Shown in pieces: positions 1 to 64,000 of a stretch of 64,000 nucleotides of DNA (the first letter of the stretch is position 1; every line of letters begins with the position of its first letter). The DNA lies in the NCBI GenBank assembly GCA_013995675.1, contig VWRR01000002.1:310001-374000 (forward strand), written 5' to 3'. The stretch is from Cyanidiococcus yangmingshanensis (lineage: Eukaryota > Rhodophyta > Bangiophyceae > Cyanidiales > Cyanidiaceae). Below the pieces are notes generated by a model that saw only the letters and a program-made list of their open reading frames with translations, was not told where the DNA came from and made no database searches. A program made the translations under genes and the position numbers.

Positions 1-1516
1 AGGCGAAACAACTCCATGTGCCGCATCTGCTCTTTGCTGTCCTGATCTGTACGTCAATGTAGCCGAATAAGCGGATTTCCTTTTCAGTTCCAAAACCACT
101 TACAGGGATTGGCACCGCCCCAGGGTTGATATAGTGCACAAGAGCGCCAGTTCGAATCAGATTGACGCCAGCATGTGGTTTCTGTTCTGTCCATTTGTCA
201 GCAACAACACCGGGGCGCAGAGGAACCGGATTCGCTAGACCGGCGCTACCGCTTTTGGAAGACGGACTCTCTTTCGATTGCAAACGGAAACGAGTGGTGC
301 GGACGGTGTACGCTTCCCAGGCCAGACCCGGTACAAAACCAATGGTGCTCGTTGAGGCAGCTTGAGTCTCCGCGGGCGACTTGCTGGCGTCACGAGACTC
401 CTTTTCCAAACGATGATGCTCCTCAACAATTTTGAGCGAGAGCAAATACAATGCACCATAGTCAATCATGGAAGGATCTTTGAGCGCAGCCGAGTGCAGC
501 ACCTCTAGCTCTTGTCGACCAACGCCACCACCCAGACGCACAACTTCGTCGCATCGACCCGTAAGCGCTGCCGAGGCAAGCAATACCAAGCGATCGTTGA
601 CGTCTATAGGTTTTCCATCCTTCTCCGCTTGTAGAACGGCGTCGTTGTAGGCGTTGTGCATTTTTTCAGCATCATGCATGCGGCAAGCAATATCAAGCTT
701 CAAAGCCGCAGAACGCGCCACCGACTCGCGAATCAGCTGACGAGTTTCGGCATCGGACACATTCGCTGCCTCTGCGGCAAGCTCGTCGAAGCCTCCCATC
801 TCCAGCAGACTCCATGCGGACTCCAGATACGTCTTCTTGAGTTCTTCGCGTACCAACATCGCCTGCTCGAGACTGATTTTTCCGCTTGCTGGGTTGTATT
901 GCGCTGCTGTTCGTGTACAAAACACTGTATGACACCATTGAGCAATCACAAAGCGACATGGTGCACTGAGCTGCTCATATGACTCAATTGACTGGAGTTT
1001 TTTCAATAGTTTGCGCTCACGAGTTGTATCTGCGTTACCGGTCTCTTGGATGTTGCGAAGGGAGGCATCCAGTTGGGCCGCTAGATCGGCTTCATCCACT
1101 CCAGCACTCGCCTCATCGTTCATGCTCGCCGTATTTTCCGTTTGCGCTGGCACAGGCGTGGCACTGGACGAGGTAGAGGTAGCATCCTCTGCGGGCTGCC
1201 TCTTGGGCTCTTCCACCGCCGACGTCGACCCCTTGCCAGGTTCAGCAGAGCTTGAAACGGATCCGTGATTTGTCGAAAGGACCTCGGTATCTTGACTCAA
1301 TTGAACAGAGATGTCTTTGGTGGACACTGCCTCAGTTTCGACGGGCTGCTTTGCCTGCTCGGTTTGCGACTGACTCGATGTCGCTGGCTTTGAAGCCGGG
1401 GCCGTGCGCAGCAGTGTTTGCCACTGGGTGCGAGCGCTCCTGTAGAGGAAATAACTGCCAATGGCAAGTCCAGTGACTGTCGCAGCAGTGGCGACGTATG
1501 CAAAAGTGCGTCCCAT
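1..1516 (-). CDS. Uncharacterised N-terminally anchored protein (partial)
   Basis: An open frame starts at the ATG at 1514-1516 and runs without a stop to the left edge, giving about 505 residues with the C-terminus missing. Residues about 5-26 form one hydrophobic segment behind a short N-terminus, which suggests a membrane anchor facing mitochondrion, plastid or ER. Residues 35-130 are low-complexity Ser/Thr/Ala/Glu. Residues about 150-320 look helical and soluble. I do not recognise the family; PEX3 and MIC60 were considered because of the anchor-plus-helical layout, but no motif of either is visible. A GTAAGT lies in the last 70 bases of the frame (near 70), and removing a 62-base GT...CAG segment would place the edge in a frame that reads like protein (SKEQMRHMELF), so a short intron is possible. 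Confidence 0.6.
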   Translation of the reverse strand, partial: MGRTFAYVATAATVTGLAIGSYFLYRSARTQWQTLLRTAPASKPATSSQSQTEQAKQPVETEAVSTKDISVQLSQDTEVLSTNHGSVSSSAEPGKGSTSAVEEPKRQPAEDATSTSSSATPVPAQTENTASMNDEASAGVDEADLAAQLDASLRNIQETGNADTTRERKLLKKLQSIESYEQLSAPCRFVIAQWCHTVFCTRTAAQYNPASGKISLEQAMLVREELKKTYLESAWSLLEMGGFDELAAEAANVSDAETRQLIRESVARSAALKLDIACRMHDAEKMHNAYNDAVLQAEKDGKPIDVNDRLVLLASAALTGRCDEVVRLGGGVGRQELEVLHSAALKDPSMIDYGALYLLSLKIVEEHHRLEKESRDASKSPAETQAASTSTIGFVPGLAWEAYTVRTTRFRLQSKESPSSKSGSAGLANPVPLRPGVVADKWTEQKPHAGVNLIRTGALVHYINPGAVPIPVSGFGTEKEIRLFGYIDVQIRTAKSRCGTWSCFA

Positions 1517-2472
1517 GAAGACGTTCTCGTGAATATATAGTCAAAGGATGTTGTGCGACGGGTCGATTTCGTACGGCATCGCGCCTCGTCGGGGAACCGC
1601 GCGTTGGGGAGCCGGCTGATTTGCTCAATATTCTCGAGTGTGTCGATGAGAGAGCGTTTGCGTTCCGAGCTACTGCCTCGGCTTGTCCGAGATTCGGCAT
1701 AGAGGCTCAATCGGGCCCAATCGGATACAAGAATCTAGGACGCTTGTTTCCCGAAGAAGAGTAGGCAGCGCATATGGTATTAGTAGGTAGTTGTGGCAGG
1801 TCCGCTTAGAACGATAGGGTAGTTTTACGAACGCCCTATGAAGTCACAGGAACGCGGACTGGGGCGTTCCCTTTGATAAGCTGGCCTTTCGAAGTGTTCG
1901 TATGCTGCTCGTTGTTCAGAGACGCACGAGTTCTCTGAGAATCCCCTCGTCAACTTGTACTCGAGGCAGCATGCTCGGTCAGCGCTGGTGCGATAACGGA
2001 GCCAGTGCGAGTGCTTTTGCGCATCCTGGTTTGGGGTCGCCTCGTATTCGACTGGCAAAGCTTCCACTCGTGTCGATACTTTATGCGGCTTATTATTCTT
2101 GAACGATAAAGAGGTGAGTCGAGACCTCGGCCTTTGCCGTTGCAAAAACCCGCTTGAGTACCCTCACTACGCCTCCTAATGCGCCTACTCAGGGACGGTG
2201 TTGACATAGCGCTCTCTATCGCTCATCCAGGAAAGAGCATTTCGTAAATCTACGGAGAACTTGCAGTCGATCCGGAATAAACGTATTTCGCCAATCGGCC
2301 GTGATTGCTCTAACCGCAAATCCGGAGCACAGGCTGGATGCCGATGCACAATCCACTCTGTTTCGCCAAGATATCCAATTCGGTTGAATCTGTTGTTCTT
2401 GCAGCTTGACCTCGTGATCACCATTGGTTCTCGCTTGCAGGTTATCTTGAGAGGAGTTTATGAGGGTTCGCT
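1517..2472. other. Intergenic, upstream of the anchored protein
   Basis: This stretch lies between the start of the left-edge gene and the end of the SRPBCC gene, both on the minus strand. It holds only short overlapping frames of up to 106 codons with no recognisable domain, and no clear TATA box or tRNA signature. Confidence 0.5.
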
Positions 2473-2904
2473 CTACTGCGCAGCTTGCTCAGCGCGGTCT
2501 TTCAGTGCCTGATTGAACCGCTCAAAGTTCTCTGTCAGGCGTCTTCGATATCGACCGCGTGGAAATACGACCGCAACAAGCCCAGTGAATCGTTCAGTAT
2601 GGGTGAAAAGACACCCATTTGCTGTCGGCTCAATCCGAAAACTGTGTTTCCCTCTGAAAAAACATCCAAGGCCTAGTTTTCCCTCCCAGGTCAGCTCATT
2701 CTTTTGACGAAGCTGGATCACTTTAGGTCGGAAGCGCATGTTGCGGCTCATCTGTACTGTTAGCGTCGCGCCCAGCTGGGGCGTACCCTTCACGCTAACG
2801 AACAGATGATTCCATTCAGGATAACGATCAAAATCTATTAGAATATCCCAGATGACTGAAGCGGGTGCCAGTATCTCTATGGACGTGTTCACTTGGACCT
2901 CCAT
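2473..2904 (-). CDS. SRPBCC-fold protein, bacterial-like
   Basis: A 143-residue protein of the SRPBCC (START/Bet v1-like) superfamily, which binds hydrophobic ligands in a deep pocket. The sequence shows the expected order: a first strand with an ApaSVIWDIL-type start helix, the WNHLF motif after a DRYPEW turn (about residues 25-35), the GatLTVQM strand, a central RPKVIQL strand and a closing C-terminal helix with FNQALKDRAE. It matches the short stand-alone proteins common in proteobacteria and actinobacteria rather than COQ10, the other SRPBCC protein in the window. The start is the ATG at 2904; the frame is open 46 codons further upstream, but that part has no domain-like character. Ligand and location are unknown. 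The bacterial look suggests horizontal transfer, a process known in Cyanidiophyceae; this is inference. Confidence 0.75.
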   Translation of the reverse strand: MEVQVNTSIEILAPASVIWDILIDFDRYPEWNHLFVSVKGTPQLGATLTVQMSRNMRFRPKVIQLRQKNELTWEGKLGLGCFFRGKHSFRIEPTANGCLFTHTERFTGLVAVVFPRGRYRRRLTENFERFNQALKDRAEQAAQ

Positions 2905-3786
2905 GGCTCGTCCAAGCTCAGTTCCCCCAAAAGTCGTCCGTTTCTCCGCTAGTGCAAGGATTAGATCGCCGCACTCTATGCAGCGTCGCTCGTCTCGGGC
3001 CGGGGTTTCAGAACCGTCGCCCGCGAAAAAGAGAGCAACCAATGTCTAGTATGCTTGACTTGAGGGCTCGCTTGCGGCCAGCGACGACCGTTGCGGGGAG
3101 TCGGCCTTGACAACACGTAAAGTACCAAACACGTCACCAAAACCTGGCGCCAAACCTTTCCAGAAACCGACAATGCAACCTCCGCCCGCCAAGCTGTACG
3201 TGTGTGGACACCCACGCAAGGTATCCGCCGAACTTTGAGGCCCGCCAGCTTCTCTATTTATGTAGAGCTTAGCACTGCCAGTTCTCGGTCGCGCACGCAA
3301 CGCTCTCCTGAACGACGGACCCCCGTCGAACGAGCTCTTCAGCGCTCCAGATGAGCAAACGACGGATCGATCGATGAATCGATCGGGGTCCGCCACCACC
3401 CCCGCGCATGGAAGCGAATGCTTCGAACTGTGGGGGCGGCTGTCAAAGGTACCCCGAGACCGGCCTCGGCGGGTGTTGTGTGCGTTTGCCCGCGCCAAAC
3501 GGAACGACCGTCGATGCCGATTCTCGGTTCGGCATCGCTGGAGGACGCCCACGCGGGACCCTCTCGGGAGGCCCCATACAGCGCGGGCATGGCGCGCGCG
3601 CGATGTCGTTGCCCCGTGGCACATCATGGATCGATCGGTAGCCGGGGCGGACGGTTCCGAAATCCGCATGCCAGGGTGTGCCAAGCAGGCCCGGTGCGCT
3701 ACATTCGCAAGCGCGCGTTCTCCTCGCTAGTCTAGTGGCCAAGCGTCTTTTCAACGCTTGCGTTGGACAGTGATTGGAAACTTTTT
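2905..3786. other. Divergent promoter region, SRPBCC / NSE4
   Basis: An 882-base spacer between two divergently transcribed genes. It is GC-rich, contains overlapping frames on both strands without domain signal, and carries several CGATCG-type words including a perfect inverted repeat at 3368-3385. Confidence 0.5.
3368..3385. repeat. Short perfect inverted repeat (8-bp arms)
   Basis: The sequence CGATCGAT, two spacer bases, then ATCGATCG forms an 18-base inverted repeat in the middle of the divergent spacer. It could be a protein-binding site; no function is known. Confidence 0.6.
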
Positions 3787-4869
3787 ATGGCTAGTACCAA
3801 GGAAAGTGCAAGCGATGCTCTTAGTGACCGTGAGCAGGACAAGCAGCGAATCAAGCGTTTGCGCGTGGCGTTGAGAGAACACTCAGCGGCTATCGATCGG
3901 GTGCGGAGTGCAGTTGATGCGCAGCAGCTGCAGGAGTTCCTTGATCGCAACGATGAGCTTTCCAATCAGGTGGATGATGTGCTGGCGCATGGCCTGCTAA
4001 CGGACGCGTATTTGAAGATAACATTGATGGAACGCGAGCTTGTGGCAAAAGTGAAGACAGGGTTGAGCGTGCTCGACACAAGTGCTTTTCTGGAGCGCCT
4101 GGCTGCGAACTGGACTGTGCTTCGTGACGAACGTGCCTCAACGACTGGAGGCGAGACCTCTTTGCAAGCGCTTCGTGGGGCTGGTGCGGATGAGTCGAGC
4201 GCTGGTGCGGCAAACCCTCAAACAAACCAAGATGCGCGGCGTGTCGTGGATTTGGATGCGCTAGGCAGGCGATTTTATCGATTTTTCCGCTCAGCACCGG
4301 CGCCAGAATTCATGATGGGTCCATTAGACCTGTCCGGTGAGGCTCAATCCACGACCTGTGGAGGAGCACAAGCGCCCTCAGAGTCCCGCTCACGTCCAGC
4401 GCGGGAGACGAACCTAGGTACCAATGCAGAGCACGCGGAGCAAGTTCCACTCGGTGATGTCCAGGAGCAGGTGCGCACGGATGTGGAGGTTAAGCGCATG
4501 TTTGACTGTATGCGAGAGCATGGCCCTGTAGAGCTTTACGATCTGGTGCTGGATTCGACGAGTTTTGGACGCACCGTTGAAAATATATTTCATCTTTCGT
4601 TTCTCATTCGTGACGGAAGGGTTCAGCTCTGGCGAGATGACGATCGATTCATGATTAAGCCACTTGGTCGTCGAGGGCCAGAAGCAGGGCGTCCAGATTT
4701 GGAAAATGCCGGAGCTGCGGAGAATACCGTTCAGTCCCTAGGGGCACAGACCGTTCTACGATTCGACCGACAGGACTGGACAGCCCTGTGCCAACAGCGC
4801 GGGGAACATCCGCCTCTTTTGCAAAGATGCTCCCGAGAATCAGGTGGCAATCAAGTGGCGGAAACCTGA
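3787..4869 (+). CDS. NSE4: SMC5/6 complex kleisin NSE4
   Basis: A 360-residue Nse4 family protein. Nse4 is the kleisin that bridges the SMC5 and SMC6 heads and binds the NSE1/NSE3 subcomplex in DNA repair and chromosome segregation in the nucleus. The N-terminal third is helical and charged (kleisin N-terminal helix region, with LLTDAYLKITLMERELV at about 70-90). The C-terminal winged-helix motif is unmistakable: PVELYDLVLDSTSFGRTVEN then IFHLSFLIRDGRVQLW at about 250-290. The linker (130-230) is low complexity. The ATG at 3787 is used; an in-frame TTG lies eight codons upstream. The first Nse4 block is diverged, so the call rests mainly on the C-terminus. Confidence 0.85.
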   Translation: MASTKESASDALSDREQDKQRIKRLRVALREHSAAIDRVRSAVDAQQLQEFLDRNDELSNQVDDVLAHGLLTDAYLKITLMERELVAKVKTGLSVLDTSAFLERLAANWTVLRDERASTTGGETSLQALRGAGADESSAGAANPQTNQDARRVVDLDALGRRFYRFFRSAPAPEFMMGPLDLSGEAQSTTCGGAQAPSESRSRPARETNLGTNAEHAEQVPLGDVQEQVRTDVEVKRMFDCMREHGPVELYDLVLDSTSFGRTVENIFHLSFLIRDGRVQLWRDDDRFMIKPLGRRGPEAGRPDLENAGAAENTVQSLGAQTVLRFDRQDWTALCQQRGEHPPLLQRCSRESGGNQVAET

Positions 4870-6000
4870 CTTGAAAAGAATGCATGTCCTGTCGCGCATG
4901 CTGGCACTGCGGACAATCCGAAAGCATTGAGACATGAACATTACGCGCGACGTATGCACGAGGCCGAGCCTGCCATGACGCGACGATACATGCTTTTGAC
5001 GGGGCGTTCTTAATATTCCACTTGTCTTCAGTGATTGCATCGATGACTCGGAAATGCGCGTGACTTGGAGCGGGCCCACTTGACAACTCGACTTGGGAAC
5101 GAGAATCAAGTCTCCTCATACGAACACTGAGCCCATTTTCATCCAGCGCTGTAGCTGTGAACGCATGTGCTTGCTCTCGTTCTGTGCTGAAGGTGCATCT
5201 CCAGCCCTGCTAATACATGAGATGCGTAATTTATGATTCAAGGCGTTATGCAAGCATGCGGATCACTCGAACCGGACGCCATCGATATGACACCTCGCTA
5301 GCGCGTGGTTTCCGCACCCGCACCAAAACGATTCAATATCTCCTAAGTCTCCTTCAGAGGCCATATTATCTTGTAACAACGGTGGGTTTGACTCGAGTCT
5401 CAGCGTGGACAGGCGTCCAAATCTCGAGCAATGAACCGCGGGGTGACGCCACGACACCACAGCGAAGGGTCTTTGCCGCTCCAGCGTGCCGCTTTTATCA
5501 ACAGGTCTCAAATGAGTTGCGTCTCGTGCGTCTATTCCAAACCCGTTTCGGAGCAATGTTCGGTCCATTTTGATTAGGTCCTGGTTAGTGTCGCTCGTGA
5601 GCAGAAACTGAGTCCTCGACGCAGGACGTCGAGAGGTTTTGTCACAATCATACAACAACGACGTTTTGTTGACGGGTCAAGTCCATCATCGACTCTAAAC
5701 GAATATTTTCGCACGTATTTGCGACCGGCTCTTGGTAGTTGTTGCCTATCGGACGTGGGTACGCCCCAGGTTTAGGTCCCTATGGTCGAACGGAAGCCTC
5801 GACTTGAAGTTTTCAGTAACAGCATCCGCGTCCATGGTTTGTACGTTACGTGCTCAAGTCTCTCTATCGACGATCGCCAAGGGCACCGCCCGACTTGCCA
5901 ATCCGCCGTTGAACGTCGCACAGCCCTCCTCCTCATCTTCTGGATTCGCCGCATTTTGCAGAATTTAGGTACGATAGGTATACATTTACGTGAGAGTTTT
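4870..6000. other. Convergent intergenic region, NSE4 / STN1
   Basis: Both flanking genes end here. Frames of up to 131 codons occur on both strands, none with a domain or a convincing composition. No hairpin terminator or RNA gene was recognised. Confidence 0.5.
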
Positions 6001-6662
6001 CTATGTTGACTTGTCGATCTGCATCGAGATCGGTCTACCCTGGGCGGTCGCGAGCTGTCGCTGGCGATCGATGACCCGTTTCCACCAGAGCACCTCTGCG
6101 TGAACGTTTTCATTCGAAGAAAAGATCTGCATCTGCTCCACCATGCAGATACACTCACCCTCGTACCAGTCCACCCGGCCAGAGCAGTGCACTAGCGCGC
6201 CAACCTTCAGTTCAGGTGAGTGCGCTCGTCCAGGAGCCCCGACGGTTGACTGACAGACGACCTTGCTCAGAGACCCTGTGCATTGCGCTTTTGCAACGGC
6301 TGTGCCGTCGTCAACCGCAAACCTTACACTTGTACGCGACCGAGAAAACCTCTCGAACGACTGCCACATAGGCCAAAGCGCCGTACGTGCACCTTAGCCT
6401 GGGAAAGACGCCATCCCGGAGGCGGCTCGAGCCACTCGCTGCAGAGGCTAGACTGAGCCTGGAGAGCCTCCAGGAACGGCAAAGGTAAAACCGCGACGTC
6501 ACGAAGTGGCTGTAGAACAGCTTGCTCCGGTGAAAGTCGAACTGGTTGTCGAGCTGCGTCCCGAAGCTGGACGGCAAACACTTCCACTGCCGCGGCTGGT
6601 GCAAAGTTGCTTGTTTCCCTGTAGTCTGGTTTCAGCAGGCTCTCGGAAACCACAGGTGTCAT
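6001..6662 (-). CDS. STN1: STN1-like telomere OB-fold protein, multi-frame
   Basis: The coding signal resembles the short plant STN1, a single OB-fold subunit of the CST telomere-capping complex. The last frame (6369 to 6001) carries the clearest match: RFAVDDGTAVAKA, then LKVGALVHCSGRVDWYEGE, then AEVLWWKRVIDRQ, aligning with the VDDGTG, GRVGSYRG and AEILHWLE blocks of the Arabidopsis protein as I recall it. The strand just before VDDGT (YVAVVREVFSVA) lies in a second frame, and the N-terminal region from the ATG at 6662 lies in a third. Both transitions are +1 and fall between about 6325 and 6410. A short intron, assembly insertions or a decayed gene could explain this. RPA2 is less likely because there is no winged-helix tail. 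Confidence 0.5.
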
Positions 6663-8215
6663 TCAAGTCCGTGAATAAACAACCTTTATCTCCTCTTTCG
6701 AAAAAGATGACGCTTCATCCCTGAGATGGGCTTTCAAAGTTTTCCGCGTTCGATAGCAAGGCACCGGGTACGAACCGTCTCTCAGATCGAAGTTGCTGGC
6801 CAACGAGCGCGGCACGGTTTGCGCCGCATGCGAGGCCGCATCGTCGGACCCCCGAACGGAAACTAGTCTCGGGGCACGGTTGCGTAAGCCTGCGGCTGCA
6901 TCTGGAAAGCACATTCGCATCTGCCGCAGGTCTGAAAGAACGAAAAAATGGCCCGTTCGAGCTCAGTTGAAACAAAGAGCCCTAGTCGCGACGGCTCCGA
7001 CGTGTTGCCCCGGGGATTGTTGAGTCCTCGGTCGTTTGCAACACGAGGTTGGCGATTGCCCGGCTCAAGCGAGTACACCGGCATGCTGGCCGTGCACGAG
7101 GTCATAACTAGCGCAATTCGGAGATGGCGTCGTGCTCGTGGCGTCCGGATCAATAGTGCCGCTTTGTGGGGGCCGTCTTCAACCAAAGCATTGCTCATCT
7201 AGATCAAGATTCCTTGATGCTTTCTGAAATACCGAACGCAGCGAGACTCTAGCCCGTCATGGATGCAGGACGAACAAAGGTTTCGCACCGCTTCCGCCGC
7301 GCTTAATGTTCGGCACTAACGTCGCTTCACAGAGCATGTTTGCAGCGCTCATCGAGCACATAGGTGAGCAACGTGTGCCCTACACCACATGCAAACTTTC
7401 TTGCTCAGCTTGGACGACAACATATCCGTTGCGTTGGGGCTTGCTCTTGATAAAGAACAGCCCGTTTGTTTCGCGCAACATCCGATACCATATCCACTAC
7501 TGTTGATCTGCCTTGTATAGACTAGACGACGTTAGCGCCGATTGCCCCTCTGATGCTGGACAACGACAAAGGCCGCGCCTCCATCAAGAACGCCTAAGAC
7601 GCAGGGTCATTCGAATTGGCCATGGCTCGACACTACCTGCGCCAAGCCGTGCACATCTTTTGAGCGGATACCACGAACCACTGAACGGAAACAGCCTGGT
7701 CGGGCACCGAACATCGTAGCGCATCCCCCGGAAAACACCATCCAAAGTGGGAACAGCAATCGCAATTGCCTTCGAACGCCACCTGCATGCCCTGATCTAG
7801 TTCAGGGGCGCCCATTACCACCAGATACAATGCCTGGAAATACATCGAAAGCGGGTATGTCGCAAGCATGAACGTCTTCATGATCAGTCTCATCTTCACA
7901 AACACAATATTCCAGACGTTTCTGGACAGCGGAGCCACGACCGAATCGAAGCCCGAACAGAGTACTCGGCACGGACAAGCAGTCTCGCTGGCGCGTCCGC
8001 TTCCCGAAACGCCCTCGTCGGAGCGCTGGCACAACGATTGCGTTTCGCGCCACTATACAGGCCGCCCGTCCGGGGATTCGGCTCGCCGAAAACGCAACCC
8101 AGAAGCGCTGACGACCGCGCAGCGCGCGAATCGTGTCCGCCCTCCGAGGAAGCGTCCGCGCGCCCTGAGGCAACGGGGTTCCGCGACCGTGCGCAACTGT
8201 GATAGGTGCGCGCCG
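6663..8215. other. Divergent promoter region, STN1 / CTF18
   Basis: A 1.55-kb spacer. The CTF18 frame is open back to an ATG at 7868, but the extra 116 codons lack domain character. Other frames here are short and unrecognised. Confidence 0.45.
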
Positions 8216-10399
8216 ATGAGTACGCTTACGCTTCGGTTTCCTTCAAAGACGCTTCGGGTGCGACGTCTAGACGGGAGGGAGGTGCAAATACGCTTTCGAG
8301 ACACGCCGCTATCCGAGGAAGCATCTTATAGCTACGGCAAGCAGGAGGCGGTGTTGGCGACGGCGCTCTGGTCAAAGGGTGCAAACGTCTCGGAGGACAA
8401 CTGGCGCACCGAGCGGCTCCAGGGCCCCAACTCTGGCGCAAACGAAGCATCCGAGTCATATTTGATTCGCGAAAATAGTTCTTCTGAAGACTGTCGTCTT
8501 TGGACAGAGCGCTACGCTCCGCTGAGTTACACTGATCTGCTCGGCGACGATCGCACGTATCGCGAACTGTTGCGCTGGCTGATCAGTTGGTCTCGGCACA
8601 GGAAGCAGCACGCAGCTTCTGGGCAGGATCGACTGATAATAGGTGGCGGTCCACAGAAAATAGCTGCACCAGTGACGCCGTTGGCGGTGCTTTCAGGACC
8701 GACGGCATCGAGTAAGACGACGAGCCTGCGCGTTCTGGCGGCATTGGCAGGACTGGAGCCTTGGGAGCCACGCGCTCTGCTGCAGGAAACTGCTCAGGTT
8801 ATTGAGCGTCGATTCGCAGAGGTCATCGCGTCTCGTTCCTTGCGCACGGGACAACCTCGGCTCGTTATCGTGGACGAAGGCGAGCTGCCTGGCGATGCGT
8901 TCGGCCCTTTAAAGACGGCGAGAACGAGCGCAACAGAGCGGAGTGCCCATTGGGCCGACGCTCTCGTCCGCGCCGCGCTATCGACGAAGAGCGCACCGGT
9001 TGTTTTCGTGCTCGATGATATGCGTTCGCGCCCAGCCCGTGTTTTGCGAACACACGGGGCAGTCGTCTTCCGTTGTCGACGCCCTCCACTGAATCAGCTG
9101 AAACGCCGCTTGGAACGTATTCTGCGCTCCCCGGGAGTCACATCGGTAGAGCCTGCTTTTTTAGAGCAGCTTATAGCGTCGTTGAACCATGATGTACGGG
9201 CGTGTCTGAACCAGCTGCATCTCATGGGCTCTTCACCGCCACCTGCGTCGTGCTGGTCTTTCATTGGGCTCCGCGATGCGCCCGGATCGCTTCGCGAGAC
9301 GTGCGCACATATTTTTCGAGCCGATCATCCCATAGATGTCGGTTACGGGTCCGGTGCAAAACGTGCGAATGGGCGCGACTCCAGGAACGCCGAATGCTCT
9401 GCGGCCGCTGCGTGTACACCGCTTCGACAAGAGGAGAACCTGCATCAGGGTCTCCTAACGCTCGAGAGATCCGTTTCTGGTGAAATACGTGAACACGTGG
9501 ACATGTGCTTTGAGAACTATCCAATAGTGACACCTTTTGATCCCATGATGCGGCGGTGTAGCGCCGCCGTTGACTATCATAGTTCTATTGAATCGAATTT
9601 GCGTCATGAACTCTCGGATTCGGCGCTCGTCGAGCATCTGGGCCTCGCTATCCTACTCTCGTATCGTCGTCACTGCGGCCAAGCGACTGCACCGACTCCA
9701 AGCAGACTCAAACTTGCCCGACTGGGGTACGCCAACACGAACTCACCGGCTCGCGACCGCAATGAGTATCTACTAGAGAGCTACAAGCGGTCTCTGGTGG
9801 AAATGGCAACTTGTCCTCAGGTGAGAGCAATCCATGCGTTGACGCTTCGCCGAGAGGGTTTGCTCGTTTTTCTACCCACTTTTATGTCTATCGTCCAGTT
9901 GACTCTTGAAACGGCTCTTGCTGCGACGAGTACGCAGCGAGCCGATTGGTTGCGGCATGTTCGTGTGCAGCTCAGCGCCTATGGATTGCGCTGGCAGGAC
10001 GAACCCGGCTCGAGCGATGAGTCAGAATCGCGTTCCTCTGACCCTTCCAAACCGGTGACGCTGCCGCTAGAGCCGAGCATAGATGAAGTGACGCACTTTC
10101 GTCGAGCTTATTCACCTTTATTCAGTCGAGGGAATCTGCACGCGCTCTCGGGACAGATGCAGCATCTGTTGGCGAACGGCGTCAGCGGGAGGATTCGGCA
10201 ACCATTGAAACAGAATCGTGGGCTTGCTGTCGCCGAGGACAAGGATGTCGCACCTGTTCTTTTGCCAATGAAGCGTAGCACGAGCACTGATAAGAACTGT
10301 GAACAGGCCGACACGACTCGATTGCTGGTCCGTTATCACTATCGTGAAGGTCACACGAATGCGGTCATGCGACCATGTCGAATCGACGATTTTCTCTAA
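8216..10399 (+). CDS. CTF18: Alternative clamp loader subunit CTF18
   Basis: A 727-residue AAA+ protein, large subunit of the CTF18-RFC clamp loader that loads PCNA for cohesion and replication checkpoint signalling. Diagnostic blocks: WTERYAPLSYTDLLGDDRTY at about 95-114, the P-loop region at 161-169, Walker B LVIVDE at 216-221, sensor/lid segment LNHDVRACLNQLHLM, then WSFIGLRD, and a C-terminal hook ending EGHTNAVMRPCRIDDFL, which matches the CTF18 tail that binds DCC1/CTF8 and polymerase epsilon. RAD17, a relative, lacks that tail. The P-loop is unusual: GPTASSKTT where GPPGLGKTT is expected, and Walker B reads DEGE instead of DEID. The ATG at 8216 begins a clean beta-rich N-terminus; an ATG at 7868 in the same frame is the alternative. 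Confidence 0.88.
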   Translation: MSTLTLRFPSKTLRVRRLDGREVQIRFRDTPLSEEASYSYGKQEAVLATALWSKGANVSEDNWRTERLQGPNSGANEASESYLIRENSSSEDCRLWTERYAPLSYTDLLGDDRTYRELLRWLISWSRHRKQHAASGQDRLIIGGGPQKIAAPVTPLAVLSGPTASSKTTSLRVLAALAGLEPWEPRALLQETAQVIERRFAEVIASRSLRTGQPRLVIVDEGELPGDAFGPLKTARTSATERSAHWADALVRAALSTKSAPVVFVLDDMRSRPARVLRTHGAVVFRCRRPPLNQLKRRLERILRSPGVTSVEPAFLEQLIASLNHDVRACLNQLHLMGSSPPPASCWSFIGLRDAPGSLRETCAHIFRADHPIDVGYGSGAKRANGRDSRNAECSAAAACTPLRQEENLHQGLLTLERSVSGEIREHVDMCFENYPIVTPFDPMMRRCSAAVDYHSSIESNLRHELSDSALVEHLGLAILLSYRRHCGQATAPTPSRLKLARLGYANTNSPARDRNEYLLESYKRSLVEMATCPQVRAIHALTLRREGLLVFLPTFMSIVQLTLETALAATSTQRADWLRHVRVQLSAYGLRWQDEPGSSDESESRSSDPSKPVTLPLEPSIDEVTHFRRAYSPLFSRGNLHALSGQMQHLLANGVSGRIRQPLKQNRGLAVAEDKDVAPVLLPMKRSTSTDKNCEQADTTRLLVRYHYREGHTNAVMRPCRIDDFL

Positions 10400-11457
10400 C
10401 GATCTGGGATCTCTCGTTCGCAAAGGCTGCGCCTTTCCTCGAGTCGTGGTTTCTACGCTCTAGTCTGAAGCGGACGACAATAGTTGAGTATGAGACGACG
10501 CACGCTTCGGGTATTCGTCCCCGATTGGGCGGTTGTATGGCACATCTCTACACGATCGAGCGTCTCAACTGGTCTGGTGTCGGCGATTCCATTGCTTCGG
10601 TGGAACCAATCCCAGGATGCAGCGCACCTACGAGCACATTCGGGGGATTCGGCGCCGCGTTCCCGAAAAGATCTCGCCGGCTTGGGCGAGCAATCACCGC
10701 CATCATGCGTATCGTTTCGATAAAGCAAAGTGCTTCAAGCGCGCTGCCTGTGCCGGGACCATCGCCATGGCCCCAAACGGGTGAACTCGACCCCTAGACG
10801 CTTCTTCGTGACGAGTTAGGGCAACGGCAGTGCAGATGCAAGTTCAGCAAACTGCTGGATGGTGTTTCATTCTACATTTTTGGCCCACTCCTCATCCGAA
10901 TTCGAGGCATTGTGGGAAATCCTGTGACGCAGGTAGATTTGATGAGCTCTAGATCTCACGGCTTTCGCGCTGGTGCCCGCGTCATTCTCTATGAGAAAGT
11001 TTCGAGAAATGGCAAATCCAACGGGCTTGCGCGACGTTCTGGATTCTGACTGCAACAAAGGCACAAGCAGGTCGTGCCAAGGCTGCCCTTATTTAGGCCG
11101 CGACGTCTGGTGAGCTCTTTCGTCGCTAGCGAGCGTAAAGGAAACAGTCCATGTGCTCCAGTTACCCACAAGTGACTATGGTTCATCAGCGCACTGGAGC
11201 GAATGACCTAATTGTCGATTTGTTTTCTGATGCTGAGATCTGGCCCCCATACGTCCACCGATCCAAGAGTCAAGTATCGACCAATTCGATTGTTAGGAGT
11301 CGGTGTGTGAATGGTCGGAATCTTCCCGATAAACCTAAGCCGCGATCTATCAGCTATCCTGTAATTCTCATTCGAAAAGGTTGATTGCTGCACTAAGACC
11401 GATCCAGTCGAGCGCAGAACGATCCTGGCCACTATAGAACAATGCGAAGCGATCAAA
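10400..11457. other. Convergent intergenic region, CTF18 / VPS20
   Basis: Apart from a doubtful 55-codon frame at 10617, only overlapping short frames are present. No tRNA, repeat or terminator was recognised. Confidence 0.45.
10617..10784 (+). CDS. Doubtful small basic ORF
   Basis: An ATG-started frame of 55 codons, rich in Arg, His and Lys, with one alanine-rich stretch near its end (CFKRAACAGTIAMAPNG). It resembles a small mitochondrial or ribosomal protein in composition only; I recognise no family, and it may be chance. Confidence 0.2.
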   Translation: MQRTYEHIRGIRRRVPEKISPAWASNHRHHAYRFDKAKCFKRAACAGTIAMAPNG

Positions 11458-12405
11458 CTAGAGCGGTTCAGCGACCGCTGTACATGCGGATGTCTTTTGC
11501 GCGCTCTCGAGGTCCGACTCCAGAGTCATACCGTTTGTGTCGTGGATGAATCCGACACAGTCCCATGGTGTCCTCTGCGATTCAGTAAGGTCCCCAAATG
11601 ACATCGCTACATGGGACTCGCTCCTGTCATCATTCGATGTTCGCGTATGCGAATCCGGTGTCTCTGTTGAGGGGTCCTGGGCCGCAACGTGCTCGTCTGG
11701 TGTTCGTTGCAGGCCGAATGGGTGCCTCGCTGGTCGCGAATGCTCGGTCACGCCCCGTGACGAACCAATTCGATGGCCCGAGGCAGACCTATGATGAATT
11801 TCTATGTCAACAATTGGGTTCGAATGGCGTATCAGCTCGCCATGTGAGCGCACCAGCGGTTCCTGGTCACGGTAGAGTTGAGCCAACGCTCGCTGTGCGT
11901 GCGCCTCTATATCCGGAGTCACTTGGCCTTGTAGCGCAGTCTCTATCTGCCGTGCACGTTCCGCCGCTTCGTGTGATTCTAATAATAAATCGTCGACGCT
12001 GCTAAACTCGACTTGCTCATTCAAATGCTTCACGAGCGTCGAGCTCTGTTTGATCTGGAGCAGCGTATCGCGCTGTAGCTCCGCCGTCTCGATGAGGATG
12101 AGCATCTCTTCCAGACGACCCAAAGAAGTCTCCGCAACCATCACTGCACGCTCCTGCACCTTCATGCGACGTAGCACCAGGAGTGCCCGTTCACGCCGAC
12201 CGCTCGCCACAAGCGCACGAGCGACATCAAGTTCGCGAGCAGCAGCTACTTCATAGCGGTTGCGTAGTTTCGTGACTCGATCACGGGTCGCCTTGATCGT
12301 CAGTATAACCTTGTCACGTTCCGTTATCTCGACCGGATTCTCCAGACCATGTGGCTGCCTCAATCGCTTTGATGCGACCCCTGTTGCAGCGACACAGTTT
12401 CCCAT
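11458..12405 (-). CDS. VPS20: ESCRT-III subunit VPS20 / CHMP6
   Basis: A 315-residue Snf7-family protein. VPS20/CHMP6 links ESCRT-II to SNF7 polymerisation during multivesicular body formation and membrane scission. The start at 12405 gives MGNC, a textbook N-myristoylation signal that is diagnostic for this subfamily. It is followed by ITERDKVILTIKATRD, the basic helix-1 core with ELDVARALVASGRRERALLV, then helix 3-4 with LLQIKQSSTLVKHLNEQ and the LLESHEAAERARQIE region. The upstream frame (97 codons) is open but would bury the myristoylation glycine. The C-terminal 100 residues are a polar extension absent from the roughly 200-residue animal protein; no clear MIT-interacting motif is seen there. 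Confidence 0.88.
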   Translation of the reverse strand: MGNCVAATGVASKRLRQPHGLENPVEITERDKVILTIKATRDRVTKLRNRYEVAAARELDVARALVASGRRERALLVLRRMKVQERAVMVAETSLGRLEEMLILIETAELQRDTLLQIKQSSTLVKHLNEQVEFSSVDDLLLESHEAAERARQIETALQGQVTPDIEAHAQRALAQLYRDQEPLVRSHGELIRHSNPIVDIEIHHRSASGHRIGSSRGVTEHSRPARHPFGLQRTPDEHVAAQDPSTETPDSHTRTSNDDRSESHVAMSFGDLTESQRTPWDCVGFIHDTNGMTLESDLESAQKTSACTAVAEPL

Positions 12406-13137
12406 CGAAGAAACCGACACACACATCCAGCCAGGGCGAGCATCTCGCGCACCGCTGCGCTGTTCCGATTTGCGGTGGGCACGGGAGGCGGCAGCGACGA
12501 CGCGCAGGCCCAACCCTAGGCAAGCGATGCACTGGAGACGCAACCCCGCTCCGCTGAGCCTATGAACATGACAATCAGCACGCGAGCTCTGTTGGTGGCA
12601 CCGCCTGTTAGTGATGTTCATCATGTCTGTCGTGTATGCTGATTGTTTCTGCGTCAATCGATCGGAGAAACAATCCAGCGCGTTTGCTGGTTTCATTTCA
12701 CTGGGCAGAACGCAGCATGAGGCGCTCTTTTAAGTGTACCATTGCGATACAGTCCGGGGGGAAGGCCACCGGCACTTCCAATCATCCATGCGAACGGTAT
12801 CTCCAAGGTCATCCCATCGAAGAGGATCATGATCATCGGCTGATCCGCAAGCGTCCATAAACAGGCTGACGACTCCGATCCGAATTCGTTCGAAGCGACT
12901 CTCCAGTAGGGCCGCTGGCGAGCCGTCGCGCCACCCAGCGCCCGCCCTATCGGTGGCTTTGGGCGCCGGCTGCCGTCCCAGGCCGACGGACGGCGTCGTC
13001 GCGAACGGGCTTGCCAGCAGACGCGAGGACGTCGTAGAGCTTGAACGACAAACGGGTATCGTTCGGGTGCAGCACGTCCGGGACCTTTGCTATTGTCGGT
13101 TCTGACGTCCATCTGCACTTTGACAGAAACAGCAGCT
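12406..13137. other. Divergent promoter region, VPS20 / NOP56
   Basis: A 732-base spacer between divergent starts. No TATA box, repeat or RNA gene was recognised. Confidence 0.5.
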
Positions 13138-14811
13138 ATGAGCAAGCTCTATCTGCTTTTCGAAGCGGCTTCTGGTTATGCGATCTTTCGGGTCGTTGAG
13201 GCTGAAGACGTAGCCTCTGGTGCTGGCGCGGTGCAGTCCTCGTGGACGGAGTTTCACCGCTTTGCCAGTATCGTGAAACTGCGGGCGTTTGAGCCGTTCT
13301 CCTCAGCAGATCATGCGCTAGAGGAGGTGACTGCAGTATGCGAGAACAGGGTAACACCTTTTCTGTTAGAGTTTCTACAGGGATATTTTGGCTCAAAACG
13401 AGGGCAGCTCGGAGTGTCAGAGCCGCGCTTCGGAGCGGCGCTCCAGGAGCAGTTGGGAAAGAAACGCCTGCGGGTTATAGCAGATGAACATGTTCAGGAG
13501 CTTTTGCGGAATGTTCGCCAACACTTTGAGAAGTATCTGAGTGCGGAGGTTCCAACGAGTGAGCTGTCGAGGGCTCAACTCGGTCTGGCGCACGCGCTCT
13601 CACGCGCTCGGATTCAGTTCAATCCACACCGCAACGACACCTCTGTCGTTCAAGCGATCCATCTAATCGATCAGCTGGACAAGGATATCAATACGTTTGG
13701 GATGCGTGTCCGCGAATGGTACTCCTGGCACTTTCCTGAGTTGGTCAAACTCGTCAACGATAACGTGCTCTACTGTCGTCTGGTGTGCGTGATTGGTATG
13801 CGTCCAGAGACACTGATGGAACAGCACGATGAAATAGCGCGTATTCTGGGCGGCGACACAGAGCTCGTCGAGGGCGTTCTGCGCGCAGCCCGTTCATCGA
13901 TGGGCACCGAAATAAGCCCCATGGATATGATCCAAATTCGCCTGTTTGCACAGCGAGTCATACAGATGGCTGCGTATCGGGAACATCTTCAGAGTTACCT
14001 GGGCCATCGACTGTCGCTCATAGCACCGAGCCTGCGAGCGCTGCTCGGGGATCATGTTGCAGCGCGTCTAATTGCGCACGCGGGCTCTCTGGTGAACTTG
14101 GCCAAGTATCCTGCTTCGACAGTTCAGATCCTCGGTGCCGAAAAGGCGCTCTTTCGGGCATTGAAACAGGCTCGTGGGAACCGAATGGCACGGACACCCA
14201 AGTACGGCCTGCTCTTTCATTCGACCTTTATCGCCAAGGCGAAACAACGTGCCAAGGGCCGAATTTCTCGCTATCTGGCGAACAAGGTGAGTCTGGCGAG
14301 CCGCATTGATTACTTTCGTGCAGATCAGCTCGGCGATGTTTTCGGGCGCAAGCTACGGGAACAAGTGGAGGAGCGCCTCCAGTTTTATGAATCTGGTGTG
14401 CGACCTCGTCGCAATGTGGCTGTCATGGTGGAGGCACTGAGCGAGGCGCTGGCCTCGGCCAAAGCGGAGGCATCGATAGAAATCCCAGATGGCGCAGCCG
14501 GGGCGAGTTTGACGGCAAAGACGTCAAATGCGCGCCTAGAGTCGAGTCGTCCGGCGAGCATACCTCGTGAAATCGTCGAGTCGACAGAGTTGAGCGGCTC
14601 TCAGGTAGATGAAGATGCGAATCGGATCTCAGTCACACAAGATGAGCTCCACAGCCGAAAGAAACGCAGATATGATGCGTTGAATGCCGCTGAGGAAACT
14701 GCCTCTGCTACGCATCACCAGTTGCTCATACCAACTTCGGAGAAGAAGAAGAAGAAACGAAAACATCGTCAAGAGCATGCGGAAGAGACGAGTATGGCGA
14801 ACACAATCTGA
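13138..14811 (+). CDS. NOP56: Box C/D snoRNP core protein NOP56
   Basis: A 557-residue nucleolar protein that pairs with NOP58, fibrillarin and 15.5K to guide 2'-O-methylation and pre-rRNA processing. The N-terminal domain begins MSKLYLLFEAASGYAIFRV; the coiled-coil region contains LIDQLDKDINTFGMRVREWY and HFPELVKLVNDN; the Nop domain has HAGSLVNLAKYPASTVQILG and AEKALFRALK. DINTFGMRVREWY and the GRISRYLANK / VFGRKLREQVEERL tail distinguish it from NOP58. A lysine-rich stretch near the C-terminus (EKKKKKRKH) is typical of the family. The ATG at 13138 agrees with the family start; the frame is open 17 codons upstream. Confidence 0.96.
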   Translation: MSKLYLLFEAASGYAIFRVVEAEDVASGAGAVQSSWTEFHRFASIVKLRAFEPFSSADHALEEVTAVCENRVTPFLLEFLQGYFGSKRGQLGVSEPRFGAALQEQLGKKRLRVIADEHVQELLRNVRQHFEKYLSAEVPTSELSRAQLGLAHALSRARIQFNPHRNDTSVVQAIHLIDQLDKDINTFGMRVREWYSWHFPELVKLVNDNVLYCRLVCVIGMRPETLMEQHDEIARILGGDTELVEGVLRAARSSMGTEISPMDMIQIRLFAQRVIQMAAYREHLQSYLGHRLSLIAPSLRALLGDHVAARLIAHAGSLVNLAKYPASTVQILGAEKALFRALKQARGNRMARTPKYGLLFHSTFIAKAKQRAKGRISRYLANKVSLASRIDYFRADQLGDVFGRKLREQVEERLQFYESGVRPRRNVAVMVEALSEALASAKAEASIEIPDGAAGASLTAKTSNARLESSRPASIPREIVESTELSGSQVDEDANRISVTQDELHSRKKRRYDALNAAEETASATHHQLLIPTSEKKKKKRKHRQEHAEETSMANTI

Positions 14812-15875
14812 TCGGCCTCCTAAAGGCACTGCACACGCACCGCTAGGAGTATTCGATAGACGTTCCTGCCGCGATGATGCAGCAGACCACCGACCAGCGC
14901 CTGCTCCGATCATCGCCCTGCACTCAGAATACTTGTCCAATGGATGCGACTCGAGCGAGAGACGCCCGCGGTTTCCATACTGCTTGGAACGGCGTTCGAC
15001 GATGACATGGGGAGGACGCAACGAGCAGGGCTCTGTGGCCTCGGCCCAAGGTACACCCTTTGAAACCAGTTGGCGCATAATCCGTACTCATCACGACCCG
15101 TGAGCATTCCGGCCGCGAATCATTCCAGATAAAACATATGCACCTTCGACTCGATATGAGATCCTGGTTGGACTGGCCCCAAAGGGACAGAAGTGCCCCC
15201 GACGAGGAGGTGCCGATCGATCAGGAGACACGAACGGCAGTCGTGTTCACAGTCATGCAGCGCAAGTAACGATGCTGCACCTCTGGGGTGAATGCCCACA
15301 CCACCTTGACCCATCTAGAATTCATCATGTTTCCATAGGTCATGTTCTTTGGTTTCTGCCATTCGTGGATGATCAGGACAGATCGAGGTCGCCTTTCCTT
15401 CCAATCGGTAGTCTTCATGCGAGCGCGATGCATCTGCCGCCCACAGCCATAACCGCCAAAGTGAGCCCATCATAACCAGCTACGACATTCACTGTGACCG
15501 AACAGGGCGCAGATTGTCTCTATGTGGTACTCGATCGGTCCCCAGCTCGTTCCCGTTATCATGCAGGTCGATGGTCAGAGCGGTCTAGCGCCACCACCCG
15601 TACGGAAAGCAGTGGTGCGGCACGCGTCGGGTACAATGCCGCAGACGCCACACCTGCTTGCGAATCGGTCGTCGACATCGACCAGCGAGATGCATCAACG
15701 CGCTCCGAAAATGAGTTTCGAAAACTCGCTGAGAAGTCGCTGGCTCTCGAAACGAACACTGTATGTCTGTGGAACGGTCATAGAGAGCTGGTCGTTTCCA
15801 CCAAGCAACGAAGGCAAGCGAACGCAGTCAACAGAGTCGTCGATGCCCGCGGCTCACGGGTCGTGTCGGTAAATA
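14812..15875. other. Intergenic, NOP56 to thioredoxin-fold gene
   Basis: A 1.06-kb spacer between two plus-strand genes. A plus-strand frame at 15494-15904 overlaps the next gene's start but has no recognisable content. Confidence 0.45.
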
Positions 15876-16508
15876 ATGTCAGTTCTGCTAGACTGGGATG
15901 GTGATCCAACCTGCTACCAGCACCTCGAAGTGACGTATCAGCTGGTCATTGTTGCTTTTTATCGTGGTTCTTGGTGTGCGGTTTGCTGCGCTTGGATATC
16001 GTGTTTCCAAGGTACACAGCCTTCCCTGAAAGGTTTTCTTGAACGGAACAACGCTTGTCTGGTGCTGGTTTCTGCGCAAGACGCTCGACAGATGCAGCGC
16101 TTGGTTCGTGAACTGCCGGTTCTGAACTTTGAACGTGTCTATATACTCGCTGATGAGGAGACATCGTTCGCGAACTGGTGGAATAAACGCGGTTTTGGTC
16201 AAGTCTTTATTAGCGCGCCGACGACTCGCTACGGTTATCGCTACCCTCACGGATTACTTCAACCGGCTTTGTTTACCCTTAGAAACGGCGAACTGATCTA
16301 TAGCTGGAGCAGTCAGCCTGGCATTCGGAACTTGGGCGGTGCGATCGAACGCCCAGACCCTTCGAAGGTTCTGATGGCAATCGAGCAACGCCTTTATGAA
16401 AACGACCATGACCGCTCCGGAGCCATAGACCGTTCAGCGGTCGCTTTCCGAGAACAGACTTTGGTCTTCTTTGGCCGCATCATTCGGCGTTTGATGGGCA
16501 AATCCTAG
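15876..16508 (+). CDS. Thioredoxin-fold, peroxiredoxin-like protein
   Basis: A 210-residue protein with a thioredoxin-like core. LVIVAFYRGSWCAVCCAWIS at about 23-42 is the AhpC/TSA-type active-site strand and helix, with a CAVC pair (CxxC) where many relatives have CPxC. LVLVSAQDARQM and VYILADEETSFANWW are the following strand and helix, and LLQPALFTLRNGELIYSW gives the cis-proline strand near residue 130. This is the layout of the redoxin/AhpC-TSA proteins found in bacteria and algae. A reductase or peroxidase role is likely but the substrate is unknown. No signal peptide is evident with this ATG; an upstream transit peptide on a missed exon cannot be excluded. Confidence 0.7.
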   Translation: MSVLLDWDGDPTCYQHLEVTYQLVIVAFYRGSWCAVCCAWISCFQGTQPSLKGFLERNNACLVLVSAQDARQMQRLVRELPVLNFERVYILADEETSFANWWNKRGFGQVFISAPTTRYGYRYPHGLLQPALFTLRNGELIYSWSSQPGIRNLGGAIERPDPSKVLMAIEQRLYENDHDRSGAIDRSAVAFREQTLVFFGRIIRRLMGKS

Positions 16509-17173
16509 GTAAAACAGCGGAACCCATGACGCCCAATTCACTGAGAATCAAGGGCGATCGAGATGACCCCAGCCGAGTCAGGCAGACAAGCAGCGAGCTC
16601 GAGTCACGACGACGATGGACGTCTATCGACCAAAACCTGGTCTCAGAGTTGCGACAGATTCGATCGACATACAGAGCCCACGATAAGTATGGAACCGGCA
16701 TATGACCAGGGCATAGGTCGGTTTTGGTGATGTCGAAGCTGGTGATGCGAACTGGCTTGCGATCGCCGCAGGAGCATGGCAGTATCTGGATCGCAAGGCT
16801 GCTGCTGAACCCGCCCTACGCTTCGGGTTCTGAGACGGGTCGATCTCGGGTTCAGCCGAACGGTTCCAAGCAGCATCGCCGAAAGAGATCTTTCTATAAG
16901 CAGGGCGACCACGCGGGCTTTTGAATGCCGCTCGCGAGAAGAACGCTGCAGCTGACGAGTCCTTGGTGACCGTCTGAGTCTCGTTTTGTAACCGCGGTCT
17001 TCATCCCAGGATCGATGTTTCGTCGACGCGCTCATTTATTCATGACCGGCAGAAAAGTCGCATTTGGGCACGGCCCCTAAACAAAATCGAATGAGAATTC
17101 AGGAAACAGAGAATCCACAAGGCCAGCCGAGCGTAGCGCCTCTGCATCATCAACGTGGAGTTCGTTCTCCAAG
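16509..17173. other. Convergent intergenic region, thioredoxin-fold gene / RAD50
   Basis: A 665-base spacer at two gene ends, with only short unrecognised frames. Confidence 0.5.
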
Positions 17174-20100
17174 TTAGGGCGATTCAGAACCCGCCTGTGC
17201 AATGCCTTCAGGCTCCGTCTCGGACTCGAGAGGTGATCTCACCCGATCAAGCGAACGTCGCCTTATCTGACTAAGTCCGTACCGATCTCTCGCAACATAA
17301 ATGTATGAATTGGTATGCTCTCGAATGTGGAGGTATTCAAGAAAACGCTCTTCGTGGGTAATCAGGATCAGCTGAAAGTTTCGCTGGGTCGCTCGTTGCT
17401 GGATCAGCATGGAGAGCGAAGATGCTAGCGATTTCACGTGGAACTCATCGAGGTTGGTCGTGGGCTCGTCCAGAGCCAGGACGCCACAGGCATTTCCGAA
17501 ATTCTCCGCTAACGCGAGCCGGATCAGAATGCACGCCAATACTTTTTGACCGGCTGAGCAGCGACCTCGCATATCGAGCCAGGTATCACCCTGGCGCATG
17601 ACAACTCGATAATGATACGAACGTCGACCGCTGGGCAGCGAGTCAGCGACAACATCCGAACGAATCTCGATGTCGTCAATATCGGAGCCAGTGTAGGTGT
17701 TCTGCCAGAGCTCTCGCAATACCCGATTTATATTGCGCATCTTGAGGTCATGGTAGCGCATGATAGCCAAATCCAAAGCCCGGTAATAGTTCCGCAGATC
17801 TTTGCTGGCCAGCTCGATGGTATCGCATTGGAGACGCAGCGCCTGGAACTGGGCTTCGCTTTGTTCCAAGGCCCGGTCATTCAGCTCTGCGGCGAGCGTG
17901 TGCATTTGCTCCTCCATGAGATCACGTTGACCCCTCAAGTGATGGATCTTTGCCCGTAGGGCATCGGCATCGACTTGGGCCGTCGTAAGATCCTTGTCGA
18001 GCTGATCGTCCGACATCGAACTGCGCATGCGAAAGCGTCCTTTCCATGTGCTGTAACTGCTCGAGCCTTTCATTCAGGCGGCGGTAGCGAAGGTTGTCAC
18101 GGACGGTACGCAGGTAGGCCTCGGCGCTCTGACAACGCCCTGCCGCGCGCTCCATTGCTTGCAAGACTTTCTCCTCCTCTGCAATACTCTGTTGAATCTG
18201 TTGACGACACTCCTCTAGCTGTTGCCGAGCGAGCTCCAGAGCACTCTGCTCATACTGCTTTGATTCTTGAATGAAAAGCTGAAGTTGATTTTCAAGCCGA
18301 ACCTGGTCCATTCGAAGGACATCGTCATCGGAACGCAAGGTTTTCAGACGAGCGAGCATGGTCTCGGCCGCATCGGTTTCACTGATCGTCGACCGCCCAG
18401 CCAAGTGAAGCTCGAGTGTCGCAAGACGAGCCTGCTTCTCAGAACGCATGCAGCGCTGTTGTTCCAGCTCACTTTCGAGTCGCTCGCGATTGCTCTGGAG
18501 TCGTTGCCAATGCGCAATTTCCGTTTCCGTCTTTTGAATCTGCTCGTGAAGTTGTTGAATTCGGACGAGCGTTTGGTGGCGACCTAGTAACAACTTGTCG
18601 AGTTCTTCTTGCAGTTCCATCTCCTCTCGCCAAATCGCATCTTCAGACGCGGAGCGTTCCAGGCCTTCATTCCCAGTCTCCGTAGATACCTGCCGGCTTT
18701 TGGTGGCCAGGTCGGTGGCATCGCAGCTGATCTGCGACGGTCCTGGAGCAGGTGACCCTCCTTGACGCAAACAGGCCAGACGTTGAGCATACCACTGCAG
18801 TTCGCGAGCCTCGGCCAGCTCGTGCTCAGCGATGAGAAGGTCTGCGCGGGCGCTGGCGAGAGCGGCTTCGACCCGAGCATAGTCCCTTTCGCGCTGACGG
18901 ATAAGCGTCACGGAGCGCTTCTCCTGAACCGTGAGAGCGGCGCGTTCCTCCAGCGCTCGCCATTGACGCTCCGCGAGCTCAAGTTCAGTTCGCGGATGCC
19001 TTTTCGTCTGTGACTTGCCTGCTTCGTTCAGTTCGACACGCCACTGGTTGAGCGTGGCCTCCGCATGAGCAGCTTCAATGACTCCGCTAAAGGAACGATC
19101 GCAAACCGGACAGGTTTTGTGCTCTCGCATGCGCTTCTGGATCTCATCCAGCCACTCCCTGCGACTATTCCATCGGCATTCGGCAATTTCCAGCTCATGA
19201 ATACCTTGATTCAGAGCAGCCAGACGAGATTTAAAGCCGTCCACATCCGCTGCATCCGGGGGCAGGTTTTGATCGAGCGCTTGGAGGCGCTGACGCAGGG
19301 CTCTTCGACGCTCCGTCTCCATTCGTTGGATGGTGTCCAGCACGCGGGCCTCTACTTCCAATTCAAGAACCCGGTCGCGTGCAGCCGAGCGTTGCTTCTC
19401 TCGGAGTGACACCTTTTGGTCCGCATCGGTCGGGCAAAGAGTAGCCATATTCCTCTGTGCAAGAAACTGGTGAATAAACGCGATCTCCTCGTCACGGAGA
19501 GTACGTAGAGCCTCTTCGAATGCACATGTGCCTGCGTTTCCATGGCGTAACGACAGACAGGTTGCCGTTTCGGTGCACACTAGCTTGGTGCGCGCTCGTC
19601 GACAGGCCTCAAGGCGCTCCCGGATTGCAGCCACTCGTTGTTCATACAACGGATGCGACATATCCGCGTCACATGTGTGCTTCTCCGCTTGTAACTGCGC
19701 CAATCGAGTGGTCTCCACCGCCAAGTCCTCGACACTTAGCGGCATCGCATGCAATCGTTCAGTGGTGGCTGCGCAGGCTTTCTCCAAAGCCATCATCTCC
19801 ATTCGGAGGGATTCCACTTGTTCTCTCTCTGAATCGTTCTGAAGCTTGGCTTCTTGCTCCTTTTGGACCGCTTCTTTCCACGCTTGTTCTGCTTGCTGTA
19901 TCTCGGATTCGCGACAGCGCTGAATTCGCGAGAGCTCAGTTAACACGTGCCTGCCTGCCTCCTCGACTGACTCATCCGGAATGCTCGACGCTGTCAATAG
20001 GTGTTTGCGCTGGACCTCAAGGATCAGTTCGGTACAAGCTGCTTTTTGTCGCTCTACAGCGGCTAGTCCATTGGTTAGTGTGGCGCTCTCCATCTGGAGT

Positions 20101-21137
20101 TTTTGTTCTCGTTCCCGGAGCGACTGTACTTGTCGTTGTATTCGCTCTCGCTCTTCGCGCATCTTTCTGTGTTCAGCTTCCATGTGCTCGTACTTGGTGG
20201 ATGCGCGACTCAAGGTTCGCTCTAGCTCCTCTGTCTCTTCAGATAGTTCTTCGCCAAGTTCGCGCCAAAGTCGATCGCGCTCCTCGATGCGAATGCGGGT
20301 CTCGTCAAGGATGCCTTCCAGTTGCTGACGGAGCGCCTGTCTGCGTCCTCGTTCGGCCTCCAGCTCAGCGATTTCTGCCAGCTTAGAGTTCATCTCTTTT
20401 TCGAGGCAGGCGAGCGAATCTGTCCACTCAAGGCATCGGGCCTGCATGCTTCGCCAGTCCCTCTGTTTTTGTTTCAGCGCCTCGAGACGCTCCCGACATC
20501 GCTCCAACTCAGAATGTAGAATCTTCAGCTCAGCGAGCTTCTGCTGGGCGCATTTCTGGATCGCAACCAGAGCCTTGGCATAACCTCGGGACTCGAAAAT
20601 ATCATCAAAGCGCTCTTTGACTTTCTTCGGGTCCTGCAATGGCCAGAGTGAATCCTCCTGATGCACGAAGATCACGTTCTCTAGGACGGCTTGCCGTACA
20701 CCGAGAAATGCTGGAGTCATCGCGTTGATGTCGTTGCAACGGTTGGAGGTTTTGGTACGTTGTCCAGTTTTGTCCTTAATGCTGAGGCTTGTCTCGACGG
20801 TACTAAACGTGTGTTTCCCGCCTCCGGACAGCCGCAGCTGGAACTGACGATTTACTGTGACGCTTCGGCCAAGTGCATCCTCAAAAAGCAGACGGATTTT
20901 GGCTTTGGTTTCACTGGTATCGCGTAGACGAGGATCGTGAACAAACGCAGCACCCTTGTCCACGAGAGGCGGCAACTCGCCAATGGTGGCGAGGCGTAAG
21001 CACTCAACAATCGTCGTCTTACCGGTGCCATTCGCCCCCAAGATGACCGTAATTGGCGTCTGGAAACTCAAACGTTGTTCTTCATCTGGACTAAAGCTTC
21101 GAACTCCAGAGAACCCCAGTTTGATTAACCGAGACAT
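17174..21137 (-). CDS. RAD50: DNA repair ATPase RAD50, split over two frames
   Basis: RAD50 is the SMC-like ATPase of the MRE11-RAD50-NBS1 complex, which senses and tethers DNA double-strand breaks. From the ATG at 21137: Walker A GANGTGKTT at 34-42, Q-loop region ENVIFVHQEDSLWPL, a long coiled coil, and the zinc hook CPVC at about 676-679. The C-terminal half, with LDMRGRCSAGQKVLA (ABC signature) and VLALDEPTTNLD (Walker B/D-loop), lies in a second frame (18073 to 17174). The first frame continues into nonsense and stops at 17922. The join is a +1 step between about 17985 and 18055, in the descending coil just after LRYRRLNERLEQLQHME. No segment of the family is missing, so the gene looks complete, about 1320 residues, apart from the frame step. 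RAB18 starts divergently 285 bases away. Confidence 0.92.
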
Positions 21138-21421
21138 GGGCACATCAGCGCGGATACCCTTGCCGACAGAGCACGAGGTTTTGCCGGCAACTCCCGATCC
21201 GCGTACCGTTGGCGGACTCGATCGGGCGATCGATCGGAGGCACGAATGCGCGCTGCAGCATGGCATGATTTCCTGCGGACGAATGGGGCGTGCTCCGGGA
21301 GCCGCCACCGACTCACCTCGCACCCTAGAAGGGGCGTTGTCTTGAAAGAGCTCGTGACGAATCCCCTCCAGTGAAGCGCATGAAGGCTTATCGGTAGAGA
21401 GGATCGGTTAAAATTTCAGGG

Positions 21422-22024
21422 ATGGAGAAACCAACTACTGGTTTGAAAATCGTTCTTGTGGGCGATAGCGCTGTCGGCAAGTCGTCACTGCTGTTGCGTT
21501 TCGCGGAGGGGACATTCGCAGACCTTCCAGCGACAGTTGGTGTGGACTTTCGAGTTGTTACGCTGGAGGATGTGCGCGGGCGCCGAGTCAAACTTACCTG
21601 CTGGGACACCGCTGGGCAAGAGAAGTTTCGTACGTTAACTTCTTCTTACTATCGAGGTGCAAATGGCGTCATTATGGTTTACAGCGTCGACGATCCCAGA
21701 TCGCTTTCCCATATTGAGTCGGCATGGCTTGAGGAAGCTCGAAAGTTCGTGAACAATGCAAATGCCGTTTATATGATTGTTGGCAACAAGGCCGATCTGT
21801 CGCCTGCAGCGGTTCCCACAGCGCAGGGCAGGCGTCTGGCTGAGCGTATGGGGGCGTTGTTCATCGAAACGAGTGCCAAGGCAGGCGCCGGTGTCTCTGA
21901 ATGCTTTATCGAGCTCGTGGCGCGAATTTTGGAGTCGCAACCAGAACCTACCTCTCTGCATGCACAGGGCGCGCTCCAGCTGAGTGCACCGCCGGAATCT
22001 GACGCCACAACCTGTCTCTGTTGA
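21422..22024 (+). CDS. RAB18: Small GTPase RAB18 (RABC)
   Basis: A 200-residue Rab GTPase. G1 GDSAVGKSS (about 14-22), the switch I threonine in LPATVGVDFRV, G3 WDTAGQEKFRTL, G4 NKAD (the family usually has NK[VC]D or NKxD) and G5 ETSAK are all present. The switch I sequence and LTSSYYRGANGVIMVY resemble RAB18/RABC, which acts at the ER-lipid droplet interface and in ER-Golgi traffic. The C-terminus CLC gives a CxC double geranylgeranylation site. It is divergent from RAD50 with only 284 bases between the starts. RAB1 is a possible alternative, but the effector region fits RAB18 better. Confidence 0.9.
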   Translation: MEKPTTGLKIVLVGDSAVGKSSLLLRFAEGTFADLPATVGVDFRVVTLEDVRGRRVKLTCWDTAGQEKFRTLTSSYYRGANGVIMVYSVDDPRSLSHIESAWLEEARKFVNNANAVYMIVGNKADLSPAAVPTAQGRRLAERMGALFIETSAKAGAGVSECFIELVARILESQPEPTSLHAQGALQLSAPPESDATTCLC

Positions 22025-23377
22025 GGGCGTTTGCAGCGACGCACCGGCTCCATGTTGACCATTCCTTCTTCTCACATCTGGATGAAGCGGTAACTCGGCG
22101 TGGTGTTGAGGCGTTCGGCAAACGAGCGGCGTGCGGCAGCATGCCGACATGTATGCATCGCAATAATCATGGATGATCGAAGTAACGCACTTTCGAAGGA
22201 GACACACAGACGCTACTAAGCGCTCCCGGACGGATACGTAGCGTCCAAAGATGGAAGCGCAGCGTAGCGTGTATTGGACAGCTATCTAGAGCGCAAGTTG
22301 TGCTCTGCGTTCTGATCCGTCGCGGGACGTTGTATCGCCCCTGAGTTCTGAACCGGAACGCTTGTCGCATATCGGACGAAATGTCTTCATTCGCCCCAGT
22401 GCGAGTCCTCTGTAAACGGAGACGTTCCGTCTTTTGTCGTTGCGGAGCCCACTGACCGTGGTGCTCGCGCCCAGCTGCACCGTAGTCCTGAGCGAGTCCT
22501 CTACACGCTCCTGGTCCGTGCCGAACAGGGTAACCATCAATCCCAAAGCAAACGAAGAGTCCGGCCAACCGCGTGCACACTCCCCTGCACCTGGAGAGGT
22601 ATTGGGTAGATGCTCTCGTCGAGCATCTATACACATCGCCATGCTGGGCTCCGCACCGGTTTCCGCACAGGAGCAAAAGTCCACGCAGGAATGCAACGGA
22701 GCGGATAAACCGGACGTGAACGCTTCGCTTTGCGTCGACAGCACCGCTACCAACACTTCTGCCATACCCAAAGACGCTGAACGCGCTTATTGCCCGAGAA
22801 ATGGCGAAGACATCAAGTGAACACAGTCTGTGATCTGTTCCCACTCGAAAATAAAACTTGCAGTCGGGTACCTGTTTGAACGAGAGGGCCTCGGCGAGAC
22901 GGTCGACAGATTTTGGCCGGAGGAATTTAACCCTTTGGACGAAGCATTCGTCTGAAAATGAGCCCCAACGTTCGACTATACGATCAACCTTCTCGGAAGC
23001 GCAGTTGGTCGCAAATCAGAGTGTCTGAACCACGGAATGCTTGACATGGCTGGTCTCGATATAACCTGGACGCCGCGTGCAAATGGATTAGGCAGCGTGC
23101 TGGCGTCGGGTGCGGTAGCGGAGTCGCGCAGCCCCCTGTGGACGCGCATGCGATCCAGATCCGAGAGGCATGAAGCGATACAATCTTGGATATAGAGGAC
23201 GACGACGTCTGAGAGATGCCCGGTGGTGCGTCCGTCGCGCGGAATCGCTACGACGCGCTTCTGTTGCCTTCGCGGACGTCGAGCCGGCGTCGGCAGGTAT
23301 CGGTTGCTGTGGGTGTTGGTGTAGGCGCTCGCGTTCGGAGTCGATCATCTGGTTCCGAAACAGTTTCAGTCAAGGAA
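22025..23377. other. Intergenic, RAB18 to p23
   Basis: A 1.35-kb spacer. The minus strand holds overlapping frames of 225 codons (22844-22167) and about 159 codons (ATG at 22765, stop at 22286). Neither shows a recognisable domain; the second reads somewhat like protein around 22480-22560 and could be a small unrecognised gene. Confidence 0.4.
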
Positions 23378-24046
23378 ATGCTTTATACCCCAGATTTTAG
23401 TTGGGCACAGCGCAAAGATAAGGTTTTCGTCACAGTGAAGGTCCCTAATGTGAAGAAAGACACCGCGATACTCAAAGTAACGCCCGAGGGACAGGTATAC
23501 TTTAAGGGTATTGGCGGCGAACTGGGACACGAGCGGGAGTACGAGTTGGATATTCGGTTGCTTCACGAGATCAAAGCAGATGAGGCTCAGTGCGGGGTTC
23601 AAGCAAGGCAGGTATACTTTGTTCTCCCAAAGGCAGAGGCTGGCCAGTGGTGGTCACGACTCTTGCACGATCCCGGCCGAAACGTGCACTTGTCTGTGGA
23701 CTGGGGTCTCTGGGTAGACGAGGATGAAGACGATCAGTTCGATTTCGGAAGCCACTTTGGCTCCCGTGATATGGCGGATCTGGATTTTGGTATGGGCGAC
23801 GACGATGACGCTGACGACGAGGATATTGATGATGACGATGACCTTGGCAACGATGATCTGGACGGGACGGCCCCTGATGAAGCAGGCGCGCCAACGGCAG
23901 AGAATCATGCTGAGGGAGACGAACAAGCAGACGAGAATGATGTGGTGAAGAGTGAGGAAGGTGCAGTGGCTGGTGCCGCCAAAGTTGCCGGTAAAGTGGC
24001 AGAGGATCAGTCGACAGCGACCTCGACGGAGCAAGCAGCGGTGTAG
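23378..24046 (+). CDS. SBA1: HSP90 co-chaperone p23 (SBA1)
   Basis: A 222-residue p23 protein. p23 binds ATP-bound HSP90 through a CS domain and stabilises the closed state in cytosol and nucleus. The CS domain spans about 1-110: PDFSWAQRKDKVFVTVKVP, VKVTPEG-type strand with VYFKGIGGE, ELDIRLLHEI, and VYFVLPKAEAGQWWSRLL, followed by VDWGLWVDEDEDD, the family's WxxWxDEDD signature. The C-terminal half is strongly acidic, with runs of Asp, then Ala/Glu-rich. The ATG at 23378 is chosen because the domain starts immediately; 54 upstream codons in frame look non-coding. Confidence 0.94.
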   Translation: MLYTPDFSWAQRKDKVFVTVKVPNVKKDTAILKVTPEGQVYFKGIGGELGHEREYELDIRLLHEIKADEAQCGVQARQVYFVLPKAEAGQWWSRLLHDPGRNVHLSVDWGLWVDEDEDDQFDFGSHFGSRDMADLDFGMGDDDDADDEDIDDDDDLGNDDLDGTAPDEAGAPTAENHAEGDEQADENDVVKSEEGAVAGAAKVAGKVAEDQSTATSTEQAAV

Positions 24047-25300
24047 TATAGCTGGTTCCGAGCGGCGCTAAACTCCAGAACGATACGATAGCAACTTTGA
24101 AGGAACAAGCATGGATATCGCATTGCCGGTTCTGGGTGAAGCTGGACGGGACCATACAGGAATTCCAGTTACTGGGCGCTACGGTAAACGCAATGTTTGA
24201 AGTTGACGGTACATGCTCCATAGCCTCGAATGCATCATCTGAATCCCGATGCATGCCAATGGCGGACGAAGCGCAGGTCCCGTTGGTGGCGAGTTGCCGC
24301 AGGCACCGGGCTGAGCTCCCCAGCACCCTGTCTTGGCGACCCGAGTTTGCGCTTGATTCGGGGCGACTCTCGCTCGCCAAAGCCCATCGCGCGAGTCGTA
24401 TCCCGACTGATCGTGCGTTTTTGCGCTCGAGTGCAACGGGTCGGGCCGCGCTCGATCGCCAGAATCCATTGAGGAAACCAGCTAGCTTCGTGTGAGCGAA
24501 CTCTGATCGAATCAATCCTTTCGGCGGATGTCTGACTCTTCTTAGCCTATTCCAAAGCGGTGCGCTCCGAAACATGACGCCATGTTCGTCGAGAGCGGAT
24601 ATCTGGCACTCCACGACATGCACATCGCCACTCAGATCATGCGCACGTGCACTGGCAACGCACGCATCCAACGGTGCGGTCAATGCGCACGCAAGCGTGG
24701 CGAGCGCTCCCGTGTCGTCCACTGTGGCTCGCCACCATGATCAATTCCTTCATTCACGGATGCGTGAACCCCATCGGTACCATGATCAGGCACTACCGCG
24801 TATCGCTGCCCGTGGTCCATCGCCGCACGAATCGAACACGGTGTATCAAGCAGCTCGCTCTCGGTGATCGGCGTGATCGCCTGTTATCGACGGCTCCAGA
24901 CATGACAGGTCACTGCTGACGCTCCGATCGTCTTCGCCGAAAGAGTTCCGATTCGAGGAGCCCGCTCGGACTCAGGAAAACGACCCCTGCATGCTGCCTA
25001 TGAATCTAGAGACCGTCTGTCATGCATATTCACCGAGAGATACTGATATGCAGATTCGTGTCCACATGCTGGCACCATGCTCTCCATTTCCATGCTGCAT
25101 GCGTCGGTGTTCTGTGATCGGGTCGCCGCGAACGGCGGACGCGCAGAAGCGTCGATTGTCGCCATGGCGAGCACGTCATTCATGCCAGCACCAGTGGCTG
25201 TTCGCGACGCCTCGGGGCGCGGCGGCTCCGGGCCGACACCAATGCAACGATCGGCCATGGATCCGACGTATTGGTGTTCCCGGATACCGAAAAATACCTG
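24047..25300. other. Intergenic, p23 to citrate synthase
   Basis: A 1.25-kb spacer between two plus-strand genes. A 383-codon minus-strand frame reaches into it from p23, but it is the antisense of the acidic Asp-rich tail and is dismissed. Nothing else was recognised. Confidence 0.45.
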
Positions 25301-26749
25301 ATGCGGAGCGATCGCGTTGCAGCAGCTCTGGTACGTTTGAAGTATATTAGGAATGCATCTGATCTTGTGTCTGAAGTGAGGAAAAAGTCGTTTCGGGTGT
25401 TGAGCACGAGTGCTCCCCAGACGCTTACCGAGGCGGTGCGATCGAAGATCGAGCCCATGAAAGCGCAAGTCCATGTGGTGCGGGAACAGTTTGGCGAAGA
25501 AGTTCTAGGCACTTGTACGGTGAATCAGGCGTATGGTGGAATGAGATCTGTGAAATCCATGGTATACGAGACTTCGCTGCTCGATCCGGAGGAAGGTATT
25601 CGTTTTCGGGGTTACTCGATCCCAGAGTGTCAGAAGCTGTTGCCCAAGGCCAAGCCGGCTGGCGAACAACCCCTTCCAGAAGGACTTTTATGGCTTCTCT
25701 TGACGGGTGATATACCCACTGAGTCGCAAGTTCAGAGTGTGTGCATGGATCTGAAACAACGTGCTACCGTTCCCGAGGATGTGTTGCACTTTCTGGACCG
25801 GCTGCCGCATAAGCGCCTGCATCCAATGACGCAGTTCACAATCGCAGTCAATTTGCTGCAGCGTGACTCGCGCATGACTGAAGCTTACGCCCATGGTGCT
25901 GCCAAGTCAGCGTACTGGGAGCACTGTCTCGAGGATGCGTTGACGCTGATCGCCCGGTTGCCGGTGATTGCGGCGCGCATCTATCGCAATACATTCCATG
26001 GCGCCAAACACATCCCATTAGAAACGACAGCGAATGCCGACGACATGGGAAAGCGCCTCGCTCGATCGCTTGGGTTTGAGTCGACTGAGTTTGATGAGCT
26101 AATGCGCTTGTACCTAGTGCTTCACGCGGACCACGAAGGTGGTAACGTGTCTGCCCACGCGGTTCGTTTGGTAGGCTCAGCGCTCAGCGATCCTTACCTT
26201 GCCTTTGCGGCTGGGTTGAATGGTCTCGCGGGACCGCTGCATGGTCTGGCAAATCAGGAAGTGCTGCGCTGGCTGCTGCAGATGAAAGAAAAACTCGGTG
26301 GCCGACCCATGACGACGGAGAATTTGACAGAACTGTGCTGGCAGACGCTGCGCGAGGGGCATGTCATTCCGGGTTTTGGGCACGCCGTTCTTCGACGAAC
26401 TGATCCGCGTTATACTGCGCAACGCGAATTCGCGCTCAAGTACCTGCCTCATGACGAAATGTTCCAGCTGGTTTCAAAACTGTACGAAGTTGTACCGCAG
26501 GTGTTGGAGGAACAGGGCAAAGTGAAGAATCCGTGGCCAAACGTTGATCAGCATTCTGGCGTCCTGCTTCGCTACTACGGGCTGGTCGAGAGCAATTTTT
26601 ATACCGTGCTCTTTGGAGTGAGTCGCGCAATCGGGACCCTATCATCCCTGGTTTGGGATCGCGCGCTCGGCCTGCCCATTGAACGGCCCAAATCAGTGAC
26701 AACGCAATGGATTCGCGACCACTTCGAAAAACGCTCGGTGTCGGCGTAG
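25301..26749 (+). CDS. CIT1: Mitochondrial citrate synthase
   Basis: A 482-residue citrate synthase that condenses oxaloacetate and acetyl-CoA in the TCA cycle. Residues 1-40 form an Arg/Lys/Ser-rich, acid-poor presequence typical of matrix targeting. Catalytic residues can be placed: His286 in HEGGNVSAH, His361 in GFGHAVLR, and Asp416 in NVDQHSG, matching His274, His320 and Asp375 of the pig enzyme. [13 protein letters not shown] and the LLLTGDIPT hinge are also present. Length and the mitochondrial-type signature argue against the peroxisomal or bacterial form. The ATG at 25301 is used; a TTG ten codons upstream is in frame. Confidence 0.97.
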
Positions 26750-27183
26750 GGTAGTAGATGCGGTCTCGAGACTGCTCGTCTGGCTGCTGTGCAAGCAACG
26801 TTTGATGCGCATACGCATGACCCGGCGTCACGAGGCGTTCTCTCTCTCAATGATCTGGTTCCAGTGACCATAAACACCGCTTTCAATAAACAAGAGACGC
26901 TGCGACTCGCATGATCTGGTCAGGACGCAGGAGGTTTGGCCTGATCTGCGCCAGCACGGGCGCCGTCAGCTCCAGGCTGATTCGCTTTGTTCGTATGCCG
27001 TTTCTGTGAACATTGCGTATGTGCGCGACGTCATAAAAATGAGATATCTGGTCGAGCGTTTGTCGGAGACACGTTTCGCCATGCAATGCGCGCGATCCTT
27101 GGACTCCAGTCGATTCTGCTCAGACCGTCGGTGACGCCATGACGCTAGCTGAGCGTTCGCAGCGGTTCGGCATCAACAACGCC
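26750..27183. other. Convergent intergenic region, citrate synthase / COQ10
   Basis: A 434-base spacer at two gene ends with no recognisable feature. Confidence 0.5.
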
Positions 27184-27978
27184 TCATGCGCGTTGCGCTT
27201 TGATCGATGAGGACGGCTGCGCCTGTTCACCATGTTCACGATGCACTACCTGGGCACGCTCCTCAAACGCCCGCACCATTTTTTTGGCAACTTCGTTGAA
27301 AAACAGATCCACAGCTGTTCGATATAGCGGCGAGCGGAAGCGAAAATCGACGTAAAAGTATACCCAGGATTCTTTGGGATTTTCCGCTGGTCGGAATCGC
27401 CATTCATTAACCAGGTATTCGAAGAGTCGGCTCGTCGTGGCAGTTGCTCGTACCGCTCGCCCCGGTTCAAGTCGTACGAGCGAGATATACTCTTCATGAA
27501 AGAGCTGGAATCCGACCTTGAGCTCCGCCTCCAACAGGCGTTCTCCAAACCGTCGGACAACACGGGAGCCTGTGCACCACGGAACAAACTCCTGATAACG
27601 CTCTACATCAGCAACGACACTGTAGAGCTCGTGTGTGGTGAACGGAACAAGTTTGCTCTCCTCGAACGACCGCGATAACGTCGCTCGCGTGGCCGGCTCC
27701 ATTGTCGTGTCTGCGAGCGGGTCACTGTTTGCTCTTCGGAAAAACAACCGCTGACGACGCCATTTGTCAGGATCACACCACATTCGGGTAGCGTGCGAGA
27801 GGCCTAACCCAGCCGTTGTGAGCGGGACGGGAGCAGACTTGGTGCGGACGCATCGTTCTTGCATAAACCGCAAGCACTGGTCCCTCAAGAGCACTCGCCC
27901 ATCATTCGCCGCAAGCACGAGTGGGATCAGTGAACAAGTCGGCAGAAACGCCCGCCCTCCTGTCCGTCCGAACAGCAT
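27184..27978 (-). CDS. COQ10: Coenzyme Q-binding protein COQ10
   Basis: A 264-residue protein with an N-terminal region of about 100 residues suited to mitochondrial import, then a START/SRPBCC domain. COQ10 binds ubiquinone at the inner membrane and is needed for efficient respiration. Diagnostic blocks: LYSVVADVERYQEFVPWCTG, the AELKVGFQLFHEEYISLV strand pair, LVNEWRFRP, VYFYVDFRFRSPLY and a final helix with LFFNEVAKKMVRAFEERA. The ATG at 27978 is the first in frame; a GTG five codons upstream is ignored. The last residues are a short polar tail. Confidence 0.92.
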   Translation of the reverse strand: MLFGRTGGRAFLPTCSLIPLVLAANDGRVLLRDQCLRFMQERCVRTKSAPVPLTTAGLGLSHATRMWCDPDKWRRQRLFFRRANSDPLADTTMEPATRATLSRSFEESKLVPFTTHELYSVVADVERYQEFVPWCTGSRVVRRFGERLLEAELKVGFQLFHEEYISLVRLEPGRAVRATATTSRLFEYLVNEWRFRPAENPKESWVYFYVDFRFRSPLYRTAVDLFFNEVAKKMVRAFEERAQVVHREHGEQAQPSSSIKAQRA

Positions 27979-29721
27979 GGAAACCAGCCGCACACAAGAT
28001 CCTAATCTTTCGGGTGTACACTGAGGCCAACCATCACCGTAGATGGTTAGCGCGCGTGGACGTGTCCCGTGGACAGGGACAGTATCGGCGCGCCATTCAT
28101 CCGTTCGGGTGCGTTCGCGAGGCGCCCCTTACCGCCTAGTCGAAGCAGATGCATCATGCCTCTGAGAACGAGGGCCAGACGAATCATATCCCGTTGGGGG
28201 GTCGCTCCTCGAGAACAGAGGCAAGCAGATGCTACGAGGGCGTACGTAGAGATTCTGAGATCCTAGAATTAGGACAGTGCGTGTATTTTGTATGATCATG
28301 CAGAGGATGTTTGGAGGCAAGGCGCCAGCACCCGGATTCGTTCCCTCGAGGCGTGCGCGATGCCTTGCCACGTCTGTCTGCGCCCTGAATATCCGTGTGT
28401 GGATGCCGTTTGCGTGGACCATACCAGCCTGGATCCGATTCAAATCAAATATCTCGCCCAGCATACACACCCTACCGTGAGATGCAAGAAGATGTGATTC
28501 TTCGATGTCATCCCAGCGACCTTGGGCAACAAGCAAGCTGCGAAACGACACATCGCGCTCACAGATGACTCTCGAAACCGACCCAGGGTTGTGCGGTGCG
28601 ACGCTGACGCCACCATGCGCGTGGACACGTGTCCACAAAGGCTGTGTTCGAGGTCGCCATCAAGCGCTGGTGCGCTGGCATGCATGCCCGTCGAGAGATC
28701 ATGCCGTGGTCTGGACGCCATCCCGCCGGAGCTTCAGCTCTATTGCAATCATGAGCTGTTCTCTGGGACTCGTCTCGACCCGGCGTAAAGAGGTGGTCTT
28801 CTCATGACGTCAGGTTGCCATCGATGCAACTAGCTGGACCAGATCGGTGGTAGGGTGTGTCCCTCTTTCTTCTACATGTATTCGGGTTGATTTCCAACAA
28901 TTACAGCCGTTTGGCGTCCCGTGTATGTGGCCATCCATTAACAGCAGCCGTGGTACCAAGAGCCGCTGAATGACGACCATATCTTTTGGCACTCGGACGC
29001 ATGCACTGGGATCGCATCAAGGACCGGGCCCGATGCAGCATACGAGTTGAAAGGCACCTATCGCATCTTTTTCATCAGCACACTCGAGATACTTCGCGGA
29101 TGAGGAAAGCTTCTGTTTTAAGCGACGGCGATCGATCCACCGATCGGACAGCGTGTGTCAGGATCCTTTCAAATCCGTTGTCTCCGTTGAAGCGACCCGT
29201 GCAGTCCTATCAAAAGCGCTTATCCAGCCTTTTCGGAGATCATCCAGCAATTCGACTGTTGGCTAGATGTCCACCTTCTGCTGGGATCAGCGTACTCGAG
29301 ATGCCTCATCGATGAGAAAAACAGGTACGTTGGCATGCAGCGGCAGTGCTGCCGCCAGTCGTGCAGCGTTCGTCCCGGTCGGTCGCCGTGCCTAGGCACA
29401 TACCCGTGCGGTGCGCCAGTTTTGCCCCGTGGTCCCTCGTTCGTGCCAGAGAGCGCAACTTTGAGCCAAGCACCAGTTCACTTGTGCAATTCCTAGCTTC
29501 AGGATAAACACTTTCGAGCAACCTACTGGAGGTGCGGAACCAACTGGGAAAGGATCACAGTCTAGTCCAAGGCCTTATTATCGTGGCCTGCTGCCAACGT
29601 GGTCCGGCGTTGAGACGGGCGTTCCAGAGGAGAGCAAACTGGTGCCCGGTGCCACTGCAGCAGTGCTGTTGCACTGAATCTGAGGAGCATTTGTTGAACG
29701 GTGAACACAGAACATCGGTCA
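27979..29721. other. Divergent promoter region, COQ10 / SRP72
   Basis: At 1.74 kb this is one of the longest spacers. Frames of up to 169 codons occur on both strands without domain signal. No repeat, RNA gene or clear core promoter was recognised. Confidence 0.45.
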
Positions 29722-31803
29722 ATGACGGACGCTGTAGCCGCTCGACTTGGAGAGGCGCGACGGGCGCTCGAGCAGGCCCTCACGCAAAACCAGCACGAGC
29801 GGGTGCTGGCGCTATGCGATCAGCTTTTGGAAGCACCAGCTGACCAGCTGTCTTTGGGCGACAACATGGACGACAGGGACTTGTTGCGGGCCCGCCTATA
29901 CCAAGCACGTAGTACGGCTGGTGCCCACCTCGCCCAAACGGAAACTGCGCTCAGCGATATAGAACAAATTCCCGAGCGCCTTCGCGATGAGCAGGTATGT
30001 TTCCTGCAAGCCTATCTTCTATATAGAACAAGGCGTCTCAAAGATGCACTCCAGCTGATTCCAGCTTCTCTCTCAACAGAAAGTGGTGACGTTATGACGG
30101 ATGAGGCGCGACGATGGGGCCTTTTGCGTGCCCAGGTCGCGTATGCACAAGGAGACCTGGCTCAGGCGGCCAAGGTTTGGCGACAGCTCATCGTCCATGG
30201 ACCTGATAGCAATGAAACTGCAGCGATTTGGTCGAACTGGATCGCTGCCTTGAGCAGCAGACTTGATTCCAAGGCCGACAACGATGACTGGGGCGAGGCC
30301 ATCGCAGCGATTCAAAATGCCCGGATCTTTGAGGGTTTCTTCAATCTTTCCATATGGCATACGAGTCAACGCAAGTACGAATCGGCGATGCGTTGGCTTG
30401 ACGAGGCACGAGCGCTTGCAATTGCCGAATTAGGAACGGACCGCCACCATGATGTAGCCCGCATCGACGTTCAAAGAGCGTGCCTTTTCCAACTTCAGGA
30501 TCAGGATCAGCGCGCGCAAGCGTTGTATCGAGACCTAGGGACGTGGCGAGGAACCCGCGCTCTAGTTCCGGTTGATGGGTCTGCGGACTGGGTTCGAGCA
30601 TTCAATGCCTCGGTTCTGGAAGGCGATCTGGCGGCATTGCTGGACAGCGACCCCAGTTCATGGACTCTAACGGAGTGTCAGCGACAGCTTCTCCTCTGGA
30701 ATCGAGCGATCGCAGCACTCTCGAGCAACAAAGCACAGATTGCGCTAGCGACGGTGGAAGAAATGACATTCGATCCATTGGATCGCATCGTGTTGAAGGC
30801 ATGTGCGCTGGATGCGCGCGGTCGCCACCAAGAGGCAGAGCAAATGCTGCTGGAACACCGACTGTCCATGCACGCTGCGCAGATGCGCCTTCAGCGTGGT
30901 GATGTCGGTGGTGCGCTGGCGCTGCTTGAGCAGTCGCCGGGGCCGTCGCTACAATCCAAGTCGAACGATCTGCCAGTAAGGAACCAGCCTGCTTGCGTAT
31001 TGTTCCGTGCCACCTGGTATCGGCGACAAGGATATCTTGACAAAGCGATTCAGACGCTGATCGAAGCCGCTAGCGATGCGCTACCCATTCGGCGCCTCTA
31101 CGCGGAGTTGCTCCTAGAGAGCAAACAATTCGGAAGCGTTCTAGATTCCATACCGAATGATGCCTGATACTGATCCGGTTTTACAAGCTCTACCGCCTGA
31201 TCGCCTTGAGCTATCTGGATCCAGACGCGGCGGAGCGAAGGCTACCGAAGCATTTCGAGGCAGGCATCGCTGCAGCAGCAGCAGCAGCAGCAGCCGTTCT
31301 GGGACCGCATTCAGAGCAGCTATTGGGGACTGAGTCGGACCCAGGTACAAAGCAGCGCCCGCTGCCGAATCAGGATGCCAAGGAAAAACGACAACAACAA
31401 GCTGCTGACGACCCGAACAGGATGCAGACTGACCGAATCGATCAAGAATCGTCAATCGCAAAGCGGCAAAGTCGTCGACGTGGCCATCGTAGGAGACGGA
31501 ACCCGCTGCCCCCAAGCTATCGAGCAGATGCCTTCACCGCCGGATCCGAGTCGGTGGTTGCCACGGAGCCAGCGTCCAGGTTTTCGTCGAAGACAACGCC
31601 GCCCGGCCGGGTCTGGAGCAAACGCCCCCACGGTGGCTGGCACCACAGACCGTGCAACTCAGGGCAAAATCGAAGCCTCGAAAGAACTCGATACCCACGG
31701 GCGAACGCCTGCTGCAGCAGCTGCTCTGCCTCCAGCAACAGGCGCTGCCATGAAGCTGGCCGGCAAGAGGCGCGTACGGCCATCACGCTCTAAACGCGCC
31801 TAG
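29722..31803 (+). CDS. SRP72: Signal recognition particle subunit SRP72, multi-frame
   Basis: SRP72 forms the SRP68/72 dimer on SRP RNA for co-translational ER targeting. The long first frame (to 31167) is an array of TPR-like helices with the family's FFNLSIWHTSQRKYESAM and WVRAFNASVLEGD segments. The C-terminal RNA-binding motif, PPDPSRWLPRSQRPGFRRRQ followed by RATQGK, corresponds to PDPERWLPxRERS and GTQG of the family and ends at 31803. Between them the coding signal passes through three +1 steps, at about 31162-31168 (GCC TGA T), 31185-31195 and 31528-31535. The middle segment reads YRLIALSYLDPDAAERRLP, which fits the final SRP72 helix pair. The three steps add up to one codon. A GTG at 29701 precedes the chosen ATG. 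Confidence 0.8.
31272..31294. repeat. GCA trinucleotide run in SRP72
   Basis: Seven GCA units lie within the SRP72 coding region, encoding a polyalanine run in the frame that carries the protein signal. Its length may vary between strains. Confidence 0.8.
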
Positions 31804-33184
31804 TTCAGGCCATTCTAACCAAGAGGGTTTACCAAACAGTCCCAGGCGCGACGATCAAGGCAGGGGCGCCGGCCCGACACTCATCCATTCCGGTGTCTCG
31901 GGACGAAAACGCTTCAAAAGCGAGGAATCCACTGCCGATGCCCTTGTGCTGGTGTCACTCGAACAAAGTCGAGCATCGGCCCCAAGCCGAGCACCTGCGA
32001 CGCGACATGTTCGACAGGATGCTTGGATCAGCGGGATGATACATCGGCTGACTTCGCTTCTCTAGCGACCAGAAAACGAGTTTGTAGCTCTCGTTGCACC
32101 GCGTTCTCCTTGCCAGCAGCGGCATGTCACCGTCGGCTGAGAGATTCGGTCGTACATAAGATCGATCTCGTCTGAATACATTCGTGCAAACTGAGTTTCA
32201 CGCTGAGGAGCACGGGGAACGTCCCGCGTCTCTGGCGACACATTGCGCGCACGTCATGGACGAGAGCAGAGCACCCTTTTTGATGGGATCAGAATGAACA
32301 CGACTGGGGTGACGCGAGTGGCATTCGCTTCATTTCGTGATCGATATCGCCGAGAGCGAGATACGGGGAGCGTCAGAGTCCATGAACCAAGCACCCAACG
32401 ATTCTCACAAATGCTTGCAACGAGGCGAACCTAGTCCGGCGCCAGCAGTCATCCGTCTGCTCTTCTGAAACGCATTACTGAAAGGAGCACTCGAAGCCAT
32501 GGATGTGTGCGAATCAAGTTTATCGCCAAACCAAAGACCGCTGGCATTCGGACCGCCAAGCCATTGGCCCTAGACACACCGACGCTGTCCAGCAATACCA
32601 TCACCGCGACCAGGTACTATAGCGTGGGTTTCCGCAGATGAGCACGGCTGCTGCCGAGACCTGGCTCTCGGTTTGTTTGGTTGGATGCGCTCGTTAGGGC
32701 CTCGACGCGCACCATCCTTGTTCCCTTGGCTCCACATGTTTGAGGCCCTAAGCACCATTCTGTAGGCAGCTAAATGGTCCAGCAAAGTTGAAAGTCATGG
32801 CGACCGTCTTCTCCTAGCTGAAGTCGTTCCGATTTGGCTACCAAAGCGAACTAGAGCGATTCTTCACACCGCGTCAACGGCTCCAGTGCGCAGTCTCTTT
32901 TCCGAGTTGGGCACTTTGCATGGCTCACCGCTGTCGTTCCCGTTTTGGGTCACGATCCCCCTGATAAGGTCGAGGCTCCGGCTCACGACGTTTCGCCAGC
33001 GATGCTGTCGCAGCTGGAGAAAAGGCTGGTGTTCGCTCCGTGCTAACTCCAGTCGGGTTTGAGACATGAGCAGCAGACCCAGCCACAGTCGGGCGTCGAA
33101 TGTTCGAATACGTCACAGCGCTGCGGACTGGTCCCGACACGGGTCCACCCATGGTGTACGACGCCATGGCAGCCGAAGCAGTCT
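31804..33184. other. Convergent intergenic region, SRP72 / CDK
   Basis: A 1.38-kb spacer at two gene ends. Only short frames of up to 71 codons are present up to 32.8 kb; frames near 32.9-33.2 kb overlap the CDK tail. Nothing was recognised. Confidence 0.5.
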
Positions 33185-34472
33185 TCATGGTAACGTGACG
33201 GCCCGAGCTCGACAAGGCCGTTCGGTGGTACGGCCCCGACATGGGTGTTTTGGGCCTGCTCGTTCCGCGTGACGGCGCTTTCGAACTTGATATTCATGAA
33301 CAGAATCGTACCTCGGTAAATCTTGAGGCCGACACGGTAGTGGCTCACTCGTGAACCACGGATGCTGAAGAGCATCGGTCGCACTGGGGCGTTGATCCGG
33401 ACATGTAGTCAGGAGTTTCTCTACAAAATCGAGTGCTACTGGGCTCAGACCTTTGCTTCCGAACACCGTCCGAAAGACATTAGGATACTTTTTGGCTTCT
33501 GGAACAGCACCGAAGATGGTGTTCGCATAAGGTAGGGACCGATAACCAGGCCATTCCTCTTCGTTCGGCGTCCCTAGAAGAGAGAAAATGAGCTGCGCCT
33601 GGTTAGCTTCATCCTTGCCGGGAAAGACTGGACGTCCAGTGAGCATCTCGAGCACAAGACAACCCACTGACCAGATGTCCACGGCAAAACTGTAGCGATT
33701 TTCTCCCAGAAGAAGTTCTGGCGCTCGATACCAGAGCGTGACCACGCGATTCGTATAACGTCGCCCCGATTCACCGAGGAACCGAGCAAGCCCAAAGTCA
33801 GCAATCTTCACTTTGCCGTCGCGACTGATAAGAATGTTACTGCCCTTGATATCCCGATGCATGACATTCCGGGCATGACAGTAGGCCAGGCCGCGCAACA
33901 ACTGCTGGGCGTAGCACTTGACCTGAGCCTCAGAAAAGTGAACCTCGGGCGTATCCAACAGGCCAGTAAGATCATAATCCATGTACTCAAAGACCATGAA
34001 AATGTCTCCTTTTCGACCCGTGCTTCGCACTCGTGGCACCCTGAGAGGTCACCATCTCGATCAGATTCACAATGTTCTCGTGTCGCAGCTCGCGAAGCAC
34101 TTTAATCTCCCGGCAAGCAGTCAAAGGGAAACCTTCTCTTTCGTTGGACATGCGCAGTCGCTTCAGCGCAACCTCTTGGCCAGTTTCTTGGTTGCGGGCA
34201 TGATAAACTTCCCCATAGGTGCCTTCGCCCACCTGTTCTAGTTTCTGATAGACAGCGTCATCGCGGATCTTCCACGGCGCCTGTCGACGACGCTGAATGT
34301 TAAGCGGTTTCGCACATAAAGGTTCCCGATTCTGCTCCAAGTCGCAGAGTGCTTGCGATGTGGAAGGCAGCCGAGGTTTCACGGACAGGTTCGGTTCTGG
34401 GCTGGGTACCAAGTCCGGGGCTCTAGCGCTCGGCAGCCTCAGCTGGCTAGGTGAGTCTTCTCGTGAGCCCAT
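33185..34472 (-). CDS. CDKC: Cyclin-dependent kinase, CDK9/CDK12 (CDKC) type, two frames
   Basis: A cyclin-dependent kinase of the transcriptional group that phosphorylates RNA polymerase II. The N-terminal lobe lies in one frame from the ATG at 34472: LEQVGEGTYGEVYHAR, VALKRLRM and the cyclin-binding helix FPLTACREIKVLREL (PITAIRE in plant CDKC). From about 34000-34040 a +1 step leads to GDIFMVFEYMDYDLTGLL, HRDIKGSNILI, DFGLARFL, the T-loop YTNRVVTLWYRAPELLLG, and subdomains through HPWF. The FEYMDYDLTGLL segment and the T-loop are CDK9/12/13-like. All catalytic residues are present, so an active enzyme is expected if the frames are read as one. About 90 residues of Pro/Ser-rich leader precede the domain. 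The frame is open upstream to 34736 without an obvious start. Confidence 0.88.
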
Positions 34473-35263
34473 CCCGAAAACTCTTCTTAGATACAGCAAG
34501 CGGCCACAAGAACTAGAAATCACGTGTCTATATTCAGGTTTCGATGGGTTGCGTCGTTTTCGGTAACGAAAAAAAAACCCTGAAAGCGTCTTGAGCACAC
34601 CGGACGTCGGCCACAACCGCAACCAGGACAGCCAACCAACTAAAAGTAAACTTAGGTTTCGAGGCTTGAGCACAAAACGATTCAAGTTAACTGGTTGAGT
34701 GCCCTCGCGCAAAGCCAGCCGAGGGGTTCTCACCAAACGTTCGGATGGAGTAACCTGTTCCGGTACGGTGCCTCAAGTCGAGCCAGTGACGGGCCGCTCT
34801 GTCGTCTTTAACGAAGTGTACTGGGTTCTGGCAGCGAGAGGCGTCTTCAGGTACTTATCCTCCTCGAGATGAACACTCGTTTCCGGTTCGCTGATCTATG
34901 CTTCGCGTTCGCAGAGACCAGAAACCGCTTCTGAAAGTCTTCTCGGTCGCTTCAACGGAGCCAACAGCTTCCTCCACCAAAAGCTTGGTCAAAAGTTATT
35001 CTAGGCAGTATCCGCGTCCAGTATCACGTATGGCCCACTTTTGTTCCTCTAGAATGTGCAGACGTCTCGCAAGAGCGTCGAGAGACTCAAACTGGTTGAT
35101 CCAGGAGTAGTGACTCAACCGAGAATGGTGCAGCGCCCGCGAGCCACCGACTGTAAGAAAACTTCTGGCTGCTGACGAATACAAGTTCGATTTTGCAGCG
35201 CAACTCGGACGTATTTGCAGGCATTTTTATACTTTTAATTGGTCAAACTCCATCAGACGGCAG
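34473..35263. other. Divergent promoter region, CDK / MED17-like
   Basis: A 791-base spacer. A T-rich stretch with TTTTATAC lies about 40 bases before the MED17-like ATG, and an A9 run sits near 34567-34575. No other feature was recognised. Confidence 0.45.
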
Positions 35264-37514
35264 ATGACTGCCCCAAAGCGACGACGTGGCGGCAAGTCTC
35301 AGGCGACTCGAGCCGAGCCAAGGGATTCGCACCCTGGCACCACCGTAGAGACTCGCGGAGTGGTGGAGCGTCCCGCCACAGCCAGTGTTAATGCATCTGA
35401 ATCAAACGTGTGGATGATACCTCTTTCGAGGCCAATCATGCCGCCGATGTTGTTGGAGTTGATCGAGCAACCCGTTGACGGAGACTCGCGAACAACGCTG
35501 GTGACACACCTGGGCCGTTCGGTTTCCAACACTGCTTCCTTGACGGCTGAGGAGTGGCGCGGTTTCTCCACCAAGGCCGTCGTGGCTCGCGAAGCTCGCT
35601 CAGCCTCTCTCGATTCCTTTCGAACAAGTTTGAGACCCCCTAATACGGACGTAGACACGGAGAAAACCGGCTGGAGCGAACGCGATGAGGAACATAGCGG
35701 ACCTTTACGTGAACCATCAACGTCGAGTTCAACGCTGTTTGCATCCATTGGCATTGCTCTGGGAGAAATGGAAGGAATCGTCGCTTTAATGGATGCATTG
35801 ATTCGGGGCCTCCAACAGATGTCCCCGGAGTCGCTTTCGGACTCTGCAGAGATTCAAGCACCGCCAGCACCGACAGCGACAAGCAGTCTATCACGAGGAC
35901 CAGATCAAGAGCCAGCCTTGGTGCCGACTCCACGAGTAGCACCAGCGCGAGGCACCGGCACAGAGCGAGACTTTCCCAAGGCATCAGCGCAGCACCATAC
36001 TGCAGAGGCTGCATCGATAGACTGGGGATCTCTATGGATGCGCCGACTCCGAGTTCTCCAATCGATAAGAGACTCGTTTGGGAGGCAGCAAGAAAAGCTT
36101 CTAAGACGGCAGGCCGAACGCAGGCGTTTCCGTAGAGATCTGACTACACTCTGTTATGGTGAGACGAACCCGTTTCGTTTGAGAACCAAACTATTGGACA
36201 CCGCCCATTCGAGTGAAGCTTGGGCCACCCAGTCTCCCCTCATGGAACAGATTGGGATTGAGGTTCACCTGTACGACGACTGCTGGCTGCCGCTCTACCA
36301 CTGCGACTGGTCAGAGATATCAAATCAAGGCCACGTTGCTCTCAAACGTAGCGATATCGCTGCCCGCATGGGTTCAGCCCGTCAAGTGCTTCTCCAGTTT
36401 TTCACGCCAACGCGAATCTTTTCGTGGCGAACGCATCGGCGACCGTTGCTGTCATCAAACCTATCTGAAATCGTCGGTTGGAGCACATTCTCAATCAAGG
36501 AAGTGGCGGACTTGGTTGGTGTCGCGAGCGTTCGACGCGCCCTGCTTTGGATGAGCTACCAACGCGCCAGTCTGCAGCTCTATGAGCGTCTGATTCAAAA
36601 AGCACAACACTGGCATCGATCGTGGATCTCAAGCACGAATTCAATCAATTCGTTCGACACGAGAACACACGACGAGCTGCGAGACATCGATGAACGAGGA
36701 TTTACAATCAACGACGCAATACTAGAGCGTCCTATCATTCGCGTTGCTTTGGAGTTGGTCCCTGACGAGGCCGTGGCTCCAGCACCTGACTCGGAGGATA
36801 TGAACCCCGTCTTGTTTGCTTTTGACGATCTCGTCCTACAGAGCCGAGGTGATTTAGATGTAATTTTGCGAGTTTTTGCGTTTGTGCTCCGAATCCACCA
36901 CACCATCTCTACCGTGAAGGCGATGGGTCAATATCTGGGTCTTGATGTAGAAGCAGGCTGGCTCGATGAGGCCAACGTCGCCTGCTCGACATTGACAACC
37001 TGGAAGCTGACACCATACGAGCTGCACACCTCACTCGTTATCGCTGAAACGGAATCAATCAGAGTATGCAGTCTGCTCATTCTTCCTGATGCAATATATG
37101 GACGTCGATCCACGCGAGCGTCGAATCATCTGCGTCCGATCACGATATCTTCCTTGTCAGGCTTTTCTTGTCAGCAACCTGGTGGCAATCCTTCAAGAGC
37201 GAGTAGCAGCCGTGTATGGTCGGACATTACGCGATCTCTCTATGACACACGAGATACAACTGCTGTCGGACGGTATCATACGAATGAAGATATGGACTCC
37301 GAAAACTGAGGCTTCAGAAACTCCCCCCCAACCGAAGGTGGAGACGCTGACGATCGTCGCGCCCAGTCGCCTGAACCCGCTGGACTGGACCAATGATCGC
37401 GCTGTCTTTAGATTCTTCCGGAATGAGGAAGAGTTGTTTGTCGGAGATTTGCGGCTTTTGTACGATTTCATTGGCCAGCCGCTGGATATCCAGCATCGGG
37501 TTGGTAACGACTGA
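35264..37514 (+). CDS. Possible Mediator subunit MED17, two frames
   Basis: A protein of about 750 residues in two frames: 35264-37309 and, after a +1 step near 37060-37110, on to 37514. The N-terminus (MTAPKRRRGGK) is a basic possible nuclear signal, followed by a disordered Ser/Thr-rich region. From about residue 280 it is helical and conserved-looking: LTTLCYGETNPFRLRTKL, IEVHLYDDCWLPLY, then VRRALLWMSYQRASLQLYER. The continuation contains VDPRERRIICVRSRYLP and LVSNLVAILQERVAAVYG. The order of a beta segment with LYDD, a long helix and an Arg-rich C-terminal domain recalls MED17, but no motif is decisive. If MED17 is wrong, it is an unrecognised nuclear protein. The coding nature of both frames is much surer than the name. 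Confidence 0.5.
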
Positions 37515-38259
37515 GTCGATGAATCGTCGATCGTTTTCGAAAGCATGCGGTTCGCTGAAGCGATTTTCTCTCACACTGAATGTATCCGGATAGGAGCATT
37601 CCTCGAACGCATGCGTTTCTTTCGCGGGTCACGGGACCGCTGCCCCAGCTGTCGTTGTCGTTTTAGGGAATTCAGCGCTTGAACTCACTTTTCTAAAGCC
37701 ATGCTTCGGTCGTTTTTCCAGTGCTTCCACGAGTTGAACGAACCATTTGGTGAGGGTGCAGAGGAAACGCCTCTAGGGGCGGTGGACTCGCCAGACAAGC
37801 CCAACCAAACCTGACGCACCTCCAACTTGTCGTTCGAACGTTGCCTCAAGTCTCACAAGCGCCTATCGATAACGAGATCGCTTGAAAGTGTCTGAGGCAG
37901 GAGCGTCTTTGGTAAAAACTTGCCCAGAACGTAGCCGCTCGGCCTGTCGACATCGCTCTTCAACAACCAGCAACTCCTATGCTCTGTTCAGAAACAGGAA
38001 AGTCGTGCTCGTAGGTCAGCGCATGACGACTCCAGACTCAAAACCCACAACCCGTTGCCATTTGTTCTTGCAAAAGTCGTTCGTCGGTCGAGTCCTGAAT
38101 CAAAACCAGCTAGCGCTGTAGCGACTCGTACATCTCGCTTTATCTCGGCTGGCGCTCTGGTCAGTTGACGGAACAGTTGCGTTGGCGTCTTCGAGGCACG
38201 TCCCAGTAGCAGAAACATAGACGTTGGCCACGGGCCTATTGTTGCTCTTCCGACGGAAG
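37515..38259. other. Intergenic, MED17-like to FIS1
   Basis: A 745-base spacer between plus-strand genes with no recognisable gene, repeat or promoter motif. Confidence 0.5.
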
Positions 38260-39021
38260 ATGGGTAACTCGCCGTCTGGTCCCGAGTTGCTGGAGGAGGA
38301 CAAGAAGCAACTGCTTGAGAAGTTTGCCGAGGAGGAGGCTGCGTTTGCGGACCCTCGAGCTGCCCAAGAGACACTGGAACGTTGCGGCTTGATCCTGGAA
38401 AACTCAAAAGCATATTATGACCGCCTCAGAAGTGGTGGCCAGTCATCGAAAACGAACGGAACTGCGTCTACTTCCAAAACTGGCTCGGACGACGTTGACC
38501 CCGTGAAAGATGGTCGTGTATGGAGAGCGCGACAACAACTGCAGAAGGCTCAGTTCAACTATGGTTGGGCGTTGGTGCAGCAACCTCTGAGCACTGGTCA
38601 GGAGCAGATCAGAGAGGGTATTCGCTTGCTGCAAGGACTCGCGGAGGAGCTGGAGGCGAACTCGGGTTCAGATAAGCGCGACCAAGGCCTTCTCTACGAG
38701 TGTCACTATTTTGCTGCCTTGGCGATGTATCGCCTTGGTGACTGGTCTGGTGCTCGTCAGGAGCTGCGCACGCTGTACAGTCGACACATTGGGACTAGTA
38801 TGCAGCGTCGTCAGATAAGAGCGTTTCTCTCTATTCTGGATGATAAGATTCGCCGAGACGGATGGATTGGACTCGGCGTAGCAACGGCGTTATTCGGAGT
38901 TGCTGGGGCCGCTATTGTTGGCGGCGTCTTGGCAGCCCAAAAGGTCTATCGCAGAGAACCATACCCACCAAGCGAGATGACGCAAGAGACTCGATCAATG
39001 TCGAAATCCCAGAGGCGATGA
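38260..39021 (+). CDS. FIS1: Mitochondrial/peroxisomal fission protein FIS1
   Basis: A 253-residue tail-anchored protein. FIS1 sits in the outer membrane of mitochondria and peroxisomes and takes part in dynamin-dependent fission. The TPR-like bundle carries FNYGWALVQQPL, QIREGIRLLQGL, CHYFAALAMYRLGDWSGARQ and the linker ILDDKIRRDGWIGLGVATAL leading into a single C-terminal membrane helix (about 205-228), followed by a basic tail. Animal and yeast FIS1 are about 150 residues; the extra length is an N-terminal low-complexity insertion at about 60-95 and a 25-residue tail after the anchor. The ATG at 38260 is chosen; a TTG twelve codons upstream is in frame. Confidence 0.88.
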   Translation: MGNSPSGPELLEEDKKQLLEKFAEEEAAFADPRAAQETLERCGLILENSKAYYDRLRSGGQSSKTNGTASTSKTGSDDVDPVKDGRVWRARQQLQKAQFNYGWALVQQPLSTGQEQIREGIRLLQGLAEELEANSGSDKRDQGLLYECHYFAALAMYRLGDWSGARQELRTLYSRHIGTSMQRRQIRAFLSILDDKIRRDGWIGLGVATALFGVAGAAIVGGVLAAQKVYRREPYPPSEMTQETRSMSKSQRR

Positions 39022-40816
39022 ACGGGCGCACGCTATCTCCAGTTCAAGGTGCTTTTGCGCAACGACGTTACACAAGCAGATGGAATGGTATGCTCCAGTT
39101 CAGCTGCAGCGGTATGAGGGACCTCAAAACAGGTCGCAAACGAATGTGCTCGTATCGAGACTTTTTGAAGACGAGCCAGGGTTCCATACTCTTTGAAAAG
39201 TCGCTCAGCGCTTGGATTGTGTCAGAAAATGGCACTCGTGCTCGCGGAGAATGCTGATACGCGCGGCCACAAGCACTGTTGTCTATCGACTCTTAGGGAG
39301 ACGGGCGAAAGCATCCATCTGCTCTATGTGGCGTAGCACAACGAGAAGCGGTCTGTCTACTGCGAACGATACGCGTAACTGTCACGCTTGCGTCGACTGA
39401 CCAAACGTACGTTGCAGTCGCGTTGGACAGCGCTAGCGCGAGACGGTCGGTGCTGCTCTAGACGTGCCGCTGATCGCAGCTTCCAAGTCGCTGGAAACAC
39501 ATATCTTTGCCGCAGGCCTGGATGAAAGACGACGGCAAGGGACATCACTGACGACCGCGGTTCGAGGAAACGCTGGGCTGGAGGCTCACGGACGAACACT
39601 TGATCCTGCATCTGAGCATCAAGCATACGCGAACATGCTATCCAGCAAAGTCCTTTATCAAGGGCAGGTACTGAATACTTGACAGAGGTGCCGAATTCGG
39701 CCGGAGTCTCTAGTTCTGGCCCAACTCGCATTCATGTGACTTGATCATCAACCGCTGAAACGTCTGCGGATGGCATCTGATCGCATCCTGAAATTGAGCG
39801 CAATACTTGAAGGCAATCAGAAGAAAGCGGGGAAAGCGTGTCCAACACGCTCTCTGGCATGCAAAGCAGTTTATCTATACGCTCTTTAGATCTGTTGTGG
39901 TTGTTGCCGAGCCCTCCTCTCTCGCTGAGCTGAAACTGTTCATGGTCTTTCCATGAGCGGAAATGCCGTCAATACATCATTTTGGACTGGTTTCATCCAA
40001 GTGTGAATCAAGCAACGGAACATCCTGACTTTGGTATGAGGTCTTACAATCGGAGCGCAGGACATCGCGCTAGCCTCGGATATCATAAGAGTGCGTCGCT
40101 TGGCCCTATCTTGACGGAGAAACGACAATCAAGTCATGTTGGTTCTTGATCGATCTCTTCGATTTACAACCGAGCACTTTAGCGCTATTTTCGGGTGTGC
40201 CGTGAGTCGCTAGCGTATATCATGTCGCATCGACACGATTCGCGCATATTTTCAGATGGAAACAACCAACTCCATCGATAGCATGATAAGGACGTTGGGG
40301 CTCTTCTTCGCGGCCGCCGAGCCGACCAATTTCCTGACAAGTGCTGACGTCAATATTTCGATATATGGATGCGTTCCGCGACGGATGTGGGTATTCGAGC
40401 ACCATGAACGCGTCTCTGAGGCATCATTCCAATATCTCGATGATGCAAAAGAGGGCCGATGACCTGACCAGGCTAACCGGCGCCCGTCTACCCGCGAACG
40501 GTGTCCCCGGACTCGGCGATATCGCTTCACGTTCTGGAGACTGGCCTGCAACCGCGATTCGAAACTGGACCGAACTGCTCCATGCCGCTCGCTCATGGTC
40601 GGACTCTTCGCAGCATTCAGCAAGCAGCAGCCACGGTTTTCAGTCACCCGCATGCACCGGTCTTTCTCTCCTAGCACCACTTATTCGTGCCTGCTGCTGA
40701 TTTCAGCAGAATTGCTCCCTCATCAATGGAGCGCATCGTGTCTCAGAAACGAGCTGCCAGCGACGGGAAACGAGCCAGGGCGCGCCGCCGTCTACCTCGC
40801 CAAGAGTCATCGCTCA
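39022..40816. other. Convergent intergenic region, FIS1 / PRA1
   Basis: The longest convergent spacer, 1.8 kb. Frames reach 142 codons (minus, 40680-40252) but show no domain and overlap open frames on the other strand, which suggests chance. No RNA gene was recognised. Confidence 0.45.
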
Positions 40817-41401
40817 TCAGGCGCCAGGGAAACCACTCTCAAAGTCCGCCTCACCGGGGGGCTTTCGCACCGCCGCGTGAGCCAGCGCTATCGTTGCCAC
40901 CACAAACAAAAGCGTGCTAAACGTGGCGCCCGCTCCGGTCAGCCACAGAATCACCAATGAGAATACCAACACGACGACGCTCTTACCTCGACTGTCTAGC
41001 ACCAGGTGATCCCCAAACGCTGTGATAGGCTCAGGGTTCAACGCAAACAGGTAAGTATAAAGTGCGAAGATGGCAAGCGCACCCAGGATACTCAACGGCG
41101 ACACCAACACCATTAACACGACCAACACTGCAAAAATCGTTGCGTAGTTGTACGCATAGTGCGCCAGGTTCTGAGTCACTCGCTCGCGCAGCTCGCTCAA
41201 GTCCGGCTTGTTCATCGCAGCTGTATTAAAAAATTCCCCCCATGGACGCGAGCGTGTCCACAAGTCCCCGAGACGAGCCCGAAAGTCTTCGCCAGTGGGT
41301 AAACGGCGCAGAAGACTCCCAAACAGACCTGGTGCCTCCAACACCGCCGTAGATGACACCGAACTTCCCGTGATCCCATTCGATCCAGTTTGAATCGCCA
41401 T
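40817..41401 (-). CDS. PRA1: PRA1 family Rab-acceptor membrane protein
   Basis: A 194-residue PRA1/YIP3 protein. These proteins sit in ER-Golgi membranes with a four-helix hydrophobic core, bind prenylated Rabs and assist vesicle traffic. The sequence has LRERVTQNLAHYAYNYATIF (the family's RvxxNlxyfxxNY), two closely spaced hydrophobic pairs at about 88-125 and 142-180, and a helix break with LNPEPITAFG and the SRGKSVVV loop. The short hydrophilic C-terminus is typical. The ATG at 41401 is used. It is divergent from DGAT1. Confidence 0.9.
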   Translation of the reverse strand: MAIQTGSNGITGSSVSSTAVLEAPGLFGSLLRRLPTGEDFRARLGDLWTRSRPWGEFFNTAAMNKPDLSELRERVTQNLAHYAYNYATIFAVLVVLMVLVSPLSILGALAIFALYTYLFALNPEPITAFGDHLVLDSRGKSVVVLVFSLVILWLTGAGATFSTLLFVVATIALAHAAVRKPPGEADFESGFPGA

Positions 41402-42045
41402 CTGAACAAATTCAGCAGTTCAAATACCAGTACTCACTTGATTATCGAAACGAAGGCGTACAACGAACGCTTAGCGCGCTGTCCAAGCACCAGCGCGCGT
41501 TCCGCCACGAGTCCATCCATCGGTGTCCAGTCGCTAGCGCCTCGTTACACACGCACGCGTGCTGTGATGGGGCGCGTGTCCCACGAGCGATCGCACACTG
41601 GGCCGATCCGCCGTTCGCATGCATGATTGTTCAGCATGGACTGTTTCGATCTGAACAGGCACGCGCATACATAGACTCGTATCATGGATGATTCGAGCAT
41701 GGATCCATCCATTTCTCCAATGGGCATGATTGTTCGGCATGGACTGTTTCGATCTGAACAGGCACGCGCATGCATAGACTCGTATCATGGATGATTTGAG
41801 CATGGATCCATCCATTTCTCCAATGGGCATGATTGTTGCCGTCGTGCATGCGTCTCGCTCGATCGCGCACGCGAGTGATGTTCCGCACTCCAGAGGCGTG
41901 TCTCTGACATCGCATTGCGCCAAGACGACGAGCGGCAGCCGCATGGACCGATCTCGAGGCGCAATGTCTGGCGCATGCGCCGTTGGCGACTAGACGTTAT
42001 GTGCGGTTGGTTGCGCGCTGGTTTCGTGTAGGAAACTGGTTTGTG
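41402..42045. other. Divergent promoter region, PRA1 / DGAT1
   Basis: A 644-base spacer dominated by a tandem duplication of about 103 bases. No coding content was recognised. Confidence 0.55.
41621..41840. repeat. Tandem repeat, 103-bp unit, two copies plus partial third
   Basis: The unit beginning GCATGATTGTTC recurs at 41621, 41724 and 41827. The first two copies differ at only three or four positions and the third breaks off after about 14 bases. The high identity points to a recent duplication. It contains GGATCC-centred palindromic words and lies in a promoter spacer. Confidence 0.9.
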
Positions 42046-43695
42046 ATGATGCAAGCTTCGGGAACTTGTTTGCCAATCGAAGCGGTTGGTGGAGGTACCA
42101 GTGATGAACTTGATGAACGGGCGGAGGTTGACGTGACTCGTCCTTCCATCTATCCGCAGTCGCACCGTCCGCAGCCGCGAGGTGTGCCTCTCTCGCTCGT
42201 TGATGAACGCGACCTCTTGAATGAGCTGAAAACTTCTCGTCTTGAAGGGTTTTATAACTTGAGTTTTCTACTATTGGGTTTTGCGCTCTTCTACATGACG
42301 GTGCGTTCGATCATCGAGAAAGGCTTCCTGGTTGATTTTGGGAGCATTCTCCTCCGCTGTCCAGCGTTTCTCTCGGATGTGTTATTCGTGTTGCGGTTTT
42401 CAGCGGCACTGTGGGCGTATTCCTTGGTTTTCTATGTTTTGGTCTGGGCAACAATGGCCCGGCGTCGATATGGGCATTCGGGTTGGGTGCGACGGCTCCG
42501 CATTGTTGTTGCCGTTTCGTTCTATATAGTGGCACAAGGGACGCTCTACGTGGTGAGTACGCGTGTCCTATGGCGGCGGCCAACGACGCCAGCACTGGGC
42601 GGGTTCCTGACACTCTGGGTGATCACCATTTCGCTCAAAGGTCATAGTTATTTTCTGACGAACTGGCACCTGGCAGAGGAGGCAGAACGGACATGGCGAG
42701 AACGTGCTCGGCGAAAGAAGGATTCGAGTCCGAACGGGCATGTGGAACTCCCCAGTGGCGAGGGACTCCGGTCTGCGGCGCCAGTAGACCCGAGTGACAC
42801 GGTGACAGCGCCGAGAGGTAGCGAGTCACCATCAGAGGCATCTGGTGCTCGTTTAAGTGATAGTGACCGGTCGCTAAAACGAGAACTCTCCGAATCGAGT
42901 GACTTGTCGAGCACCATGTCTGTGGGGTTCTCTCGGGCAGCGCGACAGAATCGTTTGCGCGGCTTTCCGGCCAATGTGAATTGGAGCAATTTTGTGTATT
43001 TTATGGCAGCTCCCACGTTGGTCTACGAGACCGAGTATCCACGGACGGAGCGGGTTCGCTATCGGTATGTCGCCTCGATGTTCGGGATCGCGCTTCTTTG
43101 TATCGTCGCGCAGGTAGCGATCATGCAGCAGTTTATGTTGCCAGTCCTGCAAGGGCAATCTGCCGGTTACTCGTTGGCCTATCATGCAGCAAAGCTTGCG
43201 ATTCCGTCCATTATTTTTTGGTTATTGGGATTCCTTTGGTTCTTTCATTGCGCGCTCTCGGCATGGGCGGAGATGCTTCGTTTCGCTGACCGCCAATTCT
43301 ACCAGGACTGGTGGAATGCAACCACCCTAGAGTCGTTCTGGAACAAGTGGAATATGCTGGTGCATGAGTGGGCTTTGCGACATGTTTTCATTGAACTCCA
43401 GTACCGAAGCAAACGCGTTAGCAAAGCAGCTGCCGGCTTTGCGACGTTTCTAGTGAGTGCAGTTCTGCATGAATATTTGTTTGCGGTCGCTTTCAAGACG
43501 ATCAGTGTGGGCATTTTCCTCGGCATGATGATTCAAGTCCCGGGAATATGGCTTACGCGTCATTCCTGCTTTCGTGGTCGCCGACGCGGCAACTTGCTCA
43601 TGTGGCTGATGTTGTTCCTGGGTCATCCGCTGGGTGAACTGTTATATTTCCGTGCTTATTTCCGGAAGCATAACAGTTTTTTCTGTCATGACTAA
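42046..43695 (+). CDS. DGAT1: Diacylglycerol O-acyltransferase DGAT1
   Basis: A 549-residue MBOAT-family enzyme that esterifies diacylglycerol with acyl-CoA to make triacylglycerol in the ER. Several membrane helices are evident, starting at about residue 70. Diagnostic motifs: NWSNFVYFMAAPTLVYETEY, FYQDWWNATTLESFWNKWN (418-436) with VHEWALRHVF, and the active-site His475 in SAVLHEYLFA. The FYxDWWN element is shared with sterol acyltransferases, but the PTLVYETEYPRT region and the WNMLVHEW block favour DGAT1. A Ser/Glu-rich hydrophilic insertion of about 80 residues (roughly 235-310) interrupts the middle of the protein. The ATG at 42046 is the first in frame; 21 upstream codons start with TTG. 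Confidence 0.92.
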   Translation: MMQASGTCLPIEAVGGGTSDELDERAEVDVTRPSIYPQSHRPQPRGVPLSLVDERDLLNELKTSRLEGFYNLSFLLLGFALFYMTVRSIIEKGFLVDFGSILLRCPAFLSDVLFVLRFSAALWAYSLVFYVLVWATMARRRYGHSGWVRRLRIVVAVSFYIVAQGTLYVVSTRVLWRRPTTPALGGFLTLWVITISLKGHSYFLTNWHLAEEAERTWRERARRKKDSSPNGHVELPSGEGLRSAAPVDPSDTVTAPRGSESPSEASGARLSDSDRSLKRELSESSDLSSTMSVGFSRAARQNRLRGFPANVNWSNFVYFMAAPTLVYETEYPRTERVRYRYVASMFGIALLCIVAQVAIMQQFMLPVLQGQSAGYSLAYHAAKLAIPSIIFWLLGFLWFFHCALSAWAEMLRFADRQFYQDWWNATTLESFWNKWNMLVHEWALRHVFIELQYRSKRVSKAAAGFATFLVSAVLHEYLFAVAFKTISVGIFLGMMIQVPGIWLTRHSCFRGRRRGNLLMWLMLFLGHPLGELLYFRAYFRKHNSFFCHD

Positions 43696-44320
43696 GTGTT
43701 GCCTCCGATCCAGGTGCAGGCACGAACCGAGTCACCCTTCCTTCTGTCAACGTCATGTCCTTTGGGAAACCCTATGAGAACGAACTTCTCGCTTTGCGAG
43801 GTTTCATCATTTCAGTGTGTCTAGCGAGCCATTTGGCACCCACAAGAGCTTGCTGGTCGCGTGAAACTCGTCAGCCAGTGAGGTTTATTGGTGCGCGCGC
43901 ATGGCAGCGATACGTGGGCAGATTCGCGTCGTCCGTATACTGAACCTGGGCATGCGTTTGGTTCCTCGCGAGAATGAATCTCATTGCCTGCAAGGTGTAG
44001 ACGGGCGAATGTGCAACCATTGCCGCGAGCATCCTGAATGGACAGGCCCTCCGTCCAGTCAGAACCACTGTTTGCGTTCGCGAAGCTCGTGAGTGAGAGA
44101 GACCTGCATGCTCGACCAGTCTGAGGCCATGACGTGGCAAATGGACTTATCTGCGGCGAGACTGGCATTTTCGCGCTCCGTGTTCTGTTGCTTTGGGAAC
44201 CGCATTGCACGGGCCCCGTCCGATGCAACCATCCACTCACCCGCAATGTTACGCGCGCTTCACGAGTGGTTCGTGTGAACCGCCGACCCCGCAACAGCGA
44301 ACGAGTACGTACCAATCGGA
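43696..44320. other. Convergent intergenic region, DGAT1 / NDUFS3
   Basis: A 625-base spacer at two gene ends. Short frames only, no recognised element. Confidence 0.5.
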
Positions 44321-45308
44321 TTAGGAGCGTGTTCCTGTCTCCTTATCCGTACGGTCAGTCGACATGTTCTTAGCATCATCGGATGAATCCGCTGGTCCTT
44401 GTTGCTTCTCGTTAGCAGCACGAGTAGCTGCTTCTGGATCTGGAATGATTTGGCCCTTCGTGAGCCGGAAGAACTCCACTTCAGAACCGCCAGCTGCCGG
44501 GAAATGCTCCCACGGGGACTGAAAGTCAAAGGTGCGGAACTCCTGGGTGATTTCCAGCGGTTCATAGACGACGCGTTTCTCAACTTCGTCGTATCGAACT
44601 TCGTCGTAGCCAGATAACTGGAAAGTCTTTGCGCAACGCGTGATAGCTCGTGCCGTAGTCGCTCAGAATCCGACGTAGATCCGGATGATTGGTGAAGAAG
44701 ACACCAAACATGTCGTAGATCTCGCGCTCAAACCAGTCTGCACCTTTGAAGACCGACGTGGCCGACTCGAGCGGAGTCAGCTCATTCACATATGTTTGTA
44801 CGCGAATCCGCGCGTTGTAAACAAGGGACTGCAAATTGTATACTACACGGAATCGATCCTGTCGATCAGGAAAGTCAACCCCACAACAGTCAATGAAATG
44901 ACGGAAACGACAGGTCGTATGATCGCGCAAAAAGCGCAGTACGCGCACTGTGGCATCGGGCGGGACCTCGAGCACGATCTCACCACCCGAGTTCGCATCG
45001 TGGCCGTGGTGAATGTAAACACTCGAGATGAGCCTAGGTAGCATTTCCACCAACGATGCAGCAAAGCGTTTCTGTGACTCCAACCGGGACGGCTCTACGT
45101 GGCTCGGACCGGCACGAAACACCGGCTCATAAGAGCGGTTCGCGCCCGCTTGTTCCCCCGTCGGCTGCCCAGCAGTGCTCAAGCAGCGGACGCAGCTTGC
45201 TCCATCCCGCTCAGGTGAAGAAGTGATCAGAACGCGAAATATCTTGCTACGATCATAACCTGCTCCTGATGAGAAAATCGGTCGGAGGGAACGCCACAGG
45301 CTCTGCAT
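44321..45308 (-). CDS. NDUFS3: Complex I 30-kDa subunit NDUFS3, two frames
   Basis: NDUFS3 (NuoC/Nad9) is a core matrix-arm subunit of respiratory complex I; here it is nuclear with a presequence-like N-terminus of about 70 residues. The first frame carries [37 protein letters not shown] and [13 protein letters not shown], ending in LRKDFPV. The rest of the universal RKDFPLSGY motif (SGYDEVRYD), then [18 protein letters not shown] and a polar tail, lies in the +1 frame and stops at 44321. The step is confined to 44615-44618 by the motif; skipping one G after CCA would restore exactly KDFP-LSGY. The total length equals 3n+1. The ATG at 45308 lies 83 bases downstream of a good TATA box. Confidence 0.93.
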
Positions 45309-45390
45309 GAGCTTCTACCAGGGGCGACGTGCTCGTTCAGTGCCAGTATCAACACGACGGTCGTTGTTCTTGGTGCCGATAAAGAGCGCC

Positions 45391-45398
45391 CTTTTATA
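45391..45398 (-). promoter_or_regulatory. TATA box of NDUFS3
   Basis: TATAAAAG on the minus strand within a GC-rich setting, 83 bases before the NDUFS3 ATG, at a spacing that fits a TATA-directed start with a short leader. Confidence 0.5.
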
Positions 45399-45776
45399 CT
45401 CTGCTACCGTTTCCCTGATCACAAGCACCTTCTAGCAACTTTACTCTGCAGACTATGATCAATCGCGAAGGGTCTCTACTCTGCGAGAACACCGCGGCCT
45501 CTAAAGAAACGCAGTATCCTAATGAACGACGCTGTGCCATCGATGTTCCTGGCCGGGTGCGACCCACTTGGGGCCACATGGATGCAATCCCTCGGCGATG
45601 CCCGGACGGGTCGGCTGCGTACCTTGTAGGGTGGCGAGCCTCTGTTCCTGTTTCGAACAACATAGAGTCTATGTCTCTTGATCCCTAATGAATACATGTT
45701 CTGGCGTGACATACAGTACATATGGCTTGATCCATAACGAATGCGTATTCTGAGACGATTGGAATTGGAGTGATCG

Positions 45777-46285
45777 ATGGATTCGCTGACATGGGTCGGC
45801 GCTTGTCTCGGTACACTTCATGTCGGGTTCCTAACGGTGGCGTCCAAAGCTCTCGCATCACTAGATGGCATCTGGATGACGTTCAGTATTGGCCAACGTG
45901 ATCTGGGTATCGCTGGGGCCTCATTTGAACCGAGTATTACCTATCATGGTCAGCCGAGCGATTGCTGCAACATCACTCGAGTGATTCAGTCGATCGCCCG
46001 GAAACGATCTGAAACGGATAGGGAGCTTATTTCTGTGGATATCTGCTCATGATCCGGTTCGAGTAGGCGCTCCAGAGGCTTGAATGGGGCTTGCACGGTC
46101 GATACTTGCCTGTGCGAGCGAGAAACTGGTGGCAATCGAAGTACAGAGGACGGAGCGCATTCGGAACGAGGACAGCCTCAAGGCGTCTATCGGTGTCGCT
46201 CCCCGGCGACAGCAGCCATCTCCAGTTGGATGTGTGTTATTGGGGAGAACGCCTCGCTGTCTCCTCGACTGTGCAGGTCGAGTGA
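45777..46285 (+). CDS. Possible small gene, multi-frame, unrecognised
   Basis: An ATG-started frame of 91 codons (45777-46052) begins MDSLTWVGACLGTLHVGFL and reads like a folded protein for about 50 residues. A second frame ending at 46285 contains LSVSLPGDSSHLQLDVCYW and a plausible C-terminal strand. They would need to be joined across a frame change. A distant likeness to the sliding-clamp fold of RAD9/HUS1 was considered but is not supported. It may be an unrecognised gene or chance. Confidence 0.25.
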
Positions 46286-46322
46286 CGTACACAAGGCATG
46301 CCAGAAAGTGTCAATAGGAAAA

Positions 46323-46967
46323 ATGGCGACGTATGGTGCGTTAGTAGCTGGTCTCGAGCCGGTGTTGCTGCAGCCCCTACCGAATAGCGCGGGCAAGTTT
46401 ATTGCCGCAGTTTCAGTGCCAGCGGCTAGAGCGCTTGGGTCAGCGACCGAAAGGAAAAAACGACTCGTTTTGGCAGTCTGGCGAGCAGCTCTGGAGCCGT
46501 CTCCGCCTCATGAACGTGCTGATGTGTTTTTGTCTGTGGACAGTGGAGTTACCTGGCTTGCTGCGACCAGTTTGACGCTCGAGCACGTGTCGTGCGTGCT
46601 GGTGGTTCCTCCCACACTCCTGGATCCTGTTCGTTGCAGAGCAACGGTACCAGGCCACGTTGAGCTGCAAATCGGGGTGAGCGTGGAGGACGATCGAGTC
46701 ACGCCCCGACCGGCGCCCGCTGCTGAACTCGAGCAGGTTGATGTTGAAGCGTCGCCCACAACTGTAGACAGGTCGGCTGTGGGTGACCCGCTAGCGCCAG
46801 CACGTCTGCCACAGGCTCTGGCACGCGACCTTTACCGCTTTTTGCAAAGCTTCGACACAGCACTGCCCGAGTGTTGCTCCACGCTACTCGATCGTTGGTT
46901 GCAACGAGTCGAACACCGGTTTGCCATGGATCCGTCGTGGTGGCAGCGAGTTTGGGAGCGTGGCTAG
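46323..46967 (+). CDS. HIKESHI: HIKESHI / OPI10 family nuclear import carrier
   Basis: A 214-residue Hikeshi-family protein. Hikeshi carries HSP70 into the nucleus during heat stress, which would matter in a thermophilic alga. The start MATYGALVAGLEPVLLQPLP matches the family's FGCLVAGR opening; VELQIGVSVEDD corresponds to AQIGISVE; and the C-terminal domain has LARDLYRFLQSFDTALP followed by LDRWLQRVEHRFAMDPSWWQ, matching the LKWYENFQRRLAQNPLFW block of the human protein. The linker at about 125-160 is Pro/Ala-rich. The ATG at 46323 is preferred to an open upstream extension because the family begins exactly there. Confidence 0.88.
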   Translation: MATYGALVAGLEPVLLQPLPNSAGKFIAAVSVPAARALGSATERKKRLVLAVWRAALEPSPPHERADVFLSVDSGVTWLAATSLTLEHVSCVLVVPPTLLDPVRCRATVPGHVELQIGVSVEDDRVTPRPAPAAELEQVDVEASPTTVDRSAVGDPLAPARLPQALARDLYRFLQSFDTALPECCSTLLDRWLQRVEHRFAMDPSWWQRVWERG

Positions 46968-48196
46968 ATGAGATATTCGAGGGGCCTGCATGTTTGGAAC
47001 CAGCGAGAAATGTCTTGAACGTTGGTGTCATCTGGCTGGATACACAAACCGTGCATCCGAAAGACGAGCATTCGGATGCGTGCTCTCGAAGCAATTAATT
47101 TTCGGTACGTACCAGATTTTGATGTGGAAACGGAACGTGAACGCGGGCGTTGGGAGACGGTCGACGAACAAGCCAGTCGACATTCCGTCGGATGCGGTAA
47201 AGACAGCGCCCGACGTGAAGCCAGTGCCTCGGTGTTCGGGATGCAGTGCTGAAGCAGGATCATTCAACGAGGATGGATGCGGAGATTCACGCTCACCATT
47301 CAGACGAGCATTCATCAGTATGCTGAACAAGGGTCAAAGGTGGAACTCGGCCAAGAACCGTTCGAAAGCACCGCCAGAGGATATGAGAGCTTTTCAAGGT
47401 CACATGGAGATATGGTACGTATCGTTGAGACGCGGCATTGAAGTCATGAGCGCGGCTGATTTGCCCCTTTCAAAACATTCGTTTGCAGCTTTAGGTGAAT
47501 CGCGGGTGAATCAGTGCGTAACTCGATCCAGATACGAGTCGCTTTGATGGAGGGCTTCCCAAAAAAGCGGGCACGCAGTATCCAAAGGGCCACGGGCGTG
47601 ATATCGGACCGCTCGCCGAGACTCGCCATGGTGACCCGCACCGAATAGGGTTTAGGGACCTCCTCTACATGCTCGCGCATCTCTTCGATTCAGGGGAGCG
47701 TTCTCTGTCGACAGCATGTGCCGCTTGCCGAATAAGTCTCGTCAGCAAGAGGGGCAGCATTGGCGAGAGCGAATCGGCCCGAACTTGTTCAAATTCGAAA
47801 CGATCCGTCACAGTCCAGTGGCGCGATCGGGCGGGGAGTCGAGCAGTCCTCAGCCAGTGCAGCGTTCGCTGAAAAGCGAATCTGCGACGCGAACGCCTCA
47901 CGTGAAGGCATCTTGGCTCCAATATTACTGAAGATACAGATGCAGTCTTCTCCGCTATTGTGCTCCCAATTCTTGAACGTGCGGAATTTCGTCGTCGAAG
48001 ACAAAAACAACCGACGATCCATGGACGCATAACATTCCCGACACCAAAGCGATGGACCGCTTGGCTCGTCAGTCGAACGCATTTCATAACGCTTTTCTAC
48101 GAAAAAAAGCTGCACGAACAGCGACTCTACCGTCTTATAAAAGTAACATAGAGCAGCAGGGCAATTCTTCGAAACCTTTCGCCAGTGGCCTCAAAG
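46968..48196. other. Convergent intergenic region, HIKESHI / IMPase
   Basis: A 1.2-kb spacer. The plus strand has overlapping frames at 46990-47547 without a domain; the minus strand has the possible gene at 47444-48115. Confidence 0.4.
47444..48115 (-). CDS. Possible unrecognised gene, multi-frame
   Basis: Three successive minus-strand frames each contain a protein-like stretch: RRLFLSSTTKFRTFKNWEH near 48010, FEFEQVRADSLSPMLPLLL near 47780, and VRVTMASLGERSDITPVALW near 47610. Composition and alternation of charged and hydrophobic residues look coding, but I recognise no family and the frames do not join simply. It could be a small gene with introns or frame errors, or a chance run. Confidence 0.25.
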
Positions 48197-49055
48197 TCAA
48201 GCGAAAGCGTATGCCTGAAACCGAAGTTTCTCTGCCAAGTACCGATTCGTTGCCAGAATGCCGCGCCCATCCAGCACAAATTGAGCTCCATTAGGGAGTA
48301 AACACACGCCGCCAGCCTCCTCGACGAGCACTTCACCAGCGGCGAGATCCCATGTATAGGGGCCCCACTCCGTGACCATATCGAAGCGGACCACAGGCCA
48401 CATACGCCATATTCAGCGCAGCGCTCCCAGTGCTTCGAACAGCCTGCGTCCCGTTCTCTAATATCGATCGAACCATCTCCAACATGGTCTGAATTTTCGA
48501 AGGCGAGCGATCGCTACCGTACTCCGTCGCAACACAGGCATCGGCCAGCTCGCTGACCCCGCTGCAAAAGACCCGTTTCCCGTTGAGATAGGCGCCATGC
48601 CCTCGCCGAGCTGAAAACATCTCCTCCATAATAGGGTTATAAACCACGCCTAGACGGACAACGCCGTCCGTGATCAAGGCGATGGATACCGCACACATCG
48701 GAATATGATGCACAAAGTTGGCTGTACCATCAATTGGATCGATCGCCCATGTCGGCGGATCAGAGGCCTTCACCCGGAGGCTCTCAGGTCGGCCGTCGTA
48801 GCCCTCTTCACCGAGAACTCGATGTCTCGTACTATATCGCTCCAAAATGCGCACCCTACAGAGTTCCTCTACGGCACGATCGGTGTCCGTGACCGGATCA
48901 GTGCGCTTCTTCACGTTATATGGTGTGGTGTGCCCCCCAGCTGGCGGCGTTTGAAACGGCCAGTCACGATAGAATGCCTCCCGAATGAGCTCGCCACACT
49001 CTCGTGCTAGCTCTTCAGCGAAATCAAACGCCAACTCCAGTTCCGTCTCCTGCAT
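48197..49055 (-). CDS. IMPA: Inositol monophosphatase family enzyme, two frames
   Basis: A Mg2+-dependent, Li+-sensitive phosphatase that releases inositol (or histidinol, or galactose) from its monophosphate. Metal-site motifs are complete: TDPVTDTDRAVEE, LGEEGYDG, and the signature WAIDPIDGTANFVHHIP. The second metal motif WDLAAGEVLVEEAGG lies in a +1 frame that takes over near 48395-48405, just after LNMAYVACG; the first frame stops at 48333. Joined length is about 286 residues, normal for the family. The ATG at 49055 starts directly before helix 1; an ATG at 49181 in frame would add 42 residues of unclear nature, possibly a targeting sequence. The exact substrate cannot be told from the sequence. 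Confidence 0.9.
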
Positions 49056-49819
49056 TGGCGGCTTCACTGCAATGCAAGCACACGCGTGGCCGTAGCCAGC
49101 AGGCAACTCGCATGCGAATGTCACCGAATGCGTGTCAGTGCGTGCGAACGCGCTGCGCATCGATCGGTGCGTGCCGTCCATCGCGGCCGCTGAATAATGC
49201 CATTCGACTCGCCACCGTCGACCAGTTGTACAGATCAATCGCTGGAGTCAGGATGGAAAATTCTTCGGTTCGATTTCTCGTTGACGAGCCGTTCGAGGAG
49301 GAATACTCTAAATCATTCGGGCTGGATTTGTTCGAAACTCGTCAGATGCTGCAAGCGTCCGTGGTGTCTGGGAGACAACGCGATGCAGGCCTATCCTCGT
49401 CGTGGCCTGGGCCTGCATCATTGGAGGGCAAACGTGCCTCTGTGGCGACCTCGATTGGCATGCGCTGAATTGAGTGCAATGTTTGCTGACTGTAAGGTGC
49501 GAACTGGTTTAGGCCGTGATCGACGAGGCGGTCTTAATGCCTATTGCTGATTCCGTAGATCGGGGCCTTGCTGCGGATAACGCATACGCTTCTCCAAACA
49601 GATGTCCAAGTATAGACCCGGGCGAATCTGTGTCAGAGCCTTGCACCCTACGTAGTGTTTCCTATCCAGGACGGGATGCGGCGTTACTCGATGATGAGAC
49701 CTTCAAGTACACATGCGTTTCGCTTAAATTCAGGCATTAACAGTGCTTTCGCCGCTCCGGGAACAAGCCGCTTCATCGATGAACACATACATACGCTTAT
49801 CGGAGAATGTACAGATGTC

Positions 49820-49828
49820 TATAAAAAG
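49820..49828 (+). promoter_or_regulatory. Candidate TATA box, copy 1
   Basis: TATAAAAAG inside the first 70-base repeat, upstream of the CBS gene. Confidence 0.4.
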
Positions 49829-49889
49829 CTTTCTGTACCAATTCATCGATGAACACATACATACGCTTATCGGAGTATGTACAGATGTC

Positions 49890-49898
49890 TATAAAAAG
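49890..49898 (+). promoter_or_regulatory. Candidate TATA box, copy 2
   Basis: TATAAAAAG in the second 70-base repeat, 149 bases before the preferred CBS ATG. If this one is used, transcription would start near 49925, downstream of the two earlier in-frame ATGs. Confidence 0.45.
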
Positions 49899-50046
49899 CT
49901 TTCTGTACCAATTCGTTCGTGCCTATAGACATACGTCCATAAAGAACCCTGACGAATCTAGATCCAATCGAGGAAATGGCAAAAGAGCGGCGAATCTCTG
50001 TCACGAGGAGATCACAACGCGCAGTCGAAATGACCCAATTGTGCTC

Positions 50047-51671
50047 ATGTATGCGGTATCTCCGACTGAACGCTACGAATTTCTTCGGGAGCTAGTGGAT
50101 ACGCTTGGGGTCAAAACTTATGAGGCGCGTTCATACCAGTCCAGCTCGCTCGTCTCTTACCAAGACGAACTTGTCTCTGGTTGCAGAGAATGTCATCGAG
50201 CGCACATGCGGTGCGTTCGGAGCAAACTGCACCTGTTTTGGGAGGCACCTATTGGTAAGGCGTTGCCCACTTACCAAGAGGCGTTCTTGCCACGCACCGC
50301 GTCGGCGAAACGCGCCGAAGTGACACGCACTGAGGCGGCACCCGTACGTGTTGAGATTGCGCCCAGTGGCGCCGGCGACTCTTTGCTCTTTCTGCATGAA
50401 GCATCTTCAGTGCGAGGTGCCCTGGATGAGATGGTTCAGCGCAACGCTGCTTTCGTGCTCGTGGTTGGCGACCCCTTCAATCGGTCGTCGCCCAAGCCCA
50501 GTATTCCAGCAACGACACCTGATATCGTGCGGATATCGAGAGAGACTCACAACAGCGACGCAGACGTTGATACGGAGCATCACGCCGTGATTGGGCTTTT
50601 TACGGAACGGGATTTTCTGCGTTGTCTGTCTCAAGCGCTGGTCGAGAATCAAATGACGGAGCAGGCAGGCTTTATCGTTGCGTCTTCGAGATACGACAAG
50701 TCCACTGTATGCCCGCTTCGGAACGTTGAAAGTAGCCTCCAACACAGTCTTTGATGCTGTCCTGGCGATGCGAGAGCGCAATATTCAGAGCATTCCGGTT
50801 ATTCGTGAAGAGGAGCACGAAGAGGACTACATCTTGCCTGGTGGACAAGGGCCAACTGGAGCCAAAAATACTGAGGCCGGCTTTACATTAGCGTTGCCGC
50901 CGCGTTCATTCCGAGGCGTTTTGACTGCGCGAGATATCGCGCGCTTCTTTCTGGTCCAAAACCTGAACGTACAGGATGCCGTGTGCAGCTTTGAATGGCC
51001 CGAGGGTTCTAGCAGTCGATCGCACGTCGAATCCCATCCGATCCTGCTGCGTCATCTCCTCTCCTGGCGTTTACGTCGGCTTTATGAAGGAGCGCAACCG
51101 CTCCGCAACGTGTCCCTGGATGACGACGTGGTTTTGCACGAATCGGAGCATTATGCCGTCGTGGCGGTGCCAAAGTCGGCTTCAGTGCGCGACGCAGTAG
51201 CCTGCCATGGCCAGACATAACGTGAGTACCTTGCTCGTGAATGAGAGCGGCAGTGCTGGCTCCGATGCCGGTGGACCCTATCCGAGTATCTTTGGCGTCA
51301 TCACGTTACGGGACCTCATGAGCCATGTCTTTCACCCGGGACGGAATCCGCTCGCGCTCAGTGTTGAGACACTCATTCGCGAACGCTGGGCAGCGTCTGG
51401 TGTGTCCGGGCCAAAGCTCTCCCTGGAGGAGCGCAAGTATGGCATCTCACCCGATGATGAGGTCGCCCACGCTTTGCGTTTGCTCGGTGGTATGAACGAA
51501 CGGCACATCCCTGTATATGTCTACAACGATGCAGACCAGACGAGCAACTGTATTGCCATGGTTAGCGTGAAAGAGATGCTTTCGGGGGTGCACGCGGCCG
51601 AGCAACGGCGACGTCAGCAGCGTTACCGCCGCGCCGATCGCGCCTCGAGCGCTGCCAGCGGAAGTTTATGA
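50047..51671 (+). CDS. Four-CBS-domain protein, three frames
   Basis: A protein with two Bateman modules. CBS domains bind adenine nucleotides and regulate kinases, transporters or enzymes. CBS1: LHEASSVRGALDEMVQRNAA and AVIGLFTERDFLRC. CBS2, reached after a +1 step near 50670-50690: VASNTVFDAVLAMRERNIQS, IPVI and FRGVLTARDIARFF. CBS3: SASVRDAVA, then a second +1 step near 51203-51210, then MARHNVSTLLVNE and IFGVITLRDLMSHVF. CBS4: YGISPDDEVAHALRLLGG, NERHIPVYVY and MVSVKEML. The order resembles SNF1 gamma-type or CBSX proteins, but no glycogen-binding or kinase part is present, so the partner is unknown. ATGs at 49849 and 49885 are also in frame; 50047 is preferred because of the promoter layout. 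Confidence 0.82.
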
Positions 51672-52736
51672 AACCGTCGACAAAAAGTGGCGATGTGCTG
51701 TTCATCTGAGGCGCCTCGGTAGAAGCGGCGGGTGAAGAGATGCCGCGGGCGAGAGTCATGGCGAACAATCTCCAGAGCGCTGCTCGAACTACAATTCCGA
51801 CGACATTGCATGCCACAATGATTCTCAGATACTGATCCATTCGCCTGGCGTGGATGAAACGACCAGCAGGGAATACGCCAGACCGGTAAAGACTGCACGA
51901 TTGAGCGACGCATCGCAAAAGCGTAGACACAATGGAATCTACGATACTGAACGAGGCCGCTCCCAATAGATAGGTCTCAGATACTTGGCCGTATTGTAGC
52001 TCGGGGAGAGGTCCACCATCCCCAGCGACCAGTGTCGATACGGAAATGCCAAGGGCAGCAATCCTGCCCTGCGTCTTGGTAGAAATAAACCAGCCGCGAA
52101 CTCGGTGACAGTGCCAAGTCTTTGTGCGACGATCTAGCACCGAAGAAAGAAGGATGCGACGGCGAGCCCCCAAGGTGTTGTTGCGTTGATGCGCCCTCCT
52201 GCGAGGACAAACAACGCTCCTGGAGAGGCAGTGGCGTCACCCGGCCTGATCTGGACGTTTTCGCCCCGGCATTTGGCCAGTCGGACCGAAGGAACACGCT
52301 TCTCGAACATTTCACAGCCGATATTCTTTAAGGTCTCCCATGAGCAGACGCTGCATCGGATCCGCGATGCGCGTCGTTCCACACACGCCCTTTTGATACA
52401 TGATCTGGTGTTGGGACCTCCCCACGGTTGACATATAAACGCGTGTATGTGTGCACGCTTATGGTGGAGCACATCCAGAACGTGACTAGCAACTTCAGCA
52501 AACCAATCAGCGTCCAGTCCTTTCGTCTTGGTTGCAGCGAGCACACCACCGGTGGCGCACAGCGCTTTCGGATATCACAGAAGCACAGCATCGATTTCTT
52601 GAGCGAGCATCCAAAATCCGCACCAGGACATAACAGTTGCAGATCTGTTAGCCATAGAGTCACAATGCATCGATATACGCGAAGACAGGTTGATGCCTCG
52701 AGCATTGAGCGATCAACGTCAGTCTGGATCCATCGA
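51672..52736. other. Convergent intergenic region, CBS gene / pseudokinase
   Basis: A 1.07-kb spacer at two gene ends. Minus-strand frames of 203 (52173-51562) and 136 codons (52544-52134) overlap one another without domain signal. Confidence 0.4.
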
Positions 52737-55700
52737 TTATTCATCCGTTGTTGTGGCTGAAGGTCGTGATCCCTGAACGTTCTCCATGGCGCCTCGAGAC
52801 GACCTTGTCCCTGCGGCTGGCGGTGCGTTGTTCACAGCCTGTACAGGTGGACTTGCCCCTGATACATCACCTGGTCGCACCGATGCAGCAGCTACGTTTC
52901 CAACAGCTGGGTCGACGCGAGGAGTGCTCGGCGCTGACAGAACTGCTAGATGCATCAGCTGTTGTCTCACGGAGACGAGTTCATGTCGAAGGGTTTCGAT
53001 CTCGCCACGTAAATGGCTCTGATCGATCCGCAGATAGGAGAGCTCCGCACGCAGCTGGTCTACATTCTCTGCAGAAGGACCATGGCCGCTATCGGTCGTG
53101 GTGGCAACGCCGCCAGCGACGGCACGCCCACTAAGATACCCCGGGGCAGCCGTCGGCGCACCACCACTCGTTAATGGCATGGTTCCCTCTGTCGCAACGG
53201 GCACACCGTGCTCGTCCCTGGGCGAGACGTAGGAACGAACGCGTCCGCTGGTAGATCCACTATCGGGAGCACTCGGACCGCCTACGTGCCCCGCGCCTGG
53301 AGCCATGCCAGTTGCATTCACTGGGTCTGCTGCAACCACGGACCCGTGCGTGTTACCAGCAAGAACAGCGGAAAGTGTCCGTTGTAAGCCCCGAGCGTGA
53401 TGCAGCAACGCCAACAGGTCCTCCTCGGAGACATTCGCGAGCGGCATATGCGACGTTGTTGCGCGATTCATTCGGCCTGGCAGCGCAGAGGAGGCCAGCT
53501 CCCCCTGGCCAGTTGGCGAGGTCGATGACGATACACGGGAATGCGAAAGCCAATTCGGGTAGTTTGCAGTGCTCGGTGCACTTGTGTATGCTCGGTGGCC
53601 CGAGCTGTTATTCAAATGGGTGTGGGCCGACCAACGAGAAGGCGGTGGTGGCGGCGACTTGGGTTTCGGAGCGCGTGGTGGCGAGCGCGTCGCACTCTGC
53701 GGTTGCTGAAACACACCATCCAGAGCAGCCAGTGAGACGTACAAAGCAGGATGTGGTGAAACATCACCAGTGGACGCATTCGATGCATGATGGGGTGCTG
53801 CCCCGGCCGCGACGCCCGATGATGTGGTCGTTCGCGCAGAGGCCGGCTGAGATGCCGCCTGCTGCAACGGAATATCGACGACCTCGAAACGCCCATGGCT
53901 CGAGCGACGGGCTTGTTCGCCCGGTAGCGATCCCGTCGATGGCGTATGAGCCAACGAGTTGCGTGCGGAAGACACAGCAACCGTTTCTGTGCCTCCAGGA
54001 TCCATCATCCGAGCATGGCCAGCTTCAACCTGATGGAAACCACGACCTGGTGGATGCCCAAGCGCTCCTGGCAACGGCACGCCCTCACTTGTCGATGTGA
54101 TCGTTGTCGATGCCTCATCAGTGGCGGCTGACGTCGCTGTCTGAATACCGATCTCTGGCGGTGCCGTATTCCGACTAGATCCAGCGTGTGGGTAGAATCG
54201 AGGACGAATGCTGCTATTGCTGCTGCTGTCGCTAGGACACGGCTCCATTGGGGCCGCCCCTGGACGTGGACTTGATCGGCCGTACATATCGTCGGCTGTG
54301 GCGTCTCTGGTGATGACATCCTCGTGTACTAGACAGGCGGTACTGGGTGAAGTATGGGGACGAGGAGGTTCGGTATCGATGAGCAGAAAACGACCTGCTC
54401 GTCGAGCGGGTCCAGCCTCAGTTCTCGCGGAGATATCCACCGTTGATGCGCTTCCCTTCAAAGAGCGCTACATCCGGTGTTGGGGAAGCACGCGGTGGCG
54501 ACAAGAGCGAAGGCGACAATGTCTCAGGTGGGGACCCCACAATGTCGGCTATCCTAGACGCAATCGCTGTCGATTCAGACGATGCATCCGCTGTTGCTGT
54601 TCGCTGAGCCTGACGCTCGCGTTTTGCTTCGGCGAGTTCCGGCGTATCCGCAAAGTTCCACCCACTGATCCCCATTGCGTTTCGTCGAGGCTCCGGTGAG
54701 CGTCGCCCGATCTGCGAAGTCTGTGACTCGACTGCGTTCACCGAACCACTCGAGGTAGCATGATTGGACCATGGCTCGCGTCCAGACAGGCGCGCACCAC
54801 CTCCAGTCGTCGCGACATGACCACGGCGCAAGGAGATACGCTCTTTCTCGGAGAGCGGATTGAGCTCCAAGGGAGGCATCTTCGAGAGCATAACGGTGGC
54901 CCAGTCAGGTTCCAATGGAAGCTCTTTCTTCATAAAAGGGTGCTCAAGCAGCTCGGATGCAGAGGGCCTCTTTCGTGGATCCTTCTGGAGACAAAGCTCG
55001 ACGAAATCTTTGAACGCAGCGCTAAATCGCCCCGGATGCTCCAGTGTTGGCGGAGGCCCTTGCAGCGTCAGCTGCAGCACTTTCATTGGAGCGAAGCGCT
55101 CGTATGGTGCACATCCCTGGGCCAGCTCAATACAAGTGATCCCAAAAGACCATATATCCGCCTTGTAGTCGTAGCCCGAAACTTGCTCCATAACCTCCGG
55201 TGCCATCCAGCATGGTGTGCCGACAAAAGTTTGTCGCAATCGGCGAGAAATTCCACTCTCCAGCATCAGACCCAGGTAGGTATAGTCCGTTAGAAGGACA
55301 CGCGCATCAGGAGTCAACAAAATATTGTCGGCCTTGATATTGCGGTGAATCTGTCTGTTCCGATGGAAGTATTCCAGGCCCCTCAGGGTGCCATGCAGAA
55401 TGTAGCGTATCACAGCCTCGTCTGGAAAACCTTCGGGATAGAGCTGGTGGAGAACCCTACCAACGGGTGTGCCAGCTACAAACGGCATCACGATCCATAG
55501 ATGATGACCCACCGAGAATGAAGTCCGGTATGGAACCACATTCTCGTGTGAACTCAGCGACATGACTCGAATCTCCTTGATCAAATCCTCTAGCGAGACC
55601 GGAAGACCCTCCAGGTTCACGACCTTGATCGCAACAGCCTCGTTATTCACAGCAGGACAGACAGCTCGATAAACAGCCGAGCTTTCCCCATGCCCAAGCT

Positions 55701-55785
55701 CTTCAAGAAACTCGTATCCATCAGGTGTTACTGGATAGCTTTGAGACGAGGAAACAGCCACCCTACTCGATAACGTTTCCGCCAT
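52737..55785 (-). CDS. FRAY/OSR1-like STE20 pseudokinase, two frames
   Basis: A protein of roughly 1015 residues. The N-terminal kinase fold (about 20-285) is of the germinal-centre OSR1/SPAK/FRAY type: YEFLEELGHGESSAVYRAV, VAIKVVNLE (Lys54), GTPCWMAPEVMEQVSGYDYK and the subdomain XI block DPRKRPSASELLEHPF. Two catalytic motifs are changed: HRD is HRN (149) and DFG is DYT (167-169), so it is predicted to be inactive or severely impaired, like STRAD. The first frame stops at 54418 after GKRINGGYLREN. In the +1 frame (from 54461) the protein continues with RRAGRFLLID and later SHGRFEVVDI, matching the GRFxV elements of plant FRAY-like kinases, then long Pro/Ser-rich disorder, a short coiled coil (LRAELSYLRIDQSHLRGE) and an Ala/Pro tail. 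The ATG at 55785 is clear. Confidence 0.85.
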
Positions 55786-57508
55786 GATGACGCCTGCAAC
55801 GCCTGAAACGTCTCAACGACCACACACGCGCCACTGCACCTCAATACGGTTGTCTTCTGGCCAAAATCCAAAGCCCTAGACGTCCAGATAGCGTCCTCGT
55901 CTCCCGAACGGTACGTTCAGTGCGGTGTAGCGACTCGAGTGCTGGCCAAAGTGCCCGCGAACCGAACGCGTAACGAGTCGATACGTCGCTCGCGGGGACG
56001 ACACGCCCTGGGGCCAAGTCGTACCCTTTTGTTGAGCGCTGCGCTGAACGCCATTCGTGGTCGGCGATCCCCACCGGCACGCCCCTGAATACATCCTGTT
56101 CGCCTCTATGCGATGGTCGATATTGCTGGAAATGATAAACTGAACTGAAGCCAGCTAAAAGAGACAGATATATGTTTGATCCATCATCTAGAGGTAGATC
56201 CATGGATTGTACGATCACGCACAGGATCATTTCGCAGTTTATGCGACGGAATCAATGAAATCAGAAATGCACGAATCAGACATGCCATGAATGAAGAGAA
56301 TCAAACCATCATTGATCCTTGGATTAGGTGATCGAGTGAATGCACGAATCAGACATACCATGAATGAAGAGAATCAAACCATCAATGATCCTTTGATTCG
56401 GTGATCGAGTGAATCAGTCATTCAACGCATGAACAAAGAAAGGAACGAAACATACGAATCCATCAATGAATCATGATCACAATCAGTCGTGAAGATAAGT
56501 AGAGAACGCGCCGACAACAAGCCTCTCCTCGGTGACGGGAGGGATGCTGGTGGCGAGCGCGCGTCTTCCGGCAAGGCCGCGTGGCCACCTGGTTGGCTCG
56601 CCGCTTGGCATCGAGCCGCGTGCCCGACGCGCGGCGAAGCGCGTGCCTTGATGGGGGCACTCCACAAGGTCGCTCGAAACCTCGTTCTGTTTGTACAGCT
56701 GGGACTCCTCGCCGGAACCCATAGGCGTTACGGTTCGTAAACGAGGTTTCACAGTTGCCTCCTAGTGGCGGAACTAGAGACCTTGTGTGCACGTTTCTTC
56801 TGCCGTGTTCGAACGCGAGGAGAGAGGGTACCGCTTCCACGAGGACAGGTTTGGGCGGAGCGGCACAACTACTTGTCCGCGCAAGCCAGGTGTTCCGGCG
56901 TTTTTCTGCACCAGAGGTGGCTCTTCCACTCAAGGTTCTTAGCAGCGTATATGCATTTCGGAGGTGCTGAGTGTTCGAATCGATTGGGCGGGTGCACTGC
57001 GAAAACCCTTCGATTGGTGCCCGGAAGAATCAGCCAGCGTGTTCGTTTCAGAGACTCAGAACCTGACTGATTCCAAGTCGCTCGAGCACCAAGAAACGAG
57101 AGCATTTGTTTGGATCGATCATCTCGTGGACCATACTCTGCACTGGAGCTCAACTGGGCACCAAGTTTAGAACCGTGTCGGCATACAAGCAACGGACACT
57201 ATTTGAACTAGAGGCGGCAAGCGTGCTCGAGCTAGAGCTATATTCTGCTTTGCTTCTGCTTACAGCTATTCATCGTGTCTGGACGCGATATTTGGCTCGC
57301 GGTGTGTTGGTTGCTGGCTCGTTGCCAGGCGAAGCCTCGTCTGGGTGGCGCCATTGCTGGAATAGACGCAGCGGTTTGTATCGCACGCACTGGCTCTCAG
57401 TGCAGTTCGGCCCGCCTACATAGACTAGCGAGATTGAGTGCGCTGGTGCAACCGGAGACCTCTGGCCCTTTGACGTTTTCATCGATTCCTGTTGCCGCTC
57501 TCCAACGA
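55786..57508. other. Divergent region, pseudokinase / unrecognised gene
   Basis: A 1.7-kb spacer containing an AT-rich tandem duplication at 56267-56412. A plus-strand frame at 57106-57423 includes a hydrophobic run (SALLLLTAIHRVWTRYLARG) and may be a 5' part of the next gene. Confidence 0.4.
56267..56412. repeat. Tandem repeat, 73-bp unit, two copies
   Basis: The unit starting ATGCACGAATCAGACAT occurs at 56267 and 56340 with about four differences. It lies in an AT-rich island of TGAATGA and GAATCA words upstream of the pseudokinase. Confidence 0.9.
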
Positions 57509-59363
57509 ATGGAGCTGTCACACTGGACAATCCACATGCAGACCAATGCTCGAATTCTTCTACGGAATGATTGGTTGCGGGAAGATAGAACGCTCTTGGC
57601 GGCGTGGTGCAGGGCGAAGCCGAGGTCTCTATCGATATCAGCGACTTTGTCTTCTCCGGATGCTGTCACAGAGACCGAACAAAATTCACCACGTTGGTCC
57701 TTTGGAATCCATCGTCCAAATGAAGTTCACACGTTACAACAGGAAAGCTCGAATATGGCACATACGAGCATGAATGATCGAACGCACGCGAATACTGCTC
57801 AAGTTGGTGAACGGGTTCCCAGGGCCCTTTTCGGTTCAGCAACGGAGCGACGGAAAGGGCAGGTGAGATCGCAAACGGAGACAGGGTCAGTACCGCTCAT
57901 TCGGAAGCGAAAACATACTGGATCGGAGCCTTCGACGAGGGCGTCACAGTGCTGCGGCCAAGCTGGCCGGCAGCCTCAAAGACCGGCAGCCCAAGACATC
58001 GATGAACGCCAGGCGCTACTGGAAACGGATCGCTCTGTGGGCAACGAGGTAATCTCCAGAGATGAATGCCACAGCGTGCCCAAAGCAGTGATGAGTAACG
58101 TTACCCTGATCGTCATCGGATGCGAAACTGTTGAGGAACCGAATTTCGATCAGGAACGGGTGGCGTCTGATCAATGGAGAATCGAACCGTCTACGTCTGC
58201 TATGGGAGGAGCTCGGTGGCTGCTGGCTCGACCATCGAGACCTAGACCGAGTCTATGCGCTGCTGGAAGGGTTTGCATCTGGCGCTGCCTCGGGACACGC
58301 ATCTATCCAGCAGGAAAGCGATAGGAAATTGACTTCGCTGCAACTGCGAAGACATGGGCATAAGAGAAGGCGAAACACGGTGCATGATGAGTCGCCTCAG
58401 TCGGACACGGCGATACCTTTTGCGACACCGATTGTGGTGGTTGCGCCCTACCACCAACATATTGGTGAACAGTTGTGTGCGCGCCAGCCATGTGCGCTAC
58501 CAAACTTGGCGATGCAGCAACTTTACGCGCTTGCTTGTATTGCATGGCAGCGAGGATGGGCCAACGTCATCAAAGTGACGGGCACTGCCGATGCGCCGGA
58601 ACCACCTTGCTCTGGAACTAGCCTATTGGCTCGGTGGATGAAGAACATCTGGAACCATGATATTGCGCATGATGATCGACCGAAGCGCTCGACATTAGGG
58701 AAAGCACAGGTCATCCATTCTGTGACCTGGACCAAGGAGATGTTGCAAGCGTGTCCAAGCCCCAACCGTCGAGGCGTGTTCGCTGACTGTTCGTTCATGT
58801 TCGCTCACGAGGACTGTAATTCAAAGAGCCCCATCCCTCAATCAAGGAGGACGAGGCAATTGAGCGCCAAGGCGAACCCGATGATGACGCCAAACCGAGA
58901 GACAGTGCCATCAAACGAGGCTGGATGGCAGGAGAACGCGGCACGATTGATTCGCATTGCTGGAGGCGTCTGTCTAGGAACGGACACAGAACACGAAACG
59001 GCACGCGCAGGAATGAAAGCGAATGTATCGTCCCGACGTGGAGGGGAACGACCCAGTGCCGTCAATCCGGTATCTAGCGGGCTGCGCTTTAGAATCTGTC
59101 GAAAACGAGACGTTGATGCGGGGTTGGACTCAAGCTCCGCCGATAGCAACGTTACCCGGGTTGACTGGCCCTTGGTACTCGCCACAGCGTGCACCGGAAC
59201 AATGGACTCATCTCTATTTCGGACTAAGTGCGAATCCCCATGCGCTGAGGCGACGGCAGTTTCGGCAACGAACATGACGCGTCGAGTCACCCGCAAACGT
59301 CACCGTGCCGAGGCGTCGCTAACGAAACCGACACCCGAAACGCGACGATCGAGGCGTCGCTAA
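57509..59363 (+). CDS. Unrecognised protein, two long frames
   Basis: A frame open from 57275 (first ATG 57509) to 58324 is followed, after a +1 step between 58131 and 58324, by a 410-codon frame ending at 59363. Frames this long are unlikely by chance at this base composition. Protein-like stretches include MELSHWTIHMQTNARILLRN, then SNVTLIVIGCETVEEPNFDQ, then LRLLWEELGGCWLDHRDLD, and a strongly basic C-terminus (RRVTRKRHRAEAS) that could be a nuclear signal. A BRCT-type repair protein was considered, since a strand-helix pattern precedes GGCWLD, but no conserved tryptophan motif can be shown. The N-terminus is uncertain because an earlier frame at 57106-57423 may belong to it. Confidence 0.45.
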
Positions 59364-60073
59364 CCCCTGCGTTCTACGGAGCGCCGGAAGAGGTCCATGG
59401 AACAAACTTTTCGATAAACGCAATGCTGCCCTAGACACGTCATGTGATTCTGTACCCTCGTTGAGACGCGAGACCAAAGGCGACGCCACTGTTTGGCGTT
59501 TGCGATGAACGCTCAGCGCAACACCGATGCAATGAAAACCAAAGTTCGCTTCGTTAATTGATCCGAAACGCTTGGGAACGAACCCGCTTTGCCAGCACTC
59601 GTCACCCGAATCAGAATTGCAAAATCGAGCGCAGTTTTCATAGTCTTCATCAACGCATGCGACTGGAGCGCGCGCTCGCACTTGTCGCTGTGTGTGAACG
59701 ATAGCGCATACTTCTGTACTCGTCGAGAGGTGAGAGCTTTGCTGTCACGAGCGAGTGCACATCGAAACAAGGGCGATCAAGACCTCACGCCCGCGTGATC
59801 GTTCGAAACACGTACCCGAACAAGCTCCCCAAACCTAGCTTGCAAGCTCAACTGCCACTTGCTCATGAACAAGCGAGTATCGTTCCTACTCCATAGAGGA
59901 GGGCGCCGCTCGGATCGTTTCGAGAAACCAGTACAATATGGTATTAAAATGGATAACAAGGTCTATCGTGCGGTAAGCTGTCCAAGCGAAGCGCTCGGCG
60001 CGTTTTCGTCCCAGAGCCGTTTTGTGACCTGGTTTGTTGACAGCCAGTGGCGTCGACGTTGGACGCACCCTCC
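59364..60073. other. Intergenic, unrecognised gene to SEC63
   Basis: A 710-base spacer between plus-strand genes. A TATTAAAAT element at 59942-59950, 124 bases before the SEC63 ATG, is the only promoter-like feature seen. Confidence 0.45.
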
Positions 60074-62597
60074 ATGAAGTTCGGAAGCGATGACAGCTAT
60101 GACTCTAGCACCCATGGCAAGTACCGTCCCAAATCAGACATGAACTACGACGGCGCCTCGGCCCAGGTGTTCTTCACCTGTTTGCTGGGTTTGCTTTGCT
60201 TCGGCCTGAGTGTGTGGCGCTTGCGTCGTTGGTTTCGGCAACGGGCCAAGTCGCGTCAGGTTCAGACCGCGTTCTGTCCCTGTCAAGGTTGTCGAACACG
60301 GCGTCGGGCTAAGGAGAGGAGTCAACGACGCCGCGAGCGCTTTATGCGACTGGCAAGCAGTGCCTTTTGGGTGGCGCTCTGGGCTCTGTTTCTATTCCAG
60401 TTATTTGCGCTCTATCGCCGAACTCGAAACGCATCTGACTCGGGTGCGCTTTTCGATCCTTATGAGACGCTTGGAGTCTCTAGGCGGGCCAGTCGTGAGG
60501 ACGTGACTCGAGCGTACCGAAGGCGGTCTCTGGAGTTGCATCCGGACAAGAACCTCGACAACCCAAACTATCGGCCAGAGGAGTTTGTGAACCTGAACAA
60601 GGCCTATCGGGTACTGACGGATCCAGTCGCTTTGGAAAATTATCAAAAGTACGGGAATCCAGATGGTTATCAGGGGACGCGATATGGGATCGCTCTGCCG
60701 AGCTGGCTGGTCGAACGAGGCAACCTTGTCCTAATCGGTTACGCGTTATCTCTGCTGTTTGGTCTACCGATTGGAGTCGGTCTGTGGTGGCGTCGTCGAG
60801 CGCGTCTCATCTCCGAGAGCGTCAGTCAAGAGACGTATGCGCTCTTTGCCGAATTCTTGGGTCAATCGACAGCGATCAAGTTTCGGAATTTGCCTGAGGT
60901 ATACGGGGCAGCGCTTGAATTCTCGTCGCGAACGCCGTTCCAAGCTGAATACGGAGATCAAGAAGCCATCAGCTTGGTGTGTCAAGCGCTAGAGAATAGC
61001 GGTCGCTTTGACCACCGTGATCAACGCCTTTTTAATCGCGGATTACCGCATTTTACAATGAATAACGTATTGTTGCATGCCCACTTGGCTCGTTTGAATT
61101 GGCATCGATTTCCGGTGAGCATGAAGCGAATGAAGCGGAATTTGGAAATACTGCTCGCGCACATGGATTGTATCATCCCGGCGATGGTGGACATTGCTGG
61201 TGCAGCGCCGCGACCTGAGGTCATGCAGCGTTACCAGAGGATCTTCTCCGTCGGAGGCTATATCGATCGGGTGCTGCGAGTGGTACAGCTGGAACAGAGC
61301 CTCTGCCAAGCTATGCTCCCCAGCGAGAGTGAGCTTATGCAGATACCGTGGTTCGGACCCAGCGAAGTCAAGGTATGTAATACGAACAAACGTTTCGGCG
61401 TCGATGGGATCCGCACCGTCGCCGAACTGCGCAAGCACGTCTGGGAGCCCGACGTGGCGGCGCTGGTGGCGGCCCAAGGTGCGGATGCACTGCTTCCAGT
61501 GGATCTGCAAACGAACTCCGCAGAGCGCATGAACAAGTCCACAAAACGCAGTACAACATCACTGCATCCAAACGTGTCTCCTGCAGGAAATAAGAATGCC
61601 GAGAACGCCTGCGACGGATCGCTTGCTGCGTTGCGATTGGGATGGATCACGACTACGCTCCTTGATGCGCATGTTCACCGATGCTCAGCTCGATGATATC
61701 CATCTATTCCTCTGTCGGTACCCACGCCGAGTCCAGCTCGAGGTCGTCGAACCTTATGTCGTGGACCAGGATCGCTCCGATGAGGAGCACGATGTGCGCG
61801 ATTCATGCATACACGCCTGCGATGCTGTGACACTGGAAGTGCGGCTCTACATCGAGCGCGGCATCGTAGCAGAGGCACTAGGTCGGCAGCAGTATCATCC
61901 GTGCCGCCGGCACTTGCCCTTTGAGAAGAAAGAGTATTGGTGGATCATTCTCGGAGATCGCAAAATGAATTCGATCGTTGGCGTTCGTCGTCTGAGTCTG
62001 ATTCAGGCTGAAGCGGTGCAATCGTCGTCGCCTGAGCAGCCTGTCGCCAGCTCCAATGGGTCAGCGCCGGCTAAGGTGCCGGAAGAAATGGCGTCTCCTT
62101 CGACGAGTGCCTCGAGCCGTAGCTCTAACGACACCGCTAGTAGCGCTGAATCGAGCACCGAGAAGCGCCACACCCTGGTGAAACCAGATGTCTCGGCATC
62201 CATTGGGGGTGCGCAGGTCGACAGGCTTCAATGTCGGTTTCAGTTCATGGCTCCGCCCCAGGTAGGCACATGTAAGTTGGTGGTGCACGCCATGCCAGAT
62301 TGCTATTTCGGACTCAATCGCCACGTCAACTTGGATGTCGAGATCCATGACCACAAGCTACCCGAACCGGAGACCCACTACTTTGATCCCAGCGACCTCA
62401 GTGACGACGAACAGGATCACACTCGTCCAGCAGCGCCACCCAACGTTGAGCAGATGGCGGCGCAGAGCCCATCGGTCGATTCTAATGAAGCAACTCATGA
62501 ATCTCCGCCGAAGCGCGGAGCGCGCTATTCACCATCTGATCAAAATGATGATTCGAGTGGTGACGACGCTGTGGAGATCGATGGCGAGTCGGATTAG
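60074..62597 (+). CDS. SEC63: ER translocon protein SEC63, two frames
   Basis: SEC63 recruits BiP to the SEC61 channel through a lumenal J domain. From the ATG at 60074: membrane helices at about 32-48 and 97-113, the J domain DPYETLGVSRRASREDVTRA with HPD at 156-158, a third membrane helix (NLVLIGYALSLLFGLPIG), then the helical Sec63/Brl domain. After a +1 step between about 61600 and 61680 the C-terminal part follows: LRSLMRMFTDAQLDDIHLF, the FN3-like segment with YWWIILGDRKMNSIVGVRRL, and a Ser-rich acidic tail (SSGDDAVEIDGESD) of the kind phosphorylated by CK2 for SEC62 binding. The first frame would stop at 61696. Two Cys pairs (FCPCQGC) between helices 1 and 2 are unusual. Confidence 0.92.
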
Positions 62598-62983
62598 AAT
62601 GCGTGGTTGGCCTTCCCATTCCACCGCTCGAATGTTGGTGCATGGTGAAACAGGCCGAGCGCCGACGAACCCTCTTTCGTGTCAGTCGTTGAGACCCACA
62701 CCGGATCGCACCGTCGAGACAGACGCTGAACAAAAACCGATCGCCATAAAGGGCCCATGAACAGTAGTATCTATCGTCACGCCTTATCGTGTGCTGCCTT
62801 TCGAGTATTCAGGTTCCGCTCGGGTCATGGAGCCGCATGCATTCGTCAGATGTCGTGAATGGCTGCATCGAGGTTTGTGTCGACATCGTGGCTTGCCTTC
62901 GTACCGCGTTCGGAAAGACGCCGCCTCCGCATACGGATCTGTGGGCCCGCTGTGTCTACCCTGATCTACGACCTTTCAAGCGT
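62598..62983. other. Convergent intergenic region, SEC63 / MAP kinase
   Basis: A 386-base spacer at two gene ends without recognised features. Confidence 0.5.
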
Positions 62984-63122
62984 TCAAAAGTCTCGATACG
63001 ATTCGGTAAAACTCTCCGGCGCCTCTATCATGACAGTGCTATTGCCGTCATCGTCGCTCTGGCCCCGATCGTCGCCATCTAAAGCGTCAAGCCGATCGCG
63101 TGTATCCTCATCAACCTCTTCA

Positions 63123-64000
63123 TCAACATCGATCATCTCGGGGATACTGGCGTTCCGAAGCATTTGCGGATGTATCATTTCTACGAGGGGATCCTGACGC
63201 GACACTATCCGTATTTGCATTCTGCGTTACGTTGCTGTAATCGCCATCCATTTGGGTGCTTTTTGCAGTGCCAGTCGCATTCGGAGGCACCGCCGCGAGA
63301 CGCGGAGGAGGCACTGCTTTCGGCCCCGCTGCTGTGGCGGCTTCAGGACGATTTCTCGTCCATCCCTCGACCTGATTCCACATGGTGGCGAGCTTCTCTT
63401 TCGGCATGCTGGCGTAGGCTCGATCTCGTCGCACACCGGCTCTTTGTTCATCGGCCAACGCTGCGCGAAAGCGATCCGCCTGGCTTGGAATTTCGTAGCC
63501 AATCGAGTCCCCGTGAAGAAGTTGCTCCCGCATGTCCGGGTGATAGTGCAGGATCTCTTCCCAGAACAGAGAGCGAAGCTGAGCTGCCGTCAATTGCTCC
63601 CTCTCAAAATAAAACTCCTCAGCTGACAGCGGGTTGCCCGTCACGATCGATTCTGGGGCGTATAGACCTCTAAAGTAAACATGCTGTAGTCCCTCCAGAG
63701 CCGTCAGACGCTTGTCCGGGTCGAACTGGAGCAAATTCTCCAGCAAGTCCAGTGCGTCCGGGGGGGCCTCTAGAAAAATCTCCGCAAAAGGTCGCGGTGG
63801 CCGCTTCGGCAATGAACGCAAATGCTGTTTCGCTTTCGGATTCCGCACTTTGGCGATCGACTCCTCATTTGGGGTTCCGAGGAGTTTCACGATCAACTCC
63901 AGTTGGTGAAAGCTATTAACCCCTGGGAACAAAGGTTCTCCATGATTCAACAATTCGGCAAATATGCACCCGGCTGACCAGATATCAATCGCCGCCGAGT
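63123..64000 (-). CDS. MAP kinase, C-terminal part (partial)
   Basis: The frame enters from the right edge and ends at 63123. It begins in kinase subdomain IX, AAIDIWSAGCIFAELL, followed by PLFPGVNSFHQLELIVKLLG, LLQFDPDKRLTALEGLQHVY and the MAPK C-lobe extension FYFEREQLTAAQLRSLFWEE with ILHYHPD. The extension and long tail resemble plant TDY-type MAP kinases (or ERK7/8). The N-lobe and activation loop are outside the window, so the subclass and activity cannot be judged. An acidic frame at 63220-62984 (IDVDEEVDEDTRDRLDALDG) overlaps the end in the +1 register and may be the true C-terminus. Confidence 0.88.
   Translation of the reverse strand, partial: SAAIDIWSAGCIFAELLNHGEPLFPGVNSFHQLELIVKLLGTPNEESIAKVRNPKAKQHLRSLPKRPPRPFAEIFLEAPPDALDLLENLLQFDPDKRLTALEGLQHVYFRGLYAPESIVTGNPLSAEEFYFEREQLTAAQLRSLFWEEILHYHPDMREQLLHGDSIGYEIPSQADRFRAALADEQRAGVRRDRAYASMPKEKLATMWNQVEGWTRNRPEAATAAGPKAVPPPRLAAVPPNATGTAKSTQMDGDYSNVTQNANTDSVASGSPRRNDTSANASERQYPRDDRC

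Follow-up and report, generated by a model that had tools for sequence, protein, structure and literature searches.

One-base frame changes of a single sign in conserved genes of a Cyanidiococcus yangmingshanensis draft assembly are very probably residual insertion errors

The window analyzed here is a stretch of 64,000 nucleotides, positions 310001-374000 of contig C12 (VWRR01000002.1) in an assembly of the red alga Cyanidiococcus yangmingshanensis that comprises 12,072,675 bases in 20 contigs with a GC content of about 55%. It carries genes for RAD50, an SRP72-like protein, a cyclin-dependent kinase (CDK), NDUFS3, IMPase, a CBS-domain protein and SEC63, together with a kinase-domain open reading frame (ORF), the tail of a MAPK-like gene, STN1, a MED17-like gene and a gene at 57-59 kb. 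An Rfam scan of the window returned no match. Many of these genes do not run through in one frame. The frame changes that were checked are as follows.

18017-18026, reverse strand: RAD50 (ORFs 17174-21407), one +1 change, aligned to P0016 (18020) and P0017 (18023) and also called by the codon model
31140-31192, forward strand: SRP72-like gene (from 29698), two +1 changes, at 31165 and 31187-31190, aligned to P0013 and P0014
31527-31536, forward strand: SRP72-like gene, third +1 change, at 31533 with both P0013 and P0014
34003-34042, reverse strand: CDK (ORFs 33185-34772), +1 change between the N-lobe and the remaining kinase domain, also called by the codon model
44615-44622, reverse strand: NDUFS3 (ORF 44580-45314 and on), +1 change, from PDB matches of both frames and the frame display
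48380-48390, reverse strand: IMPase (ORF 48333-49247 and on), +1 change, from Pfam profile continuity
50660-50700, forward strand: CBS-domain protein (49825-51671), first +1 change, codon model (50678), with CBS pieces in two frames
51190-51222, forward strand: CBS-domain protein, second +1 change, codon model (51204), with an ORF overlap of only 20 bases
54418-54467, reverse strand: ORF 54418-55812 with a kinase domain; the next ORF, 52737-54467, lies in the +1 frame; codon model
61568-61696, forward strand: SEC63 (60041-62597), +1 change, aligned to P0002 and P0003 and also called by the codon model
63185-63226, reverse strand: tail of the MAPK-like gene, +1 change, codon model only (63198)

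All 12 of these changes were +1, and they occurred on both strands. Eight were backed by homology (three in SRP72 and one each in RAD50, CDK, NDUFS3, IMPase and SEC63) and four by the codon model, a phased Markov model with frame-change states. SEC63, SRP72 and RAD50 were each aligned to two relatives with a frame-aware aligner that was free to pick +1, +2 or -1, and it placed one, three and one +1 changes, respectively, and no other change. For SRP72 and RAD50, the two relatives gave sites that agreed to within 0-3 bases; for SEC63 the agreement was to 42 bases, the site there lying in an unconserved linker (61568-61610) and the old-frame stop ending at 61696. The first two changes in the SRP72-like gene are about 22 bases apart, and the first may sit up to about 25 bases earlier. 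In the CDK, Pkinase positions 1-70 were matched in one frame and 69-263 in the next, and the two frames match consecutive parts of CDK9/CDK12. The change in NDUFS3 falls within the conserved KDFP-LSGY stretch. In IMPase, Inositol_P positions 6-206 are followed by 207-262 in the +1 frame, and the -1 frame had no Inositol_P match. The call near 54420 may represent either one shifted gene or the join of two neighboring genes, since the upstream ORF has a complete Pkinase match and the junction lies at its stop. The first-pass annotation of the window had described every frame change in conserved genes as +1, on both strands, and had found no clear -1 case. Both statements agree with the 12 changes checked here, and the first holds nearly as well outside the window; it corresponds to ORF geometry only in the MED17-like gene, in the gene at 57-59 kb and in STN1, which has two changes and no more than a sub-threshold Stn1 hit (E 0.038).

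The codon model was applied to a sample of 304 kb, made up of the window and 24 loci of 10 kb with at least one locus per contig. At a penalty of -10, 20 +1 calls and no -1 call were obtained (two-sided p 2e-6), ten on each strand and spread over 10 of the 20 contigs. The 13 calls outside the window were significant alone (p 2e-4), and the window, with 7 of the 20, showed no clear excess (p 0.12). Looser penalties gave 29 +1 calls and one -1 call (1 of 30) at -7, and 32 and four (4 of 36) at -6. As a control, single bases were planted into, or removed from, copies of intact genes; the right sign was recovered for 149 of the insertions and 150 of the deletions, out of 160 each, and the remainder were missed. 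Because planted insertions and deletions were recovered equally, the sign bias is not a product of detection, and the earlier view that a pattern of one sign is too strong for random indels is borne out. In 160.6 kb of sequence called as coding, the 20 calls amount to 0.12 per kb (0.13 when corrected for 93% sensitivity), or roughly one extra base every 7-8 kb.

Five Pfam families were also tallied over the whole genome, using hand-picked neighboring same-strand matches that follow on from each other in the profile yet differ in frame. This gave 17 switches, of which 14 were net +1 and three were net 2 modulo 3. A net-2 switch can be either one -1 or two +1 changes. Two +1 changes are credible given the closely spaced pair in SRP72, although true -1 events may be among the three. 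The two matches of the Cpn60 switch lie directly next to each other, and HSP70 on contig C7 is broken within its NEPTAAALAYG motif. On contig C1, at least two frame changes lie close together in a chaperonin gene (208051-209635) and likewise in an HSP70-like gene (892214-893542), which suggests locally poor sequence. Short introns with a length of 1 modulo 3 were considered as a source of such switches, and some gaps between family matches are indeed long, for example 605 bases at 308k on contig C7. At the aligned sites, however, exactly one base is extra and the flanking residues are conserved, and C. yangmingshanensis is nearly intron-free, with about 35 introns in the whole species (PMC13353863 Table 1). 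We therefore assign almost no probability to introns of this kind.

A second possibility was stop-triggered +1 frameshifting of the type described in Euplotes, in which internal stop codons in many genes cause the ribosome to advance by one base. The pattern shares several features with that system as it is described in PMC10235951, namely many conserved genes, the +1 sign, and sometimes several shifts in one gene. In Euplotes the shift takes place at a stop codon, in contexts such as AAA TAA (PMC10235951), whereas here the contexts are not shared and, for 25 of 29 estimated junctions, the old-frame stop is more than 3 bases farther on. The remaining four are within 3 bases of it, compared with 8.6% of 474 detected planted insertions. 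The distance from shift to old-frame stop is about 750 bases in a kinase gene on contig C11, at least 84 bases in SEC63 and about 30-40 bases in NDUFS3. Old-frame stops were somewhat nearer than for the planted insertions (median 30 versus 57 bases, p 0.008), for which small numbers and weak calls, the sole account offered, may be responsible. The relatives have no stop codon at the SEC63, SRP72 and RAD50 sites, and all six of their predicted proteins are full length across these sites, so that the shift is not conserved. Stop codons were thus rejected as the cause of the shifts, most sites being far upstream of the old-frame stop. The positions of the shifts largely refute stop-triggered frameshifting, and its probability is in our estimate close to nil. 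The first-pass annotation had noted that most sites have no stop at the switch, which the junction estimates confirm, and the Euplotes-like recoding that it offered as the biological alternative falls for the same reason, as the stop codon that defines such recoding is absent from the shift at 25 of the 29 junctions.

No sequence motif took the place of the stop codon. Some of the placed sites read GCCT or CCTG/CAGG, but the CCTG/CAGG motif was present in 9 of the 29 site windows with 9.8 expected, and it was rejected. No 4-mer was clearly enriched in the 29 site windows; the best, CACC (17 versus 9.8), is unremarkable given that all 4-mers were tested. Homopolymers of 3, 4 and 5 bases occurred in 25, 11 and 2 of these 29 windows, with 24.4, 9.7 and 2.1 expected, and so showed no excess. 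As the site windows reach about 90 bases in width, a weak motif could be hidden in them.

These comparisons also bear on the proposal that the DNA is correct as it stands. The alga would then cope with extra bases dispersed among its essential nuclear genes because sense codons are efficiently decoded with a +1 shift, with neither a stop nor a fixed context. Such decoding is compatible with the DNA alone, and the frames join residue for residue at conserved motifs in NDUFS3 and HSP70. One extra base in otherwise intact conserved genes is also what has been described in PMC5009743 for mitochondrial genes of birds, turtles and glass sponges; those inserts are organellar and recur at a few codon contexts, whereas the present ones are scattered over nuclear contigs and have no shared context. 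Against the proposal stand the lack of any enriched 4-mer or homopolymer, the extra bases outside long frames and the near-identical kinase copy that needs no shift (both described below), and the absence of the word 'frameshift' from two genome papers of the species in the open-licence literature. A search of the same literature for Cyanidioschyzon with 'programmed ribosomal frameshift' returned nothing but a paper on cyanobacterial CO2 concentration. If the proposal were true, a nuclear genome that breaks triplet reading without any signal would be remarkable; we regard it as extremely improbable.

Contig C11 holds two near-identical pairs of stretches (L015/L029 and L030/L031; 99.0% and 98.7%), one inverted and one direct, with chaperonin and kinase genes. 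In the kinase pair, which is 98.7% identical over about 4 kb, a frame of 1071 codons is intact in one copy and split by a single extra base in the other. A further 2-base gap is found upstream, and the copies also differ by substitutions. In the 99.0% pair there are three one-base gaps (the extra base is in one copy once and in the other twice) as well as a 2-base and a 6-base gap, and these gaps cannot be polarized. Because the duplicated stretches differ by substitutions too, some of the one-base differences may be real. This favors, to that extent, the view that the extra bases are true genomic insertions, arising either in decaying genes or through an insertion-biased mutation process. The affected genes (RAD50, SEC63, NDUFS3, SRP72, CDK and HSP70), however, are conserved, and most of them are essential in other species; decay would produce changes of both signs, which the codon model detects equally. 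Real insertions are in our judgment very unlikely to account for the pattern.

Extra bases were also observed in a subtelomeric repeat (for example L051 and L059), for which 34-41 matches were listed, mostly at contig ends and graded in identity from 100% to about 66%. Among 12 aligned end pieces there were three extra bases confined to a single copy, one in each of three pieces, and no one-base loss confined to a single copy. For the copy on contig C8, all 18 other copies at 97% identity or more are one base shorter (34 matches listed). For the neighboring block, counted at 97% identity or more over at least 219 bases (41 matches listed), 16 of the 18 other copies are of equal length, one is +1 (contig C4), one is -3 and none is -1. 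No frame that includes the C4 extra base exceeds 85 codons, but frames of 110-114 codons span the C8 site. The C8 and C14 copies may be coding in part. All three copies with an extra base (C4, C8 and C14) are at contig ends without telomere repeats, where read depth would be expected to be low.

The telomere repeat itself, AATGGGGGG, is that given for Cyanidiococcus and Cyanidioschyzon in PMC13353863, and it was found at contig ends of the present assembly. In the outer 400 bases, the exact repeat was present at 15 of the 40 ends and missing from 25. Both ends bear it in C3, C6, C13 and C19 only; one end of C5 shows a degraded form. Published assemblies of C. yangmingshanensis have 12.0-12.1 Mb, 20 chromosomes and a GC content of 54.6% (PMC9812998; PMC13353863 Table 1). 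In that of Cho et al. 2023, 19 contigs are telomere-capped at both ends and one at a single end (PMC9812998 Table 1), and Illumina correction is stated to have been repeated until zero conflict was left (PMC9812998). The NIES-4659 Ha1 assembly has 20 capped contigs (PMC13353863 Table 1) and was corrected with Pilon (PMC13353863). With 25 of 40 ends lacking the repeat, the present assembly is neither of these two. It probably corresponds to the draft of Liu et al. 2020 (J Phycol), whose project PRJNA564651 is named in PMC10272599.

Taken together, the sign bias, the spread over contigs, the lack of a stop or motif at most sites, the full-length proteins of relatives, the intact near-identical copy and the extra bases outside long frames indicate that the frame changes are very probably one-base insertion errors left behind in a long-read draft of C. 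yangmingshanensis that had not been corrected. The platform was probably PacBio. Raw reads of long-read platforms can hold many more insertions than deletions, and in a consensus of low depth, as we infer for this draft, some extra bases would survive. Accurate reads would presumably lack these bases. Each extra base would displace the rest of the gene by one base, which gives the +1 sign on either strand. One study of raw PacBio reads reported about 8% insertions and 3.2% deletions (PMC7671305). In another PacBio dataset, deletions (8.8%) exceeded insertions (2.9%; PMC5964698 Table 1), and false deletions predominated in a long-read bacterial assembly (PMC12007338), so that the +1 sign is not implied by long reads as such. 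No ready statement on the insertion bias of consensus sequence was found in the open-licence literature. The long-read-only assemblies with gene-fragmenting indels described in PMC12007338 resemble the present one in that scattered one-base indels break conserved genes; there the indels lay within and between genes and were mended by accurate short reads. Those errors were mostly false deletions tied to homopolymers (PMC12007338), whereas here the extra base predominates and has no homopolymer link. Points counted against residual insertion errors are the three net-2 switches of 17, the -1 calls at loose penalties, the nearer old-frame stops, the lack of a homopolymer excess and the possibly coding subtelomeric copies. 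Residual single-base insertions from a long-read platform had been proposed in the first-pass annotation, and this proposal is supported by the genome-wide bias, the extra bases outside long frames, the intact copy and the mismatch with the corrected assemblies, the platform being inferred.

The pattern of one sign is thus, with high probability, an artifact of the draft assembly and not a real feature. Extra bases at the rate estimated above break many genes of the draft, and gene losses, short proteins or 'recoding' deduced from it would be wrong for this reason. A corrected assembly of the same species is preferable for use. Three predicted proteins from an 849015-base contig (P0001, P0012 and P0015) are truncated forms of SEC63, SRP72 and RAD50, with 540, 481 and 932 amino acids; broken frames have therefore already spread into predicted protein sets.

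Two further observations concern possible introns. The tRNAs of this red-algal group are known for odd introns. Among 16 tRNA matches in the assembly, several are 83-123 bases long (for example C12:73230-73352 and C3:132028-132130), which fits tRNA introns. The tRNA genes had been considered as a non-coding test for extra bases and were set aside, as many are over-long and probably intron-bearing. In-frame stops were also seen inside otherwise in-frame matches to a chaperonin (C18:203671-205608) and a tRNA synthetase (C1:376532-377890), and these are perhaps introns.
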